64,000 bases of DNA, taken from Ziziphus jujuba (taxonomy: Eukaryota; Streptophyta; Magnoliopsida; Rosales; Rhamnaceae). Under the pieces are notes generated by a model. That model saw nothing but the letters and a program-made list of their open reading frames with translations. It was not told the DNA's origin and ran no database searches. The stretch covers positions 21,437,501 to 21,501,500 of the forward strand of contig NC_083390.1 of the NCBI RefSeq assembly GCF_031755915.1. Direction: 5' to 3'. Of this stretch, positions 1-64,000 are shown piece after piece. A program made the translations under genes and the position numbers. The stretch's first letter is position 1. Each line of letters starts with the position of its first letter.

Positions 1-1
1 T

Positions 2-601
2 GCTCATGCAGTAGGTGTTGTGAGCAGATTTCTTTCAAATCCTGGAAGGAAACACTGGGAAGCAGTCAAATGGATTCTCAGGTATCTTAAAGGTACATCG
101 AAGCTGTGCTTGAGCTACGGGGGAGGTGATCCAATCTTAGAAGGCTATACAGATGCAGATATGGCAGGAGACCCTGATAATAGAAAGTCTACATCAGGTT
201 ATCTCTACACTTTTGCAGGGGGAGCTGTGTCATGGCAGTCAAGATTGCAGAAGTGTGTTGCTTTATCCACTACTGAAGCAGAGTACATAGCCGCAGCGGA
301 AGCGGGTAAAGAAATGTTGTGGTTAAAGCGTTTTCTCACAGAATTGGGCATCAAGCAAGAAGACTACAAGATACATTGTGATAACCAAAGTGCCATGGAT
401 TTGAGCAAAAACTCAATGTATCATTCCCGTACAAAGCACATTGACATCCGCTATCATTGGATACGCGAAGTAATAGATCAACAGTTGCTGAAACTGATGA
501 AGATTCACACAAAAGAGAATCCAGCAGATATGCTAACAAAAGTTGTTGCTCAAGAGAAGCTGAAGCTATGCAGAGACATAGCTGGAATAGATGGCAGATG
601 A
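2..601 (+). CDS. Copia pol polyprotein, C-terminal part (end of reverse transcriptase region and RNase H), partial
   Basis: The open frame runs in from the left edge without a stop and ends at 601. It contains the Copia RNase H signature: YTDADMAGD, then KSTSGYLYTFAGGAVSW, then ALSTTEAEYIAAAEA, then HCDNQSAMDLSKN. The typical Copia tail NPADMLTK follows near the end. Its product would cut the RNA strand of the RNA-DNA hybrid during reverse transcription. The frame matches the end of the pol frame at 13743-15038 with few substitutions. Unlike that copy, the part visible here has no stop codon, so this element may be younger or better preserved. The protease, integrase and catalytic reverse transcriptase motifs lie outside the window. 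Confidence 0.9.
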   Translation, partial: AHAVGVVSRFLSNPGRKHWEAVKWILRYLKGTSKLCLSYGGGDPILEGYTDADMAGDPDNRKSTSGYLYTFAGGAVSWQSRLQKCVALSTTEAEYIAAAEAGKEMLWLKRFLTELGIKQEDYKIHCDNQSAMDLSKNSMYHSRTKHIDIRYHWIREVIDQQLLKLMKIHTKENPADMLTKVVAQEKLKLCRDIAGIDGR

Positions 602-635
602 CCATCAGTTTTAAATGCAGCTGGAGGGGGAGAAT

Positions 636-1074
636 TGTGAAGTCCAGCCGCACCAACCACAGCCGCACCAACCACAGCCACCATTTTTGACACCATTGCT
701 GCACCGAATGGATTGTTCAACAATTGTGGGCTAAGCTGTTGAAGATTGTGGCCATGCAACCAACCTTGTAAGCCTATAAATAGGCTCCTTCCCGTTGCAT
801 GAAAACCAAGCCAAGTGAGCAAAGCTCAATATTATCCCAAGTGAGGAATATTGAGAGAAAACTCCGAGAGAGAGAGAGTGTTTAAGTTCCAGAGAGAACT
901 TGAGAGAAGAGTGAGCAATTCCAGAGAGAATTGGAGGGTGTAGGGAGAGATTCCACGTGAGAATCCAAGAGAGAGAAGTTTTTGTATTTTTGTATTCTAT
1001 TTTTAAGAGAGTAATAGAATTCTTTTTATTTTCTTCTCATATTTCTTCTCTAAAGTGGTCAGAGAATCACAACA
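636..1074 (+). repeat. 3' LTR of the left Copia element
   Basis: It starts TGTGAAGTCC and ends CACAACA, like both LTRs of the complete element. A TATA-like CCTATAAATAGG lies near 771-783, followed by a GA-rich stretch. It differs from the other LTRs by an internal short duplication near its start (repeated ACCAACCACAGCC-type units) and several substitutions. The next base, 1075, is RNL-1 sequence. Confidence 0.9.
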
Positions 1075-1686
1075 ATTTAGGCCCCTAATAAAAAAAGGAC
1101 GTTTATTGATGCGAGAATACCGGCGCTTGATCTGCTTCCATGCATCGAGAAAGCTGCTGGCTGGTTGCGTTGCAAGTCGAAGCAAACAAGCAGCAACATA
1201 AGCTCCAACAGCACACGTTACAGAATCATCCGCAGGCCAACGAATCCGATAACGACAATCTACTCCTCCTTCATTATCAGGATTATTAGTACTATGATTC
1301 CCTCTTAATGCAGTGTATTCTATGTCATCTGGGGTTGTGTTCGTGGGAATTATTGGAAAAACATATTTTCTCTCGGGACAATAATACAGATTCCACGCCG
1401 AAACCATTATAGCTCCAATGCTTCTATGAGAAACTGTTCCCTGCAATGAAGCCAAGCCTTCTTTGACAACAGGGGCCAATTGGGATGGAGTGGTATACCT
1501 TCTTAAGGCGATCCCTTTTAGATTCAGGAGATGATCATCTGTCCAGTCAAATTGACTCTTAGGACCTCGATGATCATAAGAACCGCCATACCAAGGGTGT
1601 GCTTGCAGAAGATTCTTCTTCATGTATGGTGCTGAGCTTTGGGAATTTGATTGCTCTTCCATTGAAGATGAAGCTGATGATGGCAT
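1075..1686 (-). pseudogene. RNL-1: rhabdovirus nucleocapsid-like gene, 5' half, interrupted by a Copia element
   Basis: The frame is open from an ATG at 1686; the start shared by the family (MEEQSN) is at 1662. It continues without a stop to the LTR junction at 1075, about 196 codons from MEEQ, and breaks just after the conserved IRGLN. Visible blocks shared with the other copies are DWTDDHLLNLKG, GTVSHRSIGAIMVSAWNLYY and DDSVTCAVGAYVAACLLRL. The family resembles the nucleocapsid of plant rhabdoviruses; that is inference from motif layout. The N-terminus (SQSSAPYMKKNLLQ) is shared with RNL-3 and, less closely, RNL-4, and defines one of two subfamilies. The 3' half should lie beyond the Copia element, left of the window. 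Apart from the insertion I see no frame damage, so loss of function may date from that event. Confidence 0.75.
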
Positions 1687-3504
1687 AGTGAGTTAAGACT
1701 GAGTACAAATACAATACTATTAAAAGAGACACCCTTTGGCTTTATCACTAAGCAATGAATCAATCTTGGTTTTTTTTTTTTTTTTTTTTCCTTGTTGGTA
1801 AAGAAAAATAAATAGAAGAGGAAGAGAGGGGGCAGGGAGCAATGGAAGAAGGAATGTGAAATGAATTATGCAAACGAGAAAAACTGTTATATATAAGAAA
1901 AAAAAATATTTATTAAAAAAATAAATAAATAATAAGCATATAAAAAGCTGAGTCTCATTCACTCTCACTGTCACTCTGCTTAAAGTCTACTACTTTCTTC
2001 TTCATTGAGGGGTCCCCAAGTTCCAAACTCCTTTCTTCCTATAACCATTAATGAAGATACAAGTCCCACATGCTCACCTTTAAGGGTCATTACTTTGCAC
2101 ATTATAAGTGGTGTTACTGGCAGTTACCTTTTTTTTTTTTTTTTTTTTTCATCTGTTTAAAGTTACCTTGGCTTTCTTTTTACAAAAAAGCTTATTTAAA
2201 AACAAAATAACAAATAATGAAAGTTATTTCAATTAATTCAGTAATTATTTTTAAAAGTACATTGCTACTACTTAATTTTGGTTTTGAAGAGTGGCTAGGC
2301 GGTAAGAATGTTTCCCCAACAAAATATTACTTAATTATCACGTTTTGTAACAAGCCAATAACTCATGCATTTTTATTCCTCTGCTTAATGTGAAACTGTG
2401 ATCTTTTTGGCCAAGAGAATGAGCATCTAAAATTAACGAAAGGTGATTAAGCATTTACAAAAGAAAAAAGACATAGGATAAAGAAACTAATGTACGATGA
2501 TGCCTCTTTCTCCTTTTGAAATTAGATGCGACTCCCATAACCATAACGCTAAGGAATGGAATGAATATAGAATTCTTAATTAGCAATGAAGTAAGGTCTA
2601 GACAATCAGATACACCCAAAAAAAAAAAAAAAAAAAAAAAAGGACAATCAGATCTGTCTCCTGAATGGATTTTCATTGGCAAAATAAATTCTTGAAAGCA
2701 GAACCAAAAAGACGGGCTACATGGAAGAAAAAGCTTCCTATAATATCATTTTCTACCTAGAATTAGTATTTGTTAAGAATAAAATAAATAGCTTAAGCTT
2801 TTGACAGAATAGTTATTTAATAAGGTATTAGAGCCAAAGATTACCTTGAGGTCTTAGACTTCGCAATAGCTTAAGCTTCTTAAGTAAATGGTAATTTAAA
2901 CAATATTTATATTGCAGAATTGCAATCCGTGAGTGTTTATTCATGCATACTTGATCCAAAATCATGAGATGCCCTGATCAGGTAAAGAATCATGATTTCG
3001 GGTATTGCTCTGTCCTAGCATTTTCCATACAAAGAATCTGCTTAATGTGAAGTCGGATCAAGATTCTGATATGCTAAGACTTCGATTAAGGTACATATAA
3101 TGCATAGTCCTCAAAAGGGTAGGGTAACCAGAAAACAACGAAAATCTTATGTTGTAAATAGTTTTACATTGAGATCCATATGGAATTTTACTGGTTATGA
3201 AACAGTTATGTAATTATATTCAATCGCTAAGGAATTATTTTGTACATGAAGAAGATCAATGTATAATCGGAAAAAAATTCATTCATGAACTGAACGAGGA
3301 AGGCTAACAAAGGAAACAAAGTGCTATAGAAGTACCAAAAAATATACCGTGCAAACATATAAGAACACCGTAGAGGGAGACTAAGTAAGCTCTCAATGAA
3401 TCGATGTAAACACCTCTGCAAGACAAGAAGCAACAAAACCATGATTAATGCACATTAGATTCAAAATTAGCTTGTTCTTTCCCTAAAATGCACCCACCCT
3501 TCTT
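1687..3504. other. spacer between RNL-1 and RNL-2
   Basis: No gene is supported. The spacer holds poly-T/A runs (about 1769-1790, 2131-2150, 2619-2641) and blocks recurring in the other array spacers: the segment after the RNL start near 1979-2070, the block near 2960-3060 with GAGATGCCCTGA, and the block near 3086-3130. A decayed PSS1 last-exon remnant is listed separately. Short frames here are AT-rich and unconserved between spacers. Confidence 0.7.
2475..2560 (-). pseudogene. decayed remnant of the PSS1 last exon in the RNL-1/RNL-2 spacer
   Basis: On the plus strand this stretch aligns by eye with PSS1 sequence from just beyond its stop codon into its last exon (about 31808-31895). Landmarks are GAAACTAATGTA against GAATTAATGTA, GCCTCTTTCTC, and GATGCGACTCCCATAACCA against GATGCAATTGCCAGGACCA. 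No frame survives. It is best read as a leftover of the duplication unit. Confidence 0.55.
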
Positions 3505-4619
3505 AACCGATTCTAATCAACTTCGAAGCAAAATGGTGGATTATGTTAAAAGCAAAAAATGATGATAATCTCTCGTCCGTTCTGGTATACATTGAATATG
3601 TACTATTTGACACACATCACCAACACCACCACCTTGATCCTCTAGCTCGCCCGTCTTCTTCGGAATCATAGCTAAAATGGAAGTGAGTTCGCTGCAGTTT
3701 TTAGTCTGGAGATCAGCAAACATTTGTTCATCAAACAAACGAGCGTACCTCCATGTCTGTCTTCTCTGTTTTTCATCATTTGAACCTTCAAAACTCAGTA
3801 AAATGGTATGAATCATCTTCAACAATTCAAAGCAACAGAAAGACCATCAAGGTATGCTTAATGCTTATCAGCAATTCTTCTAAACAGATTGTAACCATGC
3901 AGTCCGGTGAGTGAAAGATGTTGCTTGAATGCAAAACTAGCCAACCCTTTTACATTTCCTCTTAACTCATTGAAATAGTAAAGAAAACTTGATAATGTTT
4001 CTTCAACTCGGACCAGTTGGTCAATGCCATTCGAACAAACTCAAGGTTTCTTTCGATGGGGTTCAATCCCCTGATCTCAAAATGATGTTTGTTTAAATCA
4101 GAATACTGATTCTTGATGTGCTTCAAAGATTTGAGAAAGTTGCTGGCGGATTTGGTAGCAAGTCGAAGCAAACATGCACAAATAAAAGCTCCAACAGAGC
4201 AGGTTACAGAATCATCCACATGCCATTGAATATTTGCTCCTCCATTAGGATTATTAGAATTGGTACTAAAAGTACTCTGGCTTAGTGCAGTGAATCCTTG
4301 ATAATTTGGGGTTGTGCTAATTGGGATTTCTAGGAAAACATAATTTTTTTCAGGTAAAGAATACAGATTCCATGCAGAAACCATATTATAGCTCAATGTT
4401 CCATGAGAAACTGTTCCTTGCAAAGGCCAAACATTCTTCGATAATAGAGGCTAATTGGATCGGATAATTTTATCTTCTTAAAAATATTCCTTTTAAATTT
4501 ACCAGCTGATCATCGGTCCGATCTGACCTACTCTTAGGCCCTGATTGCAAATGATCAGGACTAGCAAAAGAAGATTATATTTTTGGAGATGATCTTTGAG
4601 CATTTAATTGTTCTTCCAT
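3505..4619 (-). pseudogene. RNL-2: rhabdovirus nucleocapsid-like pseudogene with several frameshifts
   Basis: Two frames carry the recognisable parts. One, 3962-4423, holds GTVSHGTLSYNMVSAWNLY, VDDSVTCSVGAFICACLL and HFEIRGLNPIERNLE. The other, 3541-3825, holds the C-terminal TWRYARLFDEQMFADLQTKN. Between them (3826-3961) the gene is out of frame and part of the region found in other copies is missing. The first ~65 codons (4424-4619) are badly decayed, although an ATG with MEEQ-like codons remains near 4619. Homology continues past the stop at 3541 to about 3505. The upstream block near 4782-4815 matches those of RNL-5, RNL-6 and RNL-8, which places it in the second subfamily. It cannot encode a full protein. 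Confidence 0.72.
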
Positions 4620-5039
4620 TTAAAAAAGCTCACCGATAATATACTCTGTGTTTACCTTCAGTGGGGGATAAATAAATATAATAAATAAAAAACAACAGCA
4701 ACAACAACACTAGGGAAAGAGACAAACCACATTAACAAATAAGTATGCATCCAAATAAAATACAAGAAAAAAAGAAAGAGCAGACCTTTCAGCAAGCTTT
4801 GGCTATGGCGGCTTCGTAACTTACAATAAATGTCATTACGTGACATACATACAGTTACATAAACAATCTACTTAATCAGACAGACAACTCGTTTATACTT
4901 CATAGATTGAACAATGGAGGCTAATTCAAAGTAAGCTCAATACCTATATAAAAACACCATATATAGAAGAAAATAATAATAGTATATCAAAGCCATTACC
5001 AAAAGCTTGTTTTCTGCCCTCAAAAGTTACCCACTTTCT
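4620..5039. other. short spacer between RNL-2 and RNL-3
   Basis: No gene. On the minus strand, 4782-4815 carries the block CCATAGCCAAAGCTTGC also seen upstream of RNL-5, RNL-6 and (one base different) RNL-8, where it looks like a 5'-UTR exon before a GT donor. The remaining sequence matches the 8700-9020 spacer in blocks. Confidence 0.6.
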
Positions 5040-6196
5040 TCACAATTTTCGTCTATTCGGAGCAAATTGCTGTATTATGTTAGAAGCAACTTGATTAAGG
5101 AAATCTCTTAAGAATTCCCTCCTATAGCTATTTTGAATATGTGATACGTAAGCCATCTCACCAGCACCTTCGTTCTCATCTATCCCTTTCAGAATCATAG
5201 CTAAAATGAAAGTGAGTTCACGGCAGTTTCCAGTCTGGAGGTCAACAAACTTTTCTTCATCAAACAGACGAGCATACTTCCATGTCTGCCTTCTCTGCTT
5301 ATCATCGGATGAACCATCAAAACTCTGTAAAATGGTGTTTATAATTTCCAGCCCACGTCGTGTCATTGGATGATCCAAGGCTAGAGAAAGATCAGCCGGT
5401 GTTGCATTAAGCTTTGCGGCAACTTTTTCAAACAGTTTGTTACCAAGCAGTGCAGTGAATGAAAGGTGCTGCTCGAATGCAAATATTGCATGCCCTTTGA
5501 TCCTTCCATGTAATTCATTGAAATGATAAAGAAACCTTGCTAATGTATTCGTGAAGATTGGCCATTCGTGCAACGCGACTCGAATGGAACTGAGATTTTC
5601 TTTAATAGGATTCAGTCCCCTAATCGAAAAAGGACGTCTATTAATGTCAGAATACTTTAGTCTTGATGTGATTCCATGCCTTGAGAAAGTTGCTGGCCGG
5701 CTTTGTAGCAAGTCGAAGCAAACAAGCAGCAACATAAGCTCCAACAGCACATGTTACAGAATCATCCAAGGCCAATGAATCTGATGATGATTATCTACTC
5801 CTCCTGCATTATCAGGATTATTAGTATTATTATTCCCTCTCAATGCACTGTAGTCTATGTCATCTGGGGTTGCGTTTGTGGGAGTTTCCGGGAAAACATA
5901 TGTTCTCCGTGGACTATAATACAGATTCCATGCAGAAACCAATATAGCTCCAACTGTTCTATGAGAAACTGTTCCATGCAATGAAGCCAAGCCTTCTTTG
6001 ACAACAGGGGCCAGTTGGGCTGGATTAGTGTACCTTCTCAAGACGATTCCTTTTAGATTCAGCAGATGATCATCTGTCCAGTCTGATTGACTTTTAGGCC
6101 TTGATGATTACAAAGACCGGCGTAAGAAGGGTGAGATTGCAGAAGATTCTTCTTCATGTATGGTGCTGAGCTTTGGGAATTTGATTGCCCTTCCAT
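5040..6196 (-). pseudogene. RNL-3: rhabdovirus nucleocapsid-like pseudogene with two frameshifts
   Basis: The start codon is at 6196 (MEGQSN, family start MEEQSN) and the reading ends at 5040. The body is spread over three frames. The N-terminus is in the frame ending near 6059, the middle is in 5754-6041, and the C-terminal 236 codons are in 5040-5750. The break near 5770 is a one-base loss: the codons before DDSVT lack one G relative to the other copies. A second break lies near 6090-6110. C-terminal landmarks are NELHGRIKG, FAFEQHLSFTALLGN and QTWKYARLFDEEKFVDLQT. Near-complete length with only two small indels suggests a fairly recent loss. Subfamily one. Confidence 0.75.
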
Positions 6197-9022
6197 TGAA
6201 GCTGAAGTGAAGATGATGGTGATGTAGTAAAGAAAGAAGAGGAAGAGAAAGACGTAGAGAGCCAAGGAAGAAGGAAAGTGTGTGGAAACTAAGCAAACTA
6301 GAAAAAATGTTAAATAGAGAAAGGAAAAGGAAAGCAGAGAAAAGCTCAGTCTCATTCACTCAGTTTAAAGTCTACTACTTTCTTCTCCATTAAGGGTCTC
6401 CAAGTTCCATACTCCTCCATATAACCAATAATGAAGATACAGGACTGACTTTTCGTTAAAATGTTCACATGAGAAGGAATTTAGGTGTTACTTGCAACAG
6501 GAGGTAAACATTTCAACCGGTTTTACTTTTATGATTATTTTTCTGATGATTAAAGTTTACTTTTCTTCTTAGAAATGGTTTTTTTCTTAAAAAGAGAAAA
6601 AAAAAATTTTTAAAAAAAATAAAAAATAAAAAAAAGAGAGAGAGAAAAAAAAAATCAATTGTAAAAGTGATTTTAATTAATTCATTAATTATCTTTTAAC
6701 AGTATATTGCTGCATAATTTTGGGATCGGGACTCGGTAATCCTAAATAGCAATAACATATCACGTTTTGTGACAAGCCAGAAACTCATGCATTTTTCTTT
6801 TTTTTTTTTCTCTGCTTAAAGATAAAAGATTTTCTGTGCTCGAGAAACCGTGATCTTTTTGGCCAAGATAATAAGCACTTAGAATTAACAAAAGATGTTA
6901 AGTGTTTACAAAGTTTAAAAAAAAGAAAAATTGATAACTCAAGATTTGGAAATCAAAGAAATTAATGTACCATGATGCATCTTTCTCTTTTAGAAATTAG
7001 ATGCAATTTCATAACCAAAACGATCAGGAACAGAATGAAGATAAAATTCTTAATAATGAAGAAAGATCAAGACATGTGATCTCTCTCCTGATTGGATTTT
7101 CTTTTCTTGAAAGAAGAACCAAAAAGAAGGGGCACATGGAAGAAAAAGCTTCCCATAATAACATTATTACCTTTCTTTTTTTCTTTTTTTTCTTTTTTTT
7201 CTTTTGGGTAAAAAAGTACCATTCTCTATCTAGCATTAATATTTGATAAGAATAATAAAAATGGCTTTAGCTTTGGAGAAGAAAAGTTGATTCAATACAG
7301 TATCAGAGCCATAAATTATGCTTGAGGTGTAGTTCTAAACCTTATTATAGTTTAAGCTTTTGGGGGAAAAAAAAAATGGTAATTTGAAGGATATTCAACC
7401 TTGATCTGGGTTTATAGAAATATTTGATATACTTGGACAACAAGTAAAGCTTAGGAATTGGTGAAAAAAATATCTAGGCTTGCAAATGTGGAGGCACCGA
7501 CTTTGAGGAGAAATCTTGAAGCTTTAAGTTTAGCAACTGACATTGGCAAGCTGTATCAAGGGAAGATTGCCTGCCATATAATATGAGCTACCAAAATGAG
7601 CTCCAAGGAGGCTTTCGGTTAGTGCGTGTGAAAGCAAGCTATGATAGAGTGCTAATGTGTGTATTAGTGGTGTCCAAATATAGTGGGTTAATGTGGGCCC
7701 GATTTAGAAAGTCCTAGGTGCTTATGGTAACATGTGGGTATCCATGTATGTATTCAAAAGTCTCGTACAAGTTTATATATTATTGTAAAACCGATAGTGT
7801 AATACAAAAGTGATTTTGCCCCAACAATTTTGTATGAAAGATAGATTAAACCCAACATGATTAACAATATTTACATTGCAGAATTGCAATCCTTGAGTAT
7901 TTATTCAGACATCCTTAATTCAAATTCATGAGATGCCCTGAAATAATTAAGTAAAGAGGCATGACTTGGGATTTGCTATCTGTCCTAGCATTTTTCTATA
8001 TTCAGAATCTGCTTAATGCAAAGTTGGATGTGAGCTAAGGAAGAATGTTCACATAAGCTAAGATGCTCAGTCAACAAGTCCTCAAAAGGCAATCAGAAAC
8101 CAACCAAAATATCATGCCTTAAATACTTTTAGATCGGGATATCCCTATGTTGTACCTGAAGAAGATCTATGTATAATCAGACAACAATTCAGTCATGGAC
8201 TGAGCAAGGAAGGCCAAAGGAAACTTCTAACACAAACTAAAGCAGAGCCTTTGAGAAAGGGCCATAAAGATATACACATGTACCGCAAACTAATGCAGAT
8301 CCAAAAAGTGAACAAATTGTTAGAGGAAGGAGCTTCCTACAATACCATTTTCTACCTAGCGAAACTATATTAATTCAGAATTGTTAGGGTGTTTTTGTAG
8401 TTAAGCTTATCCTCCATGAGTTTTCATTGGTACATGATGCAAAATGAGACACCCTGAAATAATGATGTGGGGTTTGGTCTCTCTTAGAATTCTTCGATAA
8501 GCTGAATCTGCTTCTTTTGAATTTTGATGAAGGTTCTAATAAGCTTGGGTGTCAATTAAGGTCCAATACTGCAGAGTGCCCAAAAGTGTACCAGAAAACA
8601 ACTAAAATCATGTTGTATTTTGTCATATGTGTGGTGAATGATTGTGAGAAACTTAGTTTTAGGTTGGGATACATGTTGAATTACTGGTAAAATCAGTTGT
8701 GTAACTATGCCGTAGATGCAGAACATCTATATTTAGTAAGAGAGACAACTCAATCATACTTCATCGGCTGAATAAAGGAGGCTAATTCAAAGCAAGGAAC
8801 ACTTATATCTTAATACCTTTATAAAACCACTCTGTATGGAGGAAACTAAACAAGCTCTCAATTACAACATCTCTACAAAACAAGCAAGGAAATAAATAGT
8901 GCTGGCTTAACTAAAGATATATACACATTAATTAAGACTCTGAAACAGAAAATAATAATAAAATAGCAAAGCCATTAGCCAAGCTTTTGTTCTTCCATAA
9001 AAATTAAGTTACCACCTTCTCT
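6197..9022. other. spacer between RNL-3 and RNL-4
   Basis: No gene supported. It contains A/T runs (6596-6660, 6797-6811, 7172-7203), a PSS1 last-exon remnant (listed separately) and two related blocks, near 7860-8100 and 8400-8650, each with the array spacer motif around ATGAGATGCCCTGAAATAAT. The segment 7440-7850 is not recognised in the other spacers and shows no coding frame. The 8700-8880 part matches the spacer near 4850-4970. Confidence 0.65.
6949..7040 (-). pseudogene. decayed remnant of the PSS1 last exon in the RNL-3/RNL-4 spacer
   Basis: It aligns by eye with PSS1 31805-31900 in the same orientation: GGAAATCAAAGAAATTAATG against GGAATCAAAGAATTAATG, CTTTCTCTTTTAGAAATTAG against CTTTCTCTTAAAAGTTTG, then ATGCAATTTCATAACC and ACGATCAGGAACAGAATGA. 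Similarity is clearer than in the 2475-2560 remnant. The PSS1 frame is lost. It shows that the repeated unit once included the PSS1 3' end. Confidence 0.62.
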
Positions 9023-9996
9023 ACCAGTTTTCATCTGTTGGAAGCAAATTGCTGGATTGTGTTAGAACCAACATGGTAAAGGAAATCTCTTAAAAAGTCC
9101 ATGGTATTTTGAATATGTAATATGTGATATCAACACTTTGGTCCCCACCCCTCTCTTTCATAATCATACCTAAAATGACAGCGAGGTCGCTGCAGTTTTT
9201 GGTCTGGAGGTGAGCAAACATTTTTGCATTAAACAAACGAGCATACTTCCATGTCTGCCTTCTCTGCTTATCATCAGTTGAACCTTCAAAACTCTGTGAA
9301 ATGGTGTTTAAGCCCACATCGTGTCATTCGATGATCCAAAGCTAGAGAAAGACCATCCGGTGTTGCTTTAAGCTTGGCAGCAACTCTTCTAAACAGATGG
9401 TAACTATGCAGCCCGGTCAGTGAAAGATGCTGCTCGAATGCAAATCTAGCAAACCCTTTGACGTTTCCTCTCAACTCATTGAAATGGTACAGAAACCCTG
9501 CAATGTGTTCGTGAACATTGGCCATTCGGACAATGCTGTTCGAATGGAATCCAGATTTTCTTCAACGGGATTCAGGCCCCGAATTGCAAAATGGCGATTG
9601 TTTAAATTAGAGTACCGACTCTTGGTGTTCCTCCATGAATTGAGAAAGTTGGTGGCTGGCTTGGTTGCAAGTCGAAGCAAAAAAGAAGCAATAGAAGCTC
9701 CAACAGCACCGATTACAGAATCATCCACAGGCCAATAAATCCTATGATCATCTACATCTCCTGAATTTTCAGGATTATTATTATTATTATTATTATTCCC
9801 TCTTAGTGCAGTGTAGTCTATGTCATCTGGGGTTGTGTTTGGAGGAATTTCTGGGAAAACATATTTCCTCTTGGGAAAATAGTACAGATTCCACACATAA
9901 ACCAATATAGCTCCAATGGTTCTATGAGAAACTTTTCCCTGCAATGAAGCCAAGCCTTCTTTTAACAACAGGGGGGCCAAGTGGGATGGAGTAGCA
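9023..9996 (-). pseudogene. RNL-4, 3' part: nucleocapsid-like pseudogene split by a Copia element
   Basis: This part covers the middle and C-terminus. One frame (to 9471) holds the SHRTIGAILVYVWNLYYFP block, the DDSVIGAVGASIASFLLRL block and RGLNPVEENLDSIR. A second (9286-9525) holds FLYHFNELRGNVKGF and FAFEQHLSLTGLHSYHLFRR. A third (9090-9317) holds QTWKYARLFNAKMFAHLQT. It therefore has at least two frameshifts, near 9310 and 9500, besides the insertion. Homology ends near 9023. The gene continues to the right of the Copia element at 15534. Confidence 0.75.
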
Positions 9997-10458
9997 TGTG
10001 AAGTCCAGCAGCACCACCACTGCACTGACAGTGTGAAGATTGCTCAGCCACCATTGTTGACAATGGTTTCTGCAATTAACACCGAAAATGGTTTGCTCAA
10101 CAATTGTGGGCACCTGTCAGAAGAAGTTGAAAATGGAAGACATGCACCGAATTTGTAAGCCTATAAATAGGCTCCATCCCGTTGCATGCAAGCCAAGCCA
10201 AGAGAGCAAGCTCAATATCATCCCAAGTGAGGAGTATTGAGAGTAAACTCCGAGAGAGAGAGTGTTTAAGTTCCAGAGAGAGCTTGAGAGAAGAGTGAGC
10301 AATTCCAAAGTGAATTTGATAGTGTAGAGAGAGGTTCCACATGAGAATCCTCCACGAGAGAAGTTTTATTTTTTGTATTCTATTTCCAAGAGAGTAATAG
10401 AATTCTTTTTATTTTTCTTCTCATATTTCTTCTCTAAAGTGGTCAGAGAACCACAACA
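9997..10458 (+). repeat. 5' LTR of the complete Copia element
   Basis: It begins TGTGAAGTCC and ends CACAACA. A TATA-like CCTATAAATAGG at about 10160-10171 should position the transcription start. A GA-rich tract follows (about 10250-10300). The 2-base gap to the tRNA-binding site at 10461 fixes the right boundary. Confidence 0.93.
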
Positions 10459-10460
10459 AG

Positions 10461-10478
10461 TGGTATCAGAGCTCCAGG
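10461..10478 (+). other. primer-binding site of the Copia element (initiator tRNA-Met)
   Basis: TGGTATCAGAGCTCCAGG starts two bases after the 5' LTR. TGGTATCAGAGC is the standard complement of the plant initiator methionine tRNA 3' end, used to prime minus-strand DNA synthesis. Confidence 0.92.
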
Positions 10479-11048
10479 TCGAGAGCTTGGGTTCAAAATT
10501 TGAAGAAACAGAGCATCTGTTCTTCAAGTTGGTGTTTCGAAAAGTTGCTCAAATAATTAATTTGACAATACCAGGTAAGATTACTCAACGAGACCGGAAC
10601 AACCAAGTTCTTCGGAGAGAAACGTAGAGCCTCACGCACCCGCACGCGCCGTCTGAAATTTTCTGCAGCAGATCACGTGCCGCACTCGCCGTCTGGAGGT
10701 TGAAGACGACCACGTCAGTAGACACGTCAGCGCAATCAGCCACGTCATCTGCCACGCTACCAGACACATCGCAACCACGCAATCGCCACATCAACAAAAT
10801 CTACCACGTCATCAGAATTTTCTGAAATTACGGAACAGCCCCTGAATTGTTGAAAATTATAGATTGACCCTTGTAGTTTCTGTATTTACAGGTTGACCCA
10901 AATTTTTTGTGAAATTATATTTTTGCCCCAAAAATTCTGGTAATTATATTTTGACCCCAGAAGAGTCAAGTCCACCATTTTTGGCCATTTCGGACACAAA
11001 GGTTAACTCCGTTTTGCCAAATTCGGCTCTATTTTCGATCAAGCCATA

Positions 11049-11749
11049 ATGTCAATGGAAAAATCATCTTCGGGAGCTATGGTTAAGCTCACTGCCACAA
11101 ACTATACACTTTGGAGACCTCAGATGGAAGATCTCCTCAATTGTAAGGATCTGTTTGATCCCAGCAAAGAAGCAGAAAACTCCGATCCCAGCAAAGAAGC
11201 AGAATGGAAGAAATTAAACAAGAAAACGATTGGTCAGATCAGGCAATGGATCGACCACAGTGTCTTCCATCATGTAGCGAAGGAAACGGATGCATATGCC
11301 CTCTGGACAAAATTGGAGGACATGTACCAGGCCAAGACTGCTCCGAACAAAGCCCTGTCGCTTAAGCAATTGGTAAATCTAAAATTACAGAGTGGAACTT
11401 CTGTAGCCGAGCATACCAGTGAGTTCCAGAGCTTGGTAAATCAATTATCTGCTGTGGATTACCAACTAGGGGATGAGGATCAGGCCCTCCTACTTCTAAG
11501 CTCTCTTCCAAACAGTTGGGAGACATTGGTAGTCTTTCTCAGCAATTCGGCCCCGAATGGCAAACTCACTATGTCTATGGTTAAGGATTCCCTATTTAAT
11601 GAAGAGGCCAGGAGAAAGGACATTGGCATGGATCAGTCACATGCCCTTGTCACAGAGAGAGGAAGACAGCAAAGAGGTGGTCGAGTAGGGGGAGAGGCAG
11701 GAGCAAGAGCAGAGGCAGATCTACAGACGGCAGAAAATCATTATATAAG
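11049..11749 (+). pseudogene. Copia gag (capsid) region
   Basis: The frame opens MSMEKSSSGAMVKLTATNY with TLWRPQMEDLL, the usual start of a Copia gag (UBN2-type) domain. The body includes ALWTKLEDMYQAK, LSLKQLVNLKLQSG and HTSEFQSLVNQL, and ends with an arginine/glycine-rich linker. The frame is lost just before the zinc knuckle, which lies in a different frame at 11750, so a small indel near 11700-11750 separates capsid from nucleocapsid. The short repeat DPSKEAENSDPSKEAE near residues 37-52 looks like a local duplication. The original protein would form the particle shell. Confidence 0.85.
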
Positions 11750-12259
11750 TGCTATCATTGTGGCCTGGAGGGTCACATGAAGAAGAACTGCAGAAAGTTG
11801 TTGAGAGAGCAGAGACTCCAAGGTAATCAGCCGAAGAAGGATGGAGAGACACTAGTCACTGTTACAGGAGAAGTGGCGCTCTGCTCCACCGAAGAAGAGA
11901 CATGCCTTCATATATCAACCCAAGATGTTGAGTGGATAGTCGATACTGCAGCATCCTACCATGTCACTCCACACAGAGATTTCTTCAAAACGTACAAAGC
12001 AGGAGACTTTGGTACGGTAAAGATGGAAAATTCCAGTTTCGCAAAAATTATGGGAACTGGTGATATTCAAGTAAAAACGAATGTTAGTTGTACAATCACT
12101 TTGAAGGATGTCCGTCATGTTCCAGATCTTCGGCTTAATCTACTTTCGGGAGCAGCTTTAGACAAGCAAGGCTATGACAACTACTTCAGCAAAGGCACAT
12201 GGAAAATGATGAAAGGTGCCATCTTTGTCGCCCGAGGACATATTTATGGAACGTTGTGA
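11750..12259 (+). pseudogene. Copia nucleocapsid zinc knuckle and aspartic protease region
   Basis: At 11750-11791 the translation reads CYHCGLEGHMKKNC, a CX2CX4HX4C zinc knuckle that binds retroelement RNA. The same frame continues to the protease, with VDTAASYHVT standing where Copia proteases have the catalytic D(S/T)GAS motif; here Gly is replaced by Ala. LKDVRHVPDLRLNLLS, the end of the protease domain, follows. The frame stops at 12259, and the continuing sequence is in another frame, so a frameshift lies near 12200-12260. Confidence 0.85.
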
Positions 12260-13565
12260 AGATATGTGCAGATAGCTTCAATATTGCAGAAGGAGAGGCG
12301 TCTCAAAATCTGTGGCACCAGAGACTCGGTCACATGAGTGAAAAAGGATTGTCCACTTTGGCAAGGAAGAAGCTTATCACTATTTGCAAGGATGCTGCGC
12401 TAGATCCTTGTAATCACTACTTGTTTGGTAAGCAACATAAAGCCTCCTTCAGTTCCTCTGCATCGAGAAGATTAGAGTTGCTTAGTCTAGTGCACTCTGA
12501 TGTTTGTGGTCCCATGGAGGTGGAATCATTAGGTGGCAACAAGTATTTCCTGACCTTCATTGATGATGCTTCTCGGAAGGTATGGGTATATTTCTTGAAG
12601 ACAAAGGACCAGGTATTAGATTACTTCAAACTGTTTCATACCATGGTAGAGCGTGAAACAAGAAAGAAGCTGAAATGTCTCCGCTCAGATAATGGAGGCG
12701 AGTATACTTCCAAGGAGTTCGTTGCCTACTGCAGAAGACATGGCATTCGACATGAGAAGACGGTCCCTCGTACCCCATAACATAATGGAATAGCCAAAAG
12801 AATGAACCAAACCATTATGGAAAATGTCAGAAGTATGATCAGTATGGCTAAGCTGCCAAAGCCATTCTGGGGAGAAGTTGTTCGTGCCGCCTGCTATTTA
12901 ATCAATAGATCACCGTCAGTACCATTGAATTTTGAAATTGCTGAAAAGGTGTGGTCGGGTAAGATTCCCTCCTACTCTCATTTAAGAGTGTTTGGTTGTT
13001 TAGCTTATGTACATGTATCCAAGGAGCTCAGACATAAGCTCGATGCAAGATCTACTCCATGCATCTTTATAGGATATGGAGATGAAGAATTCGGATACAG
13101 GTTATGGGACCTGAAAACAAAGAAGGTTATTAGAAGTAAGGATGTAGTATTCCATGAAAACCAGACAATGGAAAGCCCAGAATGTCTCCTAATTGTAGTT
13201 CTAGTGCTGAGAATTTTGGTCCTAATGCAGCACCAGTACAAATAGCCACAGAGGATAATGAGGTGCATGAAGATATACCAGAAGCAGACCAGGAGGAAGA
13301 AAGGGATATTGAGCAGGGAAAGACTCAATCCTCTCAAGCAGCTGCAGGGCCATCACAGCGGTCAGATGATGGTACACCTCCTGAAACTAGTGGTTTACAA
13401 GTTCGGAGATCTGAAGGAGGCCGAATTCCATCAAAGAGATTTCCAGAATCTGACTATATTCTGATTACTGAAGAGGGGGAGCCAGAGAGTTTCCAGGAAG
13501 CTATTTCTCATCAAGAGAAGGAAAAGTGGCTGCAAGTAATGCAAGATGAGATGGAATCCTTGTAG
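12199..13565 (+). pseudogene. Copia integrase region with internal stop codon
   Basis: The pre-integrase zinc domain reads LWHQRLGHMSEKGL with a distal CNHYLFGKQHK. The second Cys of the usual CxxC pair is Tyr, so zinc binding may be impaired. The catalytic core shows LVHSDVCGPM, FIDDASRKVWVYF and LRSDNGGEYTS with the D, D and E residues. An in-frame TAA at 12778-12780 falls inside the conserved RTP-HNGIA block, where Gln is usual (CAA to TAA). The frame resumes with MNQTIMENVRSM and shifts again near 13180 before the linker frame that ends with a TAG at 13563. Confidence 0.87.
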
Positions 13566-15038
13566 AAAAATCATACTCATGAGTTGGTTGAGCTTCCAAC
13601 ATGAAAGAAGGAACTAAAGAATAAATGGGTGTTCAAGCTCAAGAAAGATGGCAGCGGAAAGGGGGTGAAACACAAAACTTGATTGGTGGTCAAATGATTT
13701 CTTCAGAAGAAAGGAATTAACTTTGATGAGATTTTTTTACCAGTGGTAAAAATGACTTCAATTCGAGTCATTTTTGGTTTAGTAGTAAGTCTAAACCTAG
13801 AGCTTGAACAGATGGATGTGAAGACAGCATTTCTTCACGGTGATTTACATGAGGAAATCTACATGGCGCAGCCAGAAGGATTTGAGGTTTCAGGGAAAGA
13901 AAACCTAGTATGCAAGCTGAAAAAGAGCTTGTATGGCCTCAAGCAAGCACCAAGACAATGGTACAAGAAGTTTGACTTGTTTATGGTGAGTCAAGGCTAT
14001 AAAAGGACTGCAGCAGACCGGTGTGTTTATATTCAAAAATTTTCAGGTGGAAACTTCATTGCACTTTTGCTATATGTGGATGACATGTTGATCGTTGGAC
14101 AAGATGCAATGAAGATTAGTCAGCTGAAGAAAGAATTGTCTAAGTCCTTTTATATGAAAGACTTAGGACCAGCTCAACAAATTTTGGGAACGCAAATAAT
14201 TCAAGACAGGAAGAATAGAAGGTTATGGCTATCTCAAGAGAAGTATGTTGAACGGGTGATAAAGAGATTTAACATGGATAAAGCCAAACAGATCAGCATT
14301 CCACTTGCAAATCATTTCAAGTTGAGCAAGAGATTGTGCCCCTCATCCAAAGAAGAGATAGAGGAGATGGCTTCAGTACCATATTCTTCAGCGATAGAAA
14401 GTCTGATGTATGCAATGGTGTGTACTAGACCAGACATTGCTCACGCAGTAGGTGTTGTGAGCAGATTTCTTTCAAATCCTGAAAAGAAATACTGGGAAGC
14501 AGTCAAATGGATTCTCAAGTATCTTAAAGGTACATCGAAGCTGTGCTTGTGCTACGGGGGAGGTGATCCAATCCTAGAAGGCTATACAGATGCAGATATG
14601 GCTGGAGACCCTGATAATAGAAAGTCTACATCAGGTTATCTCTACCCTTTTGCGAGGGGAGCTGTGTCATGGCAGTCAAGATTGCAGAAGTGTGTTGCTT
14701 TATCCACTACTGAAGCAGAGTACATTACTGCAGCGGAAGCGGGTAAGGAAATGTTATGGTTAAAGCGTTTTCTCATGGAATTGGGCATCAAGCAAGAAGA
14801 CTACAAGATACATTGTGATAACCAAAGTGCCATGGATTTGAGCAAAAACTTAATGTATCATTCCCATACAAAGTACATTGACATCCGCTATCATTGGATA
14901 CGCGAAGTAATAGATCAACAGTTGCTGAAATTGATGAAGATCCACACAAAAGAGAATCCAGCAGACATGTTAACAAAAGTTGTTGCTCAAGAGAAGCTGA
15001 AGCTGTGTAGAGACATAGCTGGAATGGATGGCAAATGA
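13566..15038 (+). pseudogene. Copia reverse transcriptase and RNase H region
   Basis: The reverse transcriptase start (NKWVFKLKKDGSGKG) is broken by three TGA codons between 13600 and 13700, in the same frame as the open stretch 13743-15038. That stretch holds MDVKTAFLHGDLHEEIYM, LKKSLYGLKQAPRQWYKKFD and the catalytic LLYVDDMLIVG. The RNase H domain follows: YTDADMAGDPDNRKSTSG, ALSTTEAEYI and NPADMLTK. The stops look like simple transitions. The 431-codon open part is well preserved and matches the left element. Confidence 0.9.
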
Positions 15039-15055
15039 CCATCAGTTTTTAAATG

Positions 15056-15070
15056 CGGCTGGAGGGGGAG
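15056..15070 (+). other. polypurine tract of the Copia element
   Basis: The purine-rich GGAGGGGGAG just before the 3' LTR start at 15074 is the expected primer site for plus-strand DNA. The same tract precedes the LTR at 636. Confidence 0.85.
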
Positions 15071-15073
15071 AAT

Positions 15074-15533
15074 TGTGAAGTCCAGCCGCACCACCATTGC
15101 ACTGACAGTGTGAAGATTGCTCAACCACCATTGTTTACAATGGTTGCTGCAATTAATATCGAAAATGGTTTGCTCAACAATTGTGGGCACCTGTCAGAAG
15201 AAGTTGAAAATGGAGGATATGCACCAAATTTGTAAGCCTATAAATAAGCTCCATCCCGTTGCATGCAAGCCAAGCTAAGAGAGCAAGCTCAATATCATCC
15301 CAAGTGAGGAGTATTGAGAGTAAACTCCGAGAGAGAGTGTTTAAGTTCCAGAGAGAGCTTGAGAGAAAAGTGAGCAATTCCAAAGAGAATTTGATAGTGT
15401 AGAGAGAGGATCCACGTGAGAATCCTCCATGAGAGAAGTTTTATTTTTTGTATTCTATTTCCAAGAGAGTAATAGAATTTTTTTTATTTTTCTTCTCATA
15501 TTTCTTCTCTAAAGTGGTCAGAGAACCACAACA
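15074..15533 (+). repeat. 3' LTR of the complete Copia element
   Basis: Same ends as the 5' LTR (TGTGAAG and ACAACA). About 18 substitutions and one GA-repeat indel separate the two. The TATA-like box reads CCTATAAATAAGC here, one base changed. The next 5 bases are the presumed target duplication. Confidence 0.93.
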
Positions 15534-15711
15534 TAACACACCTTCTCAAGATGATTCCTTTTAGATTCAGCAGACGATCATTTGTCCAGTCTGATTGACT
15601 GTTAGGCCCACGACGATGATGAAGAATACATTGACAGGCATAAAAAGAATGTGCTTGCAGAAGATTCTTCTTGCTTGGTGTTGAGCTTTGGGAACTTAAT
15701 TGTTCTTCCAT
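15534..15711 (-). pseudogene. RNL-4, 5' part (start codon side)
   Basis: The ATG at 15711 begins MEEQLSSQSS, followed by KKNLLQAHSFYA as in RNL-1 and RNL-3. SDWTNDRLLNLKGIILRR follows, then the Copia LTR. It joins in order to 9996 on the other side of the element. Without the Copia insertion the N-terminal frame would run on; downstream frameshifts at 9310 and 9500 would still disable the gene. Confidence 0.78.
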
Positions 15712-16326
15712 TGAAGCTGAAGCTGATGTGATATAGTGAACTAGATTAAGTAGAAATTCAGTACTAGGCAAAGAAATACCATAACTTTATCACCAACCAA
15801 TGAATCTTGGTTATTGTCTTTTTGGTAGAGGAAAAAAAAAAAAAACAGAAGAGGAACAGAGGGGGCAAAGAGTGAAGGAAAAAAAGAAAACGAAAATGGA
15901 ATTATGCAAAAAGAGCAAACGCTCGGTCTCATTCATTCTCAGTATTCTACTTAAACTCTACTTTCTTCTCCATCAAGGGTCCCAAGTTCATATGTCAAAT
16001 AAAAAAATAAAATAAAAGAGGGTCCTAAGTTCCAAACTTCTATAATCCATATCCAATAATGAAGACACAACGTGCCTACTTTCCGTTTCAGCTAAAAAAA
16101 AAAGGTGCCTACTTTCCGTTACAACGTTAACGGGGAGGGAATTTTTAATTGCAAAGTCATTTCTACTCAAAAATAAATAAATAAATAAAATCTATATCAC
16201 GGTATTACTGGTTAGAAACTGCCATTTACTTCGCAATCGGGTCGTAAACCTTTCAACCGGTTTTACTTTTGGTTTATTTCTTCTTCTTAAAGTCCCTTTC
16301 TTTTCAAAAAGTGTGTCTTGAATACT

Positions 16327-16371
<45 letters not shown>

Positions 16372-18057
16372 GTAGGTGATTAAATTTATTCAGTAATTAT
16401 CTTTAACAGTAATTGCTATTTTCCTTTTATCTTTGTGATTAATACCCTAACCAAAGTTAGCTACATGGACGCGGCTAAGTGGTGAGAGAATGTTCTCTAG
16501 CAATATTATTTAATTATTAATCATCGTGGCACACTCTAATAGAATTGACCACTATTGATAATTTTTAGTTTTAGAGCTAAAAAAATTATCCTCCTTCCCC
16601 AATTTAACATTTGTCCAAAAAAATATGTGTGAATATATATATATATATATATATATATTACTTAATGATGGGATAAAAAGGTCTAAATGACAATGAGCGC
16701 TTAAAATCTTTGTGACAAACCAGTAACCCATGCATTTTTCCTCGCTACAACACAACTTTTGTAAATGAATATTCATAAGATTATAAAAAATTATAAATTT
16801 AAAAAAATTATTTATTTATTGATAAACAAATAATTTATTAATTCAAAACGAATCTTATACTATTTTTGAGAAAATATTTTATTAATTATCTAATATATAT
16901 TAAAAAGGAAAAGATCAATCATGCTTTATAAAATCTATAATCGTAATATTGATCACAACTCAATTAACAAATAAAGAAAAAAATCAATAGAAAATTTCAC
17001 CATACAAAGAAGCTCACTAATGAAAAGAATAAAAGTATTATATAAATTTTTCTTATTATATATATATATATATAAATATTTATATATATCATTTTTTGTA
17101 CAAGTTTAATTAATTATTAATTTATATATTCAATAGGTTATAAAAGATTTAAAAAAAAAAATTATCTTATGCATTTAGTGAATCATTCAATACACCAATA
17201 CGAATTAGGATAAAACATTTTTATTTATTTGACGAGATTATTCATTTATTAAGATTTTACAGGTTTTACTGTAATCTCTTGCTCAAGAAACTGTGAGTGT
17301 GATCTCTCTACCAAGAGAATAAGCATATTTACAATCAACTTTTTTGATCTTAGGCAAAAGAAATTCTTGAGAGTGGAGAACTCTTGAAGAAAAAGCTTCC
17401 TATAATATCATATTCTACCTTACATCAATAAGGTTATAACATTTTAAAATTGCAATGGGCTAACAAGCTCATCCTCCATTAGTATTTATTCAGGCATCAT
17501 TAGCTAAAATTCATGAGATGCCCTAAAATAATTAATCACGTATAAGAAGCATGAAAATTGGGCTTTGCTATCTGTCCTAGCATTTTCTTTATTTAGAATA
17601 TGCTTAATGTGAAGCAGAATCAAGGTTCTAATAAGTTAAGATGTTCAATTAAGGTACAAGTAATGCGCAGACCTCATGAAGTGTAACAAGGAAACAACCA
17701 AAATCTCATGTTGTAAAAAGCTTTATATGGGGATCCATATAGAATTGCTGGTTAGAAAACAGTTATCTAATTATTCAATCGGCAAGGAATTATGTTGTAC
17801 ATGACGACGATCCATGCATAATCGGATAACAATTCATTCATGGACTGAACAAACAAGGCCAAAGGAAACGCAATGCTATAGAAGTATTGTACAATATGCA
17901 GTACAAGCATATAAAGAACACCATAGAGGAAGACTACATAAGCTCTCAATGATACATCACTGTAAGAAAACAAGCAAGAAAATCATGATAATTAACTACA
18001 TACATTAAATTAAGATTCAAAACCAGCTTGCTTTTCCGTCAAATGCACACACCTTTC
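15712..18057. other. spacer between RNL-4 and RNL-5
   Basis: No gene. The first 330 bp match the segments upstream of RNL-1 and RNL-3. TA-rich tracts lie at 16327-16366, 16636-16660 and 17059-17092. The 16780-17260 interval is nearly pure A/T and has no counterpart I recognise in the other spacers. From about 17275 the shared spacer blocks return, including ATGAGATGCCCTAAAATAAT near 17511. Confidence 0.65.
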
Positions 18058-19173
18058 TTAAGCAGTTCTCGATGTCTTCGAAGCAAAATGCTGGACTACC
18101 CTAGAAGCAACCCGCCGATGGTAATCTCTACGCGGTTCCGCTATTCTTTGAAGATGTACTATTTGAGACACATCACCAAAACCGCCATCTTGATCCTCTT
18201 CCATCTTCTTCAGAATCATAGCTAGAATGGAAGTGAGTTCGGTGCAGTGTTTAGTCTGGAGATGAGCAAACATTTGGTGATTGAACAAATGAGCATATCT
18301 CCATGTCTGCCTTCTCTGCTTCTCATCATCTGAACCTTCAAAATTCTGTAAAATGGTGTTTATCATCTCCAACCCAGTCCGAGTCGTTGGCAGTTTCAAC
18401 ACTGCAGAGAGTTCATCCGGGTTTGCTTCAAGCTTATCAGCAACTCTTCTAAACAGATTGTAACTATGCAGTCCAACGAGTGAAAGATGTTGCTCGAATG
18501 CAAATCTAGCCAACCTTTTTACATTTCCTCTCAACTCATTGAAATGGTAAACAAACCTCGTCAGTGTATTCTGGTACGGCGACGGGTTGGTGAATCTTAT
18601 TCGAACAGTTTCAAGGTTTTCTTCAACGGGGTTCAGTCCCCGAATCTCAAGACGATGTTTGTTGAAATCCCAATACCGATTCTTGATGTTCCCCCAAGAT
18701 TTGAGAAAGTTGCTGGCGGGTTTGGTAGCAAGCCGAAGCAAACATGCACAAACATAAGCTCCAACACAACAGGTTACAGAATCAGTCAAAGGCCATAGAA
18801 TCTCTGCTGCTCCATCCGGATTATTAGGATTGGTTTTAAAAGGTAATGCGGTGAATTCTTCATCATCTGGGGTTGTGTTTGCGAGAATTTCGGGGAAAAC
18901 ATATTTCCCCTCGGGAATATAATACAGATTCCAAGCAGAAACCATTATAGCTCCGATGGTTCTCTGAGTTACTGTTCCTTGCAAAGATGCCAAACCTTCT
19001 TTGACAATAGGTGCTAACTATGTTGGATCATTATATCTTCTCAAAACAATTCCTTTCAAATTCAGCAGCCGATCATCGGTCCAGTCAGACCCATTTACAG
19101 GCCCAAACCCTAAAACCACATCTCGAAGATCAGCAAACCAAGTTGAGATTTGGGCATTTGATTGTTCTTCCAT
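18058..19173 (-). pseudogene. RNL-5: full-length nucleocapsid-like gene with one in-frame stop
   Basis: The start is the ATG at 19173 (MEEQSNAQIS) and the stop is at 18058, 372 codons. The only lesion I see is TAG at 19018-19020 in the block NDPT-LAPIVKEGL, where RNL-6 has CAG (Gln), so one C-to-T change inactivated it. After the stop, 311 codons from an internal Met (18993) are open and contain TIGAIMVSAWNLYYIPEGK, SVTCCVGAYVCACLLRLATK, FAFEQHLSLVGLHSYNLFRR and QTWRYAHLFNHQMFAHLQT. Reinitiation could give a shortened protein; that is speculation. It lacks the roughly 30-residue lysine-containing segment found near the N-terminus of RNL-6. A TRIM lies in what looks like its 5'-UTR intron. Confidence 0.8.
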
Positions 19174-19363
19174 GGCAAAGCTAACGGATAATCTGGATTT
19201 ACATTCAGTACAGAAAAAAAAAAAAAAACAAAACAAAACAAAAAAACAAAAAAACAAACGAACAAAACAAAACAAAACAATGGGAAAATAGACGAACCAT
19301 ATATATATACAACAAAATCAGTAAACAATATAAAATAGAAAATGAAGGAAAACAGAGAGGGCA

Positions 19364-19542
19364 TGTAACGGCCCAGTCCACCAGCATCAAGATATTGTCC
19401 GCTTTGGGGTATTTCAGGCCGTAGCCCCCCTCACGGTTTTGTTTTTGCCAGTCCACTGGCAAAAGGCCTTTTGAAGGGAAAGCTATCCACACGCTTATAA
19501 GCCATGCTTCGTTCCCCTTTCTAACCGATGTGGGATGTTACA
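19364..19542 (-). repeat. TRIM LTR (3' LTR in element orientation)
   Basis: It differs from its partner at 19609-19788 by roughly ten substitutions and a one-base indel by eye. It contains the CACACGCTTATAAGCCATGC segment. Confidence 0.9.
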
Positions 19543-19608
19543 ATCCTCCCCCCTTGGGGCCCAGCGTCCTCGCTAGCACACCGATCCGGGTCCGGCTCTG
19601 ATACCATC

Positions 19609-19788
19609 TGTAACGGCCCAGTTCACCCGCATCAAGATATTGTCCGCTTTGAGGTATTCCAGGCCGTAGCCCCCCTCATGGTTTTGTTTCTGCCAGTCCC
19701 ACTGGCAAAAGGCCTCTTGAAGGGAAAGGTATCCACATGCTTATAAGTCATGCTTCGTTCCCCTTTCCAACCGATGTGGGATGTTACA
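19609..19788 (-). repeat. TRIM LTR (5' LTR in element orientation)
   Basis: Same ends as the other repeat. The primer-binding site begins one to three bases past its inner end. Confidence 0.9.
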
Positions 19789-20046
19789 GGATAGACCTTT
19801 GTGCAAGCTTTGGCTATGGCGGCAGGGTGACGAGGACTCTGGCAAGAGAGAGAGAGAGAGAGAGAGCGCGCACCTATGCTAATGAGAAGTGGAATTTTAC
19901 ACAGTGGTCATTAGTTGGCTATTGACGAAGACTTGGGAGATAAATTGGTAAAGCAAAGGAATTAAAAAATTAAATGAAAAATAAAAAATAAAAAGTCACC
20001 ATGCTGGTTCTACTGCTTAAAAGCTTTTTATTTCGTCTTCCACTAA

Positions 20047-20998
20047 TAGGGATGTCAATTTGCCCCGCCCATCCCCGAAACCGCGGTGCACCGCCCCTAA
20101 CAGGGCGGTTTTTCCCCGCAAAAACGGGGTGACGGGGCGGGCTTGGGCTTACTCTCTTAGACCCGAAGCGGGGATGGGCCGGGACCGGGTATTAAAGACC
20201 CCGGCCCGAACCCGGCCCGTATAGATTACCTTTTTTTTTTTAATATTTTTTTTAATATTTTGAAAATTAAAATTAAACTTATTCGATTGGTTATGGGCTG
20301 AAATTAATGGTATGAAAAATTAAATTTTATATTTTTTGTGTTTAATAATTTTTATATTTATTGTTAACTAATTAATCTCATTTTTGTTAGCTTCATCTTC
20401 TTCACCGTATGTTGGAGTTTGTTTTTCTACTATGAGTGATATAGAAATTGATAAGGAGGTAAATTGAATTTATTTATCACAAAAAATGTTTATATTAAAT
20501 TGTTTAAAATTTTTTGATATTATTTAATATTTTTGTCTATTTTTGTAGCAATCAACTCTTACGGAACATTCTTTCATGGAGACTTAAGGAAATGAGAAGT
20601 AAAACTTTATTATGTGTGCATGTGTATTTTTATAAATTTTATGTTTATGTATTTGGATTATATTATATTGTATTTTTTGAGAATGTATGTTATTAAAATT
20701 ATAAATTTGAACTTTGATATCTTTTATTGTATTTTTATTATATTTTTGGTCATTTTATTTATATTTTGCTTATAGAAGAATTTTTTTTAATATAAATTTA
20801 TCAAAAAAAATTATATTAATTATATGAAAAAAAACAAATGGGGAAACCGTCCCCGCACCGCCACCGATTGGGGAATCCCCGTCCCCGCCCCGCTTGTAAA
20901 AAAACGGGGAAAATTGCGGGGATGGGATGAAAAATCCCATACGGGGATGGGGACGGGATTTTAAAAACCGGCCCCGCCCCGCCCCGTTGACATCCCTA
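20047..20998. mobile_element. hAT-type DNA transposon, non-autonomous, with perfect 8-bp target duplication
   Basis: The inverted ends read TAGGGATGTCAA on both sides, followed by strongly GC-rich subterminal regions (about 20060-20220 and 20850-20990) with many CCCCGCC/GGGGCGG units. The core between them is A/T-rich. The 8 bases on the left (20039-20046) and right (20999-21006) are both TCCACTAA. An 8-bp duplication and these ends are typical of hAT elements. No transposase frame is visible; the largest internal frames are under 80 codons. The uninterrupted site is recognisable in the RNL-6 upstream flank near 24090. Confidence 0.9.
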
Positions 20999-22480
20999 TC
21001 CACTAAGGGTCTCCGAATGATATGAACAGACAGTAGTCACTTTCTGTTACAATGTTGTCTGCTTTACTAATTTCGTATGTTTGGCACTTTAAATAAATAA
21101 ACAGGCCTTTAATGACTTTTTAAAATAAAATGTTTCCTTTCCATAAAAAATAAAGAATAATTTTTTTAAATATATAAAAAAAAGGCTTATTTTTTTAAAT
21201 AAAAAGTGAAATTTATAAATTCCATCGATAATACTTTTTATTTATATTTTTAATTTTTTATTTATAAATATTTATTGCTTTATTTTTATTTTTATTTATA
21301 TTTTTTTTGAAATATTATAATAATAATATGAAAATTTGTAATGCATTAAATTAAAATAATATAGTATCAACATAAAATGTAAATTTGATTCTCTACGTTT
21401 ATATATTAATGAATCAACATAAATAACACATCCAAAACTTTTTTTGGAAAGTTAACTCATTAAAAAATAATAATAATAATCTATTGAGAAGCTCTTGTGT
21501 CCCAAAAATGAGGCATCCAATAAGAACTTATGTCCATGGTATTTGATCAATAGGAGTAATAAAAATGATTTGATGCCACCGTTACATGTTCAACGATAAA
21601 GCATGTAAATTTAATAAAACTTATGCTTTATAAACATTGGAAATATGAAGATTCCAAACTCTATTATTAGCTGAACCGTACGGATTGATTGATATAAGTG
21701 GTCCATTGGGCCACTCATTTTTATGTTAGCTTTTTTTTTTTTTTTTTTGAATTGTCCGGGTGTGGGCCAAACGTGTGCCACGAAAGTTAAAGACCCAGAT
21801 GAAAGTGTGCAGAGCACAATGACGGAAAGTCTTCACAGAATGGGCGGCAAATATACCACTGTACCAAAAAGGGTATCGCACTTTAAATTCTAATTTAATA
21901 ACATCGAAAATACTATCACCTGAGCAGAATCCAAAAAAACAACGTTGACATGTCACATAAGAAATACTTGTACTTAAAATCCAGTGCCAATTACAACCAC
22001 CAAAAAAAAAAAAAAAAAATTATTACATTGCACATTATGCGGCATGATGATAACAAGATGTAACATAATAATTCTTCATATGCAACAATTCTTCCATTAA
22101 AATACTCTAATAGAAGAAGGGACCATATATATAATACATAGAACTTTAAAACAATGTAAATTGAAATCATAAAATGGCTCATTCTCGGAAAAATTTTCTG
22201 GTAAATCATGGGCCTGAAAGGCCATGGAATAACTTAATATAAGACATGTAAAAATTTAAAACATAAAAGCACTAAGACGACGACTCTCTTATTACTCCAC
22301 AGAGGTATTAAAATAATAACACTGCTAGCATATAAGAACACCTAATACCACACAGGCTCTCAATGATAGGCATGTGTATGCAAAGACAATAAGCAACAAA
22401 GCCATCATAAACTTATATACACAAACATTAATTAAGATTCAGAAATAGCTTTCTTCTTCCCTCAAACGCAATCACCCTTC

Positions 22481-23689
22481 TTAGCCAGTTCTCTTAGCAA
22501 ATTTCTGGATTACCTCCGAAGCAATCTTTTGAAAACGATCTTGGTTATATTCCAGCGTACCTCGAATCTGTTCTATTTGAGACACATCACCATCACCACC
22601 TTGGTCGTCACCTATCTCCTTCAGAATCATAGCTAAAATGGAAGTCAGGACCCTGCACTTTTTAGTCTGAAGATGAGCAAACATTTGGTGATCGAACAAA
22701 CGAGCATACCTCCATGTCTGTCTTCTCTGCTTTTCATCATTTGAACCTTCAAAATTCTGGAAAATTGTGTATATCATCTCCAACCCATAATGATCGTCTG
22801 TACAATACAAAGCTACAATAAGATCATCTTGGTTTGCTTCAAGCTTATCAGCAACTCTTCTAAACAGATGGTAACCATGCAATCCAGTGAGTGAAAGATG
22901 TTGCTCGAATGCAAATCTAGCCAACCCTTTCACATTTCCTCTCAACTCATTGAAATGGTAAACAAACCTCGATAATGTCTCCTTAAACGGGGACCAGTAG
23001 GAGAATACCATTCGAACAGCTTCAAGATTTCCTTCAACGGGGTTCAGTCCCCGAATCACAAAACGACGTTTGTTGAAATCCCAATACCGATTCTTGATGT
23101 TCCCCCAAGATTTGAGAAAGTTGCTGGGGGGTTTGGTAGCAAGCCGAAGCAAACAATCACAAACATAAGCTCCAACACAACAGGTTGCAGAATCATCCAA
23201 AGGCCATAGAATCTCTGCTGCTCCATCTGGATTATTAGGATTGGTTGTAATAGGACTTTGGTCAAATGCAGTGAATTCTTCATCATCTGGGGTTGTGTTT
23301 GTGGGAATTTCCGGGAAAACATATTTCCCCTCGGGAATATAATACAGATTCCATGCAGAAACCATTATAGCTCCGATGGTTCTACGAGTTACTGTTCCTT
23401 GCAAGGAGGCCAAACCTTCTTTGACAATAGGTGCTAACTGTGTTGGACTATCATATCTTCTCAAAACGATTCCTTTCAAATTCAGCAGCCGATCATCGGT
23501 CCAATCAGACCTACTTTCAGGTTCAAGACTAAATCTTGGCAAACCAGCAAACCTAGGATGTACATACCACAATAATTCATCAGGGATTTCAAATATGTCT
23601 TCTTTTTTTTGCTTTTTATTTGGATGAACAATTTCAAATGAGTCATCTTGTTGAGAAGCAGAGCTTTGGGCATTTGATTGTTCTTCCAT
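22481..23689 (-). CDS. RNL-6: intact rhabdovirus nucleocapsid-like protein, 402 residues
   Basis: This is the only complete frame of the family here. I chose the ATG at 23689 (MEEQSNAQSS) because every well-preserved copy but RNL-8 keeps MEEQ or MEGQ; the frame stays open 27 codons further upstream into low-complexity sequence. Features seen: a lysine cluster KKQKK at residues 25-29 that could be a nuclear signal; DWTDDRLLNLKGIVLRRY at 62-79; IGAIMVSAWNLYY at 105-117; CCVGAYVCDCLLRLATK at 170-186; RGLNPVE at 213-219; FAFEQHLSLTGL at 259-270; and QTWRYARLFD at 324-333. No signal peptide or membrane segment is seen. The ordering of these blocks, especially the WRYARxFD...LQxxxC end, recalls cytorhabdovirus/varicosavirus nucleocapsid proteins, which coat viral RNA. 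Identity is inferred from memory of the family. It may be a domesticated protein or a young relic. Confidence 0.75.
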   Translation of the reverse strand: MEEQSNAQSSASQQDDSFEIVHPNKKQKKEDIFEIPDELLWYVHPRFAGLPRFSLEPESRSDWTDDRLLNLKGIVLRRYDSPTQLAPIVKEGLASLQGTVTRRTIGAIMVSAWNLYYIPEGKYVFPEIPTNTTPDDEEFTAFDQSPITTNPNNPDGAAEILWPLDDSATCCVGAYVCDCLLRLATKPPSNFLKSWGNIKNRYWDFNKRRFVIRGLNPVEGNLEAVRMVFSYWSPFKETLSRFVYHFNELRGNVKGLARFAFEQHLSLTGLHGYHLFRRVADKLEANQDDLIVALYCTDDHYGLEMIYTIFQNFEGSNDEKQRRQTWRYARLFDHQMFAHLQTKKCRVLTSILAMILKEIGDDQGGDGDVSQIEQIRGTLEYNQDRFQKIASEVIQKFAKRTG

Positions 23690-23720
23690 GGCAAGCAAAG
23701 CTAACTGATAGTAGTATATC

Positions 23721-23834
23721 CTGGACAATGGAAAAAAAAAAAAAATATATATATATATATATACACACATATATGTATAACAAAATCATCAGTAAGCAAC
23801 CCAAAAAATACAATAAAAAACAGAGAGAGCAGAC
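23721..23834 (-). other. putative 5'-UTR intron of RNL-6
   Basis: On the minus strand, AAAG is followed by GTCTGC (boundary 23835/23834). The stretch ends with a long pyrimidine run and TTGTCCAG before 23720, 31 bases upstream of the ATG. The presumed 5' exon (CCATAGCCAAAGCTTGC, about 23835-23880) recurs upstream of RNL-2, RNL-5 and, with one change, RNL-8. An intron is not expected from a viral gene, so it would be host-acquired. Not proven without transcripts. Confidence 0.5.
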
Positions 23835-23880
23835 CTTTCTGCAAGCTTTGGCTATGGCAGTGAAGTGAGACCGGAGCTGA

Positions 23881-24195
23881 TTGAGAAGTGAAACTTTACA
23901 GAATGGTTCAATATGGATATAGAATTCTATTTTTATAAATAACAATCAAATGTTTGGATTGACGAATACTTGGAGATAAAAATTGGGTAAAGTTAAGGGA
24001 CTAAATAGAAAGAAAAAAAATAAATCTTTACTCAAACAGAGAGGACAATTACACTGGTTCCACTGTTAAAAAAGCTTTTTTATTTCCTTCTCCATTAAGG
24101 ATCCGAATGATATGAACAGACAGCGGTCAGTTTCTGTCAAATATAGTACGTTTAGCTTTACAGTTTGAGAAGCTACGCTTTACCCCTTTTTTTTT

Positions 24196-24226
<31 letters not shown>

Positions 24227-26453
24227 GTTTAGAAGCTTTTCTGGAAATCTGAAGCTCTTTTATAAAAGAGAAAATGCTTGGTGCTAAATTAGTTTAATTG
24301 CTCCATTGCCATTTGAAAAAAAAATAAATAAAAAATAAAAAATAAAAAACCACAGGAGAGCAGAGGAGAAAGCAAAGAAACCATTATTACATGGCACTTT
24401 TACGTAGTAGGTTGATTAAAAAATGGAACACAACAATTCGTTTAAATATGCATTTCTTCAAACCCACAGCAGCAAAACTGAGAAAAAATAGTAATAATAA
24501 TAAAAAATATATACACAGGTAATTGAAATTGTAAAATACATGTTTGCCCCCAATGTTATTTGATTAGTCCCAGTCATGACTGTCAAAATGTGTATCATAT
24601 TGTATGACATTTTATTTAAAAAATGATACTATGGTAAGATACACCCACGCTCATAATTTTATGTAATGTATTAGATATATATTATTCATAAAGATGAGAA
24701 ACAGAGTAATTATATGTCCTTAGTGTTCCAAAAAAATCTATTATAAAGATGAAAAGCAGAGTAAAGAAAAAAAAAAAAATTTGTCAGTGCAGATGTGATA
24801 GTATAGTTGTAGGACTATTAAAAGAAAGGGTATTGTTATGTCATTAATTTTTTTTTTTTTGTTTTTTTTTTGGGAAAACTAATTGTAATGTCAGCATGGC
24901 GATCAATTTTAACACCGTTATCAGGAATTAAATTAATTTATAACAATGAAACTTCAGTCTAATTGGTAGAAATCAAAAATTCATAACTGAAATCATATAA
25001 CTCTAAAATTTCAAGATACCCAAATATAATTTATCCTAAAAAAGACGTTTATAATAAATTATAATTGTGATTGAGGAAGAAAAAGGACAAGTAGAGAGGA
25101 AAACTACGGAGTTTAAATAATTGTCTTTAATTGTTATTTTAGAAACTAGAAATATGGTTCTCATAAGCTCGGCACAGTGGTTGTATCATTTAAAGTATAC
25201 CTCTAAATTCAAGTTCAATCCTTAATGTAGGTGAAAAATCTCCCTCCTCTAATGTGTTCGACTCCTATTGTACAACACAAATACAAAGACCTCAAGCATT
25301 GTTTCTTTTCCCAGACTTTTTTCTTTTCTTTTCATTTTTCCTTGGCAAAGTTGAAGCATCTCATGCATGTGCAACACAAATACAAGGACCTGAAGCATTG
25401 TTTCCTTTCCTGACTTTATTCTTTTCTTTTCTTTTCATTTTTTCCTTGGCAAAGTTGAAGCATCTTCTTTCTTCTCTGCAAATTAATCTCTCTCTTTTTT
25501 TCTTTTTTTTTTCCCTTTGGTTGTATGCATACCAGAAGTATCGGTCGGTACATTTTTTATGTATTACAATGAAATTTCCAATACAGTGAAATTTTCGATA
25601 CATCTAACAATTTGTACTCAAATGCCATTGAGATGATACATATGGAACTCTCGATAACATTGACCACAAGTGATAACCCTCACTGTTGGATTCAAATAGA
25701 GTTGGAGATAAAAAAATCCCTCCTGATCCCCCAATTTAACATGTTCAAGAAAAATTATTATTTAATTATATATAAGATCGGAACAATTCAAATGACAATG
25801 AGCTCCCAAAACCTTTTGCGGTAAACAAGTCATGCATTTTTCCCAGTCAAGAAATTGTTCTCTCGGCCAGGAGAATAAGCATTTACAACCAACAAAGTTG
25901 ATCCTAGGCAACAACAAATTTCTTGAGGGTGGCCTCCTGGTAGAAAAAACTGTCCTAGAATACCATTTTCTACCTAGCATTAATGCTATACTACTGCAGA
26001 ATTTCAAGGGGCTTAGCTTAAGCTTACCATCCATGAGCATTTATTCAGACATCCTTAATTCAAATTCATGAGATAGCCCTGGGCTCTCTGGTCTAGGATT
26101 TTCTATAATTGAAATCTGCTTAATGCGAAGTTTCGGATCAAGGTTCTAATAAGCTAAGATGCTCAATTAAGGTACATGCAATGCATAGTCCTCAAAAGTA
26201 TACCAGAAAACAACTAAAATCATGTTCTACATGGTTTTAGAAAGGTATCCATGGAAAAAACTTAATATAAGACAGATTTAAAACATAAAAGCATTAACAC
26301 AATTCTCTGTTACTCCACAGAGGCATTAAAATAATAAATACTGCTAGCATACAAGAACACCATAGTAAACAAACTCACAATGATAACATCTCTGCATGAC
26401 AATAGGCAACAAAACAGTGATAAACTATAGATATACACACATAAAATTACGAT
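23881..26453. other. spacer between RNL-6 and RNL-7
   Basis: No gene. It includes a T19-G22 homopolymer junction (24187-24227, listed separately), the CCATTGCCATTTGAAAA block near 24303 shared with 28197 and 31351, an A/T-rich segment 24500-25150, and a pyrimidine-rich segment 25230-25520 that carries an imperfect direct repeat of about 110 bp (near 25264-25360 and 25370-25460). From 25840 the shared spacer blocks resume. Confidence 0.6.
24187..24227 (+). repeat. homopolymer junction T19 followed by G22
   Basis: Nineteen T are followed immediately by 22 G. The length may be unreliable in any assembly. Confidence 0.9.
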
Positions 26454-27050
26454 TCAGAAATAGCTTGTTCCTCCCTCAAATGTCACCACCTTTGACTCTT
26501 CGTAAGCAGTTCTTGTCGTCGTCGAAGCAAAACGCTGGGTTATGAGAGAACCAACATCCCAATGATAATATCTCTCCTGTTCCGTTATACGTTGAACCTG
26601 TGCTATTTGAGACACATAACCATCGACACATTGGTCCTCACCTATCTCCTTCAGAATCATAGCTAAAACGGAAGTCAGAACCATGCAGTTTTTGGTCTGG
26701 AGATGAGGAAACATTTGTGCATCAAACAAATGAGCATACTTCCATGTCTTGTCTTCTCTGGTTTTCATCATCTGAACCTTCAAAATTCTATAAAATGTGA
26801 TTATCATCTCCAACCCACACCGAGTCATTGGACAATTCAACTCTACAGAAAGATCATCTGGGTTTGCTTCGAGCTTATTATCAGCAACAATTCTAAACAG
26901 ATAGTAACTATACAGTCCTGGGAGTGAAAGATGTTGCTCGAATGCAAATCTAGCTAACCGTTTTACATTTCCTCTTAACTCATTGAAATGGTAAAGAAAC
27001 CTCGATAATGTATTCCTGAACAAGGACCATTTGCTGAACGCCATTTGTAT
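26454..27050 (-). pseudogene. RNL-7: 5'-truncated nucleocapsid-like copy joined to a PSS1 fragment
   Basis: Only the C-terminal half remains, about 200 codons ending at 26454. Landmarks are NTLSRFLYHFNELRGNVK, FAFEQHLSLPGLYSYYLFR and TWKYAHLFDAQMFPHLQTKN. Between about 26740 and 26800 the residues differ completely from the other copies, then return to frame, which fits two compensating indels. Upstream, homology stops near 27050 and the sequence passes directly into a copy of the PSS1 3' end in the same orientation. It has no family start codon. Confidence 0.75.
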
Positions 27051-27239
27051 ACCTTGGTGCAAAATCATTGCCTCTTTTTCTTAAGAGTTTGATGCAATTG
27101 CCAAGACCAAACAATCAGGAATACAACATGCAGGTCCTGCAGATACCCAGAAGACTACGAGCCTCAATGGCATGGATTTAGCACATAATCCCGGTAGAAT
27201 CAGTAAAAAGAAGGTCATCTAGGTCCGTGAAAACCAAGT

Positions 27240-27278
<39 letters not shown>

Positions 27279-27460
27279 TTTTTCATAAAATGAACCACCC
27301 ATTACCGAATTCGATGCGAATAAGAATTTCAACAATACAAATAGCAACAAGAAGCCAACAAAATGTGCCTTCCTACTTCACTGTTTTTAGGAAAAATTGA
27401 GACAGAAAGCAACAGAAGGAAAAAAAAACACAGGTCCAGGTGCATTTCACAAATTTGTTT
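27051..27460 (-). pseudogene. duplicated 3' fragment of PSS1 (last two exons)
   Basis: The plus-strand sequence from GTGCAAAATCATTGCC at about 27056 matches PSS1 from 31828 onward: the last exon (27060-27200 against 31835-31962), the intron, and the penultimate exon (about 27300-27395 against 32090-32178). Intron and splice sites are largely kept, so this is a genomic duplication and not a retrocopy. The intron carries a TA/T microsatellite (27244-27283). Several substitutions and small changes break the frame. The match fades near 27460, inside the region corresponding to PSS1 intron 11. Confidence 0.85.
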
Positions 27461-29390
27461 CTCTTTTCTTTTTTTCTTTTTTTCCTTTTTCTTTTTTTTT
27501 TTTTTATTGTTTTGGTTATAGAAGAGCCCAAACAGTTTCGAAAGCCCGTTCTTTTCTAATGGGGTTATTCGGGTCCCTTTTGTAATTAACCATTTACCCT
27601 TATGGGTTCCCATATGATTTTTTTTGTTATATAAAGTGTTTTCAAGGGAAGAAAATAAGAAGGAAAAATAAGAGAGAAGAGGGGAAAAAAAAAAAAAAAA
27701 AAAAAAAGAACACTTCTTGTTTGTTCTTCGTTAATTCAGTTTTGACTACACACTCTGTATTTACACAAGAAACAAGTCCGTGGACTTACACTAGGCACCA
27801 CATATCCAAGACAGCTCCAAACATGATGAGCAGTTTACAATCCACTCAATATTCACAGAATCCCCCATTTGATCCCCCTGTATAGTCGTCCCATTTGATC
27901 TGGGCCCACCCCTGTTCGAATCTTAAATCCTCATAAATAATATTTCAGATGCCATGTCAAACAAACATGCAAGAAAATTGTCAACAGCAAGATGAAAAAA
28001 GGGTCTTCTGAAAGTATTTTTCTTTGGCAACTGAAGCTTGTACTTTACAGAAACCAAACTGACCACTCAGAACTCCGGTAACTTTATGTTAAATAAAATA
28101 ACCTCAAAAAAAAAAAAAAAAAGCGTTTTGAGCTAGAGAAATGCTTGTACCAACCGTCATATTTTTGAGAGGTGGTTACTTTTAAACCATAATTGTTTCA
28201 TTGCCATTTGAAAAATAAATAAAAATAAAAAAACAAAAGAGAGCAGAAGAGAAAACCAAGAAACCATTATTACATGGCACTTCTTTATATAGCAGGGTTA
28301 TCAAAAAATGGAACACAACAATTTGTATATACATTGCTTGATTCATACGACAAAACTGAAAAAAAAAAAAAAATAGTAATAATAATAAATAAAATAATAT
28401 ATATTGAAATTATAAAATGGCGCATTCTCGGACGAGGGAAAAATTTGCTGACGATGAGAAAATTATTATTTAATTAATATAGGATCGCATCGAAACAGTT
28501 TAATGATAATGAGTGCCTAAAACCTTTTGTGACAAACTAGTAAGTCATGCATTTTTCCCAATCTTCTGTGCTCAAGAAACTATGATCTCTCGGCCAGGAT
28601 ATTAAGCATCTACAGCAAACAAAGTTGACCTTTGGCCCCAAAAAAAATAAATAAATAAATAAAAATTCTTGAGAGTGTTGGGAGTCCTGGAAGATTAAGC
28701 TTCCTATAATACCATTTTCTAACTAGCATTAACGTTATACTGCTGCAGAATTACAAGGGGCTTTGCAAGCTTATCCTCCATGAGCATTTATTCAGATCCT
28801 TAATTCAAATTCATGTGATAGCCTTGAAATAATCGGGTAAAGAAGCATGATATGGGGTTTGATTTGGGGTTTTAGCGCTCTCTGTTCTAGGATTTTCTAT
28901 AATCAAAATCTGCTTAGCACGATGTAATGCACAGTCCTCAAAAGGATTGCAGACAACAACTAAAATCATGTTTTACATAGTTTTAGGTTGGAATCCAATG
29001 GATACTAATGTTTTTAAACCAGTTGTGTAATTATTCAAACAACTAAAGAATTATGATGTGCATGCATTTTAAGATCTATGTACGATCAGATGACATTTCA
29101 GAGACTCAAGGAAACAAAGTGTCTAGCTTAAAAGGCCATGGAAAAGACTTAATATAAGACACAAATTTATTACATACAAGCATTAAGACAATTCTCTGTT
29201 TCTCCATACATGTATTAAAATAATAATACTGCTAGAATACAAGAACACCATAGTAGACAAGCCCTCAACGATAACAGCTCTACGAGAGAATAAGCAACAA
29301 AACCATGATAAACTATATATATACACAAAAAAAAACAAAAAATTAAGATTCAGAAACAGCTTGTTCTTCCCTCAAATGCAACAACCCTTC
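27461..29390. other. spacer between the PSS1 fragment and RNL-8
   Basis: No gene. T/A-rich runs lie at 27466-27507 and 27686-27707. The interval 27930-28220 matches the flank at 31130-31360, and 28220-28480 matches 24330-24540 and 31400-31620. The usual array spacer blocks follow (28570-29300). Confidence 0.65.
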
Positions 29391-30527
29391 TTAACCAGTT
29401 CTCGTCGTCTTCGAAGCAAATTTCTGGATTACCCTAGAAGCAATCTCCTGGTGCAAATTTCTAGTCGATTCGGGTATAGATTGAATCTCTACTATTTGAG
29501 ACACATCACCAGCACCGCCTTGGTCATCACCAATCTCCTTCAGAATCATAGCTAAAATAGAAGTCAGATCCTTGCAGTTTTTAGTCTGGAGATGACCAAA
29601 CATTTGTGCATCAAACAATCGAGCGTACCTTCATGTCTGCCTACTCTGGTTTTCATCATTTGAACCTTCAAGCTTCTGTAAAATGGTGTCTATCATCTCC
29701 AACCCACGCTGAGTTACTGAACTATTCAACTCTACGGAAAGATCATCTGGGTTGGCTTCGAGCTTATCAGTTACTCTTCTAAACAGTTTGTAACTATGCA
29801 ATCCAGTGAGTGAAAGATGTTGCTCGAATGCAAATCTAGCCAACCCTTTTGCATTTCCTCTTAACTCATTGAAATGGTAAACAAACCTCGACAATGTATT
29901 GTTGAACGAGGACGGGTTGCTGAACTCCATTTGAACAAGTTCAAGGTTTTCTTGAATGGGGTTCAGTCCCTGAATCTCAAAATGACGTTTGTTTAAATCA
30001 GAATACCGATTTTTGATGTTAACCCAAGCCCTAAGCAAGTTGCAGGCGGGTTTGGTTGCAAGCCGAAGCAAACATGCACAAACATAAGCTCCCACGGCGC
30101 AGGTTACAGAATCATCCACAGGCCATTGAATTTCTGCTCCTCCATTTGGATTATTAGAATTGGTGACACAAGGACTCTGGCTTAATGCAGTGAATTCTAC
30201 ATCATCCGGGGTTGTGTTTATGGGGATTTCTGGGAAAACATATTTCCTATCGGTTACACTATACAGATTCCATGCAGAAACCATGATAGCGCCAATGGTT
30301 CTATGAGAAACATTTTCTTGCAACGAGGTCAAACCTTCTTTGACGATAGTGGCTAATTGGGTTGGATTATTATATCTTCTCAAAACGATTCCTTTTAAAT
30401 TCAGCAGCCGATCATCTGTCCAATCAGACTTACTTTGGGGCTGTGGTACTGTAACACGAACACCGGAAAATATAGAATTTATTTTCTCACGATCATTACT
30501 CATAAGGATTTCAACTATGTCTTCCAT
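29391..30527 (-). pseudogene. RNL-8: full-length nucleocapsid-like gene with one in-frame stop
   Basis: The ATG at 30527 starts MEDIVEIL and the reading ends at 29391, 379 codons. The single lesion is TGA at 29631-29633 inside the conserved SRQT-RYARLFD block, where the other copies have TGG. The protein upstream of the stop (about 298 residues) keeps SDWTDDRLLNLKGIVLRRYN, TIGAIMVSAWNLYSVTDR, DDSVTCAVGAYVCACLLRL and FAFEQHLSLTGLHSYKLFRR. Compared with RNL-6, the first ~29 residues including the lysine cluster are missing, so the start codon directly adjoins an EDIxEI segment. The upstream block at 30690-30715 again suggests a 5'-UTR exon. The copy lies nearest PSS1. Confidence 0.8.
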
Positions 30528-31364
30528 GGCAAAGCTAACTGATAGTATACTTAGGGTTTTACATTCAATGAAAAAAAACCCAACAGTTGGAAAAGAGACA
30601 AACCATATACATATGACGAAATCATCAGTAAGCAACCCAAAAAGAAAGAAAAGAAAAATAAAATAAAATAAAGAACACAGAGGGCAGACCTTTCTGCAAG
30701 CTTTGTCTATGGCGGTGAAGAGAGACCGAAGCCGATTGAGAAGTGGAATTCTATTTTACTAATCACGATCAAATAGCTAGATTGAGGAAGCCTTGAAGAT
30801 AAAATGGGTAAGGTGCAGAGATTAAATAGGAAGAAAAAGAAAAAAAAAAGCTAACTCAGACAGAGAGGACAAACCGCACCGATTCTACTTGTTAAAGCTT
30901 TTTATGCCCTTCTCCATTAAGAGTATGAAGGGCATGAACAAACAGTGGTCATTTCCATCAACATTGACGGGAGAGAATAAATCCTATGCTTCGCTTTATT
31001 AAAGCTACATTTTATTGTTTTGGTATAGATGCTCTTCTAGTAATCTGAACCTCTTTTTTATAGAAGAGTCCAAACACTTTCAAAAGCTGATTTCGAACCT
31101 TAAAAAGTTATAACATTTCAGAAAACATGCCTAACAAGCTACGATAAAACTTGTCAACAGGTAAATAAAGTAAGGTCTTCTGAAGGTATTTTTCTTTGGC
31201 AACTGAAGTTTATACCTACAGAAACCTAGCCGACTACTCAGAACCCTGAAACTTTATATCAAATAAAAGAACCTCATAAGAGCCTTTTAGGCTGGAGAAA
31301 TGCTAGCTCTGACAGTCATATTACCCAGAGATGGTTAATAAACTATTTGTTCCATTGCCATTTG

Positions 31365-31410
<46 letters not shown>

Positions 31411-31640
31411 AACCAAGAAACCATAAGAGAGCAAAAGAGAAAACAAGGAAGCCATTATTACATGGCACTTTTATATAGCAGGGTGATCAAAAAATGGAAC
31501 ACAACAATTCGTATATATATTTCTTGAATCACACAACAAAACAGGAAAAAAAAAATTACATGTAAATTGAAATTATAAAATGGCTCATTCTCGGACTAGG
31601 GAAAAATTTGCCGGTAACGGTGACAAAGCAGTAACTCATG
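30528..31640. other. spacer between RNL-8 and the PSS1 3' end
   Basis: No gene. It contains the putative 5'-UTR exon block of RNL-8, the flank shared with 27930-28220, and a 43-base A run (31367-31409) where the homologous spacers have shorter AT-rich runs. The PSS1 3' UTR probably begins right of about 31640; no polyadenylation site could be fixed. Confidence 0.6.
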
Positions 31641-31834
31641 AGCCCTTCTAAAAGAAGCATTTTTCCCACTGCCTAACGAGAAAGAATAGAGATATTCTCT
31701 GCTCAAGAAACTGTGATGCACTAAGCTAAGAGAATAAGCATTTACAATTAATAAAGACGACCAGTATTTACAACCCAGATGGATACCTCAAAAACTGGAA
31801 AGGAATCAAAGAATTAATGTAGCTCAGTGCAAAA

Positions 31835-32301
31835 TCATTGCCTCTTTCTCTTAAAAGTTTGATGCAATTGCCAGGACCAAACAATCAGAATTATAATGAG
31901 CGCAGCTCCTGCAGATACCCAGAAGACGACGAGCCATAATGGCATGGATTTCGGATACAATCCTGGTACAATCAGTAAGAATAAGGTCAATTAAGTCAGT
32001 CACACCGAGTCAATTATTTTTTTTTTTTTGTTTATTTCCCCTAATTTCATATAGCTTTCTTCATGAAGACAACTACAAAAGGAACTTACCATTGCCGAAC
32101 TTGATGCAAATAAGAAGTTCAAGAATACAAATAGCAACAGAAAGCCAACAAAATGCACCAACCTTCTTCACTGTATTTCTGAAAAATTTAGACAGAAAGC
32201 AAACAGAAGGTAAAAAAATGTATGTAAAAATCCAAGTGCATATCACAAATTTTCATTAACTAATGAAATTTGCTTGTATTGAGAAAGGGGACAGTAAAAG
32301 C

Positions 32302-32369
<68 letters not shown>

Positions 32370-35300
32370 CTGTCTTGAAGGTATGAATTGTATTCACGAA
32401 TTGTTGGAATTGCAATTAGCCACCACAATATCAACCTATACACTATGACAGGATTTCGAGGAGGAATCCAAAGGCAGAACTTTAAAAAGAATGTGTTAAG
32501 CTCTACTGTAAGGAACACAACGCAAAGAGTAAGAACTTGAATGAAACGCCACGGACCAAGCAGGGGATGCCACTCATCTTTATCCCACTGAGCTGGTGTA
32601 AATTGACCCAATGTTCGTTTAACCTGAAAATACATCTTGTAAAATCAAACGGTGTAAACGACAAGCATTCATGAAATATAGAAGCATATAAAGGATAACT
32701 TCTCCAAAATGTACAGACACAAAATAATCACATCAGAAACTCCACCACTATAACTATGTTGTGCATGTAATAAAGAAAAACCTCAAATAACGATAGCATC
32801 TGGCAAAGAAGACCCAAATTACAAACTCTGTGAACTGAACTGCAAGTCTTACAATTACTGCCTATCAGTTACACTTGTGAAAAAGAAACTTAACTTGAAT
32901 CCCAAGGCATTTGACAAAGTAGTTTCAAATTTTAGGACAAAAAACTTGTCATAGAAAGCCAACTTGAAAACCAAGATTACTCAAAATTCAAAGTATAAAA
33001 CATACTTTTCCAATAATGTTAGGCTGACGACTTAGACCAACCCACTTGTATGTTTTCCCATCAAAGTACCTAACAGTATGCATTCCTGCCCATATACCTG
33101 CAGAGAATAAATCAAACAGAAGTTGTTACAGAATGCTTTACCATAATATTTCATCATGCCAACTCTGATTTTCCTCAAAAAAATCATGGAAGATTATAAT
33201 CAGTCCACCACCATCATGAAATTTACTTTTTATATTTTCATGTTACAAGAGCGGACCCACAGAAAGAAATAAAAGTACATTGAATGAAATCAAAAGGAAT
33301 AACCAAATGATACAAAGCCTCTAAAGGTAACCAAGTTTACAATGTCAGAGACATCTAAATACGAATTAAAAAAGAAACGTAGCCAGAAACTTCGGCAAAA
33401 GTGCATGCATGAATTAAATAATTGAAAATTTCTAGAAACCAGTATATAAACAAACATAAACAAATAACATTGAAACATATATCCTCTGACAACTCAACAA
33501 AATTTTTCAAGGTGAAAGGAATACAAATGTTATTTCATAGTACTTGTCAAAGATTGATGTGAAACATTTAAAGATGAGTAACAAAACAACCTCGCACTCT
33601 AATAAAATACAGAGACTCTCACCAAACCAATTGCAGAGCAAAATGTCAAGTATAATACTGTCCCACCAGCATTCATTGAAGTTTGGCAACATGTGGCGGA
33701 AGGTAAGCTGAAAATGCAAACAGAAGCTTTGGTTACCAAAAACGACAGACCATTTGAGAAGTGCAATCTGAGGGGCGTAAGTGGGGAGGGGCAGAATCAA
33801 ATTTATAGAATAAACTAACCTCCATCAATTCAAATCCAATCGAAAGCAACCAAAGAAGAGGTTGATTGCGGATCAGTATAGCTTTGCCCCACCATCCAAT
33901 AATATGAGCTAGAACAAATTCATCAAAAAGAGTCTCCTACAGAAAAACAAACAAACAAAAAACTCAGAACAGTGCTAAACTACCATGCACACCAAGTAGA
34001 ATCAGGGAACAATAAAATTTGGTAGGTTATCAAAGAAGAAATCATACATAAACATTCTTAAACCTGCTTGTGGGATTTTCTGGAACATATATGCGACAAT
34101 CAGATCCATAAGATCTCTCTGGAAGTTCTGCATATAATTAATACAACCAAATTAAAAAAATCCAGTTACAGTAAACAAACTGATCCATTTTGCTATGCAA
34201 GGATTTAAAATAATACCAATCTAATAGACAAAACAACTTCAACAAAATCAAATAGATTAATATGCCAAATTTAAAATTCACAAACTAAATTGCATTACCA
34301 ACACCAAGATCAGGATGTAGAAACTTCATGAATTGCCGAGCATCATCACGCTTCTGGCAAGTGAGAAGTTGGAGATGTTACCATAAGAAAATAATAATAA
34401 TAATAAAGAATAAGAGCACATGTAGAGAGAATTAAAGTAAAGCCATGTTTACAATTGCCAAAAAGAAAAAAGACCAGCTACGAAGACTGAAATCTCCAAC
34501 ACTCTGGAAAATATCATATTTATCTTTCAATGACTGTTAAAAGGTCAAATAGTGACAAAGTTAACCTGCATACGTATTCCATTTATGGAGAGAATTAAGA
34601 AGAAAATAAACAAACCTGAAATAGTAAAAATGTAAGAGCAACAAGGTAAATGACAGCCATGCCATGAACTAAGCGCCAAATTGCAGGATGTGGCCGAATA
34701 AGAACCCTGAATGAAACACAGAAATGAGTAAACAGTGTCAACAGGCTCACCAGAATAATACCACAAGCTCTAGTAAAAACCAGAAGTTGTGAAACAAAAT
34801 AATACAACAAAACAAAACCATAAATCCAAACTAGCATCGTCATTCTAGCAAAATTAGCTGATATACCTCACGCCTTTCTATCTATAATCAGGTATATCCA
34901 TTTCAATGTAAAAATTATCAAAAAATGGATGAACTAGAAGTATAAAAAGTCAAATTAAGCCTGACAAAATCAGGATCAATTATTGAAAACAAAATATTCG
35001 AGTCTCAAAACAATGCTATAGAAATCATAATAAATGATATCAACTCCAATATGGTAATAGCATGAAAAAATGTATATTATATTAATATGGCCAAAAAATA
35101 AAAAGAAAAAGAAAAAACAATAGAACATTTCCAATGAACTTTATCTTCAAACTTACGTAGATGGAGCTTGCAGCAAGCAATAAGCAAGAAAAACAGCAAT
35201 CATCGCCCAAATGCCCCTACAACACACAGTAAGCTCAAAATATTTGAACAAATACATGAAAATATGAAAGAGGATACAGTGCAGCAAGTATTCTTGAAAG

Positions 35301-36452
35301 AGTGTTTACGAGGATCAAAATACTTTTAAGAGCATCTGCCTAGAAAGTTAAAATGCTTTATTCATGATTATAAAGTAGAACAAGTGCCTAAAGGTGGTTC
35401 TTAAATAAGCACCTAAAAGATGCTTTACTAGGAGAAGCAGTCCCTGTAAAATCACTTCCAAACAAACCCTTAATAAATAAGAACCTACCTTTTCACAGAC
35501 ATAACCACATCTCCAGACGCACCACTTTCCGGATCTAGTGCTCCACTAGCCCAACTGAATAATAAAACCAGCAAAAAACATTATTTCTTAATATTCCATG
35601 AGAATGCTCAGGTACTGCAAACACAAATTGCTATTGTCTCAAAATTGCTCAATGTTATAATATGTTCATCTACGGCATGTGGGTTCATATAGCTACAGTC
35701 ATCTGCTACAGAAAGGAACACATAGTATACAAGACCACTTCTTTTATTTGCTGAAACGGAGAAAACAAGTCAACAAAAGCCCTCTCTTTACAACAATATA
35801 GGAGACCCTAAAAATAAGCATTTCAGGTCCTTAAACTTTCCCCGCATGCACAAGCACTTGGGAAAATTTCAGTTTGCAAAAACCACCTAAAGTTTCATTT
35901 TTTTCATTCAAGATAACTATAGTTCACAAATATCCATGAAAAGAACCATTATTCTTTTTATAGCTATGAAGCAGACAAGAAACAGAAGCAAAATCACTTA
36001 CAAAAAAAATAAAAAATAAAAAAATAAAAAAATAAAAAAATTCACACGTAACATTAAATTAACAACAGTCATTCTTCTTCCCAGAAAGAGTCACTCGTAA
36101 TACGAAAACATATCATAAATAATTTCCACTAAAATTTGGAGAGACTTCAAGTATACAAGAAGATGCATAAGCTTTGACATGAACCAAGGAACATATGAGT
36201 TCAGAGGGAAGACAAATAATGTCAAGATTGCAAAACATTTCTTTGTTGTTCAAGAATTACCACTACCTAGATTGGCAAGAACACTCACATGAGAAAACAT
36301 GCACCAATTAGTAACATTGAAATGGTTCGAGGTTTGTATGCCCATGCAGTCCATGGATCAAGTTCTTCACCAAGACTTGATTCACAGACATCACCATTTT
36401 CTTTACCAAAATGATCCTTTCTCTGCACTCTCCTATGACCGTTAGGCTCCAT
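31835..36452 (-). CDS. PSS1: phosphatidylserine synthase, base-exchange type
   Basis: This enzyme makes phosphatidylserine by exchanging serine for the head group of an existing phospholipid, in the endoplasmic reticulum membrane. Twelve coding exons splice in frame to 426 residues (Arabidopsis PSS1 is about 425): 36289-36452, 35489-35554, 35157-35216, 34616-34706, 34299-34353, 34048-34127, 33820-33936, 33623-33707, 33006-33097, 32370-32623, 32090-32178, 31835-31962. All introns are GT-AG. Recognisable blocks are [83 protein letters not shown] and [16 protein letters not shown]. Several hydrophobic membrane segments are evident and the C-terminus is basic (FKRKRQ). I chose the ATG at 36452 because MEPNGHRR is the family start; another lies five codons upstream in frame. 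Intron 11 starts GTTCTCTC and consists largely of a GA/TC microsatellite. Confidence 0.96.
32304..32367 (+). repeat. (GA)32 microsatellite abutting a PSS1 splice donor
   Basis: Thirty-two GA units. On the gene strand it is (TC)n, beginning three bases into the 191-bp intron after exon 32370-32623. Confidence 0.97.
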
Positions 36453-38860
36453 GAGGATTATGTCCAAGAGGTAGAACCTGCTCCCTAGAAATCACAAAAC
36501 ACAGAATGAGACAGTCAATTTATATAACAAAGTCATTCGTAAATCAGCCTCACCATAGATAAACAACCAAGGAAGGAAAAAAAAAAAAAAAAAAAAAAAC
36601 GATTGATAAGGATGGTGCAGAAGGAATAAGACCAAACAGTGGAAAAGGACTTTTCGTATTAAGGCACCAGAATGCCAGAACATAAACCTTGAAATAAAAC
36701 ATAAATAAAAAAGTTTCCACTGCTGCCTTTAATTGTGGCAGATATGTAAACAAAAGAATAAAAGCGCAAAAAAAAGCAACTTGCATAAACTTGAAGAAGT
36801 TATAAAACAATAAAAAAAATTAAAAAAATAAAATAAAATAAAAGGAATTCACTATGCAAATAAAGACAAATTTCGAAAAGAAACAGAACTGATTGATATG
36901 ATAATTGTAAAAGTAGCAGCAGCAGTCTATATGTTACCAAAGCACAACCAACATTTTTTAGAAGAATCTAGCAAACCTAATGCATTGCAAAAGTTCATAT
37001 AAGTCAATACAAAAGTATAAACATAGGCTTTATGAGTCATTACACAAAAAGCTCACAAACACTGAAGAAATAACTACCAATTTCACCTTACTCAGTCATT
37101 CATTAACGATAGAAAATATACTTCTGTAATAAACCAGGCAATAACTCAATCTGCAATTCTGTGACATTCAAAGGCTGAATTTTATCTAGCAGACTGTCAT
37201 TTGCCCACATACGACACATCTAGGCAACAATAGCAACTCCATATGCACAATTTCTATCCAGTGATAATCAAATTGACAAGTCTTCTTTAATAAGCCAAAA
37301 TTAAAATTAATTCATAAAAATACAAATCTGGAAGCAAAAATAATACAGTGACCTGTAATGATTTTCCATGGCCCCGTTCAAGATAACAGTTTGATTCTTT
37401 CAAATTCTATGACGGTTACAAGACAGATATCTGATGCCCACAAGCCACTGAGAATTATATGTTTGAGACATATACTCCATAAAAAACATGGAAAATCAGT
37501 CAGACATAAATCTAATACAGCTTAGCCCACCTAGAGGTACAGTCCCTACAGAATTGTCCTACAGGTTATGCGACATAACACCGGTTTTCTATAAAGTAAC
37601 AGCTCACTTCCACAAAAAATTCCATCGGGAAAAGTGTTATGCTATATCCTCCAAATAGATATTTACAAAAATAAAAAGATGTAAGCCTACAAACCTTCAA
37701 AGATCAAAACCAGAGTTCTGCCTCAATTCATCGAAGATTAACACAAACTCCACATCTAAAACCCATCTAATGATCCAAACTATTAGGCACGATTAAGACA
37801 TTTTTTAACATGTTCTACAGCCATTTCAGGCACCAATAGAGGATACATTATACTATATACTTTCCAGGTAAATATTTAAAACCACAACCAAACTAGAAGC
37901 AGTAAATCCGATACCTTCTATGGTTAAACTAAATTCTTATGCTCCAACAGTACTCCATTTCAAAAACCATAAATTTCACAGCACTATCAAAATGACAGTA
38001 TCTGCAACCCAATTTATCAAATAAGTGAAAAATAAGCTTCTGAATAACATTTAACGGAAACCATTGTTAATTCTACATAACACAAAACGAGCTAAAAATC
38101 AATTGCTAATCAAAAGGATTTCCTTTACCCAGAAAAATAATAAGAATAAGAAGAAGAATAACAATCAAAACGGCCTTAAAAAGCTGCTCAATGACAAATA
38201 TATTACCTATTAAAATCTACATGCAGACCAAATTCGTCCAATAAATACATCAAAATTCACTAAAACAAAGACCCTGATAAATGGAAAGTTAATACATACA
38301 TGAAAAATTAGAGGAAAGCCTACTAAAAGAAATGATCAAAAAAGTAAATTAAATCAAAACTACAAAAACCACGCATTAACGATTAAATTCAGAAGAAAAA
38401 CCAATCAATAAGCAAAATACAATTCAAGTCAAAACATTGCATGTAAGAAACATAGTCAATAACTGGTAATAATAAATATAAATTACTAAAAAATTTTGAA
38501 TTTTTAAAACGAAAACACCAAGAAATCAGAAATGCTGTTTTTTTTTTTTAATTTTTTTTTTTTCCTTACGATAAAAGCATAAATAATTTTCGTACCAATG
38601 AAAGTCGAAATAAACCGTAAGCAAAAAAACAAAAACAAATACGTACTAGACCGAATATGAGACACAGATTCAGAAATGAATACGAAGCACATATAATACA
38701 CATCAATATGTAAACATATATATATATATACAGAGACACAAACATAAATATATTTATAGAGAGAGATGTGCAGATATATATATATAGAGAGAGAGAGAGA
38801 GAGGATAAAGAAAAAGGTGGATTAAAAAGGCATGTAATTTAGAGAAAGAAACTTACGTGT

Positions 38861-38892
<32 letters not shown>

Positions 38893-39060
38893 AAGAGAAA
38901 GGAGAGGAAGGAGTGGGACTGACAAGAGGAGCCCTAGGCGTACGATTGAAGGTACGAGAAGATCCTGGCCGTCGGATCAGAGGCTTTTGAAATTCGAAAC
39001 CAATACAGAGAGAGAGAGATATTATTAATGGGGGGTGGGGGAAGAAGATGAAGCTAAGTG
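36453..39060 (-). other. PSS1: PSS1 5' UTR: non-coding exon (about 38857-39060) and 2.4-kb intron
   Basis: On the minus strand CTCTACAC is followed by GTAAGTTTC, a strong donor at 38856. The matching acceptor is TTTCTAG before 36484, 32 bases upstream of the coding start. The intron (36485-38856) has no coding frame with recognised similarity and includes A-runs (36577-36599). Exon 1 is CT-rich with a (GA)n on the plus strand at 38861-38889. The transcription start is not fixed; about 39060 is a guess. Leading 5'-UTR introns often raise expression in plants. Confidence 0.7.
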
Positions 39061-39360
39061 CTAGACTTGTATATATATATATGTATGAATTAAAAAGGCA
39101 AATAAAAATCCAATCTTTTTTTATTTTTTCACTTTCTCTCTCTATCGGCCTTTTTTTTGCACTTTCTCTCCCTGTTTTTTCTTCTGGTTTGGCTGTGCAG
39201 AGAGAGAGTCTTCGTTTCTGCAACAGCGGCGAAAAGGCGAAGGATGATGATGATGACGATGAGATATATATATATATATATATTTATTTATATATATATA
39301 ATAAAGGCACACACATAGAAGAGAGAGAGAGAGAGAGAGAGAGAGTACGACGGTCAAAGA
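39061..39360. promoter_or_regulatory. probable PSS1 promoter region rich in TA and GA microsatellites
   Basis: The region holds (TA)n at about 39069-39082 and 39263-39300, a GAT/GA tract at 39244-39262 and (GA)n at 39320-39346. CT/GA tracts near starts are common in plant promoters, but no single core element can be assigned. Confidence 0.35.
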
Positions 39361-42300
39361 GAGATTTGAACATATTTTAAGATACGGTCCAAATTGGAAA
39401 AAATGGAATTTATTTTCTTTTTTAAATTTTAGTTTGGCTTTTTTATTTACCTAAATTACCCCTCCTCATCTTCTTTAATTTCGGTACATTATTGTTCTTT
39501 GATTCCCTTTCTTCTCCTCAAAGAAAAAGGGGGAAAATTTTTATAATTTAAAAAAAAAAAATTTCCTCCTTTTCTTCTTCCTTTTTTTTTTTTTCCTTTT
39601 TTGTTTCCTTCCCATATGTTCTGTAAATTTAAATCAATTTTTCTTACTGATTTAGCTTAAAATTATAAATTTTAATATTTATTAGTCCATTTTCTTTTAT
39701 GAAAAATTTGACTTTTTTAAAAGAAAATTTTTATTTTGTTAACAAAATTTTGGAATGCTTAGTAATTTTTTTAAAAATAAAAAGTCACATTGACAGAATC
39801 TTACAGCCTAACTCTGTATTGCCTAAGTGTTTGCTGTTTTTTTTTTTTTTTTTCCTTGACATATTAGGCAAACTTATTGTAGAGTTTTTTTTTTTTAGAA
39901 AAAAAAGTGGTTGTAAATTTTTTTGATGTGCCAAAATATATATGTATATAAAAAAAACATGGCTATGGAAAACATTCTAGTTAATAATCAATAGGGTAAC
40001 CATAATTTCTTTTCTTTTCTTTTCTTTTTCTTTTTTTTTTGGGGTAATAATAGGGTAACTATATTTTAGTTCTTCAATTATGCTACATTTGACCTTCCAC
40101 TACTATAAATTTTTATTTATTTTTTTTTTTTTACATTGCTCGTTTTGAATCAAAATCATTTGCCACGATAGTGGGGAAATTATTATTTTAGAATTAATTA
40201 TTTTCATATTTCACTAATTTGAGTTTTCGACGTTTTTATTAAACTCAAATCCATTTTAATTTTGGAAGGTTTAATCTATATATTTTCTTTTTCCATTGTA
40301 TAACGGGCTAATTAGTTTAAAATATACTTACATACTATTACTGAAAGTGTGAAACGTTAACGATGTGCGACTCTTAAGATATAATAAAGTTTGATGCAAA
40401 AAAATATGCATATACTCCAAGTTTGGCAAATCAAAGACTTTTCATTATATCAAGAAAAAAAAATTAAATATATTTTGGTCAACAATATTAGTTTACATCT
40501 GGATTGTGATATATTTTTTAGATGGTATATGTTTTTCTTTTCTGGATGCCTCCATGAAAAATCAATCTTTTTGTTCCAAGGTCCAAACTTAAAGCATCAA
40601 AACACCACCAAAGATGTGACATTTTGATACTTCTCCCATGATGCACATGACATGTTCACTTATTGCCTTATCAATTTATAATCAATACGACAAACACATC
40701 ATCAACCAACTTTTGATTACTGAAAATAGAATGTAGAAAAGTCTATATATCTTTGCGTAACTTAAATCAACTTTGCAATCTGAATTTAAAAAATGTGTAC
40801 AAATTTATTAAGTCGGTAATGGAAAAATAGGGTAAGAGCTTTTTCAAATTCTTAATGAGCACGTTTCCCCACAAAAAGAAAAAAAAAAAAAACAAAAACA
40901 AAAAATTGTTAACCATATGGAAAAATGATTACAATAATATTTTTATTTAATTGTTATTAATTAAAAAAACTTATCTCCTTTTTTTTTTTTGTTGCTTTTG
41001 GTTTCAAAAATTATTTTTTACTTTGTGTCCTGATTTGTTTTTAAGTCGTCTCCTGATGGTCAAAATGTCTTGTAAACAGCTTAAAATAATCAATAAATTG
41101 TTCTCAGCAAAAAATAAATGAATAAATCAATAAATTGTTAAAACATTCAAACTCTTTATGTGATGGGCCCCAAATATAAAGAAATCACTCTTTACATATT
41201 TTTAATAGATTCCGAAAGATATCAAAAATCATTAACTATCTATGATTTTATTATGATAGATCCTAGTATCGTACACAAATATTTTATTTTAGTTTTTATT
41301 TTTGGAATGGAAGATTCATATTATGAACTTTCACCAGCAAAAATAGTGGTGAAAGTGGAAGTGGAAGTGGAACAAACTACTAAAGATATGAGATTACTTA
41401 CTAGAAATTTATTAGGAACTTTACATTTTTGTTCTTTCGGACATAATCCAGTACTAGTAATAAAGTCACCACCTTTTTAGACAAAAGTTTCTAGTTCGAA
41501 TTCTTCTATATTTTCAATATCAATAAAAAAAAAGAAAAAAGGATATTGCAGATTTTCAATTCCTCATTTCCAATTTCAAAAGAATTTTGAAAATTGATCA
41601 TTTATTTATCGGGACAATAAAAGTGTCACTCTATGTTAAAAAAAAAACAAAATGAAGAAGTAATGAATCAATGTCAAAATCAAAAAAGGGGGCCATAGTT
41701 CATATAAAGAGTCCATAAATGGAGATGGTTTTAGGGTTATCTATGGTAGACTAGGGTAAGCTTTATTGGGTATAGGCCTATTTGTTTTTGAGTTTTGGTG
41801 GTGATGATATTTCACTTTCACCATATAATGTCCAGCACATGCCACACATTTATGTATCTAACTTTTATACTTTCTCTTATTTATTTATCATATTCTCTCT
41901 CAAATGCTCAGTCGAAAGTGTGAGTTTATTGACAAAAAAAAAGACAAAAGAAGTGGGAGTTTGAGAATTTTACATCATAGAAAATAATAGTAATAATAAT
42001 AACCAATAATTTAATTTCCATTTTCCAATATCATAAATTCCGTATGTCGCACGTAATTTCTGGACCCGATAAACCAAGCTCTATTTTCTAGTCTCTATTA
42101 CCCAAAATTTTAGTGGTGGTCATTTTCATATATGTTTATGGCCATTGCCTATTAAAAGAAGCCACTCATGTTTTTCTTTTTTTATACCTAAAGGATAATA
42201 TTTGAGTGGGATTTGTTATTTGTATATCCTTAATTGTGATGTAAATCACATAGAAAATGACTTTGCAATCCCATTGTTGTACACTACTCAAGTAAACATG

Positions 42301-45300
42301 TTGGGATCTGCAAATTCATGGAAGATGGTTTAATCTAAATGTTTCTTCCAGAACAATAAGATCAATGAGATACACCTCAATTATCCTACCACATTATTTA
42401 AAATAATTTGGAATCTTATATAACTTACTAGCTAATATAAAAAACAATATCATAAAATCCATGGCGTTTTGAGACATTTAAAGCAAAACCCATTTTTTTC
42501 CATTGCCTATGCTATAGCAAATATTACAAATCAGAGCAAGAACTTAATAGATTTGAAAACTGTAACAATCTTTGAACATTAGTATATGTCAGTTTGTCAT
42601 TTATTCACTGCACAAAACTTAATTAATTATTTACCAATTTTAATGTTTTTATTTCTAATCAAACAAAATAAGAAGAAAATTATTTCTACAAAACTGATTA
42701 TTAGGAAATCAATTTTTCTCCATAGTTCCCCACTTCCCAATCGGAGCTTTATGAGAAAATGGCATCCCATGCTATTAACTTAAAAACTTTTTTAGCAAAT
42801 CAATTCTACTATATTCTACTATAAAAATTGACTTATAATAAGAGAGTTATGATTTAAAATCAACAAAGACAACCTTTTTTTTTCAATATTGGCGATTGGA
42901 TATTCAAATTCATATCATCATCCCAAAAAGAAGTTGTGATTTTCTTCATAAACTCCGAACTAAATGTTTTCGGAAAAGTGTTTTTTGGGGCACTAAATGC
43001 CTTTACCATGAGAACGTGTCTCTAGATTTTCATTAAGAATATTACTTAGACATGGATGTGTCATCTTTCTATGACATCTCTTATAGTTTTTGTAACAAAT
43101 TAAAAACAAATAAAAATAAAAGACTATTAATTTTAATTACTTTTGTAACAAATTAAAAATAAATAATTAAATAAAAAGACTATTTATTTCTATCCTTCCT
43201 ATCAAATTTAAATGTCGGTTTGGCAGGATCTAATTAATTGAAATATATATACGTTGACTGTTTCTTTATTCTGAATATTTGGCTATTTGTCAGAGACATA
43301 ATTAAATGGAGACGAATTAAGAACTCCCACACAAAGGTCTCTCTCTTTCAGTCTTTCTATTATTATTATTATTATTAATTTTCTTTTCGGCTGATAAACG
43401 TAAAAAGGGCTCTCAAGCAGCAAAAGAGGCAGTTTTGGTTGAAAAAGTTGCTCTTACAGTCAACGGCCGGCTGCACGAGTACAAAAATTATTTTTCTTTA
43501 ATAAATAAATAAATAAAAGTAATAATCATGTGAGTTATCTAGTTACCCAACAATTTTTGAAGCAATTATAACTATATTTTATCATCAAATTTCCATTTAA
43601 TTTATAGTTAGCCCAATAGGTCAGATTCTATTATTTTTAACATCATAAACTATTTTCATACTTAGTCCATTTTTACAGTTTCTGTTTTCATATGGACTTC
43701 TGCTTCTTTTTAACCCTTTTTTTAAAAAAATTATCAATTTTTTTTTTTGAAAAATTATTCAAAAACTTCAAAAAAATAAATTTCTAATCCTAAAAACTGC
43801 TTTTAATTTCTTAAAAATTATGTCAAAGAAAACTTTAGTTGAATTCGGATTTTATATTAAACATTGGGTTTGTTTTAATGTGGACGGTTTTCAAAAAACT
43901 TCTCTTTCTCTTCATTATTGGCAAAAATAATACAAAAAAACCCAAATGTTGATTTATTTAGAGGCTCTCTCTCTAAATGCACATTTGAAAGCTCCATTAA
44001 AATATTCACCAAAAACGAAAAACTCCATTAAAAACATACAAATAAAATAAAAACAAGAATGGTCAAAAGCACATTTAAACAGCATAGACCCCTACTATGC
44101 CATTTGGTTATTTTATTCTATCCTGTCAAATTCAAATCATGGATGTTATTTCATTGAAAGCTTGACAAAGGAACAAAAATTCCAAAATGGGTTGGAAACT
44201 ATCTTTTCAAAATTTCCATTAAAATTTAAAATTATATATATTCATATTTTATTAAATCCAAGGAGACCAAGAGAGTGTTTTAAGTTGGAAGTATAGGGGC
44301 AGAATTAGGGATGAATTTAAAATGGTACAGGTCGAAAGGGATAGTGAAGAAGCTGCAGAAGAGAATAAAGAGAGGAAGGAGTGGAGTGGTGGACATTTTC
44401 AATTTGGAGAGAGAAAGAGAGAAAGCAGATCATAAACACAATCAAAAGGACAATTGGGACAATTGGGACCACGATACAAACACCCAGTCAAGCAACAAAT
44501 TTTATTAATTATTTCTCTTGGTAACAACTATAATTATGTCTCCTATCAAAATAAATAAATAAATAAATAAATAACCTATAATTATGGCTTTCCAGTTCTC
44601 TGTGGGTCCTTTATTTAATCATTGGGTCAATCCTTATTTATTTATTTTATATATATTCATATTTATCAAGTGTTTTTTTATGGGATTTATTATAATTTTA
44701 AATGAAATGGGATTTGTTATTTATTAAGTTGTTTTTTGAAAGTGTTTTTTTTTTTTTAAGCAATTGAAAGTATGATTTGATTTGTTTTTTTTAATATAAA
44801 TTTTGGGTCCAGAAGGACCGACTATTTTATTTATTGTTGTTTTTCAATTTGATTATTCTATTCTTTCTTTACTTTATATATATCTATGTATATATATAGG
44901 GTAAATTTTTATTTTTTTAAAATTTTATTTTGCACTTTCGGAAATTACGAACAGCTTTTTGAAATGAAAATTTATTCTACAGTGTCCTTTCTGCCGTAAC
45001 TAATAAGTACTGTACAAAATATATATAAAATTGAAGACAATGCAATAAAAATAAAATTCAAAAGCAATTTTTTTCCCTTTAAAAAAATTTGTAAAAAATG
45101 ACTTATAAACTTCTACTTTCACCCATATGTAAGAATTAAAAACCATTTAGATTATCATTTAATTAATAATTTGAAAGTGCATGGACATGCATCACATATT
45201 TGGAAATATTGCATAGATGGTGAATTTTCCTTTATATAATATAAGGAGAATATATGATTCAAATGTATGCCATACATATTAGAATTTTGTTTACTTCTAC

Positions 45301-48300
45301 TTTCATATTCTGTTTTGCAATTTCTATCATCCACTTGTTTTCATATTTCTCCTTTCTCACATTACTTGTTTTCATATCTATCCTTTCACATATTCACTTT
45401 ACCTTCTACTTGAATTTGAAAATAAATAACAAATTGTCGAATCTTTTATTTTGATTCCTGTAAATCTACAATTTATTTTCTACTTTATTTTAATAACAAA
45501 TTTGCTGCATTTACCTAATTATTATCATTATCTCAGAATACTTCTTTTAGTTATAATTAAGTGCAAAATTCTCTACTCCACCTAACTAAATTAATTCAAA
45601 AATAGGACGATTACCAATACTTTGCTGTCCTTTAAAGAGAATAAAGCAAGCTACAATCATGAAATTTGATCATATGACAAATAAAGGCAAAACCGAATCT
45701 CCCAATCATGATAAAAGCAAATAAGATTGCATATTAAATTAGAAATTAATGCAAGTATTCTTCAACTCATAATCTCTAAAAGATCAATAATTAAATATTC
45801 TATGGTGTACAATACATATAATTATTTTTTTTCTTTTTCTGATGTGCAAATGGATAGATTGGACGTCAAAATCATTATCTAGAAAAAAAAAAAAAAGTAA
45901 TTTGGATTGGATCATTCTTTGAGAAAGATTATGATAACTAACTTTATGTATTATAGACAAATTTCTTCACTTATTAATAAAGTTGGCATGGAAATTCAAG
46001 CTTAAATTATTGCATGAGAAAATATTACCTTTGCTATTGAACTGTTTTTTGAAAGGTTCTCAATGTCAAAAATCATTAAGTGCATCATAACTATTTCTTC
46101 GCTTGACAAAGTTGGTATGAAATTAATTAACAGGAGGGTAAGAGAGGTAGAGAAGGTCTTGAATGTGTCTGTGAATGGGCTTGGAATTTTGTACTAGAAT
46201 TTTTTCTGATGAAATGTTTGATCTGTAGGGTTCCCTACAGAATAAATGAAAGGGTGGAATAAATGTGAAAAAAAAAAAAAAAAAAAGAGCAAAAGAATTG
46301 ATGGTAAAGAATAATCCAGCTGGGAGAATATTGCATTGAGTTGTTGCACACCAAAAACTTGACCAATCATTATGTGGGAGAGGGCTCCACGCCAAAAAAA
46401 AAACCCAACCATCTCCATTTCCACACTGCTAGCTAATTAGATTTTATTATATTTTTATTTTGCCCCAATGCCATGTCAATCTAATCTAATTGACTCCTTA
46501 AGCTTTGATGCATTGTTTTAGGTTTCTTTTTATTTTTTCAACTCTTGCTACTCTTTTTTATGATGACCTAATTAGACAAACATATATTTGCTTTAAGGAA
46601 ATAAACAAAACAAAAAAATAAAATAAAATGTAATACTTGCATTCCATATTTATGGGTTCTTTTTGTTTTTCTGCTTGTATGCATGGTCATTATGATAGAT
46701 ATAAGAAGAGATTGTGGGGGAAGAAAAAAGGAATATATATATATATATATATATGTATTATTTTATACTTTCTCAAATTAATATAATATTCTGAAAGAAG
46801 AAATATGGAAAAAAAATTTGAAAAATATGTATATGGTAATTGTAATTGAGCTTGTTTTGAAATTTTAAATTAATTGTCTCTGCATGCCATTAGTGGTATG
46901 GTTGTTTCTGCAAAAGTGATTCCGAGTTAAAATCCTCACATTTCTAACATATTTTTATTAAAAAAAAAAAGAAAATTAAAGATCTTCCGTGAAAGAAATA
47001 TATAACATAAAATCAAGGGGAAAGTAATCGATACTTTAAAATATTCTTATTGGTTTATTCTCTTTTCATAATTTTAGTGGATTCTAATTAAAGTATAAAG
47101 ACACATATGAAAAGAAATTTTATTGTCTAATGCCTCTTTATTTTCTTGTTGCTTATCATTTTCTTTAACAAATTAAACTCGAAGAAAAAAAGAAAATTGG
47201 TGGGGAAACCAGACATGAATTTTAGCTTATATTTTTTTAACTCTTTGGATAAGGGGAGTGAATTTGGATTTGATTCGATTTTGATATGAATTGAATCAAT
47301 CTTTCACTTGGACATAATATTTCCTTTTCAACGTTTATTTTCCTGTACGTTTTTATCTTTTGGGGTATTTGATTTGATTTTGATATTAATAAAATGATCA
47401 TATATTTTTGTATAATGCATGACAGCATTATATGAAATTTGAATGAGTACTCATAAGTTATTTCAATTCATCAAAAACAGTGATACAACAATCAGTTTAA
47501 ATTGTGTTCTTTTTTTTTTTTTAATTATTTTTGTTTTCATATTGTTCATACGAGATTTATTCATATATTCATCAATAATTGAATAATCCTAATACTCATC
47601 ATTAAAAATCACCCATATATAAATACATATATATATATAGAATTTTTGCATCATTAAGATTTATGCAAGATTTATTTTTATAAAAATTAATGAAAAAGGT
47701 AATGTACATCATCATCATCATTAATAATAATCATAATATATAATAGGTAAATAATATCAACCAAATGATTGAAAACAAATGAAAAGAAAGTGGTATATCA
47801 CATTATTAGCCTATGCGCACAAAATAAAAAAGAGTTCATATCCCATCATTAATTCGGAAGTCTAACTCAAAAGTGAGATGGACAGAATCAAATTCTCTTT
47901 TCAATTTCTTTTTTATTGTTTATATATTATTTATTTATTTTTGCCGAAAAAACAGTAACAATTCTCTTATGGGTTACGGGTTTTGCATCCATCTAATGAA
48001 ACCACCAAAGTCCAAACCAATATAATTTAATCAAATATTATACATGCATGGAGCTGACAAGCTTCCCCACTTGCCCCATTTCTTAAAAAGTTTGAAACAG
48101 ATATGACCCCAATTTCTTGTCCCAAAACCCTTTTTTTTTTTTTTCATATATATAAATTATATATATATATATATTAAATAAATAGCAAAACAAAACAAAA
48201 AAAAAAAAAAAAAAACTTGTCACGGGATTTACAAACCTGCTGTGATCCAACTAAAGTGGCCCAAGGAGGTGCTCCCCTTGCAGATAATCCATACACTTAA

Positions 48301-51300
48301 GGTTTTTTTTATAAAACTCAAAGGGGTCCCCTAACCCTTCTGTCAAAATATCAATTTTTATTTTTTCAAAGACAATTAATAAAAATAAAAATAAAAAAAG
48401 AAAAAAAAGAAAAGCATTGTGGTTCAATCCTAACGCTGTAACAGACCCAATGGTGGCCGACACCCCGGCAAAAATACAGCTTGAAGACGAGAGAAACTCG
48501 TTGTCATATGGTTGAAATTTTGATGGTTTTGGATAAAATTTGGGTCAAATTTGAACACGTTTTGATGTGTTGTTGATGGTAGAGCTGTCACATTTATGTG
48601 ACTTAGAATTGAGTTCTATAATGTTCCAGACAATAACACATTTTGTACACCCTTAAGTTCTCTGACTTTGATCTTACACTCCTCTAATACCCAACAATGC
48701 TTAATTTAATTAAACCCAACAGATTTTTTTTCTTTTTTTTTTTCAGGCATTTAAAGACAATCAAAGAGGCAGACCTTCCCAGCCTGTCTCAAATAGTTAA
48801 TAAGGCTCAGATTCCTTTTTTTTTTTTTTTTTTTTGCATTATTTACCTAATCTACTAGCAATACCCCCGACAAGCAAATCGATGTCCCATTTCGAGGTTG
48901 AAGGGTATTTTTCTTTTTTTTTATTAACTTTTTGTTATATTTATTATTATTATTTGCTGGTAAGAAGCAAAGAAGCAAAGACTGGTCAAGAAAAATGGTG
49001 AATCATGGTCAGATTGAAGCAAGATGTGGATGAACTAAAGAGGATTGCTATTGTTTGTGAAGAAAATTTGTTGCAAGATTTGGGGAGGCTTTCTTTTATT
49101 ATTATTATTATTATATTGTTATTATTTTTTTATTCAAAGTTATTGCTTATAAGACAAAAGACACCAAAAGGAGAAGAGGGGAGACATTTGGGTAAGAAAT
49201 AAACAATTATTATGTGAAATATCAAAGACCCATCACGATTTATCTCCTATATAATAGTTTGAATCACATGGAGGAAGTCTTGCACGCCTTCTAGCGCAGA
49301 TGCCAAGATATAATTTTTAAAAAAATTATCACCCTGTTCTTCAAATGAGTATGAATTTTCAAATTTAAAAAAAAAAAAAAAAATTGGTGAAATCCCTAAA
49401 TTACACATAATGGGCTACAAATTTTAAAATCATTAGATGAAGGTAAACTTTATTTTACAAATAAATTTTAATAGTTCTTTTCGAGTATTATTTTTCAGAA
49501 TGTGACATATATATATATATATATATATATGCGAGTTAAGCTAAATGATAAATATATTTTTAGTGTTCATGCATAATTTGTGATGTGGAGAGAATATATG
49601 ACATGTTCATATAATGACAAATGGATATTAAAAAAGCAAAGAGTCCCTTCATCACACAAACATATCAATCATGCTGTGTTATTGGTTGAAACCAAACATT
49701 GATTAAAAACCAAAAAGAATATACCATCTGCTGGTCGATGAGATAGAGAAATTGGTTTGAACACTTTGAATATACAATTATAAAACTTAAATATATTTTA
49801 ATATTTAAATATAAAAGATATCTCACGCTTTACCTTTTAAATCGGGGCTTTTTTGGATCTTGCTATAAATCTAGTTTATATTATTCGGTTCACTATCATT
49901 ATTATGTGTCCACAACTTTTTCTTAATAATTTTTTTTTTCAAAAAAAAAAAAAAAAAACTTTCTAATGATTTAAGAAATTATGGACTATTAATAGTTTAG
50001 TTTGTGTATTTATAATTCAATAGGAATCTACAAACTATTCAATATATTGTTCCTATCACCTATACAATATATAGAATCCACATCAAGATTTGGAACTTAC
50101 AAGAATTCAAATCTACAATTCCTGCAACCAAATGTGATGCATCCATCGGCTTCCTTTTTTTAATAATCTAAACCTTCCCTTTTGATACATAGACATAGCC
50201 AAAACATTATCAATATGTAATTTTTCTTTTTTCTTTTTTTTTTTTTTTGCTCTGTCCAAAAATCTGTAATTCTTTTATCTCTTCCTTTCGATTTCATTTT
50301 TCTATTAAATTTTCATTTAAATATAGTTACTATTTATTTCCACCCCAATCTAATAAATATATTGCAATCCCCTGATTTAATATCTATCTAGAAAAATCAC
50401 TGAAAAAAGACATATTTCAGTCTTCATTTGAATATTTTAACAAAAAAAATGTAAAAATATATATTATTCCTTAATTCTAAACAAACGTTCACAAATATCT
50501 TTATTTAATCCAAGAGGAAAGAGACGACAATACAGCCTAATAATAAAACTAAAGGGACTAAATATACTTCAACTCTTTTGCACCTTATACACTAAAATAA
50601 AAGAGTATCTCAAATCAATTCCATGTCCCCCAGGAAAAAAAAAAAAAAAAAAAAAGTAGGAAACACTTTTTATAATTTGTTTCTCCACAATTTTTCAATA
50701 TTGTTTAGTTAAACTCTCATCATCTCGGACCGATGTGAGAGAAAACTATTATTGTTATTTTTTTAATGTTTGAATGGGAATACAAAAATGTGTTATAATT
50801 TAGGAGGATGAAATGTCATGACTAAAAGCAAGAGCATTAAACGAAGTTGTTTATTAAAAGTAATCTTTATCCTCACTTGAGAAAAAGATGCTGTTATCAT
50901 CATTTGGATATGCTCTCAGAGAGTTAAAACAGGAGTCAAAGAAAATAAAAGAGCTTCCCCCTTCACTTTTTTCTATCTTTGAAACAAACAAAATGAAAGC
51001 GACTCAATTGTTTTTTTTTTCAAACAAAAAAAAACACAGTGATTGCAAAGAGAACCAAAAGTGGCCAAGAAAACGACTTCAATTCGTTGACTCATGAAAG
51101 TGTTTGCTTTTGAAATTTGGAGGGGAAAAAAAAAAAAACAAAAAAATTTCTGTAAATTATGTATGCAATATAATTCTACTCATCTTTCCGCTTCTCTCCA
51201 TTCTGTAAGATATTTAATTCATACATTGTTGGGTCCAACTGCAAAGCCTGCAATCAACTTGTTTTGTCCAACCAATCCCTAGGAATAAAAATACCCAAAA

Positions 51301-51990
51301 GAAAAGGAAAGAAAACAAGTACTAACAATAAGCCCTACCCGCTGTAATAACGCTAGAACAATACAAAAACTCCAATGAACAATTCAGCGACACTAAATTG
51401 ATACAAATTTACAAGGAAACAATAGTCTAACAAAAAGTGAAAAAGAATATCACAGATTACAATTTACAGGCAGGCTTTTAGATTCAAAGTGGCAACACGA
51501 TACACCAATTGGGTAAACAAGGGCCAGTTATACTCTCTGTATATTTCCCTAAACTCTGACATATTACCAACAGCCACTTAAATGGCTCTTCATGAAACCA
51601 CCTTCCTTGTCACAAATCAGTTTTCTGCTCTATAAAATACTTTCATGGACTAATCAAGTCAATTATAGTCAACTAAACTTCTGTTAGTTGGATGTAGCTC
51701 CATCTTGCCTAGCCAGACAAAACAACAATCCAAATCAATATAAGGCTCTGTACCTTGTATACTCAAGTCCTTTTCTGGTGATATCTTTTGTGTGGGTGAA
51801 AGAATGTAAAATCGAGGTCAGATTTGCAGGTTCCTATGGTGACAATGCCAAGCACAAGCCGACCATTACAGTTTTCTAAGCCAAGGGGCTTAGACCGACA
51901 TGGTATGTGTTAAGGCATTGTAAACACCATCCTCTGCCACCGCAATGCCTTCTTCTCATTAAGCTCTTGCTGGAATAATTGACTACATTA
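39361..51990. other. gene-free AT-rich intergenic region of about 12.5 kb
   Basis: I found no coding frame with recognisable similarity, no LTR pair and no tRNA or rRNA gene. Frames up to 106 codons (41160-41480) exist but lack family features. Many homopolymer A/T tracts and TA repeats (46734-46753, 48163-48173, 49508-49531) are present. Decayed transposon fragments or non-coding RNA genes could be hidden here. Confidence 0.5.
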
Positions 51991-51992
51991 GT

Positions 51993-54900
51993 TCAATTAT
52001 GATCCTTCTTGCTTTTCTTCAGCAACATTGACATGTGATTGACGTACTCATGGCCTGTCTGGGTTTCTCCCATCAGCCACTGAAGAGCTTCGGCTGCCGC
52101 ATCTTTTTCTGCACTCTTCTTGTTATTACATGGTTGACCCATTATTTGCATTCCGTTGAACTCCACGGTCGCTCGGAACTGGTTGTTCTTCAGTTGCTTA
52201 GTCTTGTAGGTGGGTGCAGCATGTCCTGCCCTGGTAAGCAACGTCTGGAGTTGACTCTTAGAATTATCCCCCCCAGGTCCACTTTCAGTTCTTGAAGCCA
52301 ATGCTGGTTGTGCACTAATAGCAGATGGCTTTGATGGCTTGAGGATCTGGCGGCCAAACACAAATCTTCCTTCGCAATGATCCTCTGAGATTAGCAATCG
52401 CACTGCAGATAAGAGCTCATGATAGTTGTATATGCTCAACTTGGGATTCAATAGCTGCCACCAATATTCCCCGGAATTGGAATTAGACAAGCAGAAAAAA
52501 GAAATATTAAATAAAGTAACACTCAAAGCTACAAGTGATCCAGGATAACAATAGAAACTAACAAGCATAAAAACAGTGGAATCCCTCCATCTCAAAAGGA
52601 AGTTATTTTCTTCAAATATATTCTTACTTTGATCTGAATTAGATCATCAAGTTCTCTCCGTAAACATTCGTACATATCGGCGACAGCAGGTTTCATGAAG
52701 AATTCCAAATATCCTCCCAACATCTTTATGTGTCCATCCTGCCAGAAGAACATAGCCCATTATTCCAGTCCTTGATAACAACAGGCTTATCAACAGCAGC
52801 AACAACATCTATAACATTAACATATGCATTTGTTTGCACACTCCAGCAAACAAGAGAATACAGAAAACTTACAATATCCCCCCTTGACATGCTTCCACCA
52901 AAGAGAAGCAGCACCGAATCAGACACAGCAGTTGAATCTCGGAGGAAGACAGAGTTCACTTTTATCTTCTCATTGAAAACTAGCCATGGATATGGAATTT
53001 TGGCTTCCCGAGCACTGACTGAGTTCTAGGAAAACCAAATGAACGTGAAACTAAACCGGAAAGAAAGAAACCCAAGGTGATACAAAGATGTAATGTATAA
53101 GAAATCTTACCGAGTATAGCAGCACTGGGCCATCCTCCATTGTTTTTAATGAAAATGACTTCTCAGTATGCTGCATATTTATGTGAATCCGCCATTAATT
53201 ATACAAGAGAAAACTATATCATACTTATTTCCACTGATTACGACTAACCATATTATACTCATTGCAAGGAGACAGACACCTTGTAGTTTTAAAATGGTTC
53301 AGTAACTAAGGAGAAAATCTATATACTTGGCAATCTTATTTTACCTACTAAGCACCGAGTAGAATAATAATAGTTGCCAAAAAACTTGATTACCTTTTGA
53401 GTAAATACTACAGGCTCCTACTCCATTCACCAAATTTTGGATACCTTAGGATATAGCAGAATTTCAGTTGTTAAAAGATAAATGAGGCCGACATGCAAAA
53501 GTGGGACCAAATATAAGCAAAAAGAAAAGATAATACACCACTCGGTATGAAAATTTTGATTAAAGTATTTGGTCACTTTAGCATAACTATTACTCTTTTA
53601 TGGCTTTATTCCGCTCATTTCTATTTGATCATACATCTGCAACCCTCAAGGTATAAAACATAACAAATCAAACAGAAGAAGATGTGTGAAAGCATGAAGT
53701 AGTTAACAAACTTATAAGCACTTTAAATATGTGAAAACATCAAGAAAGATACAGGAAAAGCCTTGGCTTACCACAATGGAGCAAATTCCAGGATATAGAC
53801 CATAGCAAATAACTGCTCGGATGAGATGCTCATCATAGCTCCAAGTGTTGTAGCTGGTGTCGTTGGCATCAATCAAACCGGCATCTTTCAGCAAAGAGAA
53901 GAACTCCTTCCTAAGAGAATCAATTGCTTTCATTGATTGGGCAGAAAGAAAATTCATCCAGCAGTAATCGTAACCAGCATAGTCTCTTTCAGCATCTACC
54001 CATCCCTCATAGGCCCTGATAAGTGCAAGGTGATCACTGTAGTCACGGGAAAACTGAGATTTTGCAGTCTCTGCAAGCTGTGAAGAGAAACATATTTATT
54101 AACTAAAAAAATCATAATGTGCATTAGTGCAAAAATAAGAATTTAAACTTAAATTTAGAAAACAATGCATTTCCACCGAACCAACCAAAAAGCACTGCAA
54201 TCAAGACAATTGTAAGTTCAATCTGTAAGCAGGACATTAGCTGTTTTCCTTATCATCGCTGTTCATGTTACCGTCTTCAGTCCTTAAAAGGCCCCAAAAA
54301 TTTACTCTCGATGATCATGAATACACATCAGAACAAAACCCCAGTTCTTGTCTCTTTTATAACATATAAACACTAATTTCTATAGACCCTTTGGTTATGA
54401 AATGTAGACTTGATTGCCCTGATAATCAAAGTTTCTTGCCATACACCATTATGAAGGCTTGACAGAACATTGCACTGATTATAAGTAAAATCATAAATAA
54501 TTTTTCTAAACACTTTAATAAGCAAAATCTGTATGGAAATAAGAACTTTGGATGGTAATACTGAAACATGCACAGCTCATAAAAAAAAAGATTGAGCCAT
54601 TTGGAAAGTGATGCATCATATACATCATTGGGTTGCTTCTGTTAAGTATGTGCCAGAACAAACAATAAGAGCAACCGCAAAGTTTACTGAAAGAATGTAA
54701 CAGTGATACATAACTAGAACATGAACAAAGAATGACAACAAGTCCCTCCAAGCAGTAGCTTTGCTAAATAAAATACCACCAATCAACTTAAAGTAGGAGT
54801 GGGATACTATGCCTCTATCCTAACAAAGAAATACAAAGAATATGATTATTTTTCATAAAAATAAAATGTTATAAGGTGGGAAGCTGACTTACATCCTTCT

Positions 54901-57900
54901 TGTCAAACGGAGTTAAGAAAGGATCTCTGACACTAAGGCCAGAAACAACAGTCAAAATGGGGTCAAGGCAATTTAAGATGGCACCCAACAGGAGCATCTT
55001 TCCAAGCTTTGGCTCCACTGGAAGCATAGTTAGATAGCGTCCTGCCAATAGACTCAAAAGGCATGAGACTTTGTTGGCTTAGAAAAAGAAGAAGAAAAAA
55101 AGTTATATATATATATATATATATCTCTATTATAAGCAGAAAACAGGTAAACATCTCTCCATACCTAAAACAGTCAGATTTTCATTCTCATCCAAGGCCC
55201 CGATGATTTTCAAATATTCAATAGCATTTTGCACCTAAAAAGTGGGTAAACTGCATGTGAATTATGAATGACGTGCAAAATTGTAAAGCATAATAGATTT
55301 CACAAGCACATTTTTAGGGGCATGAGAACATATAAAGATTAAACTTGAGAAATGCCTTGCACAGAAATGCTTGTGCCTTTCAGAGTAATGCAAACATACA
55401 TTCCTTTTTTCAAGGGTCTCTCTCTTTTCTAATAAGGAGAAAATTTTGCAGAAAATAAAGTTAAATAAAAAAATGAAAAAGGAACTTTTTATTGCCCATG
55501 TATTGACATATCAAATCTAAATGAGGCAAAATACAAAAATGTCCAGTTAATTGTTACCGCTAACAACTCTGGCGATTGCAAAGCCTTAGACAGGAACTCA
55601 GAAATACTTCCAAGCTTTAAACTTTTTATTTGCAGACAAAGAGACTGCAAAGGCGTCCTCAAAATTTCAGGCAATTGATACTCAGCAAAAGCATCATATA
55701 CACATCTAGGATAGAGATGGTAACATTCTCCAGGCTGAACACGGCCAGCCCTTCCTCTTCTCTACAATACACAAAAGCAAAGAGAAAGTGCAAAACATTT
55801 AATCAATTACACAACTATAAATCTGACATGTACTGAACATAAACAGCAGGCAACTTTATTTATATATGAGAATATCACTTTTTTACCAGTTCAGCACATG
55901 GCCTAGACATTAGAGTTTATTCAGTATTCAAATGTTATCTTCTACAGCCTAAACCCTTAATCCTAGTTCCCTTCATTTTATCTAGAATCTTATATTCAGG
56001 GGAGCATCATGTCAGTCCCTTGCTTGTATAGATTACAGCAAGTTATATTCTGGCTATAAACGTTCAAGTCACTAGTTTGATCTCATAAAATCTAAAATAA
56101 TAGAGCATAATAATATCCGTTGAAATTGAAAACTTAAAAAAATTTCAATTTTCTTGTAGAAAGGAAACTACTTGGCCTAAATGTCATTTATAGAGATAAA
56201 TACCATATTTAGAGTTGGCCTGCAGCAAGTCCTTTCTATTAAAGGGAGCAACCAAACAGAAAAGGTTGTCATAGATAAATCAATGTGTAGACATTCACAA
56301 GTTTATCAAAGATAATTAATACATTGATATTAATCTCCATTTTAGACATCAAATTTTCAGACAGAATATAACCTTACTTGTTGAGCAGAAACCTTGGATA
56401 TCCATGATGGAAGCAAACATGGAGTGTTATTCAGTGCATCATAAGATGTCTCTTTTGCCTTTCCGCAATCAAGAACAAAAACAACATCATTTATTGTGAT
56501 ACTTGTCTCAGCAATGTTAGTTGCTAGTACTATTTTCCTCACTCCATCTTCAGGCTCATCAAATATTAACCTCTGTATGCATTCCAGATCAATCATTTTA
56601 GATATAACTTAACTTTGGAAAAAAGAAGCAGAATATGAATAAATCTATTCACTCCCAATACAAATTCAATAATTTTTTTTTTTTTTTATAAAACTACAGA
56701 TGTAATGGCTTTTGAGTTTAATAGCAAGCCCTTCTTTTTGCATAGATGACAGTTATGCTAAAACTTGTTCAAAATATGCAGAGCAGAGTAGTAAAAGCAC
56801 ATCATGCCAGATACTAAGGCTTTTACAGTGCTGGTCCCATTTAAGGGTCCCGGGAGAGTAGGCGGGTTGGAAATCTGGGCGTTATGCCTTTGGTATATAT
56901 TGGCCACTCTCAAGAACCAAAACCATGCACCTAAGCTTGACAGTGCAAGAAATTTACCATTGCACCAGATAATAACCCCATGAAAAGCGAACCCATACTT
57001 ACATTTTCAATCTATAAATAAAAGAATTACCTGCTCAGAACTGGCCATTGAACCATGGCATGCTAGCAACAAGACTCGGCTAGGATCGCCTAAAATAGGA
57101 TGAGCTTGAAGCTTATCCTTTAGAGAACTTATGTCATCCCACCCCGTCATAAAAACCAGAATAGCACCTGGTCTTTCTTTCTCACAGATATTGCATAATA
57201 AAAACTCTATGAGATTAAAACCAATGCAATCAGGATTCCAGCATGAAAGAGATTCCCAAGTCCGGTGGCTATAAAATTTTAAATCAGCAGCTTTTAAAGC
57301 ATCCTGGTACACATTTCCAGTGGGGGAAAACTTAGAAAATAGTGAGAATGAATATGAAAATGATATCCACATAATATGTAGCATACCTCCACAACAGAAG
57401 CAATCTGGCTTTTCCTCTTTCTTGGTGCTTGTTTGCTCATTTTCCACATCTTTTCTTGACCATAATCATCAATTTGGTTGTATGGTGTTAACCTGTAACC
57501 CGTCATTTCCAGAATGTCCTCCAGAAAATGAGTTTGAACTGGATATGTAAATCCCTAGATAAGAACAAGGATTAAAATATTTCAGCTTCATAGAGACTAT
57601 TGTATCCATCCTCACTAAAAAAAAACTCCACCAGGAAACAAGATGAACCGTGTATAACAAAACCTACTGATAATTTATTGCAAGGTTGCACTCTCAAAAA
57701 GTAAAAGAAAATAAGTACGAGCTGATATCATATGCATAATGCCTTCTGTTATACTCACTAAAGGATCTTGAATTACAAGAACAACCACCTAGATCATAAA
57801 ATTATGAACTTCATATTTAAATTCATAAGATATGAGACAACAGGTCCTTATCCAATAGATACACCAAAAGGTTGTCAAAATGGGAGATCAAAATATGTTC

Positions 57901-60900
57901 CACTAACCAGTAGCTCAACAGAATTTGCTCGTGTCTCTCTTAGTCATCAAAGATGCACAGCAAACTACATCTGTCCTTTGTTAATAATAATAAAATACCA
58001 GCAAAGGCAAAGAAAGGAAAAAAAAGAGTGTTATTATCAGTCTGCAGTCACTGCAAACCTATAGTACCAGCTCTTAAGCACCAGCAAAAGCTGATGGTGG
58101 ATAAATGTAAACAAAAATCGTAGCAGATTGACTACAGATCTTATGTTCAAGAAAATACAAAAAGGCCACATTGGAAATCCAAACCAAGAAGCTCATAAGA
58201 AGCACTAACATAAGATAAGCCACATTTGAAAATTAATATTACTCTATAACCATAAGTAGTTGGTTACTAAAAGAAAACCATTTAACATGAACATAACTGA
58301 TATCAAAGGTAACACCCAATGATGAAATCAGAAAAGGATAAGGCATACATGACATTATTCTCACAGGATCAATGAAGGAAGGGCAAAATAAATTCCCCAA
58401 ATCATAACTACTTAATCATGAAAATGAGACAAAAATTCATTGCAGATGAAGGTAAAATATATAGAACTACTGGAAATATCAAACATACCGGAATGTGAAT
58501 TATCTGTGCCCTACCAAAATAGGATGCAAACAATTCTGCATCCAGGGTGGCACTCATCAGAATCAGTCTTAGTTCTGGTCGACGAGGAAGAAGCTCCTTT
58601 AGAACAATTAGCAGAAAATCTGGCATCAAATATCACGATGAGTAGTTGCTTCCTTCCAAAAATTAGACCCAAAAGACAGCATTATTTACCTTCATTCATT
58701 CCACGTTCATGGATCTCATCTACAATAACATGAGTTACCCCTTTCAAGTTTCTGTCAACAAGCAATCTTCTCAACAAGATGCCAGTGGTGCAAAAGAGAA
58801 GGTGAGTATCCCTTCCTTTTATACCTTCTAACCGTACTTTATACCCAACCTTTGAAGAAATGAGGACGGAAACATTTAGAATCAAGTTGGAAACTTTTAA
58901 CTAAAGAATATGATTGATGAAAGCAAGCTCTTTAACAAAGTTAGCAGAACTCACTGATTCACCCAATTTCTCTCCCCTCTCAGAAGCAATTCTTTCAGAT
59001 ACGGACATGGCAGAAATTCGTCTAGGCTGTGTACATATAATACTACAAGCAGCTCCACAGACAGATTCTATCTCAGATTCTAAAATGAATTGTGGAATTT
59101 GTGTGGTCTTTCCACAGCCAGTTTCACCTGAAATGATAACAACCTGCAGAACAAAATTCTTATAAAATGAGTAATGCAAAATAAAGAGTAAGAAACTACT
59201 GATAAAAGAAACCAGGTGATGATCATATGACTTCCAATGAGATCATCATTATCGATACTTGATACTTAAATGGATGTCATTCTGAAACCAAAATATTGTG
59301 CATGAATTGTTCAGGAAACCAATAATTTTAGTTCAGAAAACAATTTGTTGATATAAAGAAAAAAATATATCTTTAGGAATGCAATCAACTTAAAGAAAGC
59401 CACCTGCCATTTCAGCAAGATCATTAGAAAAGACTAATTACTCAAAAATAAATACAATAATCAAACCCAAAGATTTAAGAAATAAAACTTCTGAGCAAGT
59501 AAAGCAACTTGACAAGAACAAGAAAATAAATGGAGACCTGATTCTGTGAAATGGCGGCCAATACTGCATCCTTCTCTTTATAAGCAGGAAGACTTCTACG
59601 AAATTCCAGCATTTTCCTACCTTCAGGAGATTCCTGTATGAAATTTTAAAAAATTAATATACAATCAACTTATGACAATCATTATCAGGACAAGACAATA
59701 AAATATTAGACAAATCAATCAAGATCCTGATAAAATTTGTAAGTAAAGTATCCTCCTTTATCAGCCTTACTGAAGTAACATTTTAGTGCCTTGATCCAGA
59801 CATCTCGAAGAGAAGAACTAACCAGTCACAGTTCAAATCCACAAAAGACACTTGAAATAGGTTTTGAAATTAGTGACCTAAAATATGTTTCATCCCATGA
59901 AATTCTTGACCAACAATGCAGCATTTCCAAAATGTTTTTAAGTGAAAATAACCTAACAAATTGTTTATTTTCAAACAGATACAACAATAAACAAAACATA
60001 TGCTTCATATCAATTAAAAGAAGCCAAACCTGCCAAGCTTGTTGCTGATCCTGCAGTTGCAAGCTTCTTCGCCAAAGAATTTTGTCCATCACAACCTTAC
60101 TGGAAGCCAGAGGCTCAGGTACCTCAAAAAGACCTTCATCAGTGGCTATACTACAATTACTGCTCGATCTAGAAAAGGACACATCTGAAAAGCTTCCCTT
60201 AGTCCTAGACTTTTGAGATAGGAACTCCCCAAGATAGGACTCAATCCTCCTCAGCAATCCAAGAGGCAAGATGACCTGTCAATTCTTGAAAACTTTACTT
60301 AAATCCTAAGGAACAATTAAAAATGAAAACTAGAAAGAATGTGGATCTTCCAAAATATCCATCAAACAAAAGAAGGAAAAAAAAAGACTACGAAGAGCCA
60401 ACAGTAACACTTGGATCAATTTGGAAGTTGATCATTGTCAACTGGAAAAATGGAGCATAGAGAGGAGTTGGGCAAATAAAGGTGATAACAAAATCACACA
60501 ATTTCATAGTATCTAAAGTGAAATAAAGGTACTACTTTTGTATGAAAGCTAAAAGTATGCTAAAACAGCAAAGTAACAATTGAAAGAAACACATTATAAT
60601 AAGATACCTCTCTCTGCGGGCGCCTATCATCAAGATCAAATCTGTAGTTTGGCAGTGGGACTTTACTAAAGACAGCAACTTTTACATAGAGATGGCTGCC
60701 AAATACAATTTCAATTAGAAATAACCAATGTCTATTTCTAGTAACAGGATATGATTGCTCAAAATACAAAAAAAAAGGTACCTATAAAGCCCCATCCTGC
60801 TAGCTAAAACAGCTATTTCCTCAAAATCACGCCTGTCCTTTTTCTCCCTGGAAACCAACTCTTGTTTCTCTTTGTCTCGTAAAAGCAAGGTTAACTTTCT

Positions 60901-61663
60901 TTTCCAGTCATTGATGTTATCAGAAGGGGAAGCACCCTGTAAATCATTGTGAAATTATGAACAGCCACAATAAGCACTTGTATATAAATAAAATGAACCA
61001 CTTTTACACCTTAAAGGTCCATAAATTCAACCGTTTAATGTCTTCGAACACCTTATGTTCTATAATGCAAACGGTGGATCAATCAACAATTACAAAAAAT
61101 AAATTAAATTTCTAGTCGGATGAATTGCATATCCAAATACCAGTTTCGCTTGCACTGAACAATAGTACAAGTCCATGTAAAACTACAAATTCAATTAAAA
61201 CTCAAAGAAAAAAACTTGCATTTTACATTTCACAAACTCAACCTCAATCAAAACCCAATTACCATTTCATAAATTTTAAAAAATAACAAGGACCAGTAGG
61301 ATCAAAAAATAAAATAAAAAATAAAAAAATCAAAAGGAAGATAGTAAAGATCGTAAAACTCACAGGATGAGAGGACGAATCAAATTCACGATCAGATCCT
61401 TCCTCAGAAAGCCCATCGTCATAAGCAGAATTGTAGTGAAAAGTTTGCTTCTGGAACTGTTCCTCCTGCTGATTCTTGAGGTTCGAAAGGTGAACACTAC
61501 TACTTCTAGGGTTTAAAACCGCACTCTGATGATGATTCTCTCGGAGCCTGGAGTCAACCAAAGCAGCAGAGGAAGTATAATTAGGGGATGTGATGACGGA
61601 GCGGAGGCGATGGTGAGGAGGGACGTAAACTGCGCCGTATGAAGGAGGAGGCCGATCCTTCAT
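51993..61663 (-). CDS. DExH-box ATP-dependent RNA helicase with C-terminal dsRNA-binding domain (DExH3/DExH5-like)
   Basis: Nineteen coding exons splice in frame to 1171 residues: 61364-61663, 60782-60936, 60608-60695, 60030-60275, 59538-59633, 58955-59143, 58690-58849, 58489-58619, 57387-57554, 57031-57303, 56378-56572, 55558-55761, 55165-55234, 54893-55041, 53772-54077, 53111-53170, 52873-53025, 52628-52738, 51993-52454. The start [19 protein letters not shown] and a low-complexity Ser/Gln region come first. Helicase motifs follow: GETGCGKT (301-308), DEIH (402-405), SAT (434-436), [10 protein letters not shown] (620-629) and QRRGRAGR (667-674). The winged-helix/OB part typical of DEAH proteins follows, then a dsRNA-binding domain (about 1083-1146, [13 protein letters not shown] to [13 protein letters not shown]). 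It should unwind RNA, possibly structured or G-quadruplex RNA as in animal DHX36 relatives; the substrate is not shown by sequence. No frame damage is seen. Confidence 0.95.
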
Positions 61664-63418
61664 CGCGATGAATAATAGAAGAGTTTGAGGGTTTTAGGGT
61701 TAAAAAGGTTTTGGGGTTCGAAGGTGATGAAGAAGGGAATTGAAGAGCAGAGAAGAAAAAGGAAGAGGAAGAGGAAGAGGAAGAGGAAGAAGAAGAAGAA
61801 GAAACAGAATTAAAAAGGAGAAGATGATGGCATGCAAAGGTTTGACGGCGTCGTTCCGTTACCGGATTTGTGATTTTCTGTTTGTTTCCAGAGAAATGGT
61901 GGAAACTCCGAAACTGAAAACGGGCAAAAGAGAGAAAGAAAATAACAGAAAAAGTGAGGTTGGGTTTACAGCGGGGGCTGGGTTCTTTCGAGTTCTAAGT
62001 ATTGAAAGTGGCGCTTTTGTGGCGCGTGCAGATTCTGTAGTGAAGCCACACGTTAGCGTCTTCTTTCTTACCGTTTCTACGGACCACGTACAATGAATTC
62101 AAATTTTATTATTTTATTATTAACAAAAATAAATTTAAAATAATAAAGTTATTGTTCATTCCAGTCATATAAATCTGCTTGTATATTTCTTAAGCACAAA
62201 AAAAAAAAAAAAAAAAAAAACAAAACAAAACAAAAATCTACTTGTATATTTAAAAATATTTTACATTGATTTTGTTATTTCTAACATTGAATTTTTAGAT
62301 TGGGCATGGTAATTATCCATTTTGAGAAATTATAAATATTGACAAAATATTTAAATATAATAGAATGTGAATGTGAATTTAATACAAATATAAAAAGATT
62401 ATTGTAATCTATTTGTTTTACAATTTTTTTTTTAACAACTTTTCGTTATTCGATTGAAAACGTGTTTTACCCCAAAAGAAAAAAAGAAAAAGAAAAAAAG
62501 AATATTAGAGGAAAATATGAGATTTGAAGAATCCAACGAATAAAACCACTTCGTGTCATTTTAATACAATAAAAACAAAAACAAAAACGATTTTCCTCCA
62601 TTGAGTCTCCTCCTCCAGTCCTCCTCCACCGACTGTGTAATAATAATAACCATTAAAAAAAAAAAAAAAAAGAAGTTAAATATCCAATCAAATACATTGT
62701 ATAAAACCATTGTTATCATATTTTCTTTTTTATTACAACATAAAAGTGGGGGATTTTTATCAAATCTTAAGATTTAATCCTCGACTTGAAAATCTACTCT
62801 TGGTGATTTCACCATTCTTATCATATTAAAAAGATCCTCATGGTGGATATGTAAAACCAAAAATATCTTACACCTATATATCCATGCATACACATGCACA
62901 CACAAATACCGACAATGGAACACCTGGTCTGCTCTTAGGCATACAACAGTGCCATGCACCAATGTGGCACAAGCTACATGACACAACTAAATATCCAGAT
63001 GGCTTGCTATAAGAAGAAAAATTACACGCTGAAACTTACTGTGACTTAATTTAATTCAATAAGGCTTTTATTTATTTATTTATTTATTATTTTTTTTTTT
63101 TTTCTGCGGTGGAAAGGTAGGTAACATTGAAAATCATTGCACCCAAAAAGGAAGAACAAGAAGGATTTCAAGATCCATTGATATATTTTTGCTTTCCAAT
63201 ACTCTCACCTTCAACTTACAGTTCAAAACATTTTCTTTCTCCCTGGTCTTATTCAAGCGCTCTATTAAGAAAATAACAAAATGAGATGGGGAAAGTTTAT
63301 CTAACAATCTAACATATTTTAGTTTTTCACTGCATAAATAACTAACAAGAAAACTTGCAATACAGAAGTACAAATTGTTCGACTACCCTACAGCACACGA
63401 ATAGTGTCAGGATTGTGC
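61664..63418. other. helicase 5' UTR and promoter, then aldolase 3' UTR side
   Basis: The helicase leader on the minus strand is CT-rich: the plus strand has GGAAGA/GAAGAA units at 61757-61810. A/T-rich sequence with long A runs (62199-62220, 62655-62671) follows. From about 63120 the sequence probably belongs to the aldolase 3' UTR. The plus-strand frame 61740-62096 overlaps the repeat and has no recognised similarity. Confidence 0.6.
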
Positions 63419-63697
63419 TTAGTAGGTATAACCCTTGACAAACATTCCTTTCTTGGCTTCCTCACTTTCACCTTCTGCAGAGTATTTCCCCAGCTGAGCC
63501 AGTGAGTTTGCCTTTGCTCGAACCAACAATGCCTTTTGTGCGGCTTCCACATTCTCAGGTTGTCCTTGCCATGTCTTGAGCACAGTGTTCTGCAGGGCAC
63601 GGGCATATGAGAAGGAAACATGCCATGGGTTAGGGCTTTGGTTCATTGCATTCAGGTTGAGTGTAGCCTCCACTTCAGACTGGCCTCCGGACAAAAA
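63419..63697 (-). CDS. FBA: class I fructose-bisphosphate aldolase (cytosolic type), last exon, partial
   Basis: This exon encodes the C-terminal 92 residues, beginning [19 protein letters not shown] after a CAG acceptor (63698) and ending GMFVKGYTY with a TAA at 63419-63421. Other blocks are [31 protein letters not shown] and [13 protein letters not shown]. The enzyme cleaves fructose 1,6-bisphosphate to two triose phosphates in glycolysis and gluconeogenesis. The C-terminal Tyr is the conserved residue needed for full activity on the bisphosphate substrate. The ending matches cytosolic plant isoforms better than plastid ones, from memory. The lysine that forms the Schiff base lies in upstream exons outside the window; 63698-64000 is intron. 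Confidence 0.95.
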
Positions 63698-64000
63698 CTG
63701 CAAGGCAAAATGAACATATAGCAATCAAACCTAAGGCACTGGTAAGAAACAATAACTTATGCATATGCATTAATGAGTTGTTAAAACATAAGTGTTTTCT
63801 TCTGTGGTTACTGTCAGAAACTTCTGAGCGTTCAGTATCAATCTCAGCTCATCCACGAAAATTATAGAATGACCCACCAAAGTCGAGAACATTTTACATA
63901 CTTTTGTGGCTGAGAATATACGTTTACTAGATTACCTTTTCATACATCAACATTCAATTCCAAGAAACTTTTTAACACTTGATTACAAATCTTGCAGGGA
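63698..64000 (-). other. aldolase intron, running off the right edge
   Basis: No coding similarity is seen between the acceptor at 63698 and the window end. Confidence 0.7.

Follow-up and report, generated by a model that had tools for sequence, protein, structure and literature searches.

A tandem array of rhabdovirus nucleocapsid-like genes in Ziziphus jujuba with signs of past purifying selection

Chromosomal sequences related to the nucleocapsid (N or CP) of cytorhabdoviruses and varicosaviruses have been described in plants as RNLS1 to RNLS4 (Chiba et al. 2011, PMC3136472). According to the accessible part of that article, the varicosavirus-related sequences, among them those of apple and cucumber, make up the RNLS1 group, and two motifs, GmH and YaRifdxxxfxxLQtkxC, are named for RNLS and viral N. 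So far, plant RNLS have been described mainly as insertions recording old infections. Among viruses, Didymochlaena virus 1 is classed as a varicosavirus in the available portion of PMC9608074. Animal genomes provide a further point of comparison: a bornavirus-like L gene of bats (PMC4865735) and planthopper toti-like elements (PMC10636211), as presented in excerpts of these two sources, are captured RNA-virus genes that have an open frame and came under selection once captured.

The array described here lies in a window of 64,000 nucleotides of the Z. jujuba genome (contig NC_083390.1, positions 21,437,501 to 21,501,500) and resembles RNLS in being a chromosomal N-related sequence with both conserved motifs. 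However, it differs from the RNLS covered by the accessible part of PMC3136472 by its eight same-strand copies, its duplicated host spacers and its past purifying selection, and the word "tandem" is absent from the main text of that article, whose accessible part does not mention jujube. This is in line with the preliminary description, which regarded endogenous N-like sequences as known from plants and a dense array as unusual. With the N protein of Didymochlaena virus 1, as far as PMC9608074 was available, the array shares a match to the full PF03216 profile, 29–33% identity to the plant rows and a similar length (386 versus 402 residues). In contrast to this virus, it is located in a plant chromosome, lacks a viral junction and is accompanied by neither an L gene nor other viral genes among the open reading frames of the window. 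The animal cases share the open frame and post-capture selection but, in the portions of PMC4865735 and PMC10636211 at hand, differ in host, viral gene and arrangement, as the jujube genes are a tandem family of rhabdovirus N in a plant, known here from sequence alone. A literature search by locus names, with thin coverage of subscription journals, found no title on the jujube array. The RNLS class itself has been known since 2011; new here are a tandem family grown in the host, past selection at the protein level and a relative in a second plant tribe. With a selected, host-grown N-like family, one could test whether nucleocapsid genes captured by plants become functional host proteins.

A tblastn search of the whole window with the intact copy R6, together with the listing of open reading frames, reveals eight related loci (R1 to R8), all on the minus strand, between positions 1075 and 30524. 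The copies display 48–76% identity to R6, and the weakest E-value among the array pieces is 3e-7. R6 (22484–23689) is the sole intact member with an open frame of 402 codons, and the other seven copies are broken or cut. Both the number of same-strand copies and the presence of one intact member agree with the preliminary description, while its copy-to-copy distance of 1–7 kb is only approximate: measured from low end to low end, R2 and R3 are 1.5 kb apart, but R4 and R5 are separated by 8.9 kb.

Three of the eight copies belong to clade A. R1 (1075–1662; 57.5% identity by tblastn; PF03216 at 2.9e-13) comprises codons 1–216 in R6 numbering and ends at codon 216, where the end of a retroelement begins (element edge at 1074). 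R3 (5061–6107) carries one in-frame stop within the aligned stretch (PF03216 at 1e-31 for the piece 5043–5753). The main part of R4 (9129–9998) contains four stops (PF03216 at 1.3e-15 for 9474–9998) and is interrupted towards its 5' end by the insertion of another retroelement, beyond which a remnant of 22 codons (codons 57–78) is found at 15541–15606, the piece with the weakest E-value. Clade B is represented in the window by R2, R5, R6, R7 and R8. R2 (3568–4568) is distributed over three frames with two stops (PF03216 at 4e-14 for 3965–4450), whereas R5 (18070–19101; 75.8% identity by tblastn; PF03216 at 1.4e-54) has a single in-frame stop within its aligned part. R7 (26517–27056) consists of codons 223–401 only, its first 222 codons being absent (PF03216 at 3.6e-26 for 26457–27080). 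R8 (29406–30524; 66.9% identity by tblastn; PF03216 at 1.9e-42 for 29634–30755) has one in-frame stop and is located nearest to the flanking phosphatidylserine synthase gene. An N-terminal insertion in R6 (23500–23630) with a basic KKQKK stretch is absent from the Rhamnella protein described below and from the other aligned jujube rows. Upstream of R5, a direct duplication of 180 bases is observed (19364–19542 and 19609–19788, 93% identical).

The Pfam profile of the rhabdovirus nucleoprotein, PF03216, is found in all eight copies with a lowest score of 50.4 bits at a cut-off of 25. Moreover, the two motifs named for RNLS and viral N are present in R6 as GLH and YARLFDHQMFAHLQTKKC. The preliminary description had argued that the order of conserved blocks fits N proteins of cytorhabdovirus- or varicosavirus-like viruses and had suggested a profile search of R6 and a comparison of its predicted structure with rhabdovirus N. 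Both results support that assignment. For R6, PF03216 (2e-50) is the only family above the cut-off, by which an ordinary plant protein family is ruled out. Compared with a library of viral structures, the top ten matches of the R6 model (m6834da060099) are all nucleoproteins of plant viruses, with E-values from 4e-11 to 7e-8, and the best match is the N protein of an uncultured varicosavirus; this fold evidence rests on a low-confidence model with a mean pLDDT of 59. An earlier model computed from six close rows reached a pLDDT of 38 and was set aside. The array belongs to the endogenous rhabdovirus N-like sequences (RNLS), probably on the varicosavirus side.

Other collections contributed no further relatives. 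Searching IMG/VR with the jujube profile gave 61 pattern-matching stretches with no relative among them, phage records held none, and PHROGs yielded nothing better than an E-value of 0.27. Solved structures gave no match by sequence and a single profile match at chance level, and Rfam gave no match at gathering scores. The varicosavirus gene junction expected at the end of the N gene was not found anywhere in the window, even when one mismatch was allowed; insertions that are old or derived from mRNA need not retain it. On sequence evidence, the flanking phosphatidylserine synthase and other plant genes, the contig size of 26.9 Mb and the interruption by retroelements place the array in the chromosome of a plant rather than in an infecting virus.

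A first protein search returned six proteins: R6, the open reading frames of R5 and R8, the annotated jujube proteins LOC107429412 and LOC112493057, and FNV43_RR26688 of Rhamnella rubrinervis (371 residues), which is 62% identical to R6 over 99%. R6, the two other jujube proteins and the Rhamnella protein all have frames that stay open over some 350 to 402 codons, despite an identity to R6 of 58–62%. Within the window, LOC107429412 and LOC112493057 are most similar to R1 (76% and 79%, respectively), and at this identity they represent further copies, which brings the family to at least ten; they are probably located on the same chromosome as R6, as their contig has the same length (26,948,440). 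A search with the profile brought in a JGI protein, P0008 (483 residues, PF03216 at 7e-53), encoded on a contig of 4634 bases, perhaps from an undescribed varicosavirus-like segment. With P0008 as query, one further protein was obtained, the N protein of Didymochlaena virus 1, the only named virus found by sequence. The published RNLS proteins of apple, cucumber and poplar were not among the matches; as these protein searches need shared exact words, their absence does not prove that they are distant.

In the protein tree, all plant rows group together (100/100), apart from the only two viral rows included. Clade A (R1, R3, R4, P0005 and P0006) is supported at 99/99, and the Rhamnella protein joins it with a support of 28/47, or 48/67 if fragments are omitted. 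The Rhamnella protein is approximately equidistant from clades A and B, at about the distance that separates A from B. Thus, the split between the two jujube clades is comparable in depth to their separation from Rhamnella. Ziziphus belongs to the Paliureae and Rhamnella to the Rhamneae, two tribes of the Rhamnaceae. The portions of PMC12218201 and PMC9797102 at hand gave no date for the Ziziphus–Rhamnella split. The rate of 6.2e-9 per site per generation given for jujube LTRs in the accessible part of PMC9797102 can be applied to the A–B divergence, where dS lies between 0.61 and 0.72 for 10 of the 14 pairs and between 0.49 and 1.16 overall; a rough estimate is about 50 million generations.

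Comparison of the flanks confirms the related spacers of the preliminary description and shows homologous downstream spacers in the same order across the copies, even between the clades. Within clade B, the spacers of R2 and R5 are 75.5% identical over 617 columns and those of R7 and R8 72% over 558 columns. Between clades A and B, the spacers of R4 and R5 match at 84% over 136 columns (E 4e-34) and those of R4 and R7 at 70% over 295 columns (E 1e-28). Next to R8, part of a phosphatidylserine synthase gene is located on the minus strand (31827–34867), with PF03034 matches in the open reading frames at 32246–32644 (7e-26), 33510–33824 (4e-13) and 34598–34867 (2e-7), which confirms the housekeeping neighbour noted earlier. 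The host sequence downstream of this gene (31110–31611, minus strand) recurs at 27937–28448 with 72% identity over 547 columns. Moreover, the 3' end of the synthase is present a second time in degraded form (27057–27456, minus strand), joined to R7 about eight bases past the synthase stop codon; it is 76% identical to 31827–32252, which can be read as the last two exons of the synthase gene. At this joint, the frame of R7 starts with an ATG overlapping the stop codon of the synthase copy. Collinear spacers and a piece of the synthase copied along with the N-like genes indicate that the array arose by tandem duplication and grew in the plant, and the side of the synthase is likely its founder end.

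Upstream of the copies the two clades differ. A block of 17 bases is found with up to three mismatches in front of R2, R5, R6 and R8, that is, four of the five clade B copies (0.14 expected by chance); R7 falls outside this set because it lacks the 5' half. The block looks like the end of a putative 5' noncoding exon with its splice donor. The upstream sequence of clade A is different, and in the alignment the likeness between A and B appears limited to some 25 bases before the start codon.

Selection was analysed in the eight window copies with a codon model of the GY type (F3x4, free kappa), in which omega is an average over the codons mapped onto R6 by tblastn and gene conversion between copies is not modelled. 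A single omega for all copies amounts to 0.63. With two classes, omega is 0.39 on the internal and 0.72 on the terminal branches, with likelihood-ratio statistics against 1 of 18.7 and 10.4, respectively. If the branch between A and B is treated separately, its omega is 0.37 (p 0.0025) and that of the internal branches within the clades 0.42 (p 0.016); a second topology gave 0.36 (p 0.0005) and 0.39 (p 0.015). Among 100 simulations with an internal omega of 1, none was as low as 0.391, the lowest value being 0.65 and the largest likelihood-ratio statistic 5.7. Constraint thus holds for the older, internal branches of the copy tree. On the terminal branches of R1 to R4 the values are 0.44 (p 0.06), 0.58 (p 0.015), 0.64 (p 0.07) and 0.84 (p 0.50), and on those of R5 to R8 0.78 (p 0.43), 0.66 (p 0.17), 1.59 (p 0.19) and 0.63 (p 0.15), the p-values being uncorrected for eight tests. 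Separate terminal omegas did not fit better than a shared one (p 0.25). R6 is not significantly below 1 on its own branch, and the pairwise omega of R6 and R7 is near 1 (1.03). In drift simulations that assume substitutions only and a given base composition, R6 stayed free of stops in 0.35% of 2000 runs along its own branch, and in none of 2000 runs since the ancestor of clade B.

Purifying selection on the internal branches implies that the gene was constrained after its capture and served as a host gene, and past selection as a host protein is probable. This suggests that the plant maintained a working captured gene over a long period until most of the window copies decayed. Alternatively, the array could be a plain viral fossil, in which one captured N gene multiplied solely because its surroundings favoured unequal exchange, without ever serving the host, and the frame of R6 is open by luck. 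The disruption of seven of the eight copies, the lack of an omega significantly below 1 on the branch of R6 and the presence of two retroelements and a synthase fragment among the copies would fit such a history. However, the low internal omega, which no null simulation reproduced, the long open frames in R6, two further jujube proteins and Rhamnella, and the stops acquired in every drift run since the ancestor of clade B make it improbable.

Separate captures of related viruses as the sources of clades A and B and of the Rhamnella gene are less probable again. They would assign part of the low omega to selection acting in the virus instead of the plant, and are consistent with the different upstream sequences of A and B, the weakly supported order of A, B and Rhamnella and the few viral rows. 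On the other hand, A and B share homologous, collinear spacers on the downstream side, the branches within the clades retain a low omega, and viral proteins are only 28–33% identical to the plant ones, far below the identity of the plant copies to R6. Viral insertions in plants are discussed in general as a source of small RNAs, and many broken, similar copies kept at one place would suit transcripts of the array that silence related viruses irrespective of any protein, but constraint on the old branches follows the amino acids and no inverted arrangement is seen within the window, all copies being on one strand, so that this reading is very improbable.

Most likely, the copies form an ancient host gene family that descends from a virus and was shaped by birth and death; confidence is high in the viral origin and in growth by duplication in the plant. 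Homology shows that the N gene of a varicosavirus-like rhabdovirus entered the genome of a jujube ancestor; reverse transcription of the N mRNA is the probable route, and the first site might have been downstream of the phosphatidylserine synthase gene. As the shared, collinear spacers show, the N-like gene and its flanks then multiplied into the same-strand array by tandem duplication, with purifying selection acting on the protein during growth; later, seven of the eight window copies broke, while R6, the two annotated jujube relatives and one Rhamnella copy stayed open. As the most likely mechanism, the N-like protein might keep the RNA-binding N fold and hinder the nucleocapsid assembly of infecting rhabdoviruses. 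This antiviral mechanism is tentative when taken by itself, while the overall course from capture through growth under selection to later decay is favoured on balance. A more specific version is rather doubtful: a single capture before the split of Paliureae and Rhamneae, which turned into a host gene that has a promoter and a 5' noncoding exon of its own, expanded into a birth-and-death array like plant resistance genes and supplied decoy nucleocapsids against rhabdoviruses. If true, it would amount to protein-level antiviral immunity in a plant from a captured virus gene.

The retroelement within R4 (9997–15533, plus strand) is bounded by LTRs at 9997–10458 and 15074–15533, which are 95.7% identical, and four of five flanking bases match; its open reading frames suggest an element of the copia kind. 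With LTRs differing by 4.3% and the LTR rate taken from the accessible part of PMC9797102, its insertion may be roughly 3.6 million generations old. The element end that abuts R1 (1–1074) is 89% similar to 14438–15533 of the R4 element, so that two members of one retroelement family are inserted in copies of the array. Beyond the synthase gene, open reading frames on the minus strand between 51996 and 59242 match PF00035 (2e-12) and, below the cut-off, helicase profiles, and may belong to a DEAH-type RNA helicase gene. Close to the end of the window, an exon of a class I fructose-bisphosphate aldolase is located on the minus strand at 63422–63724 (PF00274, 2.7e-36).
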